Positions 1 through 64,000 of a stretch of DNA of 64,000 nucleotides are shown piece by piece. The stretch is taken from NCBI GenBank assembly GCA_009602725.1, contig WELB01000110.1, positions 388,799-452,798 on the forward strand, written 5' to 3'. This DNA is from Spirogloea muscicola (Eukaryota > Streptophyta > Zygnematophyceae > Spirogloeales > Spirogloeaceae). The notes under the pieces were generated by a model. The model was not told the origin of the DNA and did no database searches. It worked only from the letters and a program-made list of their open reading frames with translations. Position 1 is the stretch's first letter. Every line of letters begins with the position of its first letter. Both the position numbers and the translations under genes were made by a program.

Positions 1-206
1 TCGACCAGAGCCCTGTCAGAGAGTGAGGCACTGTATGAGTGTTGAATGACACGTCCTCATGTCAATGCATAGCTTTTGCAATGAGCACGAACCTGATGCA
101 GAGCACTGGCCTCTAAGCAGGGTATGAGTCGGTAGGGACAGGTAAGCTAGACTAAGAGAAAACTAGGCATGTGCATGTTGACCCGACGCATGGCCTGCCT
201 GTTTAC

Positions 207-1514
207 CAACAAACAGGACTTAGGACATTATGCTTCATAGATTGTGCACCAATAGCTGACCTGTCCTTCTCCTGCTCTGAGAAGCACGCTAAATCAACGG
301 AACTCTCAGAACCTACAGGCTTTAAGGCCTGTAGGTTCTTGGAAGCGCTGCCAGGCTCCAGGTTGAAGTGGATGCTCTGCCTTTCAAAGAGCAAGTACTT
401 CAAAACAAGAGCCTGCAGGCCACCGAAGAGCCTCCAAACATGATCAGCCCTTTAGCTCCACTGCTCACCTCAGCTCCTCCACAGAGCCTCGTCCAGTAGA
501 CCAGCATGGAGCAGCAACCCTGCTGAGAAGCTGTGGACCAATGTGCACCCAGGCATAGCAGTAACTGCGGCTCTGCACACGACACGAGCTACATATGTAA
601 TTGTGTGCCTCAGTGACCTAGCACACTGCTGACCTGAATGGGAGCTAGGACACCGCAGGGGCCACCTTCACGCTGCACCAAGCCCAAGGAAGTCTCTGCG
701 TCGGCACTGAATCTGCACACAGCAGAGGAGCCAAACAGCTGTTTGACTTGGCTTCTTCAATTTCTCGACCCACAGTCCCCTCTGTCGAATGCCCGCTTGC
801 CACAGAGCCCGCATCTGTAGCTCTTGGCTCCAGATGTTGGGTTTTCTTAAGCTGAAGCCTGCTCCACTCCACCTAGCTTGCAACACAGTAACTTACTCCC
901 AGCAACAGGAGGTCAAGTCTCAGCAGCTACCAGGGCTGGGGTAAGGAGGCTCACCTAAAGCCCTGCCGAGACCATTGAGAGTGGACCTCTGGGAGAACGT
1001 CACTCCCAAAGACCATCTTGAAGAGCCTGGCGGCCAGAGGGGGAGGGATGTCACCGACGACAACAGAGGCCTCACTTGACGAAGGCGCGAGCGCTCCACT
1101 GCTCCGGGTGTTGCTGGGGCCGGCCACTGCACTCGGTCCGCCACCAGCACTGCCGGAGCCGGACATGCTGGCGGACGCAGAGCCAGCTGCAGGCTGCGGG
1201 TCGAGATGGTGCTGCGAAGGCGGGCTGGAGGCCAGCAGTGCCGCCAGCCTTCGCTCGGCGGCAGCAGCTCGGAGCTCCCGCTCCTGCAGCAGCCTGTCCG
1301 TCTCCGGCAGTGCTTCTCCCGAGCCTTTCCCTCTGCTCTCGTCCGCCAGCCCAGCCTCGCCGGCCCTGCTGCGCTTGGCCTCCGGCTGCTGCCCAGTCTC
1401 GCGGAAGCCGTCCCTCGGCGGCGCGGCGGCGGCCGCGCCTGCGGCGTCCTGCATGAGGCTCATGCGGAACGCCTTCTGCAGCTCCTCGTCCTCGTCCTCC
1501 GCCAGCTCCACCAT
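207..1514 (-). CDS. MINDY-3/4-family deubiquitinase (5' part; continues off the left edge)
   Basis: Predicted MINDY-type cysteine protease, a family that trims ubiquitin chains with preference for K48 linkages. Three exons are visible on the minus strand: 1514-955, 712-634 and 412 to about 207; the first two junctions keep frame. ATG at 1514 is followed by an acidic stretch and a ubiquitin-interacting-motif-like helix (EELQKAFRMSLMQD), then a low-complexity linker. Exon 1 ends with LFKMVFGSDV and QWSRQGFR, the conserved N-terminal MINDY block. Exon 2 encodes LGLVQREGGPCGVLAPIQ, the catalytic-cysteine motif. Exon 3 continues ALVLKYLLFERQ. The catalytic His lies beyond the window. The end of exon 3 is uncertain: an in-frame TAA at 203-205 overlaps a good donor (TTG|GTAAAC). 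An upstream in-frame ATG at 1892 exists, but that stretch is proline-rich and repeat-derived, so 1514 is preferred. Confidence 0.85.
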
Positions 1515-1621
1515 TGGCCAGCCGGCGCCGTCGACCGGCCGCAGTGCCGGGGCCCGCCAGCCCCGATGCGGCGGCTGGGCCGTAGCGCGGCGGCCGCCAG
1601 AAGACCTCCGACTGACGGCGG

Positions 1622-1680
1622 CTAGCGGCGGCGGCGGCGGCGGCGGCGGCGGCACCAGCAGCGGCGGCGGCGGCGGTCCG
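1622..1680. repeat. GGC/CCG triplet run upstream of the MINDY gene
   Basis: Interrupted GGC repeats just upstream of the preferred start codon. Read on the minus strand they would give poly-proline. They probably lie in the 5' UTR or promoter. Similar runs sit at the 5' ends of other genes in the window. Confidence 0.8.
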
Positions 1681-1862
1681 TCGAGGTTAGGGCGCGCAGT
1701 GAGGGGGGGAACGGCATGGGGCGGCTCCTGCTTGGGGGCGACAGTTGGAAGTCGCGCGGCACCTGATCGCAACAGCGGGGGAAAGGGCAGATCTCTCCTG
1801 TGCCCTTTTGGGCCTTCTGGGCCCAAAAGGCGCGGGCTCTGCACCTGCTTGCTGGAAGAAAG

Positions 1863-2215
1863 TGCTCGCCCATAGAGAAGAGGGGCTGGCAAAGCCAGCC
1901 CAAAAAAGAATGGACGATGTCCAAAGCCAAAGAAAGAGGAGCCGGAATAAGGACTACACTACAGAACACTGCAAAACACGTAGACGATGTAGAGGGAACC
2001 TCAGTACCCACGAGTGAGCAACATCAGGTCTGAGTAGCCGGCTGTTGCTCACTCGTGGGTACTGAGCTTCCCTGCATCGTCTCTGTGTTCTGCAGTGTTT
2101 TGTAGTGTAGTCCTTTTTCCGGCTCCTCTTTCTTTGGCTTTGGACATTGTCCATGCTTTTTTGGGCTGGCTTTGCCAGCCCCTCTTCTCTATGGGCGCGC
2201 ACTTCTTGCTGCAGG
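1863..2215. mobile_element. Head-to-head pair of LINE (family C) 3' ends forming a large inverted repeat
   Basis: Two copies of one LINE tail meet in opposite orientation. The minus copy spans about 1863-2033 and the plus copy about 2038-2210, around a spacer of roughly 20 nt near 2016-2037. Arms are about 170 bp and visibly more than 90 percent alike. Each arm contains, from the centre outward, the end of the LINE reading frame (LLLTRGY then stop), a 3' UTR with CTTTGGACATTGTCC, and the hairpin GGGCTGGC-TTT-GCCAGCCC (2163-2181 in the plus arm) followed by TCTTCTCTATGGGCG. No complete gene is present. Confidence 0.8.
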
Positions 2216-2400
2216 GAAAGAGGCACTCCGCCGAGACCCAGAGGCGCGGCCGGAAGACCCTCGCTGCTGACTCTCGCTCTGGCCAGGGGACCCGCTTCCG
2301 GGAACCCAGATTCTCTGACCTGAGGCTGCTAAGCAGGGGTTACCGAGTGCTTCGTAATTTCTCAGTTTCTTATTGTGCTCTTTTGTTTAGGCCAGTTTAC
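2200..2400 (+). mobile_element. LINE tail (family D)
   Basis: A short plus-strand LINE remnant. Around 2305-2335 one frame reads FSDLRLLSRGY, the family terminal signature, but the stop codon after GY is lost (CGA follows). Related tails lie near 6863, 13637 and 43005. The remaining sequence to about 2860 shows no gene and no clear repeat beyond two similar CGGYGCCGTTTGCCAC segments near 2630 and 2676. Confidence 0.55.
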
Positions 2401-2867
2401 ACCGGGACAGACGGACGCACGGAGGGGTACGTGTCGCGCGGTGTATGGAACGCCTGGCCTTTACAACCATACGCGCCCGGACGCGGACGCGCACCACGGA
2501 GGCGCCACATCGGGCGCTGACTAGGACGCCTTTTGCCCCCGCTAAAGGAAGCGGCTGCTGATATTAAAAGAGCGGCTGTGAAAGCCAGCCAGATGCATAC
2601 AGGTGTTCATGACGGCTAAGGAGGAAACGGTGCCGTTTGCCACATTTGTTGCTGAAGGGACCTCGCTTGAGAAAGAATCGGCGCCGTTTGCCACCAGAGC
2701 GCGCATCTTTCCTTACTGACGTGGAGCCGGGGGGGACATGGTTGCGACTCAATCACACTAAAGCAAATGTAATTCCACCTGTTATGTCCACGTATGCCTG
2801 CACGTCACCATTCTTGTCAGATTGACACAAACGGGCCACCGACGGGATATCTCATGACAGGCCCACG

Positions 2868-3480
2868 CTATGGCCGCCGCCTCTGGGTCTCGGCGGAGTG
2901 CCTCTTTCCCTGCAGCGAGCAGACTTGATGTTGCTCACTCGCGGGTACTGAGCTTCCCTCTGCATCGTTTTGTGTTTTGTAGTGTAGTCCTCTTCCGGCT
3001 CCTCTTTCTTTGGCTTTGGACATTGTCCATTCTTTCTGGGCTGGCTTTGCCAGCCCCTCTTCTTTATGGGCGAGCAATTTCTTTCTCTCTTCTAGTCCTT
3101 TGTTCATTCTTTTTTGGGCTGGCATTTCCAAGGGAAATTTCCAGCCTTTATCCTCAATGGGCGAGCCCTTCTTCTTTTGGGCCTCGTTCTTTCTGGGCTG
3201 GCTTTTACAGCCCTCGCCCCATTTGGATGAGCTCGCTTCTTCGTTGGAAGAGCTTACTTCTTCAGAGAGAAGAGAATGCTACTCAGGAAGAAAAACACAG
3301 CTCTTCCAAGAAGAATGGACAAGTTCCAAAGAGCCGCAAGGCGCGCCTACACCACACAGCTATGCACGAGACTACAGCGGAGGGGAGATTAAAAACCCCT
3401 GGTTAGCAGCAGCAAGTCGAACAGTTACAGCAATGGCTGTTACAGGCCAGCCCAAAGGAATGTACAAGGTCTAAAACGGC
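2868..3480 (+). mobile_element. LINE tail (family C) with a series of 3' UTR hairpins
   Basis: Starts with the C-terminal coding remnant of a restriction-like-endonuclease LINE, ending ADLMLLTRGY-stop at about 2966. The 3' UTR carries three successive hairpin modules: GGGCTGGCTTTGCCAGCCC at 3038-3056, a degenerate GGGCTGGCATTTCC module near 3117, and GGGCTGGCTTTTACAGCCC near 3208. Each is followed by a variant of the CYATTTGG/CTCTATGGG block. The upstream coding portion is missing (5' truncation). No intact frame. Confidence 0.75.
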
Positions 3481-3734
3481 CGGTTGCGCAAAAAGTAGGA
3501 TACTAAGTCTCTAAGACGTCAGCAAGTGGGCTCTCAATCACCTCTAGTTAGAAGAACCAGAGGGCAGAAAAGCGTCACCCTGACGGAACCGGGAGGCAGC
3601 AGCCAAGGCGCGGCCTGCACGCAAGTAGACTGGCAAATACTAAGGACCGCTGCAGGGAGATTGCAAGGCGCTTCCATGACACTTGAGCGACCCGGCGGCA
3701 TTGAAGCCGGGCTGCTCGCTCTGCTGATAGAAAG

Positions 3735-4240
3735 TGGCTCTTCACTCTTTCTTTGGCTTTGGACATTGTCCTTCCTTTTTGGGCTGGCTTTGCCAGCCCC
3801 TCTTCTCTATGGGCGAGCCCTTTCTTCAGGGGGACCCATTGCCCAGGGATGTCATCATCGCCGCACACTTGACATTGTGGGCGTGCAACCTGGTGGAGGA
3901 CCACAGGCCTCGGTCGATGTTGTTACGGAGGCCTATAAAGGGCCAGCATCGACTCACATCGCTGGCCACGCAGTGGGCAGTGCAGAACAAAGAAAGCTGC
4001 AGCACTACTCCGATTACCCCCAGTGCGATCAGCTCCTGCCAGCGGCAGTCGACATCTTTGGCTGCTTAGGTCCTCGTTTTCATACTCTCCTTCAAAACAT
4101 AGCCAATCTAGGCTACACACGATATGCAGATGTGCTCCCGGCTGAGATGGGCTTGCCAGCTGCATATCTGTCGTTCTTGCGACGACGAATTTCGGCCTGT
4201 TTGCAGCGTGTGTCGTGCAATGTCCCGTCGGTGGCTCATT
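3735..4240 (+). mobile_element. LINE fragment (family A), C-terminal endonuclease region, preceded by a family C hairpin
   Basis: A family C 3' UTR hairpin (GGGCTGGC-TTT-GCCAGCCC at 3781-3799) is joined to a family A coding fragment at about 3826. That fragment encodes the end of the restriction-like endonuclease: HHRRTLDIVGVQPGGG, SVDVVTEAYK (D..E.K-like catalytic block), RKLQHYSDYP and MGLPAAYLSFLRRR. It is a 5'-truncated, non-functional copy. The junction suggests one LINE inserted beside or into another. Confidence 0.8.
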
Positions 4241-5036
4241 TGCGTCGGTGCTGACAAAGGATGCGGAGGTGGCTGCTCATGTGGCGATCTGAGGGCACGT
4301 CATTCATCATTCTGGTGTAAAGATGGGGTCGCGAGTGCGGGGCCTTCCACCCGCTTGGTCATAAGTGGTGCTCGAGTTGTCGCCGAAGTACCACTTGGCG
4401 ACGTTCGAGTTCAATTGCGGCCCAACTCCCGTCTGATGCGGGGGGCATCACGCAATCGTTGCTCACGACCCGCCGTACGTGGGGCGCATTGCCCAATCGC
4501 TGCTCACATTCCGTCTGACGCGGGCGCACAACCCAAGCAGTCGCCCCAGTCCCGCCGGACGCGGGGAGCCCAACCCAATTAATTAGTCGTGACAGCCTGG
4601 TCACGGCGTGCAGGTATCATGCCGCCGATGTCAACTACTGACACCGATGAGCAGTGCCATCTTGCCACCCAGACCACACAAAGCCCCTAATCATAGACCG
4701 AGAGAGCTTATGAAAGCACGTCGAAGGTATGATTTGCCTCGATGAGCCGTGAGGAATCGGCTAGGCAGTGGTGGGGCAATGGTAGGTAGTGGTAGATGCG
4801 AGTCTTGGGCTACACTGGCCTTGAGACCTGGGGGACCAGATGGGCCAGATGGCCCACCCCAACAAACAATTTATTTCCTTTCTTTCTCTGACCAAGCATA
4901 AGGAAGGAAAGGCGCGCGGGGCGCATGAAATGAAAAGGGAGGCCAATTCAAGCCAATACACAGTTCAAGCAGAGGCGAGTGCAAACTAATCAAGGCTACA
5001 TGATACAGAGACCTAAATAAGGTGCCTAAGGTGACA
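4241..5036. other. Gene-free stretch with a tandem repeat of about 40 nt and the 3' UTR of the next LINE
   Basis: No gene recognised. At 4430-4582 about four degenerate units of 33-42 nt follow one another (each starts near CCGYCTGACGCGG or CCGCCGKACG and ends in a GCTCAC/CCCAA block). The segment 4900-5036 is the 3' UTR, in reverse, of the family B LINE that follows; it contains the reverse complement of TTCATTTCATGCGC at about 4914-4945. Confidence 0.6.
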
Positions 5037-6560
5037 TTAGTACCCACGGGAGAGCACAAACAAATCGGACAAGCTAACTTGGGGAGCTGGAGCGCCGCCA
5101 CGAAAGCCGGAGGCCTGACTTAGAGCGCGCCCTGCACGTTGATGAAGAGCCAATGCTTGCGAGCTCAGCAAACAAAGCGAGAGCCGCATTCTATAATATG
5201 CAATTAAGGCCTGTGGAATGCTGGAGTGGCCCAAGCTGCCCCCCCGACTTTTACGACGCGCATCGACCAGCCGGGCCAGATGCTGGATCAGGGAGGACCA
5301 TTTCACGCCGTAGCCGCGTAGATATCCATGGCACACGGGCAAAGATGGTCCCCTCGGGGATGGTCCTGGTAGTGCCGCTCCTTCTTGCGCTCCGCGCTGG
5401 ACGTGGCCCAGCCAGACACGGTTGACGTGGGTGCGCCAGCCTTGTATGCGTCGATCAGTACCACGTCCAGGAGCAGACGAGGCCCACCGCCCCGGGGGGT
5501 GGCGACCACGTCCAGACGCCACACGTATGGCTTGCCGCGCCTGAAGGAGATTGGCATGATGCCGGACACCTCCATCGCCGGATGATACCCCGCCTCTCGC
5601 AAAATTCCAAACATTGTATCCCTGAGTAAGTCGTGGGAGGCAATGCGCTCACCCCCCTCAGCACACCTCAGCATGTGCGCAGCTAGGGCGAGCTTGTCAT
5701 CGGCAATGTGGCCACACTCGCACTGGCGGATGCCAGCCAAGCAAGGGGGGGGGAGGCCGAGGTGGTGATGGAGCGCGGTACGAAACAGGTTGTCTGAAAG
5801 CCGAAGGGACTCGTATATCGGCAGAGCATTTAACCACTCCGACGCGCCTTGGGGAGCTGATGGAGAGGAGCCGGGTGAGGCCACGTCCATCGTCCTTGAG
5901 CAGTCCCTTTAATTCAGAGGCGGCCTGCACGTCCGCAGCGTGAGAGTAAAGGCCCTGCGCTTTCCTGTCAGAACAGCGTGCCCATGCCGCAAAATCTGCA
6001 TGACCCTCTGCAAGCGTTGGTAAGCAGCGCGAGAGGTCACGTAGTGCTGCGGTTAGAGAAAGCTGGAAGGGCAGGTTCCCTGTTGCAACACCCGCTATGG
6101 CGGGTGCTAAAACAGCCTGTCCCCTCAGGATGGAGCGACTGGAGATGGTGGAGGCCACTTGGGCCCAGCAACCCAGGTGAGCTGCTTGGGACAGGCGAGC
6201 CAATGGACGGCACCCAAGGCCGCCTTTACTGGTGGGTAAGGTATACTGTAGGATGGCCGCCGGCGTGGCGGATAGGTCGGGATGGTCCATCAGGCCATGA
6301 AGAGCCTGTTGGAGTCTGGAGTCCACGATAGAGTAGATGGCGTTTAGTGCAGTGGTGGGGGGCACAGTCCGCAACAGGTAAGTGGGACGCTGGGCCACAC
6401 ACCGGGTGAGGATGGCCACCGCAAGCTGCGCGTCCTGTAGGGAGGGGAGGGCCGGGAGGGACCGGAGATGGTTCTCAAGGGTGGACTCCACAACTTGCTC
6501 CACATGCGCAGCAGCCCCCAACGGGGCTCCAAGCACCACCATGCCGAGTCGTAGAGGCTG
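5037..6560 (-). mobile_element. LINE (family B), 5'-truncated: region after the reverse transcriptase plus restriction-like endonuclease
   Basis: Minus-strand LINE copy closely related to 40930-42442. It begins just after reverse transcriptase motif C (MVVLGAPLGAAAHVEQVVES), continues through the linker, the zinc-knuckle-like CECGHIADDKLALAAHMLRC (residues C, C, H, C), the endonuclease block LDVVATPRGGG...LLLDVVLIDAYK, and ends SLSDLFVLSRGY-stop at 5037. The reading frame is broken at least twice (near 5740 and 5330), so it is a pseudogene. Unlike the 41.9 kb copy it keeps the lysine codon in RRGKPYV. Confidence 0.85.
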
Positions 6561-6635
6561 TTTCGTTGCCTACTTCCGTGCTGATCTGACTTATCGACGT
6601 TATCTGGCAGCCGACACCCTGTGGCACGACACGTG

Positions 6636-6860
6636 CTCAGGCTAATGCTTTGCACCAGAAAGCTGGGCGAGCTCTAGTTGGTGGCAGAAGGGCTTCATAT
6701 CCGCCATCCAGTATTTAGGCATCAATTAGCGGCCTTCATGTTTTGACCCGTGGTTACTGAGCCAATCTGCTGTAGCTTATGTAGGTCTTAAGATGTGCTT
6801 GCCATTGTACTTGGCCGTTTGGTTTTTGTTTGTTTCAATACACAAACTTTTTTCCATTAC
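6636..6860 (+). mobile_element. LINE tail (family A) with its 3' UTR
   Basis: Plus-strand remnant encoding AQANALHQKAGRALVGGRR-like sequence and the terminal signature LHVLTRGY-stop near 6748-6760, followed by the family A 3' UTR (GCTTGCCATTGTACTTGGCC at about 6792-6830). It abuts the truncated 5' end of the minus-strand family B LINE, which suggests nested insertion. Confidence 0.75.
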
Positions 6861-6862
6861 CC

Positions 6863-7600
6863 GGAGACTAGTTTCTCTGACCTGCGGCTGCACAACAGGA
6901 TACATTGAGTACCCAGTGGCCATTTCAGTCGCAGTGTGCTTTAACGCTTTTCTCGGATCACCCGGTGGGAGACGAGGTTGTCTGACTCGCCGTTGACGTA
7001 CACGGCGCCTTTGGCGCAAGATGGCTTGACCTGCTTCACCTCCTTGCGCGGCGAGCAGCGGCCCGCCGCCACGGGCAGCAGGGCGAGCAGCCTGGCTTCA
7101 ATGTCGCTGGGTCCCTCGCCCAAGTCTTCCGGATGCGCTTGGCCATCTCTTTGCAGCGGTCCCTTGCCTTCGCGGTCCACTTGCGCGCAGGCCGCGCTTT
7201 GGCGGCGGCCTCCGGCTTGCTTCCGTCAGGGCGATGTCTTTCCGCCTGCTAGCTATTCAGAGTTGCATCTACTGACTAGAGGTTACTGAGAGTCCGCTTG
7301 CTGCTGTCTCCGTACTTGGCACTCCGGCTCCTTCAGGCCTTGGGCTGGCCTCTCCCAGCCACCAAATCTGGCCGCGCTTGCTGACTTTTCTGGCCCCTCC
7401 GAAGTTTGTTCATTCCTTTCCTAGGCTGGCCAATCACAGCCATCGCCCTTTCACTTCTTTAACGCTTTGCCTTCGCACTTCGTTCTTTCCTTTATCTCGG
7501 CTTGATTGGTCAGCCATCGCCCTATACTGAAAGAAGAAGTGGCACTCCCAATGGGAGCAAGGGCTGTGAAAAGCCAGCCCGAAAAGAATTACAAAGGTTC
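6863..7600 (+). mobile_element. LINE tails (families D and C) and 3' UTR hairpins
   Basis: At 6863-6905 a TSFSDLRLHNR tail (family D). At about 6945-7290 a family C fragment in broken frames: SDHPVGDEVV, AVDVHGAFGA, WLDLLHLLA, VFRMRLA, SLQRSLAFAVH and, at the end, SELHLLTRGY-stop (7258-7290). From 7320 to 7600 the 3' UTR holds GGGCTGGCCTCTCCCAGCC near 7341, AGGCTGGCCAATCACAGCC near 7424 and an inverted copy near 7557. No intact gene. Confidence 0.7.
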
Positions 7601-7639
7601 GAAGGGGCCAAATGATGGAGGGGCCTCGAAGCATACTGA

Positions 7640-7900
7640 AAACGGAATTTCGTGTATTTGAAACAAACGAAGGCCAAATGGCCAAGTGCAAAGGCAAGCA
7701 CATCTTAAGACCTACATAACCTACAGTAGATTGACCCGCTCAGAAACCACGGGTCAAAACATAAAGGTCGCACCGATGCCTGGATACTAGATGGTAGATA
7801 CGAAGCCCTTCTGCCACCAACTAGAGCTCGCCCAGCTTTCTGGTGCAAAGCATTAGCCTGAGCACGCTGCAAACAGGCCGAAACTCGTCGTCGCAACAAC
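7640..7900 (-). mobile_element. LINE tail (family A), reverse orientation
   Basis: The minus strand encodes RRRVSACLQRAQANALHQKAG (within 7705-7899) and ends in a degraded terminal signature near 7741-7790, followed by the family A 3' UTR whose palindrome GGCCAAATGGCC lies at about 7672-7685. Truncated and non-coding. Confidence 0.75.
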
Positions 7901-8596
7901 GACAGATAAGCAAAGGGTAGAGGAGAAGAACAGGGTAGAGGAGGAGAACTGAAAAGGGTAGAGGAGAAGAACAGAAACGCGTGGAGGGCGATGGGTCTTT
8001 CTTCTCACTTCTGCTGCCGGCTTGCTTGCTGGGGTTGCCTTGCGTCCCAGATGCGCGCAGAAGAGCCCAAATCCCTGTTCCCGCCAGGGGCGCGGGGCAG
8101 CGGAATCCCGGATACTCGACGGGGCAGCGGCGACGGCCGCGGGCGACCTGGTTAGCCGGATGGCTGACCAGGGCTGGCAGGTTAGCCGGCTGAGGGGTAA
8201 CCGCCGCCGCCCGCCGGGTCAGCACGACGTGGACTCCCCCCGCCGCACCGTCACCACGGCTGGGTTGTTGTCGCACGTCGTGAAGCCCAGCCCCAGGCGT
8301 CGCTTTGGCGACGCTTCTTCACCAATGTCCCCCCGTTAGCCATGTGATGGCCACGATATGACCACCCACGATGACCGGTCTTCTTTTGCGACCTCCTCAC
8401 CAGTCGATGCGCTTGTGAAACCAGCGTTGGCTCCATTGACTTGTCTCTCAGAAAGGCGCCGTCTCTCAGAAAAGGTCGGTTTCGGTTGCTGGGCTGGGTG
8501 CAGTTCGGCCGCCGTTGGCCACGCCGACGGCCGCTTGAGCCTAGCAAGTCGTCGAGCCAGCCCATCGACGGCGACGCCCGGCTTGGCGTGGTCGCC
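7901..8596. other. Upstream region of NYC1, GC-rich, no gene recognised
   Basis: An AG-rich stretch (GTAGAGGAGAAGAACAG repeated near 7915-7975) is followed by GC-rich DNA up to the NYC1 start. Long open frames on both strands here reflect base composition. The promoter and 5' UTR of NYC1 presumably lie here, but no specific element can be named. Confidence 0.5.
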
Positions 8597-11500
8597 ATGG
8601 CGGCGACAGCGGCGGCGGCGCAGCTGGCGGCGGCGGCGTCCTCCCGCCTCGGCTCCGTCGGCTGCAGCCTCGGTAGCGCGCAGCCGGCACCCGCTGGCGC
8701 GACGGCGGCCAAGGGCTCGCGGAGGCCTCCGCCACCGTGGGCCGACTCTGCATGGTGCCGTGGCGGCTCCCTGGCAACACCCCGACGACGGCATTGCCGC
8801 TTCCTACCGCCATCAACGAGGCCGGCAGTGTGCTGCTCCCAGCCTCCAAGGAAGGCTGGCATACAGGACCGCACCCCCGTTGTCCAGTTGCAGAAGCTGC
8901 TGCGGCCCGCTGTGCGAATTCTCGGTGGAGCAGGTGAGACAACGTCATGTCACAACCATGTCAATCTCTCAAGGCTGCTGCGCAGGCACCCGTTTCGCCA
9001 TGGCACCTCATTGCGACTGAATTGCACGTATGGCAGATCTTAGGGAATGTGAAGGGAATGCAAGCAAGCGCAGCCATGCCAGAGCAGAGCTTGCACGCCA
9101 AGTACTCCGCTTCCTCAGGGCTGCTCCAGATGAATTGGCCGCTGCCTCCAAGAGAGAGAGCTGGCCGGTCAAGGCCGAGTCAGACTTTCTGCAGGTACAC
9201 TCTGGCAGACCTGGGTACATTGATATGACTTGCAATCAGGAGGTAGCGGAGGGCTGGTGGTAGTGACGATATTCTGGTATCAGAACCTTGTAAGAGAGAC
9301 ATTACTTCGTAGCATTCTTCCAATCATTGCAACAAAGAGTCTATCAGATCACACTGTGATACTGATAAGGCATGCACAAACGCCTGGCTTACAGTTCCAC
9401 GCAGCACTCGCAAAGTATACGATTGTATCTAGTGGCACTGGAGCAGTTCTGTCTGCTGCCTTGGAGCTTGCAGGTGAACTCTCTCCACCCTTGAACGATG
9501 GGAAGACGTTCTGGCATGTTGTTGGCAGTACTGAACTCAGGAGAATTTTCAATCAAATTGCATGCATTCGTAAGGGCAGTGTCTCCATATCTTTGTGCGG
9601 CATAGAAGTTTGATGCATGATGACCAGACCTGATCAATCTACTTAATTGTATATCCACTGCTTGTAACATTGCTCAAAGCCTTGGTGTTCTTGTGAGCAT
9701 ACAGGCGGCGGACCTCATCAAGGAGCAGTGCTGTGGTTTAGTTGGTTAGCAGGTCTTTTCCTTGGTTCCATGATTGGTACTGGCCAAGTTATGGAGAGTT
9801 ATGGGCGCACTGGACCTCGGAACGTGGTGGTCACAGGCAGCACCAGAGGGCTTGGCAGAGCGTTAGCACGCGAGTTTCTTCGAGCAGGTGACAACGTCGT
9901 GGTCGCCTCAAGGGATGCACCAGCAGTAGCTCAAACGGTGTCAGATCTACAAGAGGACATGATATCGCAACGCCGAAGATTGCCTCTTGGAGTGGTTCAC
10001 TCTCGCGGAGGATCTGAAGAGCTGACCCGCAGGTATGGTGCACGTAGTGGCCTGACTCATGGCTTAAAGCCCCAATGGCATACTTGCAATATCCTGCTCT
10101 GTTGGCTGCTCTCTTGAACTAATCTCTTGCAGATTTCTCGGCTGAGCAGAACCACGTCATTACCTGGTGGATCAGCCAGCGCAATGCAGAAGGATCAAAC
10201 AGGCTCCCAGAAGATTGTTGGCATGGCTTGTAACGTCCACTTTCCGGAGGACGTTAAGGCTCTTGTTGATGTTGCTGTGCATGAGCTTGGCACCATAGAC
10301 ATCTGGGTATGTTTTACTCCAAATCGTTGCTAAGCGCGTATGATGATTACTTGCATCGTATGGCCACTACACTGACTGCAATGAGAACCTACATAGCCGG
10401 TCAAGAATCACATCAGTCATTTTACTTATCTCTACCGTTACTATGGCTTGTGAAACAGATAAACAATGCAGGAGTCAGCGTAAAAGCAAAGCCTTTTCTC
10501 GAGTTCTCTGACATGGAGCTCTGCAAGGTTGGGGCGGCTCTCCTTGCCTCTTGCTCTTGGTCTAATTTCCACACCATTATCTTTCTTCAGGTCCTTGCAG
10601 ATTTGACAGGACAAACGTTGGTGCTTTTCTCTAGGTCGTCTCCACCAACCTTCTGGGGTCTTTATCTTGCACCAAGGCGGCAATTCTGCAAATGAAGAGG
10701 CAATCTCGAGGTGGGCATGTGTTCAACATGGACGGAAATGGGTCAGGAGGTCAAGCCACACCTCGCTATGCTGCGTAAGTTTTGCCAAGCAGCAAATTTG
10801 CTCTGATGGCACTGAGCTTGTTGTCACGAACAATCTGCACGTCAGTCTAATATAGACATTCATGCCATAAATGTAGTACTTGTGTGAGTCTCTCACAGTT
10901 GCCATGTCTTACGTTCCGTGGCTCTGCCACAATCTGGCATTGCTCAGCTACGGAGCTACAAAATGTGCACTACGGCAATTTCATGCAACACTTTTGGAGG
11001 AGTGCAGACGATCACGAGTTGGAGTGCACACTGCATCTCCTGGCATGGTTCTCACGGATCTTCTTCTAAGGTCAAAGCCTTTTGCTAATTGACCTCACTA
11101 GCTGCCTCATCTTGTGCTCTGAGAGGCCGCTACATCTGAACTTCATATTTTGAAAAACTGCTGCAGTACAGGCCTACAACAGCAACATGACAATGCATGA
11201 GCCCGTTGCCTGAAAGAACTGGGAAAATGTGCCTATGCAGTGGGGCAACATTGCAGAACAAACAAGCATTCAATATCATATGCGAACAACCAGAGACTGT
11301 TGCTCGAGCTCTTGTCCCTCGCATGCGCAATGTGAGAGGAACAGGGAAGGCCATCAATTACCTTACGCCACCTCGTATCATCCTCGCCATTGTCACAGCC
11401 TGGCTACGAAGGGGCCGTTGGTTTGACGAAGAGGTGAGAGATGAGCAAGCAGTATGTGCACATAGTGAGCTCAGGCTAACGCTTCTCTCTTTGCAGGAAT

Positions 11501-11790
11501 GCCATGTCAGGAGACAGACTGCAGCTGTGTATGGAGCGCATCCGTTACATGATATTGTTTTCATTGTCCAATTGTAGAATGCTTTACAGGCGTACTCTTG
11601 TCCTGTGGCACTGCAGGGGCAAGCAGTTTATGCTGCCGAGGCTGATCGGCTCCGGATGTGGGCCGAAGGAGAGCAGCAATCGCCTGTGTCGGCTGCCATG
11701 GAGATGATGCCTAGCGGGGCATGGGTCTCGCTCTTCTCTTCAACTGTTATTTGCGCTTATTTGGTGTTCTCCAATGTGGTCGGAGGGTAG
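8597..11790 (+). CDS. NYC1: Chlorophyll b reductase (NON-YELLOW COLORING 1), short-chain dehydrogenase
   Basis: Reduces chlorophyll(ide) b to the 7-hydroxymethyl form, the first step of chlorophyll b breakdown, at the thylakoid membrane. Ten exons: 8597-8933, 9037-9194, 9395-9473, 9705-10032, 10150-10306, 10459-10527, 10635-10774, 10948-11070, 11241-11433, 11617-11790; all phases agree, giving 585 aa. The Ala/Ser-rich N-terminus (MAATAAAAQLAAAASSRLGS) looks like a chloroplast transit peptide. A hydrophobic segment (VLWFSWLAGLFLGSMIG) precedes the Rossmann fold. Visible SDR motifs: TGSTRGLG (cofactor), INNAG, NMDGNGSGG and YGATK (catalytic Tyr/Lys). SPGMVLTDLLL, EQPETVARALVPRM and YLTPPRIILAIVTAWLRRGR are diagnostic of NYC1, and a second C-terminal hydrophobic segment (WVSLFSSTVICAYLVFS) is present. 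It is closer to NYC1 than to NOL because of the membrane segments and C-terminal block. Confidence 0.96.
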
Positions 11791-12740
11791 AAATCAGAAG
11801 TTAGTATGCACGAATCCAGTGAAATGTACCTGCTAGAGCTGTCAAACCACCTGCCTCCACCACCTGCGCCTAGCCATTAGCAACACTCCCATTTAGCCTT
11901 GGCTTCCATTCAAGTCCGACTTATGAAAAGCTAGAAGATCCTAAGGAGTGTAATTCATACCTTGTACATAGGAGGTACACATGTCCTGCCCACACGCCAG
12001 CCAAACGAGCTGCCCCAAGTACAACCAACTACAAACAACCTGGTTAGCTGCCTTCTGCAGGCTGGAGGGTTTTGCCCTGATTGACCCATGTTCTCAAGTT
12101 TTAGACTAGCGCCTCGACTATTAGATCAAAAGAGGCGGCCAATAGGACTTGATGATGGCCCGAAATTTACATCTTAACTTGTAGGCACACATCGTGTGGA
12201 AAGAAGATGCACATGGCGCGTCCATGATCGCGTGTCGGTCTTTCATCTTTGAAGACCTGCATGCTGTGAGCACGTCTTCCCAAAAGACCAGTGCTTAGCA
12301 AAGCTGTTGTTGGCTGGGGCCCTTTTATAAGCCCGCGTTTGTGCCATGCTACATAGAAATTATGGGCAAGCACAAAGTCTATGCTGTAAAGAAATTTGCT
12401 GGCAAGGTGCCTTGTGAAAGTCGGCAAGTAATTGCCCCAGTCTGGTGGTGCATGATGTACATGGCGTATATTACACAAGCTACAATCTGCAGGCCACTGC
12501 TACGGCTTACAGCAGCAGGGGCTATGCAGGTCGAGCGTCACTCAACTGGCGTCACTGTGTAGCTTCCCTTGCGAGCAGCAGTTGACATTGGCATCCCCCA
12601 ATGCCAGTAAATGCTTTTGGTACCACGCTGTGACAGTGAGCTGCAGGAGCCTCTCATACTTAAGGAAGCCTCCCTTATCTGTATGTATGACCGCCACTCA
12701 CTTGTTCAAGTCCAGTGCACGACAGAATATGTCATTTATC
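11791..12740. other. NYC1 3' flank; nothing recognised
   Basis: No exon, RNA gene or repeat could be recognised in this AT-richer stretch. A TGTAA pentamer, the usual green-algal polyadenylation signal, occurs near 11949 and might end the NYC1 transcript. Confidence 0.4.
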
Positions 12741-13830
12741 TGTCAGGCTGGCCTCTCACAGCTGTCGCTTCTCCTGACTACCTTTCTTTGGATGGAGGAA
12801 AGCCTGCCATATGGGCTGGCCGATCGGTGCCAATTTCCTTCTTTCTGCCGACCCCTGGTCCACTCTCTGGGCTGGCCCGTTCATTAGACCTCACCGTTCC
12901 GTGCTATCCTTCTCTGGCGCTTGATTCTTAGACCTTTTCAACTGACCTTTTTTGAGCTGGCCTTTCACAACCACTCTCCTCGTAAAGCCGCCCTTCATTG
13001 TCATCTTTCGTCCACATGCTCGATTGTGTTGAGCGGCGGTGAGCGCATTGCCTCCCACTAAGTACTAAGTGATGCTATCGCCAACATTGTAAGGGAGACT
13101 GGGTATCATCCGGCAATAGAAGTGTCGGGCATCATGCCCGTCATTAACAAACGCGGCAAGCCTTATGTGAGTCTGGACGTGGTCGCCACACCCGGAGCGG
13201 TGGGCCTTGCCTGTTCCTCAATGTTGAAGTCATTGACACTTCCAAAAGGGGGAGCTCCCACGTTGACTGTGCCTGGCTGGGCAACAACGCACGCTGATCA
13301 CAGAAAGAAGGGGAATCACAAGGACCACCTTCGCTGTAGTCATCTACGGCAGCTACGGGGGCAGCTTGGGGCAAACTAGCATTTAGCAGGCATTAATTGA
13401 ATATCACAAACACCGCTTTTGCTGATTTTGCAGCGTTCCCAAGCTTTGGCTAATCGTGCACGCGCTCTAAGCCAGGCCACTGGCTCCGGCTCCCCAAATG
13501 TAGCATGTCGGATGTCAATGTGCTCATTTGTGGGTACTGCGATTCCCCTTGAGCCGGCTTTCGCACTGGTACCTTAGCCCACACTTCGTTTAGGGCTTTG
13601 CCGGATGTATCCCCATCCTGGAAATCGGGGACTAGTTTCTCTGACCTGCGGCTGCTCAACAGGGAGAATTAAGCAGCCAGTGGCCACTTAGGATCTGTGT
13701 GCTGTAGCGCTAGTCTGGACCCTTCGAACTTCATTCACCCTTTCTCGTTTCTTTTATTGGCTGGCTAATCACAAGACATCGCCCATCTACTGGAAGAGTC
13801 TTTCTCTCACTCTTTGCACTTGCTTTTGCC
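12740..13830 (+). mobile_element. LINE fragments (families B and D), plus strand
   Basis: Hairpin-type 3' UTR pieces (AGGCTGGCCTCTCACAGC near 12745; GAGCTGGCCTTTCACAACC near 12955) precede a family B coding remnant at about 13035-13370 in broken frames: GGERIASH, TGYHPAIEVSGIMPV, NKRGKPYVSLDVVATP and DHRKKGNHKDHLR. Its tail runs to a decayed terminal signature (SDVNVLICGY) near 13505-13540. A family D tail (SFSDLRLLNRE, stop) follows at about 13637-13670, then a 3' UTR with a CTGGCTAATCACAAG hairpin remnant near 13763. All copies are dead. Confidence 0.75.
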
Positions 13831-14311
13831 TGCGCATTGCAACGATGGCTCAATGTGACCTCCCTTTCAGATCATGCGCACAGCTTGCCCTCTCTAGGTG
13901 ACGTAGATTTGTCAATGTCCTTGCCTTTGTACTTGGCCACACAGGCCCTCCATCTCTTAATACACACTCCTGTCTCTTTTGTCTGTTGCGGGCCGCAGCT
14001 GCCCCCAAGGAAGAGAGCCGTGCGCTGAGCGATGGAGGAGGCGAGGGCAAGGCGGCCTCTGGCGCCGAAGTAGTCTGCGGCGTGACAGCGGCAACTGAGC
14101 AGCGCGGCGGTGACGGCGAAAGCTCGCGCGCCACAGGGTGCTGACCAGGAGTGCGAGGACTGGAGCATGAGGCGCCTTACTCAGGCACCAGCATCAAGTC
14201 ACCACCAAGCGGCCTGCCACGTACGGCGGCGGCGCAAGGCTGTCTAAGGGCAATGTGAAGGGCTCAAGGCGACAAGACGGCATTGGTCAAGAGCAGACAG
14301 GCAACACGGCA
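13831..14311. other. 5' flank of the HLTF-like gene, with a LINE 3' UTR remnant
   Basis: A family A 3' UTR remnant (CCTTGCCTTTGTACTTGGCC, 13919-13938) lies here. From about 13985 the DNA becomes GC-rich and leads into the ATG at 14312. Promoter elements cannot be identified. Confidence 0.45.
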
Positions 14312-17300
14312 ATGGCAGTGGTGCCGCAGCAACCGCTGAGGGGACCTTGGCGTCAGCCAGACCCGGAGACTCCTGCTGAGGACGACGATGCGGAGGATGA
14401 CGATGGCGACGGCGGCGAGGAGGTGTGCGCTGGCTACGTGACTGTCAGCATAGTCGGCCTGCAGTACTATGCTGGGACGGTGAATCGCGACGAGATGGTG
14501 CAGCTCATCCGCGAGCAGCACAACCCGTATGATGCCAACGCCATCCGCGTGGACAACGTCGGCGGGGAGCGCGTTGGCCACATCGAAAGGTACAAGGTGG
14601 GCGGAGCGCCAATACCCCTGACCACCGTGTGGCATCGCTCTATTGGTAGTAGGGTCCGACCATCAGGAATTAGCTTTCACTTTATGAGCTGTCGATGCTA
14701 TGCACAGACAACTGTGTGCCATTGTTGACAATTGCCTCAGAGTGTTTTGTCCTGGTCTGGGTCAGGGCTGGCCAGGATCGTGCTGGCCGGTGGCAGCTGA
14801 GTCGCCTGCCATCGTGTGCAAATTATGCTGCAGGCACTCCACCTTGCGCCACTGATTGACAGGGGCAAGGTGAAAGTTGAAGGCCTCGTAACCTCTGGTG
14901 TCACAAATAAGTACAAGGTAATGCTTTCTTTGATTGCCCGTTAACACCATGTAGCAACCTGCTTACACTCATGTGCTACTGGCCTGGACTCTTCTTGCAC
15001 ACACACTTGGGGGCTCATGTAAGTCGTCTTTTCGTCTTTGTGGAGAAGTGTGTTGCATTGGTGGCGGGCTGTATTGCTTGAGACTATGCCTTTGCATGCT
15101 GCTCACTGCTCTGTGCAATGAGGCCTCTGTACCATGCTTTCTGTACATGCTTGGAAGAGCACTCACGCTGCATCCTCCGACCATCATGATTGCCAATGAG
15201 CAGATGCCCTGCCAAATTTACGTACACTGCAAGGCTGCGGCAACAGATGAGGTGGTCGACAAGCTCACCTCCGCAGGTCTGCCGCTTATCTGTGAGGTAT
15301 GTGGCACAAGTGACTCCCAAGGATGCAAGTGATATATTGGTGCACCTTGCCTGGCCAGACATGTACACAGCTTGCACACATTCCGGTAGGTGCCCTCTCA
15401 ATTGACCGCGTGTGAAATTGCTGATGTCCATGGCTACACACAGGCCAAAGGTCAGGTATATGATACCACTGGCTCACAGTCCTTCCAACCAGGCAATGTC
15501 GAGAAGAACTTTGAGAGCATTTTCAAGAGCTTGGCAATCGCACGTGGTCAACGACAGCAAATAGAGCCGCCATCGACCATATCCTCTCCACTCTTTCCTG
15601 TATGGATTCCTGTCATAATCTCTTACATAAAGACGCCTGCTTCGTGCATGCCATTGAAAAGCTTATTGTGCTGTCAGCACTTGCTTTGTCCATGCTTCCG
15701 ATTCGATCCTTCTTTCTGAGTGGTCTTGTCAAGCACTGTACAGCACCAGAAGGAGGCTCTGTCTTGGCTGGTCGACCGAGAAAAGGATCGCAGACTGCCA
15801 CCGTTCTGGGAGCGGCAGGAGTGCAATGGGGAGACGAGATACCTCAACACGATCACCAATTATACATCCAAAGACGCTCCACAGCCGTTCCGCGGCGGCA
15901 TTCTCGCCGATGATATGGGGCTTGGCAAAACACTCACCATGCTGGCCCTCATAGCTACACATCGCCCAAGTGCTGCACTCTCCAGTGTTCCAAAGAAGCT
16001 ACATGATTTCGATTCATGCAGCACTGCTGGGTCCAGACCAAATAAAATACAGAAGTCAGATGCGGTAGTGATTTCGACCTCGCAAGTGAATGCCACAGAT
16101 TTAGGATCAATGGAGTGCTCTAAGAGTGTAAGAGCCACATTGATTGTCTGTCCACTGTCAGTTGTAGCAGAATGGGCTCAGCAAATTCAGCAGCACACTG
16201 TTGAGAATAGTCTAAGTGTACATGAGTACCTAGGGCCGAAGAGGATACGAGATCCTGAAGAGTTGGGCAACTACGACATAGTCTTGACCACCTATAGTAC
16301 CTTAACAGTTGAGGGCGACGAGTCCTCTCCATCGGCAACTCTGCAAAGAATTTGTTGGTTCCGAGTCATTCTTGACGAGGCCCACTGCATCAAGTCGCCA
16401 AAGGCACTTCAGTCAAAGGCTGCAAGGAGCTTGACAGCCTTACACAGGTGCTGCACAGGCATGCTTTGATCTTGATGCTCTTACGTGCCACTGCACCCAC
16501 AGAACGTAATACTGAGGTCCGTTCTCTTATTAGGTACTAAGATTCAGCACCAGATTGTTCTCAGTCTTTGCATAGACACACTTAGCTTGCTCTTCCGTGC
16601 TGCTGCTGCAGGTGGGCAGTCACAGGGACGCCTGTACAAAACAAGCTGGCTGATCTCTATAGCTTGATGTCATTTCTGCATCTGCAGGTGCACCCTGTCA
16701 ACCACTGCTGACTTGAAGATTGGCCATGCTTGCCTGCTGCTTCTTTAAGAGCATGGACCAGACTTGTGCAACTTGCAGGTTCTGATGCATCGGCAAGTCA
16801 TACTACTGAACAAGGTTGTCTGCCCTTATTGTCTTAGAGCAGCCCTTGGACGAGCAGTGCTTTTGGCTCCGTACAATAGAGCGGCCCCTGACATATGGTG
16901 ACCCAAAGGGGCACAACCGAGTGCGTGTAAGATACAGCCAGATGCTGAGGCTGGTCTCTTGCGTGCCTTCTGAGTAGATGCCAATCCTTGTGCAGAGTCA
17001 CTAGCACAGATATGTTCACCAGAACGCTTGCTCTTATAAGAGCTTGCACGTGTATCTGAGCTCCCGTATGGCCTCATGTACAGTGGTCATTGATTGCCCG
17101 TTGTCCTTCACGCTCTCTAATTCCACAAGTAAGCCACACTGATGTGCAGGTGTTAATGGCTGCAATAGCTTTACGAAGGACAAAGTCAGATCAAGCAGGC
17201 CAGCTGTCCGTCGAGCTGCCACCACGGACAGTCAAACTTCACTTGCTTGACCTTTGGAGCTGTGATCGCCAGAAGTACGAACAGTGGGAGGAATATGGGC

Positions 17301-19168
17301 GAGACTTGATCAAAGATACGATTAAGCATGGGACAATTCTGAAGAATTATGCTAATGTGCTCGAAGTGATACTCCGCTTGCGACAAGTTTGCGATCACGC
17401 TTCGCTCTGTCCAAGTCTTGACAGCCTCGCAAAAAGAGTGGCAGAGCAGGATGGTAAGTACGACTCCCCCCTAAAGAACTGAAGCAGTGCTGCTGTGTGA
17501 CTAATAGTGTGCTTGCCATGCTTCGGCCCTTCGCTAAGTCCCAAGTTGAGCTGCTGTTGCTGTGTGATTGAATGGGGTTCTAGTGTCCTGCAGTACTTGT
17601 CGTTCCTAATGCATTCACGCAAGGTTACAACTTGCTGCAGCTGCCCCGCCAGAGCTGATGCAGAAGCTCCTTGAGTATCTACGGGACAGTGGTGATGATG
17701 ATTGCCCAATATGTCTGTGCCCTGCCAAGCCGCCGGTCATTACAAGATGCGCACACATATACTGCTGGCGGTGTATCAACAAAGTTGTCACTCGGGGCAA
17801 TGGACAGTGCCCTCTTTGCAGGACTGCTGTCTCCTCCGCTGATCTGATTAGGGTTCCTCCTGAGCCAACAATTGACTTGAATGAATCAACTTCCAGCGAG
17901 GTTCCAAGTGAAGCCACTTCCAGCAAAAGCCAAGGTATGCTGCTATGATGCAGATGGGACATGCCCAGTATGTACTTGCCAGTCGCAAAAGCCAAGTGAG
18001 GTCCTCGACAGCATGGCACTGACACTTCCAGTAAGGAGCTATGTATCTGAGGCTACAGTGCAATGCATGTCGTATTTTGCAGTCGGTACTGCATTGGAAA
18101 GCCCATAGCTTAGTTCTTGCCAGTTGTCACTGCTCAGAGGCCACGCCTGGTAGTGCCAAAATTGCTGCTCTTGCACAGTCCTTGCAAGATGTTCGAGGTG
18201 AAGATCCCTCCATCAAGTCTGTGGTCTTCTCACAGGTTATGAGTGCAAGAAGCACCTTCCTTACAGCTAACTCGCAGAGAAAATTGCTGGACAGCATTTC
18301 ATACATTTGCACATATTCTACACTAGTATACTAGGAGCATAAATGCACTTGGCTACAATGTGGGCCTCAATTCCTTGATAGTAGCATCATGTTTTCATAC
18401 TATGCAGTTCACAGGCATGCTGAGGCTGGTGAGGCAAGTGCTGACGGCATCGGGAGTCCAGTGCTTAACACTGGACGGGACATTGAGTAGGAAGCAGCGT
18501 GAAGAAGTCTTAAGGGACTTTCAGTCAAAAAGTGCATGCAGCCCATCTGTGCTCCTGGTCAGCATGAAGGCGGCAGGTCAGCTGCACGGTCTTCATTTAG
18601 ATCTTGAAAACTAGGGCTTCTATTGCCATTATGGTCACTTTCTTGAGAAGCTTGGGAGTCCCATCATTGAAGATGGCCATGTCATCACCACTTGCATGGC
18701 TATGTCCAGGGGTTGGCATTAATCTTACAGCTGCATCTCGTGTCTACCTCCTGGATCCATGGTGGAACCCCGCTGTTGAGGAGCAGGCCATGGACCGAGT
18801 GCACCGTCTTGGCCAGGTCCACCTCCTTAAGATTGGTCACAAGTGTGTCAAGCACAAGGATTGCTGGCAACTCTCAGGCTGCCCTGCTTCAGAAGCTGCG
18901 ATGTGACGGACAATGCCTTAATTAAATTGGCTTTTATGTGCAGCCTGCACTGCGTACTTCTGAGGCTCCTGTCTTGTACCTGTGTCTTTACCTGCAGACT
19001 CGGCCGGTGACTGTGGTGCGATTCATAGTGAGGGACAGCATCGAGGAGCGTATCCTGGAGCTGCAGGAGCGCAAGAGGCATCTTGCAGCTGCTGCATTCG
19101 AGAGTCGCACACCAGAAGACCTACAGCGTGCTCGAGTGGAAGACGTTCGTCTGTTGATGAGACTTTAG
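14312..19168 (+). CDS. HLTF/RAD5-like HIRAN-SNF2-RING ATPase and E3 ubiquitin ligase
   Basis: Predicted DNA-dependent ATPase of the HLTF/RAD5/SMARCA3 group, which remodels stalled replication forks and polyubiquitinates PCNA in post-replication repair. Thirteen exons: 14312-14596, 14834-14917, 15204-15296, 15444-15599, 15744-16447, 16612-16687, 16843-16926, 17150-17453, 17641-17934, 18138-18235, 18408-18576, 18710-18816, 18998-19168; 874 aa with phases consistent throughout. Order of domains: acidic N-terminus; HIRAN domain ([31 protein letters not shown]); SNF2 ATPase with Walker [22 protein letters not shown] and DEAHCIKSP (motif II); C3HC4 RING ([19 protein letters not shown]) inserted between the helicase lobes as in the family; helicase C-lobe with [22 protein letters not shown] and motif [13 protein letters not shown] frame-keeping alternative for the exon 1-2 junction is possible; the rest is firm. 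Confidence 0.95.
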
Positions 19169-19871
19169 TGTCTCTGAGATGTAGTGCCCACTGCAAGTCC
19201 CTGTACCTGCCCATGATTCCCCCCACCTTATCTTCCCCATTCAGATGAATTTTCTTAAGTCAACAGCAGTGGCAACCCATTCATGTTGCGCTCCAATTTC
19301 GTAGTTTCTCTTCCTCCTTGACTTCCTCGACTCCTTAACTTGTTGAGTCCTGGTAGCCAGGCTCAAGTTGCAGCTGGCTAGGCCCATCTCTTCTCTTCCA
19401 CTGCTCACACTTTCAAAGCTTGTAGCATCTCATGTACAATTTCCAATGACCCCTTCGTGAAAGTCTCACTTCATCCTTCTGTCCTGACGATGGCCCAAGC
19501 AAACGATGACTCGTCAATGTTTTAAAATTAGCCTGGCGCTGGACGCCTTTCAGCTCTCAGCATAGGATAGCAATGCCCAAGCACCAAACAGATTTGATGC
19601 CTTATGACCAGCACATGGTGTTTTTGGGTATATTCATTGCCTTGACTGATGACTCGGACTTACAATAATACTGACGCTGAAGTAGCTGACGACCTGAGGT
19701 ACTACATGGTTGGGAGCCATGCCAATCGGAACTGTACAATCGGCACCCATACGGGGCGCAGGGGCTGTCTGAGTAGCCTCCTTCGCCTATGAGAGCGCCA
19801 CTATTACCAACATCTCCAATCGCACAGTTGATTCTACAGCGACATGACGAAGCAGTATTGCAACCCATGTT
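19169..19871. other. Convergent intergenic region between the HLTF-like gene and mL29
   Basis: Contains the 3' ends of two convergent genes. No additional exon, RNA gene or repeat was recognised. Confidence 0.5.
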
Positions 19872-20478
19872 TCAAATGGCATTGATCATTGCGCGGTATA
19901 TCTGCCGCTTCGCAGAGTCGGGCTCTGCCAGCGCCCTCTCAGTCAGCACCTGCTTGATGCGGCACATGGACTTCTTCACCTGCGCAGCAAGAGGAGTGTC
20001 GCCCATCAAAAGTGTGATCTTGAGGTGGACGAGCAGAAACAATCTCAAGGCGCTGACCAACGTGCAACTTGGCTCGCCCGTCAGCTGTGGCAGTAGACGC
20101 GAAAGCCCAACTCTGCTAGCTGAACACTGGGCCCTGAAGCCCAAATACTTGAGCACTAACGAGAGCCCCAATACCAGGCTGGCGAGACGCAGGCCTAGAA
20201 CCGCCACCATTGATGAGCTCCACGCAGGCTCTTGCGACATATGGGGCTTTCTGGGGGTCCCAACAATTGCAGTCACGGCCGCATCGAAGGCGGCGGCGGC
20301 TTTGTACCTTGGGAATGCGGTCGGGACGGGGCATGCGGAGGCCGTCTGTCCGCAGCATCTGGCGCTGCGTGTACAGCATGTTCTTCTCCTTGAGCAGCAC
20401 GTACCACAGGCGGTGCAGGTCGTCATACGACTTGCGCCGCAGCTCGGCCGCCTCCCACGCCCGCCCTGGCGCCGCCAC
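19872..20478 (-). CDS. Mitochondrial large-subunit ribosomal protein mL29 (MRPL47), 5' end unresolved
   Basis: Structural protein of the mitochondrial ribosome near the exit tunnel (uL29 family). The last two exons are clear on the minus strand: an exon from about 20478 down to 20308 and a terminal exon 19979-19872. They join in phase 0 at RIPK|VKKS. The first contains the diagnostic [35 protein letters not shown] and [11 protein letters not shown]. The second contains [18 protein letters not shown] and ends MINAI-stop. No ATG is found in frame at the 5' end: upstream sequence reads on in frame to a TGA near 20560, so a leader exon with the mitochondrial presequence is probably missing or lies in the CCG-rich stretch and N run at 20630-20702. 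Position 20478 is the edge of confident homology, not a start codon. Confidence 0.85.
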
Positions 20479-20629
20479 GCGCCCGCCGCCGGAATGTTGA
20501 GCCGATGCGGCGTCGCACTGCGGCGCCGACGCTGGCAGGCGATTCGAGGGCTTCCAAGGCGCTCACCGACGACGGGCGGCTCGCCGTCGGGCCGCCGCTC
20601 CGCCTCGAAGAAGTCCTCCAACCCGCTGC

Positions 20630-20702
20630 CGCCGCCGCCGCCGCTGGACGCTCGGCGGGCCGCCGCCGGGGCCGCCGCCNNNNNNNNNNNNNNNNNNNNN
20701 NN
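20630..20702. repeat. CCG triplet run ending in an assembly gap
   Basis: GCCGCCGCC-type repeats lead directly into a run of Ns from 20680 to 20702. The gap probably reflects failed sequencing or assembly of a long GC-triplet tract. Bases 20703-20722 after the gap match 20 bases at about 2593-2612. Confidence 0.85.
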
Positions 20703-20751
20703 CATACAGGTGTTCATGACGGAGCCACAGGCTAGACAGCCAGGGCGCTCT

Positions 20752-20895
20752 TAGTAACCCCGTGTCAGCAGTAGGAAGTCAGATGAGCTGAGGGGAGGAA
20801 GAGCAACCCCGCTGCGCAAGCCAGAGGCTGCTGCAAGGGCACGACCAGCGCGGCGATGCAAAGCAAGCGCTTGGGAACGCTGTAGCGACATAGAC
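20752..20895 (-). mobile_element. LINE tail (C-terminal 47 codons), minus strand
   Basis: An uninterrupted minus-strand reading frame encodes RVRLSMSLQRSQALALHRRA, a GRALAAASGLR segment and the terminal signature SSDFLLLTRGY-stop at 20751-20753. Upstream LINE sequence is absent, so this is an extreme 5' truncation. It sits in the short interval between two divergently transcribed genes (mL29 minus, SASA esterase plus). Confidence 0.8.
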
Positions 20896-21188
20896 AAACG
20901 CACACGGCAGCAGGAAAGGAGAGGAGCCAGGGGTTTATGCAGGCGCCTGTCCCCCACCCCCCAGCCTCCCTCACCCTGCAGCCGCCATTGCCGCCGCCGC
21001 TTCTGCTGCCGCACTGCGGAGAAGGCTACACCGCCGCGGCGGCGCGACGCGAGCGCGACGCCACATTGTCCGGCCTCGGCTCAAGGTGCCCGGAATCCCC
21101 CCGGAGCCGGGCGTCGCCGGCGCCATATCCGGGCTGCTCGCCGGTTCGGTGCTGCTGTGGGCCACTCTGGGGGGCCCGGGCGCGGGCC

Positions 21189-22416
21189 ATGGACGTGATC
21201 GTGCTGGCGGGGCAGAGCAACATGGCCGGACGGGGCGGAGTGGCAGTCCAGCCTGCTGACGGCGACGGCGGCGGCGGCGGCGGCGGCAGGCGGCGCACCA
21301 AGGCGTGGGACGGCGTGGTGCCGTCCGAGTGCGCGGCGCCGCCGGGCGCCGTCCTGCGGCTCTCGGCGGCGCGCGCGTGGGAGGACGCCCGAGAGCCCCT
21401 CCACTTCGACGTTGACAAAGGCATGCCGCACCCCCGCCCAGCCCCGGCCCTCGGAGGCAGCCCTTCTGCCATCATTCACGTCATGAAGCGAAGCCTCTGA
21501 GCCCAAAGGCTACAGTCCCAAGCCTGACGCGACGCGTTCGTTTGCGAGCGCTTAGGCAAGGTCTGCGGCGTGGGCCCGGGGCTTGTCTTCGCCGCGGAGC
21601 TGCTGAGGCTGCAGGGCCAGGGCGCCTCCGCCGTCGTCGCCGCCGTCGATGGGTTGGCCCGCAAGCCGAGCGCTGCGACTGTCGGCCTGGTCCCCTGCGC
21701 GATCGGCGGCAGCGCCATCGACGAGTGGAGTAGGGGCGGCGAGTACTACCAAAGCATGGTCGCGCGCACGAAGGCCGCCCTCGAGGCTGACGGAAGCCAG
21801 CTGCGCACAGTGCTGTGGTATCAAGGCGAGAGCGACTGTGGTTCGAAAGAGCTGGCGGAGGGCTACGCTGTCAAGCTTGAGAGCCTCATCGCAGCGCTGC
21901 GCGAGGACCTAGGCTGTCCGGACCTGCTGGTCTTCCAGGTTCGCTTGCGTATTGCTGGTCATGTGTCGTGTAGATATCTATATCACTTTGACAACTCATT
22001 TAGGATGTCAAAGCCTATCTGCCTGTTGCACCATCAAGAAGCCAAAAGAAAGACCTGTTGACCCTTGCACCTTAAGAACTGTGTATTGGCCTGCAGCTTG
22101 GCCCGATCAGCTCTGCTGCTGCCAGCCACAGCTTGACAGAGGCCCATGGGTGAAGCAGAGTCTTCACTGAATTAGCACCGTAGTGTGGCTTGCGCAGGTC
22201 GGAATCGTTACAGGGAAGCTTGACTCAACAGCCTACCTGGAGCAGCTACGGCTGTCGCAACGAAAAGTTGTGGTGCCCGGCCTGCACCTTGTCGATGCCT
22301 GGGGCCTGGAGCTCAACGCTGACGACCACCTGCACCTCACCACGGACGCCCAAGTGCGACTGGGGCGCTCCTTGGCCAGAGCTTACGTGGATGTCACACG
22401 CAGAGAGCCTCCTTAA
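21189..22416 (+). CDS. SASA-domain carbohydrate esterase (CE6 / sialate O-acetylesterase-like)
   Basis: Probably removes acetyl esters from a polysaccharide or glycan; the natural substrate is unknown. Three exons, 21189-21420, 21556-21938 and 22198-22416, give 277 aa. Starts MDVIVLAGQSNMAGRGG, the family nucleophile motif (Ser in GQSNM). Further conserved blocks: LHFDVDK|GKVCGVGPGL, IGGSAIDEW, LWYQGESDC and, at the end, ADDHLHLTTDAQ with the catalytic Asp/His. The length is usual for single-domain plant homologues. No signal peptide is seen, so it may be cytosolic, or a leader may be encoded upstream. The first intron has a GC donor (AAAG|GCATGC) and a normal AG acceptor; it restores the frame and the DVDKGK motif exactly. 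Confidence 0.9.
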
Positions 22417-23060
22417 GTTGATGCTCCCTTGTGCCGGGTCAAACGGGGTTGCATGGCATGCTCCATGACCGCAGCCTGCAGCAGTCTGCAGACTGTCAAT
22501 GAGCTGTCCCCAGGAGATCTCTCACAGTTGGCTGGGGTCGTTGCCTGACCAATTATCACGGCTAACTAAGTGCAGCAGTCCCATTAGCGACAAGAGAAGC
22601 TCTTGCGGCGAGCTCTGTGCGCTTTGCTGTCGGCAGAGGTCACTGGCACATCCCACAGCCTATTGAGTGCAGCAGCCACAGTAGTAACAAGGGAAGCACC
22701 TTCAGCACAGAGAAGCTACGAGCTTCTTCGTGCTCTGTGCTGTCGGCAGAAGCCACTGCCAAATCCCAGACCTGCTGGGGTCTAAGGCTTGAGGTTTGGG
22801 TTGAGCTGGTCACTGGAGATGGGCTGCCAAGAACGTACAGAGCTGGCGCATAAGTGGAGGGACGGTGGTCGTAATATGCTAGCGAGATGGCAGATAAACG
22901 TCGGCGCTGTCCACCACATGCTTAGCCAAGAATAGTTGCCCTCCTGTTTTAACTTGGAGTCCCTTCACTATTTAGCTCACTAAGCGACCTGAGCCCTTCT
23001 GGCAAGTGGCCTCAGCACGGTTGTGTCGCCACGTGTACGCTCGCCCTGTCACCTTGTTCA
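22417..23060. other. 3' flank of the esterase gene with an imperfect tandem duplication of about 110 bp
   Basis: No gene seen. Segments at about 22563-22660 and 22664-22772 are related: both contain GTGCAGCAG, an AGAAGCT block, GCTCTGTGC, TGCTGTCGGCAGA and CACTGSCA in the same order. Confidence 0.55.
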
Positions 23061-23930
23061 CTCCTATTGGGCTGGCATCTCACAGCCTTTGCCCATTGAC
23101 CTTGTCCTTTCTCTTCGGGCTGGCTTTTCACAGCCCTCGCCCCTTATAAATGATCTTGATCTCCGGCCCTTACTTTGGAAGAGCTGTGCCTTGTAACAGC
23201 CCCTCGTAGCCAAGGGCTTCACTTTGTATAGCCCCTTACTGATGCGCCATGGACATATCCAGCGGCTACGGAATGAAGTGGTCTTCCCTCCTCCATCGCC
23301 TGGCACTGCATGTCGATGCCCGCCGATGTAGTCGGGCTGGTAGGTTAGGGCATTCTAGCGTCCCGCAAGCCATTGTTGCATGCTATAGAATGCGGCTAAC
23401 TTTGAGTCTAAAGCGCTCCCAGGCACTCACGATACACCAGCGTGCTGGGCGTGCATTAGGCCAGGCTAATGGCCTTCATGGTGGTGGTTTTGCTCCTCAG
23501 CTTAGCTTGTCAGACATGCATGTGCTCACTCAGGGGTATTTAGTGTCCCCTTTAGCCAGGTCATTACCCCGTAAACAAGACATTTGTAAGGCTAGAATCT
23601 GCCCCCCTTTTGATATCATGCGCACCGCGCGCGTTCTCTCTTTGCACCAGTCCTTGCGATCTTCGCATCATTTCATCCTGAACAGCGTATGCCACCCTTG
23701 TCTTTCTTTCTACCTTAGCCACCTCAGCCGTAGGGCCTCGTACACATGTAGCCCCACTTTTCGCACTAGCTTTTGCCTGAAAGTGTATTGGCTTAGTTTG
23801 GCCGCCCTTCCCGTTTCATGCGCACCGCCCGCCCTCTAACTTCCTTTACCCATCCTACCCCAGTTCTGGATAGCGCACGTGGCCCCTTCGAACCTTGTCA
23901 ATTCTTTTCGGGCTGGCATACACACAGCCC
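23061..23930 (+). mobile_element. LINE tail (family B) flanked by hairpin-type 3' UTR pieces
   Basis: Hairpins GGGCTGGCATCTCACAGCC near 23070 and GGGCTGGCTTTTCACAGCC near 23122 precede a family B coding remnant at 23249-23542: MDISSGYGMKWSSLLHRLAL, MRLTLSLKRSQALTIHQRAG and SLSDMHVLTQGY followed by TTT (stop lost). Two copies of the family B 3' UTR motif ATGCGCACCGC lie near 23619 and 23819. Another hairpin (GGGCTGGCATACACACAGCC) is at about 23911. Confidence 0.8.
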
Positions 23931-24230
23931 TTGCCCCCATTCTTCCCAACGTAAGAGTGGTTCTTCCCAATGGAGCGCTATCCCACTGGTTCTTCCCACG
24001 AGCGCTATCTCAGAACTGGTGTCCATCACTGCATACACACTCCTGGACGGCCTCGTCGCGCCTTCGCAGTCGTCACTCGTCATCAGCAGCCGGCTCGGTG
24101 ACGCGTGCAGTCGCCGGACGTCAGCCAGCTCCGGGCTTGCCACGCGTCACCTTCGTCCGCCCGCTCGCCTTGGGGCTTCGCAGCCCGCCACGTGTCTTTG
24201 TGGCAGTAGCATCAGCAGGCCCGCCCGTCT

Positions 24231-24231
<1 letters not shown>

Positions 24232-24275
<44 letters not shown>
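24232..24275. repeat. CCG triplet microsatellite immediately before the Pmp3-family start
   Basis: Uninterrupted CCG/GCC repeats end three bases before the ATG at 24279. They probably form part of the 5' UTR or core promoter. A second CCG run lies in the first intron (about 24427-24456). Confidence 0.9.
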
Positions 24276-24276
<1 letters not shown>

Positions 24277-24278
24277 TG

Positions 24279-24425
24279 ATGGCGCCGCACCTGACGGAGC
24301 ACGGGCTGGTGACGGCGCCGTCGCCGGGCGCCGACCCCCGCGGCGAGCACATCCTCTGGAGCGTCGTCATCTTCATCCTCGACTTTGCGCTCCCCCCGCT
24401 CGCCGTCTTCCTCCAGGTCCGCGGC

Positions 24426-24456
<31 letters not shown>

Positions 24457-25041
24457 TGCAGCCCGCCGCCGAGGCCCCTTACTCCCGGCCAGCGGCGGCG
24501 GACCCTGGGCCCCTGCGGCTGCCTGGCTGGCCTAATGCTGGCCTCAGCTCGACCGAGGCTCGAGACCTTCTGGAGGAGACTGCTGATGAGGGCCTTCCTG
24601 GCGCACTGCAGTGCGGGATCGTGGACTGGAAGTTCTGGCTGGCGCTCATCCTCACGATCTTCGCCTGGGTTCCTGGCATCATCTTCGGTAATACTCAGCA
24701 CACCGTGTGGTGGCCCTCTGCATGGCTGAGATACGTTCTCAGACTGGCCTGCAGTGGTGTAAGTTACGTCCCAGACTCCTTCGAGGCGATCTGACGGACA
24801 GCGTTGGCCTGGATGTATAGTGGTTTCGAAGAACCAGCAACACCGTTCGGACCTCTCCTCCTGCTACTGGCCTGACCTTGTTAGCGGCTCGCTCATTGGC
24901 CCCTGTACTGCAGCTCTCTTCATATTCTTCACGCAGCCTCGGGCGCCAGTCACAGCCACAGGCACTGATCTGGAGATGGCAACAGCAAAGCAAAATGCCA
25001 ATGCGCCACTAGCCCAGGTCCTGCACAACCCACTCTTGTAG
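24279..25041 (+). CDS. Pmp3/UPF0057-family small membrane protein with extended ends
   Basis: The family (yeast Pmp3, plant RCI2) comprises hydrophobic proteolipids affecting membrane potential and cold or salt response. Three exons, 24279-24416, 24612-24687 and 24914-25041, give 113 aa. The first transmembrane helix (ILWSVVIFILDFALPPLAVF) carries the conserved PPLxVFL. Splicing restores Q|CGIVDWKFWLALILTIFAW and VPGIIFG, the second helix with the family PGIIxA-like turn. Typical members are 50-75 aa; this one has about 25 extra N-terminal and about 40 extra polar C-terminal residues. The first intron is open in frame, so an unspliced product would read on for 171 codons without the second conserved helix in frame. 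Family assignment is good; function in this organism is inferred. Confidence 0.85.
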
Positions 25042-26160
25042 ATTGAGCACAGACCAGTTGTGGCGCCCTCAGATGAAGTACGAGGTCAAAGTGACAAGGA
25101 GAGGCTAGGCCCAGTTGCAGGGAGAGTGAAGCAGACTGGCAACTGACCACTCACTCGTGTGTATGTACATTCTACAGAACATGGCCACTAGCACAGGCTA
25201 CACTTCAGCAGCAACCACTGGGACAGGGATGAACAATACAGTGCCAACGATGCCTGCCGGTGCCAATGTTGCGTGATGATCTCCCACTCTCAATGCTTGT
25301 GTACATATTCTCAGCAGGACCCTTCCAGACTTAGAGTGATTGGCATGCCAAGAGACTATTGCTTCATACAGGAGCTGTAGCAGAAGCTGCAGTAGATTGC
25401 AGGCACCGACTTTAGTATCTGTAGAGGGATGCAGTCCATGCATACCAGTGAGTGAGAGTCAAGATTTCCTGTGATTTTGTGTTCAAGGTACAGGGATGAA
25501 ACCTTGAACTTGACTCTCAGAGGGTTGCCTGCCAGCCTGCCTACATGGAGCATCGATTGTATTTCCAGCTTTTCCATATCTTCACATGCAAGTATTAGGT
25601 TGCCTGCCTGCTTCATGTCTATGAGAACAGAACGTTTGCACTCCATTAATCGGACAATGAGAAGCTGTTCACTAGTAAAGAGGCTCAAGCTTTTGCAAGC
25701 GGCAACACATGAATTGCATTGGAGTGCTTTCCTCTCTCTCCCACATTAGTGTAGGTGTGGCCAAGTTGTGGAGCACAGAATTGTCAGTGGCAATTCTCCA
25801 CGATCATGCATGGTGTCTGCTGATAGCAGACATCTTAAATAATAGACAATGTACTCCTGCGAATTGTGCAATGTCAAAGTTTAATCTTGAGCAGATTCGC
25901 ATTGTGGTGACAATGCTAGCACACTGAGGTGTAACTGCTAGCTCGAGTGATGCCCTTAAGCAGGCTGGATCTGCATGGTGCACAGATATCCTCCTGACTA
26001 ACACCAGCTAGGTGACGTTCACAGGTGGATACAGCTCTGAATGACACTGCTTCCTTCCATCGGTCAGTCACGTGAGGCAGGAGGCTAGGTGACCTTCTTA
26101 TACCGCTGAGCCCGCCTCTTCGGCGGCTTCCACGGTGCGACAAGTGCGACTGCACAGAGG
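25042..26160. other. Intergenic, nothing recognised
   Basis: 3' flank of the Pmp3-family gene. A minus-strand open frame of 110 codons (25356-25688) matches no family I know and has no supporting splice or domain signals, so it is not called. Confidence 0.45.
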
Positions 26161-26164
26161 ACAG

Positions 26165-26493
26165 GATGTTAGCGTCACGTGACTACATCAGAAACATTTC
26201 GCAAGCCTTACACTTGACAGATTGGAGAAAGGGTGAGCTGTAATATGAGCAGAACTTCTTCATACACTGGCAGCAGCATTGATGATCTCCAATTGCATAT
26301 GACTTGCTTGTGGAAACCCTAGACCCGAAATAAACCCTAACTCGTGAATCTTGTAATGTGATCACATCAGATTTGCAAGCTTGGACACTTGATAGTTGAA
26401 CCAAAGGATGAGCTCTGGGATGAGCAGTACTAATCCATACACTAGCAGCAGCAGTAACGATCTCTAAAAGCATCTGGCTTGCGTGAGAATTAT
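26165..26493. repeat. Imperfect tandem duplication, period about 178 bp
   Basis: Unit 1 (about 26186-26316) and unit 2 (about 26365-26495) share, in order, CATCAGA, GCAAGC, ACACTTGA, GATGAGC or GGTGAGC, CATACACT, GCAGCAGCA and GATCTC. Unit 2 runs into the 3' end of the THYN1-like gene. Confidence 0.6.
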
Positions 26494-27673
26494 TTAGGAC
26501 AGGGCACCTGTCAAGCCCCCCAATCTGCAGGCCCTCTCCCAATTATGTTGGCTGACAGGTACAACAGACAGTCTTGGCTGCCGGAGCAGCAGGAAGTCGT
26601 CAATAACTTCGTCGTCCTTTAGGGCTTTCAGTGTCACTGTCTCGTTGAGCTTGCACACCTGTCAAGATGGGGCCAATGCTGCTCATGGCCTGGTGTGAGA
26701 AGATTGGTGGTACGAATCGTGGCAATCTGAAGCAGATGCAATGGAGAGTGGACCTGCAAATTAGTAGTTGATGCATACGCTGGGTACTTTCAGCGGGTGC
26801 TCATTGTCTCAAATGCACAGAATAGCCCGGGGACATTAACACATGACATTGAAGGTGAGTGACCTTGCAGACATCCACTCTGTTATGCCCTCCGACAGCA
26901 CACTAACCTCGCAAACATCCACCATGTCGCACTTGCCATCAGGATCTGAAGGATCTGGGTACGCCGCCACTGTCACGGCAACTATGCCTGCCAGTGCATA
27001 CAGGAGGGTGACTGAATTTAAGAGCTGTGCATTGCTGGTGCAAGTCGCACTGTGTTATAAAATTGGTGTTGCTGGCAGCAATACCCTCTTCCGAGCCTGT
27101 TGATGGGAAGCAACATGAATCCTAAGGCCACACCAGCAGAAGCACCACTCGCTGGTTTTGAGGGGCAGCCAACCCAGCGCACCTATGATGGCCTTCTCTT
27201 TGCCGGTGTGGTAGAAGAAGCAGAGGTCGCCAATGCACATATCCCGCATGTGCCTCTGTGCCTGCACAAGTAATGCTGAATCCAAGCTGAGCTTGCAGGC
27301 ACGTAAGGCTAGTGACAACACACCCACATTCTCCTTGTTATGAGCTCCGTGCACAGCAGCGCAGTGTCTGACCTCTAAACCCGAGGCAATTAGATAGTCT
27401 CAAAGCTACTCTTAAGGTTGTCTTTGGACTGCCCCTCCCATGTTTGTCGCTAGATGTTTCGGCAGGAATCAGCCATGGAGTAAGCTGAGGCTTTAATCCA
27501 AAGCTGCGGCCTAACAATGGCGTAAGAGAGCCGCCGCGCCAGCACTGGCAGGTGCGTCCTGCCTGCCTTGCCTGGGGGCTGCGGACACCATCCCACTTGG
27601 AGATGCCACCGCTCTCGCTCTGGCAGTCCCACGACCACTCCCCAGGCTCCGTCTTGAGCAGCCAGTAAGACAT
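26494..27673 (-). CDS. THYN1-like EVE-domain protein
   Basis: EVE domains (PUA superfamily) bind modified bases; eukaryotic THYN1 proteins are linked to 5-methylcytosine derivatives. Four exons on the minus strand: 27673-27572, 27261-27183, 26987-26908, 26658-26494; 141 aa. Motifs in order: MSYWLLKTEPGEWSW, GGISKWDGVRSPQ|AQRHMR, IGDLCFFYHTGKEKAIIG, GIVAVTVAAYPDPSD and DDFLLLRQPRLSVVPV. The length is near the family norm (140-170). The first intron starts with a GC donor of the classic form CAG|GCAAGG, and the join reproduces the conserved QAQ of plant homologues. An in-frame ATG at 27823 would add 50 basic, Ala-rich residues that could be an organelle or nuclear targeting sequence; 27673 is chosen because family similarity begins there. 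Confidence 0.92.
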
Positions 27674-29128
27674 GTGGGCCGCCGGGGCCACAGCCGCCGC
27701 TGCTCGCCGCCGCTGCCCAGCTGTTTTGCGGCTTCTGGGACACTGCCTCCATGCGTCAGCCGCCGGAGTGCCAATCCAAGGCCGCAGCGGCACTGTGCGA
27801 GGAGCCGTGAGGCTCGCCGCCATGGGCTCTCATGACCACGGCCAGCGAGCTGCCTTGCTGTTGCGGCGCTGCTGAAGCCGCATGCCCGCTTCACCGATGA
27901 TCTGCTCCAGCAGTGCACACAGCACTGACTGCCGCTGTAAGAACCTCGGCAAGAGCGTGGAACGTGGCTGCTGATACAAGGGGCGTGCTGTGAGAGCCAG
28001 CCGAGAGCAGAGGCGAAATCTGACACTGGTCGTGTGTGCCACCAGCGCTACTTGTCTGCACGATACTCACGGGCGCCCAGGAACAGGTGGGTATGGGGGC
28101 CGAAGGAAAGGGACCTGGTTGGACCCGGCGTCGGCTCAACAGGAGCCTGACTTGGACGCACACCACCTGCTTCAGCACATGAGAATGCTGAGCACTTCAC
28201 TACTGCTTACTACGTTGCTCTGAGCCCGTGAGCCAGTGAAAGGCATGCAGCGCAATCCTGGGAGGGGAGCCACTTTGATGGTACTCGTGACTGAACACCC
28301 TGTTGGTGAAAGAGACTATGATACCCGAGTCTGCAGCTTCATGCAGCAGGCTACGAATGTCCGTTTAGGGTTTATTGCATTGAGCTGTCCACCTTCGAAG
28401 TCCCTAAACAATAACTTTGTGCTCGGTTTAGCAACATTAGCACTGGGGCGACATATAATGGCCGGAATGTGGGGACGAGCCCTACCTGTAATGTCAGCTA
28501 GAATATCTAGGAGCATGCTACTATGAAAAGAATATGGGAGAAGAGGCGCCTTGTTCAGGCTTTCTTCAGCTACTGCACGAGCTGTTTCCCATCACTACCT
28601 ACTACCTATGCAGGCTTTGAGAACCTCATGATTAGGTTACCACAGCCAACAGCAGCCATGCGCAGCTCACGAATCTCACCAGAGCACGTCGGCTACATGC
28701 AGAATATGTGGGAACTCCTTGCAACACTGCCAAAGACCAGAACTTTCTTGTCCAGTTGAATTTGGTTCGCTGTGGGTGGTCTTATTCCAGCAAGTACAGT
28801 GAAACATGTGACTCATCATGGCCGTCCATTTGGCAGAACAGAACCACTGCTGTGCTGCATAGGAGATAGTGGCAACAGCCTGCAAGAGCTCAAGGCCATG
28901 TCAATCCCCATCATATACCACAATAGGAACTGCCATCAGTGATGTGACTTTCTCGAAATTTTATTATGAAACTCCACTAGACATTCTACAATGAAACTCC
29001 AATGGCACTTGTAACCTCACATGTTGCCTCTCATCTTCATGCCTAGACAAGTTATTGTTCGAGGCAGATCCGAGAGCTCCTGCACTGCTCAACCAATCTG
29101 CAAGGAGTATGACATGGCTTGATAGTGG
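27674..29128. other. Gap between THYN1-like and PP2C-CNB genes; no gene recognised
   Basis: Both neighbours are on the minus strand, so this holds the promoter of the THYN1-like gene (GC-rich, 27680-27900) and the 3' flank of the PP2C gene. Plant relatives of the PP2C protein continue into a kinase domain, so this stretch was searched for protein-kinase motifs (glycine loop, HRD, DFG, APE) on the minus strand. None was found by eye. Confidence 0.45.
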
Positions 29129-32100
29129 TTACCCATCATCATCGGCGAGGACCGATGTGTACACGTCGTGCCGGACGACCAGGCACCTTGTCAAGTCTGC
29201 AGTTGCCGTCAGTGTGAGCGACGGGCCAGGAGTTCCCCAAAGCACCCACTCCCCAAAGCACTGCAGCCTTCTCCTCTCCTCGGCAAAAATTGGCCTCTGC
29301 ACGCTGACTGCCGCGTTCCAGCTGTAAGGCTGGGCTGCTTCGTCATAAGAAGCTGAGGAGTCTTTACTAAGCCGTTGCCAGTTCCAATCTTGATCCTTGT
29401 CATGGTAGACTAACTCCAAGTCCCCCCTCTCGACAATGTAGAGAGCGTCTAAGGCCTTATCCTGCAAACAAAGACTGGCATGAAGGGCAATGCTGGCACC
29501 CTAAATTGTTGAGTGACTCATTTCACGAAGATTGCCAGCTGGGTCACAAATATGATGCATGACGAAATAGGTGAAAATCCAAGCAGAATACTAAGTAAGT
29601 TGAAAGATCAGGCAAGCCCATCCCTTTCCAGCAATGCTACTAAGTTTGGATTTAATTGTCAGCATGTCACAAAAGTCACTATGCTAGTACATTACCGGGG
29701 CAGCGAGAATTTCTCCTTTGTGGAAATAAAGCTGGAACACAGATCCAGCGAGCCTTTGTAGCTGAAGCGTGGACAAGGACTTGAGACAATCGGCTGCTCT
29801 CAGCGACCTTTGGATATGCTTCCGTGCGCTCCTGGGCAGGAGAAGGTACCAGAGGGTTTCCTTGTCCAGCGTCCACAGGATGGTCTCTGATGCTGCTCGA
29901 TAGGTCAACTCATTGAAGCTTCTGTGTCTGAGGTAAACATGGCAAGGAAGTACTGATCCTCAGATAGGCTAAGGAAGGCAACTGCAGCACAACAGAGAGC
30001 ATTGCAGGAGTGTTGTGGCAGGCCAGACAAAGCATTCATCTACATTCTTAGGAAGTGGTTCTCAGAGCCTCTCATGATCTAAACGTCCCGATCAGCACAT
30101 GGAACTGTCAAGTGCAGCGTACGTACATCAAAGCTTCAATGCCAAAGCAGGGCGAAGTTGTGGAGCTGAAGTTTGCCTCAACAGATAAGCCCCCTTCCTA
30201 CAATCATCAACGTGGGGTCGAGCCTTGAATCACTGTTCCAAATGCAGATTGATAGCAAATCGCAACCAGACATTGACTTGATATACCAGCAAATGGTGGT
30301 AAGCTACCTTAACATTGCAGAAGCCGTGATTTACAGTGTGTGCAGTACAAAGTAGTTGCTTACAGAGTGATGCAGCATTCTAGCACTCCTGCAGCTGCCC
30401 ATTGAGTCAAGTGTAAGAGCGCACCAACCTGTGCTCTGAGGCCATCGACTTGGCCTCTTTCCACAACAAAGAATTTTTCTGCTGGCTCCCCCTGCAATAA
30501 CAATCATTAAGTGTCTCACATGGGTCAGCTATCTAGCCCCCATAGCTTTGGTAGCACTGTCCTGCAGAAGCACAGCAAATACAGGAAACATGGCCAGTCA
30601 AAGTCAAGGCATGATCACAGGGAGCATATACTCAAGAGTTCACCTGCTGGCCAAGGATGTCGCCGGCATTCACAAGAGTGCGCTCCATGTGCTCCAGCAG
30701 CAGGTCCTTCTGCTTCTCACTCAAGTGCTGGAAGAGGAAGTTGCCCCCAAGGCTCTGCTCCAGCATCTCCTGCAAGAGCAAGGAGGTAACATCAATCCAC
30801 AAGCTCCTGCTTCTACCTGCCTAGCTCTGTCGCACTGGGCCCCTGTCTGTTCCAAGAGACTGGAACACCTGATATCATCTCCGGAGCAGAGCAGCACGTG
30901 CTGAAAAGCTCAACCGGCAGGGAAGGGGTGGCCTTGCAAACAGGGCACGCGCTGTGCTCATCTTATCAAAGAGACAAGACAGAAGAGCATGACAAAGGTC
31001 TTCACGTTTACGCAGCCACAGACCCCCAAGCTCCGCTCAGCAGAGCCACAAAGCACCCAAAAGTCACAGCCGGTATGCACGCTGCATGCAAGCCACACCA
31101 CTCAAACACACCACTCAACCACTAACTCATACCACCAGCACATGGACCTCATAGAACGCTGCCCCTTGATAGGACACAAATATGCCCTCCTTCTTAAGAA
31201 ACTGGTAGTCGTTGTGCAGGTGCAATCGCAGCAGAACAAGCAGGTGGTGGAGAGAATGAAAAACAAGTATCTCACCTTCTCAGCAGACGTCTTCTTTGGC
31301 ACGTCGCCACGAGGTGTCCAGATGGAGTCGTGCGCATCACCGGGCACGGCGCCGCTTGTCGCCAGCCGGTTGGCCTTGCTGGGCTCACGTCGCACAGCCA
31401 GCAGTGCCTCGCCGGAGGGGACAAGGAGCCCGCCGGAGAGCCGAGGGCCATCTTGCGAGCGCTGTTTGATCGCTTCTGATTGGAGGCGCTCTGGTGGGAT
31501 GGGCGGCAGAGCAGGGAGGCCATCCTGCCATACAGGAGAAGCAAACAAGTGGTAAGGTTGCCAAATCAGGCCAACGTGCGCCGGCAGCCTGGGCAGGCCT
31601 TGCTGAAACAATTGGCATCAGATACAGACTCGCATGTAGCCAACCCACATGCCCATAAGCAATACTGGAGTGAAATTGAGCCAGAAAGAAGGGGCAGGAA
31701 GGATCAAGATGCCCAAGGAGACAGCTGCAGAGCCGTTGTACCAACTCAGACTCTGGAGGCCTCCAAGTGGTCAGCAGGGGGAGTGCTCTGCGTGCAAACC
31801 TCCTTGATGCCCTCAAGATGGACAACGATGATGGTGATGTCATCAGTGCGGGTCTCATACTGCAGCCAAAGGCGATATGACTCCGCCACAATGGCTTCGC
31901 ATGCCTCATAGGGGTCGCTATATCGTGCAACCTGTCCCCATCACATGCGGAGAACAGTAAGCAAAGTGCCTGGATATCCTTTCCTTTTTGATTGAGAAGC
32001 TCAATATGCGAGTGCCTTTTCAAGGCCATAAGCACCATATAGGCCACACACAAGGACATGAGGATTCGGTCGAAGGTACATCATCAGAACAGGCAATGAC

Positions 32101-33573
32101 CCTTATTGCAGCAGCAACAACAACATGACCAGATGATTGTTTCTAACGTGGCTAAGGGGGCCTGGAAAGAGATGACATAGGAGGGGTTGGCGAATGCATT
32201 GAAACAGCAATGGCTGAGCGCATGTACGGACGCCAACTCGCGTCACTCAGACCCGTGGCTTTGTGAAGGACATCAAGACGTTGGTTGGAAGCACACCATA
32301 TCCACGACAGCCTGAGATGAGAGGAACTCGAAAACACCATCGGAGGCGACGACAAAGAATGGATGAGCTGCTGTGACCTCCACTGCCAGCACCTCCGGCT
32401 GCGCCGAAACACCGATGCGTTCCGCAACCGAGTCGCCCACTGAGCGCGTGAATGCGGTGCCAGGATACATGCCGTTGGGGACCCACAAGCGCGGTGGATC
32501 ACCATCATCGTCCTCCTCCTCACCCCATGACTGAATGTTTGGGTCCTTGAGGCCCTCTAGCTGACAAGAAGCAAAATAAAAGGTCAGGCAGAGTGCATTT
32601 ACCAGCAGCCACAGCTGCACGTGCTGTTGCAGCCGCTGCACGCATGATTTCCATGTAGACAAGGTTAAGGCTGCACAAGGTGGGAATGAAGGCTACTGCC
32701 CGGCACCTGGTCGAGCGTGAGCACGCGGGCGCCGGCGGCTTTGACACGGTCGCACTCGTCCGCACGGAACGGCGTCTGGTCGGAGGACAGGTTTACAGCC
32801 ACCAGCTTGGGGGGATCGTCCGGCGCTGCCCCGCCCTGCCGTTCGGCCAGCACCGCTCGCGAATCTCCGACATTTGCTGCGTATAGCTGGCGGCCCCGCA
32901 GAAGCACGGCGATGCCTGTCGTGCCACTCATGGAGTCGTCGATGTGCGCAGCGCGGTGCAGCTGTGCATTGGCGAGGAGAAAGGCCGAGTGAAATGACTC
33001 CTCAACGTCAACATGGAAGAGCGGGTCGGCGAGGAGGTTGGCAGCCAGCCTGTCGCGCGCGAATTGCGAGCAGAGCGTCCCGTTCTCGCCGTGGCCGTCA
33101 AAGACGCCAAAGAGGTGGTCATTAGGGTCCTCGCCGAATGACGGCGTGGCGACAAGGCAGTCCTGGTTGGCCTTGCCCGGCACCTCAGGGTAGTACCCGC
33201 GCTTTGTCAGGTACGAGAAGCGTATGGAGAAGCTGCCGTGAGGAACATGCACTGTCGTGGACTTTGTGAGCACCTCAGGCGCCCCCCGGGCGCTGCCGCG
33301 GTGAGCAGCCTCGGCCGGCAGTGCTCCCGCGTCGAAGGATTGGCTCAGGCGCCGGCTCTGCTGCTCGCCCGTGGGCTTCAGCTTCTCCGCCTCCCGCCGC
33401 GCCATCAGCTGGTCCAGCACCTTCTGTGGTATCTGCGGCGATGCCATGACCTCGGACGGCAGCCGGGCCTGCTTTGCAGGAGCCATGCCGCCGGCCATGC
33501 CGTTGCCGCCACCGCCACTCCTGCCGGCCGGGCTGCGGCCGTCCTCGTAAGCCTTAGCATTGACGCACCCCAT
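29129..33573 (-). CDS. PP2C phosphatase fused to two cyclic-nucleotide-binding domains
   Basis: Predicted Mn/Mg-dependent Ser/Thr phosphatase joined to CNB domains, as in the plant PP2C / cyclic-nucleotide-binding / kinase proteins. Nine exons on the minus strand: 33573-32707, 32560-32297, 31931-31800, 31524-31276, 30769-30644, 30491-30429, 30176-30127, 29927-29696, 29461-29129; 771 aa. MGCVNAKA suggests N-myristoylation and palmitoylation. PP2C motifs are complete: [53 protein letters not shown] and [16 protein letters not shown]1 covers [29 protein letters not shown] and [12 protein letters not shown]2 covers [15 protein letters not shown] and [17 protein letters not shown]. After CNB2 the frame stops (DDDG-TAA at 29129). 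The TAA overlaps a possible donor (GG|GTAACC), but no kinase exons were found downstream. Exons 6-8 have the least certain borders. Confidence 0.88.
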
Positions 33574-34080
33574 CTGGTCCCCCCCGGCAAAGTGTTTCCC
33601 CGCTGGTCCTTGCCACCTGTGCGGCGCTACTGTCTACTCGAGACACCGCTTATTCCCAGCATTGCCGACGCCACGGCGCGCCACCATGGCACGCCGCAGC
33701 CGACGGATGCCGGCGGAAAGGCGGCAATCAGCTGCCGCACGCAGCTCTTGGCAGTGCAGGCCTGCCCCGAGGGAAGCGCCGGAGAAGATGCGCAGCGACG
33801 TCCGGGCGACAGAGGAGCTGCTCCCGTGCCACAGCCAGCAGCAATTCCAAGGCCGCTGCCGCAGCCGCACGACTGCCGCCCGCAGCAGCCTTGCTTGCCT
33901 TGGCAGCCGCCGAGCCAGGAGCGAGCAGCTCGGCAACCGTCCGGGCGGCCGGCAGGACGCCTGCGGAGGCGGCGGCGGCGGCGGCGGCGGCGGCGGCAAT
34001 GCCGCAGNGGGGGTGGGGGTTGGCGCGGCCCCGCTTCCTGAAGTGGCGGGCGGGGGAAAAAGTGGCGCGCAGTACGTACT
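33574..34080. other. 5' flank of the PP2C-CNB gene with a GGC triplet run and a single N
   Basis: Divergent GC-rich DNA. GGC repeats at about 33965-33998 and an ambiguous base at 34008. Long open frames on both strands follow from composition and show no family resemblance. Confidence 0.6.
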
Positions 34081-34099
34081 GAGTGGAAGAGTGGGCCAT

Positions 34100-34965
34100 T
34101 TGAAGCCAATAGATATACTTTTCGGGCCCCCGTTACCCCGTAACCAGGACCTTATGTAAGGCTAGAATTGGCCTCTCCTTTCAATTTCATGCGCACCGGA
34201 CCGCGCCTTCTCTCTCTCTCTCTCTCTCTCCTGGCAAAAAAGCTAGTGCAAGATTCGGGGCTTCACGGACCGAAGCACTGTGCTAAGGTGGCAAAAGTGG
34301 GGAAAGCGGGCGGGCCGATAGGGGGCGCGCGGCGCCACTGGCGAGCGGCGCGCCGAAAGGCCAAAGGCTCACGACGGCTCGTAGTACCGCGTGCTACGGC
34401 CGCTTCCTTTTTCCCGGGGGGGGGGGCTTTTGGACATTGTCCACTCTTTTTTGGGCTGGCTTTGCCAGCCCCTCGTCTCTATGGGCGAGCACGTTCTTCT
34501 TTTGGCAGCCCCCACCTACCCCCCCGCGCCGCGAGCGGGGCCCGCACTTGTGCCGTTCGATGCCATCCGGCGGCTTCTGCTGCGCCGCGTGGCACCCCCG
34601 CCCTCCGCGAGTCACGTGCGCGTACGGCAGCGGAGGCGCGGCCCGCCCACAGCGCCCGGACCGGGGAGCTCTCCGCCCAATCAATGCTCCCTCGACGTCA
34701 GCGGCCTGGCTTACCACCCCCGCTTGATCGTGGCCTCCCGCTGTACTTACTCATGGGCTGGCCGTATCCCAGCCACGGGGCTCCTCGTGAAAGACGATCT
34801 TCTCCACTTGCAACCGCTCCGAATGGGATGGAGTTTTATCGAGTGATGGAGGGCCTGAGTGGCCAAGTACAAAGGCAAGAAGCACATTGAACATGTACAT
34901 CAGCTGCTCATAAGCTGACCCGGTCAGTAACGACGATTCAGCACATAGAGGTTGCTAACTGGTGC
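34100..34965. mobile_element. Mosaic of LINE 3' UTR pieces
   Basis: Contains the family B 3' UTR motif (TTTCATGCGCACCGGACCGC near 34184), a TC dinucleotide run (34209-34230), the perfect family C hairpin GGGCTGGC-TTT-GCCAGCCC at 34453-34471 with CTCTATGGGCGAGC after it, a variant hairpin near 34760, a reversed family A 3' UTR (GGCCAAGTACAAAGGCAAG near 34861) and a reversed terminal signature (LYVLNRRY-stop on the minus strand near 34920-34960). Confidence 0.7.
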
Positions 34966-35214
34966 CCGAATTCAGGCAGGCAATTGACAAGCCCTTGTAC
35001 TACCAGCTACGTGCTCCTAGTTGCTGGAACCGCACCCCCGCATCGCCCATCGTATCTTGGGGACCCGCAACCCCGAAACCACTTTCCCTACTCTGCGGCT
35101 GGTCAATAGGGGATGTTGAGCACCACTAGCTATGTGAGTCGCCATCTGCTTTGGCGCCTTTCTGGCCCCTTCGAACCTTGTTCGTTCCCAATTGGATTCC
35201 AGGAGCGCTACACG
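34966..35214. other. Short degraded stretch between LINE remnants
   Basis: Includes a weak family D-like tail near 35085-35112 (CTGCGGCTGGTCAATAGGGG). Nothing else recognised. Confidence 0.4.
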
Positions 35215-35625
35215 CTTGGCGGAGGAGGCGGGCTACGCCGTCCGCCAAGCGGCCGACGCAAAGGAGCGCAAGTACTCGGATCACCCGGTAGGCGACGAGT
35301 TTATCCCACCTCGCCGTCGACGTACACGGCGCCTTTGGCGCCAAATGGCTTGACCTACTTCACCGCCTTGCGCGACGAGCAGCGGCCTGCCGCCACGGGC
35401 AGCAGGGCGAGCAGCCAGGCTTGCATGTCGCCGGGTCCCTCGCCCAAGGTTTCTTTCAAGTTTTCCGGATGCGCCTGGCCGTCTCTTTGCAGCGGTCCCT
35501 AGCTTTTGCGGTCCACTTGCGCTCCGGAGGCCGCGCTCTGGCGGCGGCCTCCGGCTTCCGTCAGGGCGACGTCTTTCCGCCTGCTAGCTATTCAGATTTG
35601 CATCTACTGACGAGAGGTTACTGAG
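35215..35625 (+). mobile_element. LINE tail (family C), C-terminal domain
   Basis: Broken frames together encode EEAGYAVRQAADAKERKYSD, HPVGDEF, LAVDVHGAFGAKWLDLLHRL, VFRMRLAVSLQRSLAFAVHL, GRALAAASGFRQGDVFP and the terminal SDLHLLTRGY-stop at 35625. This is the best-preserved tail of family C. 5'-truncated. Confidence 0.85.
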
Positions 35626-36440
35626 AGTTCGCTTACTGCTGTCTCAGTCCTTAGCACTCCAACTCCTTCATGCCTTGTCCATTCTTTTGGGCTGGCCTCT
35701 CCCAGCCACCAGTTAATCTGGCCGCGCTTGCTTCTTCTTAATTCTGGGCTGGCTAACTTCGGCCTCCCTTTCATTTCATGTGCACCGCACGCCTTCTGCC
35801 TTTGTAGGCTGGCCCCGGCAGAATATAACTTCTCCATGGGCTGGCCTTTCACAACCATCGCCCCTTTTGAGAGAAGCTTTCTTCCCTCCTCCGCTTTCTG
35901 TAGTCCCATACAATGTCCTAGCTTTTGCCTGAAGTGTGCACTCGGCTTGATTTGGCTTCCCATTACACTTCATGCGCACCGCACGCCTAGTCTGTAATGA
36001 CTCTTTCATACAGCGACTTGCCAGGCATAGCCGACGCCAATGAAAGAAAGGTGGGCAGCCCGCCATCAATACCACTGGGTCGCTTGCTCAGGTACTCAGC
36101 ATGCGCCTTGCTCCAGCCTTCCCGGGCTTCTGCAGTGCTGTTGAGGGCAGGCCTCGCTTTGGCTGCTACTTCTAAGTCTCGCCATGGTGACGCTTTTCCG
36201 GCTGCCAGCTACTCTAGTGTGAGGCTGCTGGCTTGGGATTTAGAACACCCATTTGTGATAACCACATGCATACATGTGTGCTTTAGCAATTTCTGGCCGC
36301 TTTGGACCTTTTCCACTTCCGATTTGGGCTGGCCTTTCATAGCCATCCGTCCTTCTTGGGAAGGCTTTTGTTGGACCTTGTTCGTATGTACTGTGGGCTG
36401 GTGTTCCACAGCCTTGCCTCCTTCTGTAGACCTTCCTACG
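35626..36440 (+). mobile_element. LINE 3' UTR pieces and a further divergent tail (possible family E)
   Basis: Hairpins GGGCTGGCCTCTCCCAGCC near 35691, GGGCTGGCCTTTCACAACC near 35848 and GGGCTGGCCTTTCATAGCC near 36330. Family B-type motifs ATGTGCACCGCACGCC near 35778 and ATGCGCACCGCACGCC near 35971. At about 36040-36245 a coding remnant reads ALLQPSRASAVLLRAGLALA and ends YSSVRLLAWDL, a divergent form of the terminal signature. Confidence 0.65.
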
Positions 36441-37080
36441 TATACAGCAATCGCCTCCTCCTTGGAAGCTTAAAGCAAGCTCCTGTATCGCGAGCACCTA
36501 CTGAATGCTCTCAGTCAGAAGTTTGATGATGGCTTGCTCATGAGAAGTGCATGTCACTTCACATTTGACATGGTTTAGCACCCAACAGATGCTGCTGAGC
36601 TTACTCCTAATCTCAGATCGTTGTGTACAGAATTGACTCATGCAGTCCATGATTACTGTTGAAGGGTCTCATGTGGGCAACAGTCCAACTCATAACCACA
36701 GTTGCATATGTCAGTACACATTCACGCATCTGAAGTTGCATAAGTCGAAGAAGCCATGAAGCGTATGAAGCCTCTCTCACATCCCACGTAGGTGCTCTTC
36801 TAGGCCTAAGCATCCTCGTCCTGGGCCGAGTACATGCACTACGAATTCCTTTAGCTCAAGAGTTGCTGCTGCATTGCATAGCAACTTGCAAAATATCAGG
36901 CTTTTTCGTGTAGTTTGTCAGAGGATTTGCAGCTGCAACAACCAGATCCTGTACACACAGTCAGGCTCAGAGCGTTTGATTGGGGTTCGAACATAGAGGG
37001 TTCTGGGACAAACCCTCCTACACTTTGAAACGCCAGCGCACACAACACCGCAGAAGCATCACCCTGAAGAAGAACAGCGC
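36441..37080. other. No gene or repeat recognised
   Basis: AT-richer intergenic sequence. A GGTTCGAAC string near 36984 resembles a tRNA B box, but no A box or foldable cloverleaf surrounds it. Confidence 0.4.
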
Positions 37081-37084
37081 TTCC

Positions 37085-37880
37085 ACATTGATAGCAGTGG
37101 CTGTGAGAGGCCGGTTTGGCGTGGCTGTGAGAGGCCGGTTTGGCGGCCCGGGGCATGGAGCGGAAGTACGCCGACCACCCTCCAGGCGATGAATTCGCGG
37201 CCCTGGCCATTGACGTTCACGGGGCTTTCGGCAGTGGCTGGTTGGATCTCCTCCAGCGGCTTGCCCTGCAGGCCATTGAGCGGCGGCCGGGTCTGCCAGG
37301 CTTCAATGCTGCGGGCTCCCTCGCCCAGGTATTTCGCATGAGGCTGGCGGTCTCGTTACAGCGCTCTGTGGCTCACACAGTCCTCAGGTGCCGGCAGAAT
37401 GTGCCGGCAGAGCCCTCGCTGCTGCCTCTTGCTCTGGCCCCTTAGTAGCTGCTTAGCGCTTGTTTAGGCACCTCCATGGCCCCCTTCGAACCTTTGTCAA
37501 TCCTTTTTCGGGCTGGCTTTTCACAGCCCTTGCCCCCATTGGGAGTGCCCCCTTCTTATCTGGCCAGGGGACCCACTTCCAGGAACCTAGCTTCTCTGAC
37601 CTGAGGCTTGCTTAGCAAGGGCTACTGAGTAATACGTAGCTACTTTGTTTCTTGTTGTGCTTGTTGTTCGTAGCGCTTCCCCCGGCCCCTTCTCGTCCTT
37701 GTTCATTCTTTTTTGGGCTGGCTTTTCCAGCCCCTATCCTCAATGGGCGAGCCCTTTCTTCTCATTTCTTCTCATGCGCGCTGGCCGCGCTAAGGCTGCT
37801 GCCTCAGGGTCTCGGCGGTGTTGCCTCGTGTCCAGCTTCGAGTTATTCTGACTTGCTGTTGCTCACTCGTGGAAACTGAG
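37085..37880 (+). mobile_element. LINE tails (families C and D) with 3' UTR hairpins
   Basis: A family C remnant at about 37140-37440 encodes MERKYADHPPGDEFAALAID, VHGAFGSGWLDLLQRLALQA and VFRMRLAVSLQRSV. The flank has a duplicated GGCTGTGAGAGGCCGGTTTGG (37099 and 37122, adjacent). Hairpins near 37510 and 37715. A family D tail (SFSDLRL) is near 37588 and a further tail ending SDLLLLTRGN-stop is at 37848-37879. Confidence 0.75.
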
Positions 37881-38300
37881 CATCCATCTGCATAGTTTCT
37901 TGTCCTGGTGTGTAGTTTTCCTTTTTGGCACCGTTTTGTGGCCTTTGAATATTGTCCATGCTTTTCTGGGCTGGCTTTGCTAGCCCCTCTTTCCGTATGG
38001 GCGAGCATTTCTCTCTCTGTTCTCTGGTACCGTATTCAGACTTGCATCTACTGACAATATGAGAAGTGCGCGCCCATAGAGAAGAGGGGCTGGCAAAGCC
38101 AGCCCAAAAAAGAATGGACAATGTCCAAAGCCAAAGAAAGAGGAGCCGGAAAAAGGACTACACTACAAAACACTGCAGAACACAGACGATGCAGAGGGAA
38201 GCTCAGTACCCACGAGTGAGCAACATCAGGTCTGAGTAGCTCGCTGCAGGGAAAGAGGCACTCCGCCGAGACCCAGAGGCGGCGGCCATAGCACGCGTGG
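37881..38300. mobile_element. Opposed LINE (family C) 3' ends
   Basis: Plus-oriented 3' UTR with GGGCTGGCTTTGCTAGCCCC near 37968, then a minus-oriented copy at about 38060-38290 nearly identical to 1863-2033: hairpin at about 38086-38104, then SDLMLLTRGY-stop on the minus strand (about 38205-38240) and ASGSRRSASFPAASY-type coding sequence. Confidence 0.75.
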
Positions 38301-38329
38301 CCTGCTCGCGTGTGGACGGCGTGGGCAAG

Positions 38330-41300
38330 AAATGCGCTCAATCTGGCCGCGCTTTCTTTGTTCTTTGGTACGCGCCGCACGAGAGTACGACTCGAGGAGA
38401 CGGGCCCACGCTGAGCAGGCCAACTTGGGCGGCACGCTGCATCTAGGCCCGGGGCCCCTTTCTGCCTCAATGGGCGAGACCTTTTGCTTTCTTGCCTTCA
38501 CCTCCCCCTTTCCGTTCTTGCCCGTTGGGCCCACCCACCCCCCCCCACCTCGGGCGCCCCACTCGATGCCGCGCCAGGCCCCGGGCCCCCCCCGGGCGCC
38601 TCGCCAGCTAACGAGCTTCCCCATCCACCCTCGCCTGGGCGGCAGTCCCCCGCGCCCGCGCCAGTGGCATCCGCCCCGCCCGTCGCTTCCCGCCCCACGA
38701 CGGCTGCCTCGGGCGTCCTTGGGCGCCCCGCTCCATGCCGCGCCAGGCCCCGAGGCCCCCCCGACCGTGGCGCAGCCCCTTCTGCCCCAGCTGCAGCCGA
38801 GCTCGTCCCCCTCCGTCAATACCCTCCCGCCCCGCCTCCCTCAGCAGCACCGCTGTCCGTCACACCGTAGCCAGCACGCCCTTGCACCCTGCCACTCATG
38901 CCGCCGCGTGTATGTTATTCTCCAGCGTGCGGCCGCCGCCTCCTCATCCGAAGCGGGCTTGCCCCAACAAGCTGCCACCCCGGGCCAGGAAGATTGCCCA
39001 CAGGGAGGGTGGAGTGGCAACCGTCGCCATTTGCCGGGGCGGAGACGGCCTGAGTACGAGCGAGCTGCGCACCCCCCCCTTCACATCCCCGCAAGTTCCC
39101 CCTGCTAGTGCTCCCACAGACTCAGACGTTACTACCGCTGCCGCTGCCGTCGCTGCTGCCGTTGCCGCTTCTGATGCCGCTACCGCTGATGTGGCTCTTT
39201 CAAGCAAAAGTGGTTCCAGTAGCAGGCGCAGGAGGGGTTGTCGGTCCCAGCCCCCCGATGGCTTCAGCCCTCCCGCCTCTCCTTCCTACTCCCGCCATGT
39301 CTGCAGCTGCAGCAGCTCCATCCACACGCCCTGCCACTACAGCTGTCCCCCAAACCTGCCAGTACTGCCAGCAGCCCTGGCCTAGCCTGCGGAGCGTTGG
39401 CATGCACGAGAGCCACTGTTCCAAGAAGGCCAATCGCGCCAAGCAGCAGACCCAAGCCCTCGCTGAGGCCGCTACCTGACGACGGCAGCCCGGCACCCCA
39501 GCCCCGGCGCCCCTTCCCCCAGCTCCCTCGCCGGCTCAGTGGCGTTGGGCAAGGCTCCTGGACCTAGATGCAGTCATGCTGGAACTCAGTCTGCCCACCT
39601 TGCGGCACATCCCCCACTGGGCACGGCCGCACATCCAGCGAGCCTCGCGGCCTATACTCACTTGTATGGCTCGGAACAGCTCCCACGAAGCTGCGTGGAC
39701 TGTCTGGCAGCTCCTCCCTCGCCTGGTCCTGGGACCCCTTCCAAGTGGTCCAAGCCATCGCGCGGTGATGCTAGCCAGGATTCAGCCATTTGAAGGCGGT
39801 GCATGGAAGCAGCTCCTGGAGGAGCTCGCGCAGCTGTCCGGGCGTCCCAGGCGAATCGGCCCACCCCAGCCACCTCAGAGGCTTCAGCTGTCCGCCGAGC
39901 CATTCGTTTTGGCTGCGCAGGGGACCTTTCCCGAGCTGCCCAAGCCCAGCCACCCCAGCACCTCACGACGCAGAGACCCTTGCTGCTCTCAGGACCCTCC
40001 ACCCCCCTGCCCCAAGCCCCCTACCCCCTGGCTCGAGGAGTTTCAGCCCCCGACCATGGTGGACCTCAACCCAGCAGCTCTTCCGACGACGCTGGTGCAG
40101 AGCCGGAAAGCAGCGGCTGGAGGGCCCTCGGGCATGCTCTTTGAACACCTTCGAGAGCTCTGGCTCGACGACGAGGCGGGTGACGTCAGTCTGCTGCACA
40201 AAGTGTGCCAAGCGGTGGCGCGCAGCCTCCTCCCACCCAAGGCCCGGGCGGCACTCACCAGCAGCACCCTGCTCGCTCTCTCCAAGCCCACCAGAGGCGT
40301 CCGACCAATTGCGATGGCCGAGGTCCTTACGCGACTGGTTTCAAAACCCTATTCCAGCAGAACAGAAAGGCGGCGCAGCTCCGCTTTTCTCCCCACCAGT
40401 TTAGCGCAGGGCTGTCTGCGGGCGCGGAGACAGTGGCTCATGGTCTCCGTGTTGCCCTGGACTGCAACCCCGATTGGATGGCCTTATCAGTGGACGTGAA
40501 GAATGCCTTTAACAGCGTTGACAGAGGGGTCATCGCCGAGGAGCTTGCGCATGCATACTCCCTCCCTCATCCCTTTCTTCCAGTGCTCCTACGGAGCTCC
40601 CTCCCGACTGCTCTGGGGAGCGGGCACGTCACAGGTGGTCTTGCAATCCAGCACAGGCACCCGGCAGGGAGACCCTTTGGGCGGGTTCCTCTTTGCATTG
40701 GCACACCTACGTGCGCTGCGTAATATGGCGGAGGCCCACCATGCCGTGCTAATCCCAAGCTACGTAGACAACACCACCCTGGTAGGACCCCCAACTGAAG
40801 TCACCAGCGCTTACAGCACGTTGGAGCGCGAGCTTCACACCCTCGGCCTCAACATCCGGCCAGAGAAGTGTTCAGCCTGGTCTCCAGCCGGCATCCCTCC
40901 CTACATCAAGCTGCCGGCTGGGTGTCAGACCCCACCACTCGGCATGGTGGTGCTTGGAGCCCCGTTGGGGCCTGCTGCGCATGTGGAGCAAGTTGTGGAG
41001 TCCACCCTTGAGAACCATCTCCAGACCCTCCCGGCCCTCCTTACAGGATGCGCAGCTTGCGGTGGCCATCCTCACTCGGTGTGTGGCCCAGCGTCCCACT
41101 TACCTGTTACGGACTGTGCCCCCCACTTCTGCACTAAATGCCATCTACTTTACCGTGGACTCCAGACTCCAACAGGCTCTTCACGGCCTGGTGGACCATC
41201 CCAGTCTATTCGCCACGCCAGCGGGCATCCTACAGTGTACCCTTCCTATTAGCAAAGGCGGTCTTGGGTGCCGTCCACTGGCTCGCCTGTCCCAAGCAGC

Positions 41301-42600
41301 TCACCTGGGTTGCTGGGCTCAAGTGGCCTCCACCATCTCCAGTTGCTTCATCCTGAGGGGCCAGGCTGTTTTAGCACCCGCCATAGCGGGTGTTGCAACA
41401 GGGAACCTGCTCTTCCAGCTTTCTCTAACCGCAGCACTGCGTGACCTCTTGCGCTCGTTACCAACACTTGCAGAGGGTCATGCAGATTTTGCGGCATGGG
41501 CACGCTGTTCCGACAAGAAAGCGCAGGCCCATTACACTCACGCTGCGGACGTGCAGGCCGCCTCCGAACTGAAGGAACTGGTCAAGGACGATGGACGTGG
41601 CCTTACCCGGCTTCTTTCCATCAGCTCCCCGGGCGCGTCTGAGTGGCTAAATGCTCTGCCGATATACAAGTCCCTTCGGCTTTCAGACAACCTGTTCCGT
41701 ACGGCGCTCCATCACCACCTCATCCCCCCCCCCCCTGCTTGGGTGGCATCCGCCGGTGCGAGTGTGGCCATATTGCCGATGACAAGCTCGCTCTAGCTGC
41801 GCACATGCTGAGGTGTGTTGAGGGGGGTGAGCGCATTGCCTCCCACCACTTACTCAGGGATACTAAGTTTAAAATTGTGCGAGAGGCGGGATATCATCCG
41901 GAGATGGAGGTGTCCGGCATCATGCCAATTTCCTCAAGGCGCGGCTAGCCATACGTGCGGCGTCTGGACGTGGTCGCCGCCCCCCGGGGCGGTGGGCCTC
42001 GTCTGCTCCTGGACGTGGTACTGATCGATGCATATAAGGCTGGCGCACCCACGTCAACCGTGTCTGGCTGGGCCACGTCCAGCGCGGAGCGCAAGAAGGA
42101 GCGGCACTACCAGGACCATCCCCGAGGGGACCATCTTCATCCGTGTGCCATGGATATCTACGGATGCTATGGCGTAAAATGGTCCTCCCTGATTCAGCAT
42201 CTGGCCCGGCTGGTTGATGGGCGTCGTCGAAGTCAGGGGGGCAGCTTGGGCCACTCCAGCATTCTCAGGCCTTAGTTGCATATCACAGAATGCGGCTCTC
42301 GCTTAGTTTGCAGCGCTGGCAAGCATTGGCTCTTCATCAACGTGCAGGGCGCGCTTTAAGTCAGGCCTCCGGCTTTCGTGGCGGCGCTCCAGCTCCCCAA
42401 GTTAGCTTGTCGAAATTGTTTATGCTCACTCGTGGGTACTAACGTCACCTTAGGCATCTCAGATTAGGTCTCTGTATTATGTAGCCTTGTTTAGTCTGCA
42501 CTAGGCTCTGCCTGAACACTGTATTGGCTTGAATTGGCCTCCCTTTCATTTCATGCGCTCCGCGCGCTTTCTCTCTCTTTATTACTTAGCTACACGAACG
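38330..42600 (+). mobile_element. Near-full-length RLE-type LINE retrotransposon (family B), mutated
   Basis: The only copy with all domains. 38332-39480: Pro/Ala/Ser-rich N-terminal region ending in a C2H2/CCHC-like finger (CQYCQQPWPSLRSVGMHESH, from 39358). About 40050-40900: reverse transcriptase with FPIAM-like GVRPIAMAEVLTRL, motif A LSVDVKNAFNSVDR (40484-40525), motif B STGTRQGDPLGGFLFAL and motif C SYVDNTTLVG (40758-40786). 40950-41740: linker (NHLQTLPALL, KGGLGCRPLARLSQAAHLGC). 41745-42080: zinc-knuckle CECGHIADDKLALAAHMLRC and endonuclease LDVVAAPRGGG, LLLDVVLIDAYK. The C-terminus is KLFMLTRGY-stop at 42442, then a 3' UTR with TTTCATTTCATGCGC near 42550. Frame shifts near 40310, 40645, 41045 and 41730 and a Lys-to-TAG change at 41946 make it a pseudogene. 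Architecture (finger, RT, restriction-like endonuclease) is that of R2/NeSL/HERO-type LINEs; the clade is not resolved. Confidence 0.85.
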
Positions 42601-43560
42601 GTGTAATGGAGTTACCGGTATCGTTTAGTAATCTCCAAGCAGCAGCTACAGACACAGTTATGTCAAGTCAGCGGCGCCGTTGGCACTCCCAAACAGAGCA
42701 AACGCACAGCAGCTCAGAAACATTATACAGAGAACGTCAGCACTCAGAGTTATCTTTGCTGAATGTCTCAACGACGTTCACCCTGCATTGAGTTGTAGAT
42801 GACAACAGCATCACCTTCTCTTTCATCGCCCTTCGGACCTCAACAGGGAAGGCGACAACAGTTGTAGGGCTGTCTTTCTACATAAAGCGGCTCTTCCAAA
42901 AGGCGCGAGGAAGTTTACAGCGGTCGCTCCCCTTCGGATGAGCATCTTCTCTGCCCATCCGTCAGCGTCCGCCCTATTCAAAAGACCTTGCTGGCCTCTC
43001 ACAGCAGACTAGTTTCTCCAACCTACGGCTGCTCAACAGGTGATATTGAGCATCCTTGGCCGCTTAGGTCGCTGTGTGCTTGAGCTCTTTTTGGCCACTT
43101 CGAAGCTTGTTCATTCATTTTCCTGGGCTGGCCAATCACAGCCATCGCCCTCTATTGGAAGAGTCTTTCTCTCACAGTGCATTCGGCCAGGCTGATGGCT
43201 TCCGTGGTGGTGGTCTGGCTCCTCAGCTTAGCTTGTCATTTGTGTATGTGCTCACACGAGGATATTAGTGCCCCCCTTAGCCTACTCATTACCACGTTAC
43301 TAGGACATATGTAAGGCTAGAATTGGCCTCCCTTTCAATTTCATGCGCACCGCGCGCCTTCTCTTACAGCATTGCCTGACATAAGTAGAGCTGTTTCTTT
43401 TCCCTCAAGAAGCTCCCAGCGTGGAGAGAGGGTGTGTGCATTCAGTGATGAGGGCCTGAGTGGCCCAAGTACACAGGCAAGCACATTGACAGATGTACAT
43501 CACCTGCTGCTAAAGCTGACCCGCTAAGTAACCACGAGTCAGCACGTAGAGGTCGCTAAG
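42601..43560. mobile_element. LINE tails in both orientations
   Basis: Plus: a family D tail (SFSNLRLLNR) near 43005-43045; hairpin GGGCTGGCCAATCACAGCC near 43129; a tail with ADGFRGGGLAPQLSLSFVYV and LTRGY-stop at 43268; family B 3' UTR motif TTTCATGCGCACCGCGCGCC near 43339. Minus: a family A 3' UTR (near 43455-43500) and terminal signature LSDLYVLTRGY at about 43525-43560. 42601-43000 shows no clear element. Confidence 0.65.
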
Positions 43561-43599
43561 TGATGCCAGAATATCGGACGCAATTGACAAGCCCTTGGG

Positions 43600-44700
43600 C
43601 CACCAGCCAAGGCTCGCCACCAGCCAAGGCTCGACCAGCTTTGAAGAGGTTCACGCCATTCTCTGCCCTCGCCCAAGCTTCTGATAGAGGGGCACAATCC
43701 AGACTGGTTACGGCAGTGGAAGACGAGCGCCGCAGAAGGTTGAGGAGGCTGCCAGAGATTCAGAAAAATTCAAGGAGCCTGGCAAGACTTACTTCTCTAG
43801 CCACACCTGGTGCCACCGACTGGATAACCTCACACGCCGTCGCCAACGCCTTCAGGATCAGCTCCGAGGCCTTTTGGACGTCGCTTCAACTCTTCCTCGG
43901 CCTCCCACCCAACTGCCTGATTGGGGTGCGCCAGTGTGAGTGCGGCTTCCGTGCAGAGGGTGCTGAGCTCGCCACTCACATGCTGAGATGCCCCACTGGA
44001 CCAGAAGTGGTGGGCATCCACAACCTCCTCGGCGATGCCCTGGCGGGCTTGATGCGCGACGCCGGCTACCGTGCGGTCGTGGAAGTCAACGACATCATGC
44101 CTATCACCACGGACGCCCAGGGACGTCATCATCGCCGCGCACTTGACGTTGTGGGCGTGCAACCTGGTGGTGGACCACGGGCCTTGGTCGATGTCGTTGT
44201 TGCGGAGGCGTATAAGAGTCCAGCATCGACACACATGGCTGGCCACGCAGTGGGCGGTGCAGAAGAAAGGAAGCTGCAGCACTACTCCGATTACCCCCAT
44301 GCGATCAGCTCCTGCCAGCGGCAGTCGACATCTTTGGCTGTCTGAGTCCTCGCTTCCACACTCTCCTTCTGATTGCCAATTTTGGTACACATGACGTGCA
44401 GACGTGTCCTGCTGAGATGGGCTTGCCAGCTGCATATCTGTCGTTCTTGCGACGACGAGTTTCGGCCTGTTTGCAGCGGGCTCAGGCTAATGCTTTGCAC
44501 CAGAAAGCTGGGCGAGCTTCAGTTGGTGGCAGAAGGGCTCCGTATCTGACATCTAGTGTTCAGGCATCGATTAGCGACCTTTTGTTTTGACCAGTGGTTA
44601 TTGAGCGGGTCAATCTGCTGTAGGTCATGTAAATCTTTAGATGTGCTTGCCTTTGTACTTGGCCATTTGGCCTTCGTTTGGTTCAATTACACAAAATTCT
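43600..44700 (+). mobile_element. LINE (family A), 5'-truncated, endonuclease region and 3' UTR
   Basis: Largest family A copy. Encodes RRRLRRLPEIQKNSRSLARL, SLQLFLGLPPNCLIGVRQCE, the knuckle CECGFRAEGAELATHMLRC, LMRDAGYRAVVEVNDIMPI, HHRRALDVVGVQPGGG, ALVDVVVAEAYK and RKLQHYSDYP. A one-base deletion near 44300 (relative to 3.9 kb and 55.8 kb copies) shifts the frame. The tail ALHQKAGRASVGGRRAPYL and ISDLLF follow at 44490-44590. The 3' UTR with palindrome GGCCATTTGGCC lies at about 44663-44674. It ends about 80 bp before the COG7 start. Confidence 0.85.
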
Positions 44701-44777
44701 TTTGAAATGATGTAAGCGAAGTGTCAAAGCCGTTCCCCCTTCAGCTTGCGGATCGCGTCGGCGCCAGCGTCGGCGCG

Positions 44778-47700
44778 ATGTTGGTAGACCTCGCCGCCTT
44801 CTCGGAGGAGCGCTTCGACGCGCGAGCGTGGCTCAACGCCGCCTGCGCGGCGCAGCCGCCCGACGATGCCGCGGACAAGTACCTCGCGGAGCTCGAAATC
44901 AAGCTCCAGCTGCTGGCAGGTCGGCGCTGCCGGCCCAGCCATGCCTGCGCAGACCTGCAGACCTCCGCAGGCTTGGATATCGGGCCAGGGCTGCCATGGC
45001 GCCTTGTCAGTGTAATGCTCCATCATTTTGTGCCTAGCGTACCCTGATCAGCCTGTGCCGTCGTCTGGCGCTGGGGTCACGCTGCCCGGGGCCTCAGAGG
45101 ACATTGCTTCCAGCTTGGAAGAGCTCAGCGGCAGCGCGCTGCTTCGGATCCCGCGCGCGGTTCGCGACACCAACCGCGTGCGCGACGATGCTCATGGCCT
45201 GCGCGGCACTGTCGGAGGCATCCTTCAACGTTTGGAGCAGGTTAGCAGAAGCAACTTGACCTGGCCCAGCACAGGACATGATGCTCCAGGCAAGGGTCAA
45301 TATTTCAGCAGACGTCCCGCTTCTGGGCTCTTTCAGTGCTGAGGCCTTTGTAACAGACAGCTGTAGGAGAAGTTGCAGGTCCATCACTGCCTGCCCGTCT
45401 CATGGTTGTGCTTCTGGATTCCAGCGGAATCAAGGACGAGTTGCAGGCTGGAACGTGGTCTAGTCAGACTCTGGTGTGCTGAGAAGCCAGTGCATGCACT
45501 TGCATTGATATATTGAGCATCTGTCACCTCAACCGCTGAGACGCATACTTTGCCTAGTAGGCAGAGGGTTCGTCTGCACAGTCAGTGGCTGCCTTGGCAC
45601 GAGTGGACACCATCAAGCAGCGCATGGAGGCGGCACGGGATACCCTGCAGGTCGGTCCACCGTCTGCCCTCTTGCTCTTGCTTATGGTACTGTCCAGCTC
45701 AAGGGCTCACCGCAAGGTGCTGTGTGATGCTCCTGTGCAGTCCTGGCAGGGCCTGAGTGATTGCATTCTCTTCAGCCAAGCTTATACCTGCTCTGCTAAT
45801 CCACGATCATAATGAAATGGCGTGCTTGGCAGGATGCGGCTGGCTTGACGAAGTTGAGTGCGGAAGTCGAGGAGGTATTTGCAAGTGGCGATCTGCCACG
45901 TGTTGCGGAGACTCTAGCTTCAATGCGACGCTGCCTGGCTGTCGTCCGAGAGGTGTGAGCCTGTACACTTCCTAGCCTGCTTATTCTTGAATCTATTAAG
46001 TGCTTAGAGTTGCTCACATGTATACCTCCACGGTTGGCATTTGATCACGCTTATCAGATACTTGACCAGCATTTGGCTTCACTCGGCTTGTTGTTGCCTT
46101 ATGTTTGTCTGGCTGGCAAGAGCAGGTCCCAGAATTTGCAGACATGAAGAGACAGCTGGCTGTCCTAGAGGACAGACTGGAGCAGATGGTGCAGCCTCGA
46201 TTGTCAGAGGCACTGGCTCAGAAGAAGGTACAAGGCCAATCTCGTGGCCTAGCTTTTTGTCCACCTTCCATATCTCACTGATAGTGCGTCCAGGCCTTGT
46301 TCCTCTATTGAAGGTCACTCATACACGTTAATGTTGTCAGTGACTAATCCAGTGCATCCTTCTGCAGGCTGATACAACACAGTCTCTGAGAGACATCTTG
46401 ATGGCCATCGGTCGGTACGACTCACTTGAGCAGCAGTACACCCGGGCAAGGGTGAAGCCTCTAAAGCGACTGTGGGAGGAAGTTGACCAGCCAGCACCTA
46501 GCTCCGCGCCTGAGGTGGAGGACGACGGCAGAAAGCCCCCTATGCAATTTGTGCACTTCCTTCCTCACTTTTATGATGAGGTTCTACTTTCAATAGAGCA
46601 AGAAATAAAGTGGTAAGTGCCACTTAACCTGAACCAAGAATCTGTGGGCTCCTGTATCCAGAGCACAGCATAGACTTGCATGAGATTGTGGCAAGAAGCA
46701 TGACTACTCCTTGACTTCTCATCTACAAGCTTTTGCCTCAGTATAAGCCGTTGCATGTCAAGCCAACCTCAGCTCTGAGCTTCACCTTCTACCAACCAGG
46801 TGCCAAGTGGCTTTTCCAAATGAGCACCAGCGTCTGGTGCCTAAGCTCGTGGTGGAGCTGATGGCGATCATTTCTGCCAGCTTCACAGCCCATGTTGACG
46901 TGGCTTCACAGGAAGCAGTGAACAGGGAGCTTGCTCCTACTTCTGGTTTGTCTCAGAGGCTCACTCATTGTCATGCAAGTAGCAGGCCCAACAAGATAGC
47001 TTCTTGCAGGCTAGAATCTGTAGCGCGCGAAATTTGAGAACTTTACGCTGTTGCTTGCAGTCTCTTTTGCTTGCAGTCCCTTAACCAGCCTGTTGAACAG
47101 CATGAGGTTGCAGGTCTGGAGTAGCGGCATGGTTGCTTGTGACTATGTCAAATAGCTTACAGATTGACCAGTACTGCAGGTGGAGGACCGGCACAGAAGC
47201 ATGGCATCAGTGGCCCCTCAAGTAGGCTAGGGGCTCTCATTGGCATGCACACAATGACGAATGCGTTCTCAAGGAACACTCAACATCTGCTGGCCACATC
47301 AGCAGGTGCTGGCCCTGCTGAACTTGCAGCAGTGGTCCGTGCGATATACTCCCCTTTTGAGCTCCACAAGCAACGGTTAGTGGTACAAGTCTCAACAGCT
47401 AGCTTTTGCTATATGACACGTCTTACACATCTGCAGTTCATTTGCATCTTCTATGCAGTCCTTACTTTCATGGTGTTGATGCTGTCATGGAGGGGGACCT
47501 GTGAGAGTATCCTGATTACTATGCAATTTCAGGCTCTTGATGTTGACCTTGAGAACCCTCATGTGTGGTGCTGCTCCTGACAGCTATGGGGAGTTGGAAC
47601 GAGCGCAGCTGTTGGCTGAAATAGGGGCTCTAGGCTTGCGTAATGCGGCTGTACCTCGAGGCCCAGGTGCCCGTGGAGCGGAGTTTGCAGAGGTGGTGCG

Positions 47701-49654
47701 TCGCATGGAGGTACTGGAAACTTGAGACATACAGCAGAGCTCAATTCAGGTCATCACATTGGAAAGCCGCTTTGCTTGGCCAGCGCCCATTCTGTGCTTG
47801 ATCTGTAGCTGAACATTGTATTGCATGATATCGCACAATTGTCCACTGCAGGCCTCGCTTCCTGATGTAATGGTTGCCCTGGAAGCGGCCGTGGAGAGGT
47901 GTCTGAGCTTGACAGGCGGCAGCGAAGCGGAGGCCCTGCTGCGGGCCTTGGATGAGATCATGCTACAGTATCTCGCCCAGGTGCTGGAGATACTCAGATC
48001 CCTGAGGCTCCTGTGCGGCCTCAGCAAAGGAGGAGCAGCAAAGAATGGTGGTAGTGCTGAGGAAGGGGCGGCAGGTCACAAGGAGCAGATGCCAGAAGAG
48101 GAGGAGTGGGCGCTCGTGCAGGGTGCCCTGCAGCTTTTGGGGGTTGCTGACACGTGAGTATCAATCAGCAGAGCAGTGGCCTTGACGGAGAATAGGCCGC
48201 AGTATCGAAGTATCCATCTGTTGAGTCGTGATGAAAAGCAACCCACTTCCAGATATGTGTGTCACTTTGACAGGAGAGGTCACACCTTGCATCAAGATAA
48301 GGAAAGAGGCGCTGCTACAGGCCAGCTGAAATTCGGATTGGCGTTTTCTATCTTGCCAGCAGCACCTTGGGGGTGTGCGACACTCACACATAGGTTCAAT
48401 ACTGAGATGGTGCAGGCTCGGGGGGCGGGCGGCTGTTTTTGAGGCATCTCTCAAGGCCACTCTGGGGCGGCTGTCACACCGGCTCGTCCTACCCGTGACA
48501 TCTGGCGCCAGACCAGAGCACGCGGTCATTGCTGCAGACCCTCACGGGACGGCCGCTGCAACAGTGGATGCGTCTGTGCTCCGGCTGGTCGATATGCCCG
48601 AAAAGGCTCGCCGCCTGGCCAGGTGCTCGCTAGTTCTGCACCTCAATGTGACAGCTTCTGTGGTCGCTGCAACTCAGACCCGAGCTCCAGTTGCAGGGAG
48701 CCAGTCTAGTTCTGCTGATGCTTGCATACTTGCCGTGGTCACTCTGCAGTCTGCTGGAGCAGTCGGCAGACCCGCGATTCCACGCCCTTCCCAGGACGGC
48801 CCAGCGTCTGCAGGCTCTGCAGGAGTCTGTGTCCGACCTCGTGTATGATGTGCTCATGTCCAAGGTTTGCAACGGTCCTTTGGCCACTGGCACGCGCCTC
48901 GTAGCTGCTCCAGTAGCCATGGCACGAGCTGATGAGATGGCTGTTATCTGCAATGTTACGACGACTTGGCAGATTCGGTTGCACCTCACGGACCTGTGGA
49001 AGCTCCCCACATGGACTGCGGAGGAGGAGGACAACGCATTTGAGCTCCCAAGCTTCAGCGCGTACCGTCTGCCTTACATTACAGCCATCGGCGAGTACCT
49101 GCTCACGCTGCCGCAGCAGCTGGAGCCGCTAGCGTCCACCTCTGAGGGTGGTCAGGGCGAGGGCGAAGCCGAGGACGGCCAGGGCTTCTTTGCCACGGAG
49201 TGGATGTTCAAGGTCGGCGCTGTCACCAGCTGTGGGGTGCCTGCTGCCATCGTGTTCATTCTGCTGCGGCACTTCGCTTCGCATCTCCTGTTTAGCGGAG
49301 ACAGTTAAGACACTTCGCAGAATCACAATGCAAGTGACCCACATGCATGCGCTTGCTGGGCCGCAGGTTGCGGAGGGGGCGACTGCATTGTACATCGAGC
49401 AGCTTCGTGCAATCGCCGCACTGTCCGAGCGGGGGGCGCGTCAGCTCGCGGCAGACATAGAGTACTTGTGCAATGTGCTCGCGGCACTGTCCATGGCGAC
49501 GCCGGCAGTGCTGGGCACGTTCCAAGCCTGCCTCAACTGCCCCCGCAACCAGCTCCCTGAGCTAGCCATGCAGGATGGCGGGGGAGGCGATGGGCTCCTC
49601 GACTTGCCCACTGTGCGGCTCGTCTGCAAGATGCGTGGGGTCCCCCTTGAGTGA
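44778..49654 (+). CDS. COG7: Conserved oligomeric Golgi complex subunit 7
   Basis: Subunit of lobe B of the COG tethering complex, needed for retrograde vesicle traffic within the Golgi. Fourteen exons: 44778-44919, 45098-45240, 45561-45650, 45833-45952, 46126-46227, 46368-46612, 46800-46945, 47180-47375, 47584-47710, 47852-48153, 48416-48622, 48750-48864, 48973-49212, 49367-49654; 820 aa, all phases consistent. Plant-like blocks throughout: MLVDLAAFSEERFDARAWLN, SSLEELSGSALLRIPRAVRD, AALARVDTIKQRMEAARDTL, EQMVQPRLSEALAQKK, PSVLRLVDMPEKA-like VDMPEKARRLARLLEQSADP, GEYLLTLPQQLEPLA, FFATEWMFK|VAEGATALYI and DIEYLCNVLAALSM. Ends VCKMRGVPLE-stop. The length equals that of land-plant COG7. A LINE (family A) ends about 80 bp upstream, so the core promoter must be short or lie partly in repeat DNA. 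Confidence 0.96.
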
Positions 49655-50564
49655 CCGAAGGCCTCCACGCCCACCCAACTAAAACCCCCCCAGCCATAGG
49701 GTCACGTTGTTCACTTGCGGCAGGCAGGTGTGTGGCGGTCGCAGCTCGTTCTAATGTGGTGCTGCACCCCTGCATGTCCATCGTGTTGAAGCATGCTTGA
49801 TCACGAGCTGCTGGCCGCACGATCCTGAGGAGTGGTGGCTGGCTTTTATGTGGTTTACCCAGATAGGCCAAGTCACAGGCAGCCAGCGCCCAAAGATGCC
49901 TACATACGTAAGTGCTCGAGTAGGCATTGATAGCGCGCCCTCTCATGCGCGCATGGTGCAGGCAGCTGCTGGCTGCTGGGGTAGGCTCAGTGGTCGCCTT
50001 CGTTCATTGTCGTGGACTGCAGGAGCTGGGCTTATTGCGTTTTACCAGCTCTGCTGCCTCATGAAGGCGATGGAATAGATACGAGCCAGAGCTACTTCTA
50101 TCCACTGATCCAGTCCACTCCAGGGGTCGCGCTGGGGCTCCGATGGTCTCACTTTGGGGCCCTACTCCCAACAGTGGAACCTCCTTGAGTGACGTGGTCG
50201 GGTAGCTGCACGGCCCTGACGCTCATAAGGAGCAGGCGTCTCCGCTAGCATCAGCAGGCCAGGGAGCGCAGAGCGCCTTGGAGCCCAGTGTCCTGCTTCA
50301 TCAGCCTGCTAGCGGCCGTAGTGCCGCTGCCGGACATGGGGATCTTCAGTGTTTGACGCGTTGGCACAAAGCAAGGCTAAGCATCAGTCGCCCTGGCAAT
50401 GGCCATGGGCTGGCTTGCTACCATTGGCACCCTGCCCGCTCTGACTACCCATAGGGGGGCCACTTGCTCTGCAAACTGCTGCTTGCGAGCTCCTGTGAGC
50501 TCCTATGCGCCCTCTGCAGCATGGCTCCTTGGAAAGGTGGCCACTGCAGCCGACAAATTCACGC
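49655..50564. other. Convergent intergenic region between COG7 and the CDPK gene
   Basis: 3' ends of two convergent genes. No further gene, RNA or LINE signature was recognised in these 910 bases. Confidence 0.5.
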
Positions 50565-54749
<4,185 letters not shown>

Positions 54750-55250
54750 GCTTCGCACAAAGTACTAAGGATTGTGGCAAGGACAAAGATTGCACGTGTG
54801 GCCCCCACGAAGAATGGCTGCCCAGGAGGTCCCTGCCTGGGCAAGCTGGCCTGGCTCGTGAAAGAGCACTCTCAAAGAGGACGTGGCTCGAGCGAGCGAG
54901 CAGCGATAAAAGGCAACCGCCTGGCGCTCGTGAATCTAGACAAGGCAGGAACGCGTCCCGAGCGGAATGCTGGGGCAACAGGCAGACTGGCGAGCCGGCC
55001 AGCTGGCCTGCAGCGCTGCCCTTGTGCTGCAGGGATCGTCATCTCCTGAGCGGCGAGATGCCTCGTCTCGGTGCCAGCGCGGGGCGCGCTGTGCGGCGCC
55101 GCAGCTGCATGGGCGCGCGGGCGCAGCGGAGCGCGGCGGCGGGCGAGGCTGCCGCTGGCGCGGGCGGGGCCGCCTCCTGGGATGGCGCGCGGGGTGAGGC
55201 CGCGGGGGGGGGTGGTGGGAAGCCTTTGGCGGGGCTGTCAAGAACAAAGT
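54750..55250. other. CDPK 5' flank, GC-rich toward 55000-55210
   Basis: No second gene seen. The open frames on both strands in the GC-rich part are compositional. Confidence 0.45.
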
Positions 55251-55700
55251 GCTCGCCCATAGAGAAGAGGGGCTGCCAAGAAATAACGGGGGCGGATTGG
55301 GGAAGTTGGGGCGAAACGGGCTGGAAGTTTGGCGGTCGCCAGGCGACCTCCGTGCGACGACACCCGGCGACTTCCCGGCCCGCGCGCACTATCCGACGGC
55401 GGCGCGCCGCTTCCAACCACTACATGCTTTTGGGCGTGGGTACTTCACGTCACACTGGTACTTTAGCCACTTTCCAGCCCCTATCCTCAATTGTTTTCGG
55501 GCTGGCTTCTCACAGCCCTTGCCCCCATTGGGAGAGCCACTTCTTCTTCTTTTTTTTCCGGCTCCTCTTTCTTTGGCTTTGGACATTGTCTATTTTTTTT
55601 GGGCTTGCTTTGCCAGCCCCTCTTCTCTATGGGCGCGCACTTCTTCTTCTTTAGCACAAGGCTCCATTTCATGTTGTCCCACCGTCTGCTTCTTGCCCGA
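55251..55700. mobile_element. LINE 3' UTR pieces in both orientations
   Basis: A reversed CTCGCCCATAGAGAAGAGG segment at about 55252 (hairpin mostly lost). Plus-oriented GGGCTGGCTTCTCACAGCC near 55499. CTTTCTTTGGCTTTGGACA near 55568, then GGGCTTGCTTTGCCAGCCC near 55600 with CTTCTCTATGGGCG after it (one mismatch in the hairpin stem). Confidence 0.7.
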
Positions 55701-55709
55701 GAAAACATT

Positions 55710-56240
55710 TCGTGTATTCGGAACAAACGAAGGCCAAATGGTCAAATACAAAGGCAAGCACATCTGACCTACATCGCTGGTCACGCAGTGGGCAGTGCAG
55801 AACAGAGAAAGCTGCAGCACTACTCCGATTACCCCCAATGCGATCAGCACCTGCCAGCTGCAGTCGACATCTTTGGCCTTTTAGGTCCTCGTTTCCACAC
55901 TCTCCTTCAAAATATTGCAAATCTAGGCTATGCACGACGTGCAGATGTGTTTCAGGCTGAGATGGGCCTGCCAGCTGCATACCTGCGTTCTTGCAACGAC
56001 GCGTTTCGGCTTGTTTGCAGCGTGCTCAGGCTAATGCTTTGTACCAGAAAGCTGGGCAAGCTCCAGTTGGTGGTAGAAGGGCTTCTATCTGCCATCTAGT
56101 ATTCAGGCATCGATTAGCGACCTTCATGTATTGACCCGTGCTTACTGAGCGGGTCAGATTGCTGTAGGTGATGTACGTCTCTAGACGTTCTTGCCTTTGT
56201 ACTTGGCCATTGGGCCTTCATTTGTATCAAATACACAACA
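55710..56240 (+). mobile_element. LINE (family A) tail with 3' UTR, next to a reversed family A 3' UTR
   Basis: A reversed family A 3' UTR (about 55715-55770) abuts a plus-strand coding remnant that starts at ITGHAVGSAEQRKLQHYSDY-like sequence (55772 on), continues FGLLGPRFHTLLQNIANLGY and MGLPAAYLRS, and ends ISDLHVLTRAY-stop near 56146. The plus 3' UTR follows, with GGCCATTGGGCC near 56205. Confidence 0.8.
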
Positions 56241-56284
56241 TTTCCGACAGCCGATTGGCCCAGAGAAAAGTACTGTTTCAATTC

Positions 56285-56740
56285 AATCACCCTTCCAGTT
56301 TGTGCGCACCGCGCGCCTTCTCTGTTTTCAGAGAGGTCTATATACCGGCTCTATGGCGCCTTCTGGCCCTTCTAGAGTATTTCGCATGCGGCTGTCGGTC
56401 TCGTTCCAGCGCTCTCAGGCTCACGCAGTCCACTCGCGAGCTGGCCGCTCTATAGCTGCTGCATTTGGGTTTAGGCGGAATGGTTTTTCCCGGACTCGGA
56501 CTTGCTGCTGCTCACTTGTGGGTACGAAGCTTCCCTCTGCGACGTCTCGTATTTCGCTGTGTAGTTTTTCTGTTCGGCACCTTCTTTGGCACTTCGGAAT
56601 TTTGTCCAATTTTTTTGGGCTGGCCTTTGCCAGCCCCTCTTCTTGACGGGCGGGCCATTTCTTTGGACCATTTCTTTTAGACCTTGCAAGCTACTCCGAC
56701 TTGCGGCTGCTTACTCGGGGTTACTTAATTCCGATCCGGT
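56285..56740 (+). mobile_element. LINE tails (family C)
   Basis: Family B-type motif GTGCGCACCGCGCGCC near 56299. A coding remnant VFRMRLSVSFQRSQAHAVHS and AGRSIAAAFGFRR at about 56370-56500, with a decayed signature (DLLLLTCGY). Hairpin GGGCTGGCCTTTGCCAGCCC at 56617-56636. A second tail YSDLRLLTRGY near 56692-56725. Confidence 0.7.
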
Positions 56741-57218
56741 GCAGTCTCTTGCATGGTAGCATAATAAGAAAAATGTTGCTCTCACAAAGGGGCTGTGATA
56801 GCCTGACAAGGTCCAAAGGGCCCAAAGCCGCTTTCTCAAAGCTTTTCCAGTAGAATAGAGAACAGCGCTTCCAAATGACTGGTGGCTGTGAGAGGCCAGC
56901 CCACAAGAATGAACAAGGTCTGGGTTCGGTAGGATAAGGACATATTATAGCTGTGTAATGTTGGCGCCTTTCGGCCCTTTGGACCTTGTTCAGTCTTTTT
57001 GGGTTGACCTCTCACAGCCACTGCCGTACTAAATTGGAAGAGCTTTTCATTTCTTAATCTGATTTGAGAATTGAACAATTTTATGAGCTGGCCAATTGCA
57101 GCCATCGCCCTCTCCTTTAATAAGTTATTCGTGTATTTGAAACACCCAAAGGCCAAATAGCCAAGTACAACGGCAAGCACATCTGGAGACGTACATCACC
57201 TACAGCAATCTGACCCGC
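56741..57218. mobile_element. LINE 3' UTR remnants
   Basis: Reversed hairpin GGCTGTGAGAGGCCAGCCC near 56884; plus-oriented variants near 57000 and 57084; reversed family A 3' UTR (GGCCAAATAGCCAAGTACAA near 57152), which belongs to the next element. Confidence 0.6.
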
Positions 57219-57725
57219 TCAGTAACCACGGGTCAATACATGAAGGTCGCTAATCGATGCCTGAATACTAGATGGCAGATACGCAGCCCTTCTGCCACCA
57301 ACTAGAGCTTGCCCAGCTTTCTGGTGCAAAGCATTAGCCTGAGCACGCTGCAAACAGCCCGAAACTCGTCGTCGCAAGAACGACAGATATGCAGCTGGCA
57401 TGCCCATCTCAGCCGAAAATACATCTGCAAGTCGTGCATCGCCTGAATTGGCAACATTCTGAAGGAGAGTATGGAACGAGGACCTAAAGAGCCAAAGATG
57501 TCGACTGCAGCTGGCAGGAGCTGATCGCACCGGGGATAATCGAAGGAGTGCTGCAGCTTTCTTTGTTCTGCACCGACCACTGCGTGGCCTGCGATGTGTG
57601 TCGAAGCTGGACCTTTGTAAGCCTCCGTAACAACAAAAGCAACCAAGGCCCGTGGTCCTCCACCAGGTTGCACGCCCACAATGTCAAGTGTGCGGCGATG
57701 ATGACGTCCCTGGGCATCCAAAACC
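57219..57725 (-). mobile_element. LINE (family A) tail, minus strand
   Basis: Best-preserved family A C-terminus. The minus strand encodes HHRRTLDIVGVQPGGG, ALVAFVVTEAYK, AVVGAEQRKLQHSFDYPRCD, QLLPAAVDIFGSLGPR, then in another frame MGMPAAYLSFLRRRVSGCLQ, ANALHQKAGQALVGGRR and SISDLHVLTRGY-stop at 57219. The DVV to AFV change alters a catalytic-region Asp, and a frame shift lies near 57490. Truncated at its 5' end. Confidence 0.85.
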
Positions 57726-58296
57726 TGGAAGAGTCTCCCTCTCTTCTACATCCAAAACGGGGACGATGTCATTCCACTGGCTGTTGATGGGCACGGGGCT
57801 TTCTAGTCTCAGTGGCTAGACCTGTTAACCCCGCTTGCGCACCGTGCTTTATCCCGCAGGCAGGGCGAGCAGGCCTACTTCAACAACGCTGGCTCACTAG
57901 CGCAGGTCTTCTGCATATGCCTGTCTTTCCTACGAACCTTTTTGGGCTGGCTTTCACAGCCTTCAGCGCTTTTGGCTGACAACAGCTTTCTCGATGTAAG
58001 GCAAAGGCTGTGAGTAGCCAGCCCAAGGAGTTTGACAAGATTCGGAAGAACTTACCATCTCTCCTTCCCCTCAAGACCCATCTCATCTCACTTCCTGCTG
58101 CTGGTTGCTGAGAGGGCGCAGTTGCCCAGCCTGACGGCTCCGTCAGCCTCTGCACTTTCTTCTGCAGTGAGACAAGAGACTTGGATCTTCTCTGTATGCC
58201 TACTTTACTGTATGCACTCATCTGCCCCTGATTTGCAGCCGCGCTCTCCACGCTTCCGCGGGGAAGTTCAACCGGCGCCCGCCATGGCCGCCGGCG
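57726..58296. other. Spastin 5' flank with LINE hairpin remnants
   Basis: GGGCTGGCTTTCACAGCC near 57943 and its reversed partner (GGCTGTGAGTAGCCAGCCC) near 58005 lie about 60 bp apart. The rest shows no gene. Confidence 0.5.
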
Positions 58297-62555
<4,259 letters not shown>

Positions 62556-63134
62556 CACTATTAGCAGTTTTGCTTCTTTTGAGGCCACAACAGTGAGTAG
62601 CGCTTACTGTAATTCCCCATTCTTTGATTAGGCAAAGCAGGTACATCAGCATGTACCTTATTATCGCTTATTGCCTGTCCCAAGGCCAGCAGAGGCACAA
62701 GCCTGCCCTTCTTGATCTTGGATGCATTCAAGGCTGCCGTCTAGTCTAGCAAGTAGAGCAATAGAGACATGCTAGCGTCTTTGCTTGTCTTGTGGCGGCA
62801 ACGTACACGTGCTTGCCAGTGCCAAGGCCGGCACAGGCGCGATGAACAAGCTCAAGCATAACCTTGGATACATTGCAGTCTAGTTGGTGAAGTATGGCAA
62901 CAGAAGTATGGCAACAGAAACATGCCAGCATCTGCATGTGCTTGTTTTGTGACCATGATATACACAGATCTTTAGAAATACAGTAGTAGAGGTTGCCGAG
63001 TTACTATATGGATTCAGTATAAACAAGTGGAGAAGGTAATAATCGCTCAGCAGGGCCCTATCTACAATTCTTGTAGATTAGCCTAGCCAGACGGGGCCGA
63101 GGAGCTAGTAAGTGCCCTGGGCAGCAGGCGCCGT
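62556..63134. other. Convergent intergenic region with an imperfect tandem duplication of about 125 bp
   Basis: Spastin (plus) and MoaE (minus) converge here. Segments at about 62678-62805 and 62812-62945 are related: CCAAGGCCRGCA, GGCAC or GGCGC, CTTGGATRCATT, GCAGTCTAGT or GCCGTCTAGT, ACATGC and CTTGT occur in the same order. No gene seen. Confidence 0.5.
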
Positions 63135-63815
63135 TTATCGAGAAGAGCAGATGGCGGCCAGGTCTTGCTGGCGCAGTCGGTCGCGATACTCCTGGTTCTC
63201 CTTCCAGACTTCACCGTCCTCGTACACCTCCTTCTTCCAGATTGGCGCAGTCGCCTTGATCTCGTCAATCGCATATTGGCACGCCTCCAGCGCCTCCTTC
63301 CTGCTCCACGCCCAATGCATGACATGGGCAGGGCGATCCAGATTGGCCAGGAGGTGCGGCACTGCCAGACAGAGTTGGTCGTGCGAATGAAAGCCAGCAG
63401 CAGGCCTCGTTGGGCGAGGGGCTGTCTCTGATAGCTTGGTCTCCTTGCCAAGGCCGCAAGCATACGGTCAAAGGGTTTGGAGAGTGTGTCATACCGCGCC
63501 CTTCTTGCTGAGCTTAAATCGGCTATGGGCTTGTTGACTTACTAGAGCTGCAAGGTCCGGTCAGCAAGGTCCAGGACACTAGGAAAGCGGGCAGTAATCC
63601 CTCTGACAGCCGTGCGTGGCGATGTCATCACACTTTCAAAGCGCTAGAGCATCGACAGTCCACGCCGCCGGCAGCAGCAAGCGGACCTGTGCACGGACGA
63701 GACGGCGACGATGACGCTGGCCTGGCCGGCGCCCACGACGCCCCGGCGGTGGGCCAGCGCGATCCCGACGATGGGCCACAGCGAGCGGGCGGCGCGGCAG
63801 ATCTCAGCCAGCTTA
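63135..63815 (-). CDS. Molybdopterin synthase large subunit (MoaE/CNX6), C-terminal part
   Basis: MoaE, with the sulfur carrier MoaD, converts cyclic pyranopterin monophosphate to molybdopterin in molybdenum cofactor synthesis. Two exons on the minus strand: 63815-63687 and 63300-63135. The junction (CAC AG|G) restores [15 protein letters not shown]. Motifs: [60 protein letters not shown] and [10 protein letters not shown]; Lys residues of the active site in [10 protein letters not shown] are kept. Ends LAAICSSR-stop. The N-terminal half of the family is not found before the window edge. It must lie further right, or exon 63815 follows an intron containing the CGG run. Confidence 0.9.
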
Positions 63816-63823
63816 CTGGCGAC

Positions 63824-63825
<2 letters not shown>

Positions 63826-63858
<33 letters not shown>

Positions 63859-64000
63859 TCATGTCGCGCCGCTTCCGGGGGCCGCGTCGTCGACGGTGCT
63901 CATGAGCACAAAGGTGGGCGACGCACAAAAACCCTCCTCCTCTCGGCCAGCGAGCGGCCCGAGCTCTCGCCGCCGCGGCGGCGGCGCCGTCGCCGCCGCC
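63826..64000. other. CCG-rich sequence at the right edge
   Basis: CCGCCGCCG run at 63826-63861 and another near 63970-64000. Probably an intron or 5' region of the MoaE gene; no exon could be recognised. Confidence 0.5.

Follow-up and report, generated by a model that had tools for sequence, protein, structure and literature searches.

A multi-lineage set of LINE 3' UTR hairpins in Spirogloea muscicola as probable template-recognition elements

The window, a stretch of 64,000 nucleotides of Spirogloea muscicola (contig WELB01000110.1 of assembly GCA_009602725.1, positions 388,799 to 452,798), contains decayed LINE ORFs of families A and B and hairpin-bearing 3' tails of these families and of types C, D, F, and G, as follows.

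39480..42442, + strand: decayed family B LINE ORF in several frames, stop at 42442, reverse transcriptase in 40500-41252
43560..44590, + strand: C-terminal ORF portion of a decayed family A LINE
1883..1901, - strand: C-type tail hairpin GGGCTGGC-TTT-GCCAGCCC (exact match; inside C tail 1856-2021)
2163..2181, + strand: C-type tail hairpin (exact match; inside C tail 2045-2204)
3038..3056, + strand: C-type tail hairpin (exact match; inside C tail 2931-3085)
3116..3146, + strand: F-type tail hairpin with a palindrome inserted in the loop (from sequence; inside F tail 3089-3175)
3195..3213, + strand: G-like tail hairpin GGGCTGGCTTTTACAGCCC (motif match; inside G-type tail 3190-3240)
3781..3799, + strand: C-type tail hairpin (exact match; inside C tail 3745-3826)
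34453..34471, + strand: C-type tail hairpin (exact match; inside C tail 34429-34498)
35586..35750, + strand: D-type tail, GGCTGG-CCTCTC-CCAGCC followed by CCAG-TTAAT-CTGG (tail match and folding)
37715..37733, + strand: F-type tail hairpin GGGCTGG-CTTTT-CCAGCCC (inside F tail 37571-37765)
37968..37986, + strand: C-type tail hairpin, variant with one G-U pair (motif and tail match)
38087..38105, - strand: C-type tail hairpin (exact match; inside C tail 38064-38223)
55601..55619, + strand: C-type tail hairpin, one mismatch (motif and tail match)
56617..56636, + strand: C-type tail hairpin, 4-nt loop (tail match)
7672..7683, - strand: family A tail hairpin GGCC-ATTT-GGCC (exact match)
44661..44672, + strand: family A tail hairpin GGCC-ATTT-GGCC (exact match)
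56205..56216, + strand: family A tail hairpin, one mismatch (motif match)
57151..57162, - strand: family A tail hairpin, one mismatch (motif match)
7731..7757, - strand: family A hairpin across the stop codon (sequence; family-level counts)
44587..44613, + strand: family A hairpin across the stop codon, one pair broken in this copy (sequence; family-level counts)
56131..56157, + strand: family A hairpin across the stop codon (sequence; family-level counts)
57210..57237, - strand: family A hairpin across the stop codon (sequence; family-level counts)
23618..23632, + strand: family B tail motif GCGC-ACC-GCGC, 4-bp stem (exact match)
42553..42567, + strand: family B tail motif, one mismatch, 3' of the B ORF that stops at 42442
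43343..43357, + strand: family B tail motif (exact match)

The exact C hairpin GGGCTGGCTTTGCCAGCCC occurs six times in the window (2163, 3038, 3781, and 34453 on the forward strand; 38087-38105 and 1883-1901 on the reverse strand). The five sites given in an earlier note on this DNA are all exact, the last of them lying on the reverse strand at 38087-38105 rather than at about 38086, and 1883-1901 had been missed. Its family A sites were all recovered, with exact matches to GGCCATTTGGCC only at 44661 (+) and 7672 (-) and one mismatch at 55732 (-), 56205 (+), and 57151 (-); for family B, exact matches to ATGCGCACCGCGCGC lie at 43343 and at 23618, the latter previously unlisted, and 42553, 56302, and 4912 (-) carry one mismatch. 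The hairpins described as standing in a row within single tails (3038, 3117, and 3208) are present in the DNA; they belong, however, to three abutting tails (C, 2931-3085; F, 3089-3175; G, 3190-3240), and such rows are separate truncated insertions. A search of the window against Rfam recovered no family reaching its gathering score.

Searching with a pattern for the shared end of the LINE ORFs (..[T/S]RGY*) placed hairpin-bearing 3' UTRs directly behind it, a linkage seen for five pattern-found ORF types (A to E); this ending was built into the search pattern. Together the elements form a group of several non-LTR lineages with reverse transcriptase and similar ORF ends. The reverse transcriptase of the family B ORF in the window was recovered by the RVT_1 profile slightly under the curated cut-off (E = 1.4e-6; 28.6 bits against 29.6), and a single ORF of 1,267 aa from a family A copy elsewhere (locus L070, 848-4651) scored above it (E = 1e-18). 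The latter also matched PDB entries for the R2 enzyme (9nl2; E = 7e-4) and for group II and L1 enzymes, and its residues 244 to 267 matched zf-C2HC_2 under the cut-off (E = 4e-4; 20.5 bits against 27). Scanning of this one ORF yielded no APE endonuclease among Pfam matches up to E = 1. R2-type LINEs are reported to bear a gag-like CCHC knuckle behind the reverse transcriptase with the spacing CX2-3CX7-8HX4C (PMC5678591); this spacing is absent from the ORF alignment, where the CCHC-like stretch, read by eye, is CX1CX11-12HX3C. The C-terminal region displays a conserved LDV..DVV..KxRxYxDxP-like pattern, spotted by eye in the alignment, and a PDB profile search with this domain found no relative, returning one chance-level match to a designed protein (E = 9). 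This region is a candidate restriction-like endonuclease, and the elements are at most candidate R2-type LINEs. The sequences behind the C, F, G, and B tail ends vary between copies (by eye, among the matches listed), and there is therefore no single insertion site of the kind that the R2 clade has in 28S rDNA.

The genome holds 1,721 exact C hairpins, and the counts for the other tail types searched are 2,075 (A), 1,435 (F), and 993 (G). It also gives 68 matches to PF00504, as befits a photosynthetic host of the green lineage, and in a PDB search LHCII chains of land plants ranked ahead of those of Chlamydomonas. When perfect stems of at least 7 bp with loops of 3 to 8 nt were counted in the window, the tail DNA (6,102 bases) contained 8 versus a shuffled mean of 1.02 (maximum of 5 in 50 runs), and the remaining DNA (57,535 bases) contained 36 versus a shuffled mean of 30.4 (5 runs). 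The earlier note had named equal frequency in non-LINE DNA as an outcome that would speak against it; instead, the excess over shuffles is confined to the tails. All 8 stems are of C or F type, so this comparison is uninformative for families A and B, whose tail stems are 4 bp each. The hairpins are real, occupy 3' UTRs of elements resembling LINEs, and are more numerous than chance would give.

Six tail types (C, D, E, F, G, and H) have the same GGCTG/CAGCC core stem, with the loop and the downstream sequence being type specific; the proposal that each sublineage has a hairpin of its own thus fails for the main stem. Between tail subfamilies the loops are altered in length and sequence and the stems are retained. 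In C variants with at least four copies, all four inner stem changes retain pairing as G-U; an inner pair is broken in GCCAGCAC (two copies) and in nine single-copy variants, and two common C variants lack the outermost pair. In each of seven tails examined, the inner hairpin exceeded its own composition shuffles in stability (fractions without correction: C, C2, and F, 0/2000; G, 0.001; E, 0.0095; D, 0.014; H, 0.024). Folding of whole UTRs gave low z scores for some of 13 tails (C2, -3.8; C, -3.3; A2, -2.9; B1, -2.2; F, -1.9; A1, -1.5; D, -1.2; B1b, -1.1) and not for others (B2, -0.6; D2, -0.3; H, +0.2; G, +0.3; E, +1.2). Single copies (a C copy at locus L027 and the F copy at 3116-3146) have a new perfect palindrome within or beside the loop, as would be expected if the palindromes arose by fold-back or template switching during reverse transcription and persisted passively. 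Such copies noted number two, and the occurrence of the stem in six tail types speaks for its age; we regard this origin as very improbable.

The flanks of the inner hairpin pair with each other beyond shuffled flanks in F (0/3000) and C2 (0.0097), with C borderline (0.049), and not significantly in G, D, H, and E. An outer stem was therefore retained for F and C2 only, and one common to C, F, and G, formed by a 5' box and a GGGCGAG box around the inner hairpin, was rejected, there being no covariation and the flanks of G, D, H, and E pairing at the shuffled level. Two both-sided changes of the outer stem in G were dropped because the G register had been chosen post hoc.

Covariation, which the earlier note had named as a check, did not exceed shuffles in C, F, and G and was found across family A, at a hairpin spanning the stop codon that the note had not noticed. 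In a structure-blind alignment of 57 C, F, and G tails, 82.6% of cells were paired versus 82.4% in shuffles (reached in 162/500), the number of both-sided pairs was reached in 248/500, and RNAalifold reported 0 pairs with change on both sides. In the stop-codon hairpin, both sides changed between subfamilies A1 and A2, and the changes in the coding arm are synonymous. Over 43 rows, 88.9% of its cells are paired and 5 of 9 pairs show both-sided change (19 cells), values that shuffles matched in 0 (paired cells), 2 (pairs), and 0 (both-sided cells) of 500 runs; register-slid versions are at most 43% paired. Redone by rule on 41 distinct rows filtered for register (unfiltered out-of-register rows inflate the counts to 9 pairs and 28 cells), 329/369 cells were paired versus 316.9 in shuffles (0/5000), with 5 both-sided pairs (30/5000) and 21 both-sided cells (0/5000). 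RNAalifold recovers the hairpin unaided, with both-sided change at 3 of 8 pairs. Within A1 (27 rows, one insertion-bearing row included), shuffles reached the paired cells in 147, the pairs in 35, and the both-sided cells in 2,825 of 5,000 runs, and within A2 (14 rows) in 1,499, 1,002, and 1,002; another clade split likewise gave a weak within-clade signal. The covariation thus comes mostly from the one A1/A2 split, being weak in A1 and absent in A2. Beside this hairpin and the short GGCC hairpin, family A probably has a second hairpin of 7 bp, for which hand-picked, exploratory rows gave 11 both-sided cells versus 4.4 expected from shuffles (0/500) and an ordinary tally of both-sided pairs (402/500). 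Of 100 listed A tails, 84 have an unbroken GGCC/GGCC stem, with 15 different loops; the repeated variants that break a pair are AGCC (four copies) and GACC (two copies).

These results bear on whether the stems are merely inherited, i.e., whether young related lineages share a GC-rich palindrome by descent and its pairing is not selected. Such descent would agree with the lack of covariation in the C, F, and G tails, with its weakness or absence within A clades, and with the near identity of most listed copies inside a lineage; speaking against it are loops that change in length and sequence around constant stems, repeated inner C-stem changes that retain pairing, and the joint change of both arms of the stop-codon hairpin between A1 and A2, and we regard it as rather unlikely.

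The 3' UTRs are about 100 to 170 nt long and have at least one hairpin; no more than about 30 nt separate the final one from the 3' end. Family B has the GCGC hairpin, and one folded copy is predicted to pair UGAAUUG with CAAUUCA as well. The C, F, G, and B ends are pyrimidine rich, with CTT-type runs and without poly(A); a pyrimidine run of at least 6 follows the end motif at 158 of 199 ends versus 95 of 3,000 random positions. A hairpin a few tens of nucleotides before such a run might be a signal for 3'-end formation or transcript stability in poly(A)-less transcripts, as in histone mRNAs, with the enzyme needing only the 3' terminal sequence. If one host machinery read them, the differing A and B hairpins would be unexpected, and green-alga LINEs are reported usually to have non-A end repeats in any case (PMC3747384); we consider such a signal quite improbable.

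The hairpins are probably template-recognition elements of stringent-type LINEs. The earlier note had suggested lineage-specific recognition elements: the recognition part is favored by the position of the hairpins behind LINE ORFs and by loops that vary while stems stay, and the lineage specificity does not extend to the main stem. In the mechanism that we envisage, the ORF protein would dock on the common stem and read the loop and neighboring sequence for specificity, and target-primed reverse transcription would begin at the nearby 3' end. Copying would start there, so that 5'-truncated copies would retain the tail. An extended version, in which a radiation of LINEs within one genome has kept a single docking stem and swapped loops so that each tells its own RNA from that of its relatives, and in which the family A hairpin reaching into the ORF couples translation to template binding, strikes us as unlikely; terminating ribosomes would then open and close the stop-codon hairpin, giving cis preference a physical basis.

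If template recognition is indeed their role, the genome offers a natural collection of paired LINE enzymes and tails, with copies in the thousands, six or more tail types built on a single stem, and two further designs (A and B) coexisting with them. Changes in enzyme residues could then be matched to changes in the loop, and one could ask whether lineages copy each other's tails; in family A, the stop-codon hairpin would exemplify the joint evolution of a coding sequence and a 3' UTR.

A literature search, judged by titles and abstract openings, found no description of this set, in agreement with the earlier note. Its statement that R2-type enzymes recognize 3' UTR structure is borne out by reports on R2 and also on zebrafish L2 (PMC12222951, PMC4117753, PMC4176376). 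Hairpins for LINE 3' template recognition are already known in R2, zebrafish L2, and plant L1, and the present set is best read as a further case. R2Bm is reported to use a two-hairpin element and R2Tg its last 67 nt (PMC12222951); like these, the elements described here would have a short structured 3' element of a single-ORF LINE (pseudoknotted in R2Tg), bound by the protein to start target-primed reverse transcription (PMC12222951, PMC4117753). Unlike R2, they have one core hairpin in common with type-specific loops and scattered insertions, the pseudoknot being a feature of R2Tg. The zebrafish L2 enzyme is described as recognizing the stem generally and the loop specifically, and ZfL2-1 and ZfL2-2, like eel UnaL2, offer the parallel of related LINEs of one genome with cognate stem-loops (PMC4176376); these belong to the L2 clade, whereas here the one full ORF scanned has no Pfam APE endonuclease and the stem sequence itself is common to six types. 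Plant L1 elements studied by Ohshima extend 3' terminal stem-loops to green-lineage LINEs and show compensatory changes (PMC3747384); in that L1 clade the stem letters are described as varying and the loop and flank letters as conserved, whereas here the stem letters are constant, the loops vary, and the ends are of CTT type. In Zepp and Zepp-like LINEs of green algae, too, copies truncated at the 5' end are nested head to tail behind earlier ones (PMC8226300). Zepp is described as an L1 with a poly(A) end (PMC3747384). In the present elements the same-orientation bias is modest, the sequence directly behind 199 tails being sense in 44, antisense in 21, and neither in 134 under a symmetric sense/antisense definition.

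The exact family C hairpin was recovered at all five places where the earlier note had read it, the copy near 38086 lying on the minus strand, and a motif search of the window (C110:388799-452798, from a 153.1-Mb, 471-contig eukaryotic genome) located a sixth at 1883-1901, minus strand. The family A and B motifs were likewise present where reported, some with one mismatch. PF00504, the chlorophyll a/b-binding family, is matched 68 times in the genome, and an LHCII exon strongly matches plant-type LHCII chains in the PDB, which places the host in the green lineage.

That the hairpin tails are LINE 3' UTRs was borne out by the ORF ends in front of them, which match [T/S]RGY*. This pattern gave 84 distinct matches in the sequences analyzed, the 45 with the longest upstream frames being translated and the types read among the matches listed; types G and H were defined from tails alone.

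ORF ends and tail hairpins by type
A: ORF end ..SDLYVLTRGY*
B: ORF end ..SDLFVLTRGY* or LSRGY*
C: ORF end ..SDLMLLTRGY*; hairpin GGGCTGGC-TTT-GCCAGCCC
D: ORF end ..SDLHLLTRGY*; hairpin GGCTGG-CCTCTC-CCAGCC
E: ORF end ..SDFLLLTRGY*; hairpin GGCTG-GCTTTCA-CAGCC
F: ORF end probably ..SDLRLLSRGY* (by eye in locus L023); hairpin GGGCTGG-CTTTT or CTTGT-CCAGCCC
G: hairpin GGGCTG-GCTTCTCA-CAGCCC
H: hairpin GGCTG-GCCAATCA-CAGCC

An intact A-type copy (locus L070) encodes 1267 aa with a reverse transcriptase domain (RVT_1, E 1e-18), whose PDB matches include R2, group II and L1 enzymes, and a weakly matching C2HC finger. The C-terminal part of the ORF, in which a CCHC-like stretch is conserved, also shows an LDV..DVV..KxRxYxDxP-like pattern and looks like a candidate restriction-like endonuclease. 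A profile search of the PDB recovered no relative, and the knuckle spacing differs from the CX2-3CX7-8HX4C given in excerpts of PMC5678591; we therefore describe these elements as working like R2 rather than as being R2. Matches to the LINE C terminus also lie inside open frames at G000:C88:74161-74700 (4,757 aa) and C234:152068-152526 (4,349 aa); N runs can inflate such frames, as in locus L069.

Similarity to eleven tail pieces delimited 59 segments of tail DNA in the window (6,102 bases including margins). These contain 8 perfect hairpins (stem of at least 7 bp, loop of 3 to 8 nt) versus a mean of 1.02 and a maximum of 5 in 50 dinucleotide shuffles, while the remainder contains 36 versus a mean of 30.4 (5 shuffles). 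Thus, the comparison with non-LINE DNA that the earlier note had proposed gave an excess in tails alone, and hairpins of such quality are peculiar to them. All eight are of type C or F; with 4 bp, the stems of A and B lie below the reach of this test.

A private hairpin for each sublineage, as had been suggested, was not what we found: the GGCTG/CAGCC stem is common to types C, D, E, F, G, and H, and it is the loops and surroundings that vary with type. Genome-wide patterns leaving the hairpin free recovered 1,885 C, 1,435 F, 993 G, and 2,075 A tails, against 0, 0, 0, and 3 with reversed patterns. This inner hairpin was more stable than shuffles of its own composition in 7/7 tails tested (uncorrected). 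Flank-flank pairing exceeded shuffles in F (0/3000), C2 (a further folded tail; 0.0097), and C (0.049), but not in G, D, H, or E, and whole-UTR folding z in 13 tails ranged from -3.8 (C2) to +1.2 (E), with five below -1.9.

Among the 100 C matches listed, 97 tails were typed and 96 scored. Of the variants present at least four times, GCTGGCCC (11 copies, two G-U), GCTAGCCC (5 copies, one G-U), and GGGTTGGC (4 copies, one G-U) keep pairing; GCCAGCCA (9 copies) and TGGC-TTCT (8 copies) lose the outermost pair. Of the variants listed that break an inner pair, one occurs in two copies and nine in single copies. Hence, inner stem changes spread by a source element retained pairing, on the small numbers of four such changes, two possibly one event. 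The GGCC/GGCC stem of A tails is unbroken in 84 of 100 matches listed, with 15 loops of 2 to 6 nt; its repeated variants AGCC (4 copies) and GACC (2 copies) break a pair.

The expectation that stems covary held in family A, chiefly between its subfamilies A1 and A2, and failed in the 57 C/F/G tails. In a structure-blind alignment of the latter, scored for the inner and a proposed outer stem, covariation did not exceed shuffles (82.6% paired versus 82.4%; 162/500); pairing fell to at most 56% once the arms were slid, and RNAalifold predicted seven pairs, none with both sides changed. In family A, a hairpin spans the stop codon, which sits in an 11-nt loop (arms UUGACCCG / CGGGUCAA in A1, CUGACUCG / CGGGUCAG in A2), and RNAalifold recovers it unaided. 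Across 43 hand-picked rows, 88.9% of cells (one pair in one row) were paired, with both-sided changes in 5/9 pairs and 19 cells; 0, 2, and 0 of 500 shuffles attained the values for paired cells, pairs, and both-sided cells, and slid arms gave at most 43% paired and 3 such pairs. Because these rows were hand-picked, we reselected by rule, obtaining 41 in-register distinct rows out of 100 matches listed: 329/369 cells paired (0/5000 shuffles), 5 both-sided pairs (30/5000), and 21 both-sided cells (0/5000). The 5' arm is coding, and the A1-A2 differences are synonymous (TTG to CTG, ACC to ACT), the UTR arm changing along. Taken alone, A1 gives a weak signal (147, 35, and 2825 of 5000 shuffles attaining paired cells, pairs, and both-sided cells) and A2 none (1499, 1002, and 1002 of 5000), an earlier clade split being largely concordant. 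The covariation is thus mostly one coordinated lineage-level change of two adjacent pairs; the rest lies in single copies, e.g., CCAG/CTGG. A further A hairpin, GUACAUU / AAUGUGC, is probably real: 39 rows picked by eye gave 11 both-sided cells versus 4.4 (0/500), with an ordinary 2 both-sided pairs (402/500). Near other stop codons, GCTCA..TGAGC of family C (e.g., 2931-2955) is a putative 5-bp pairing over the stop, and the last codons of F (37600-37640) carry a small coding palindrome, CTTGC-TTA-GCAAG, just 5' of it.

In types C, F, G, and B, the end motif is followed by a pyrimidine run of at least 6 in 158/199 cases versus 95/3000 random positions, so that the 3' end of these types is a CTT-type run. 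The 80 bases directly behind tails hold a tail match in the same orientation in 44/199, opposite in 21/199, and neither in 134/199 (random positions: 99, 79, and 822 of 1000); at least 90 bases beyond the tail end no same-orientation bias was seen. This modest bias fits the nested insertion described for Zepp in excerpts of PMC8226300, which accounts for hairpins in a row. Such rows exist, as had been noted, but not as several hairpins of one tail: 2931-3240 comprises three separate 5'-truncated tails (C, F, G) arranged head to tail, all of which terminate in a CTTTCTTC-like run. Single copies carry an extra loop palindrome or doubled palindrome (3116-3146; locus L027 near 1620), a pattern reminiscent of fold-back in the course of copying. 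Paired C tails also occur, convergent about 180 bp apart at G000:C143:60193-60605 and divergent at 1856-2021 (minus) and 2045-2204 (plus).

Where the hairpins lie, how numerous they are, the constancy of the stem, and the family A change are direct observations. By analogy with R2 (PMC12222951, PMC4117753) and zebrafish L2 (PMC4176376), as far as excerpts of these sources go, we infer that the tail would serve as a handle for the element's own enzyme, with the stem for docking, the loop and neighboring sequence for identity, and the 3' run for the cDNA start. Compensatory 3' stem-loops in plant L1 elements and end repeats other than A in green-alga LINEs are already described in the consulted portion of PMC3747384; the phenomenon is known, and the Spirogloea tail set is a new, rich instance of it.
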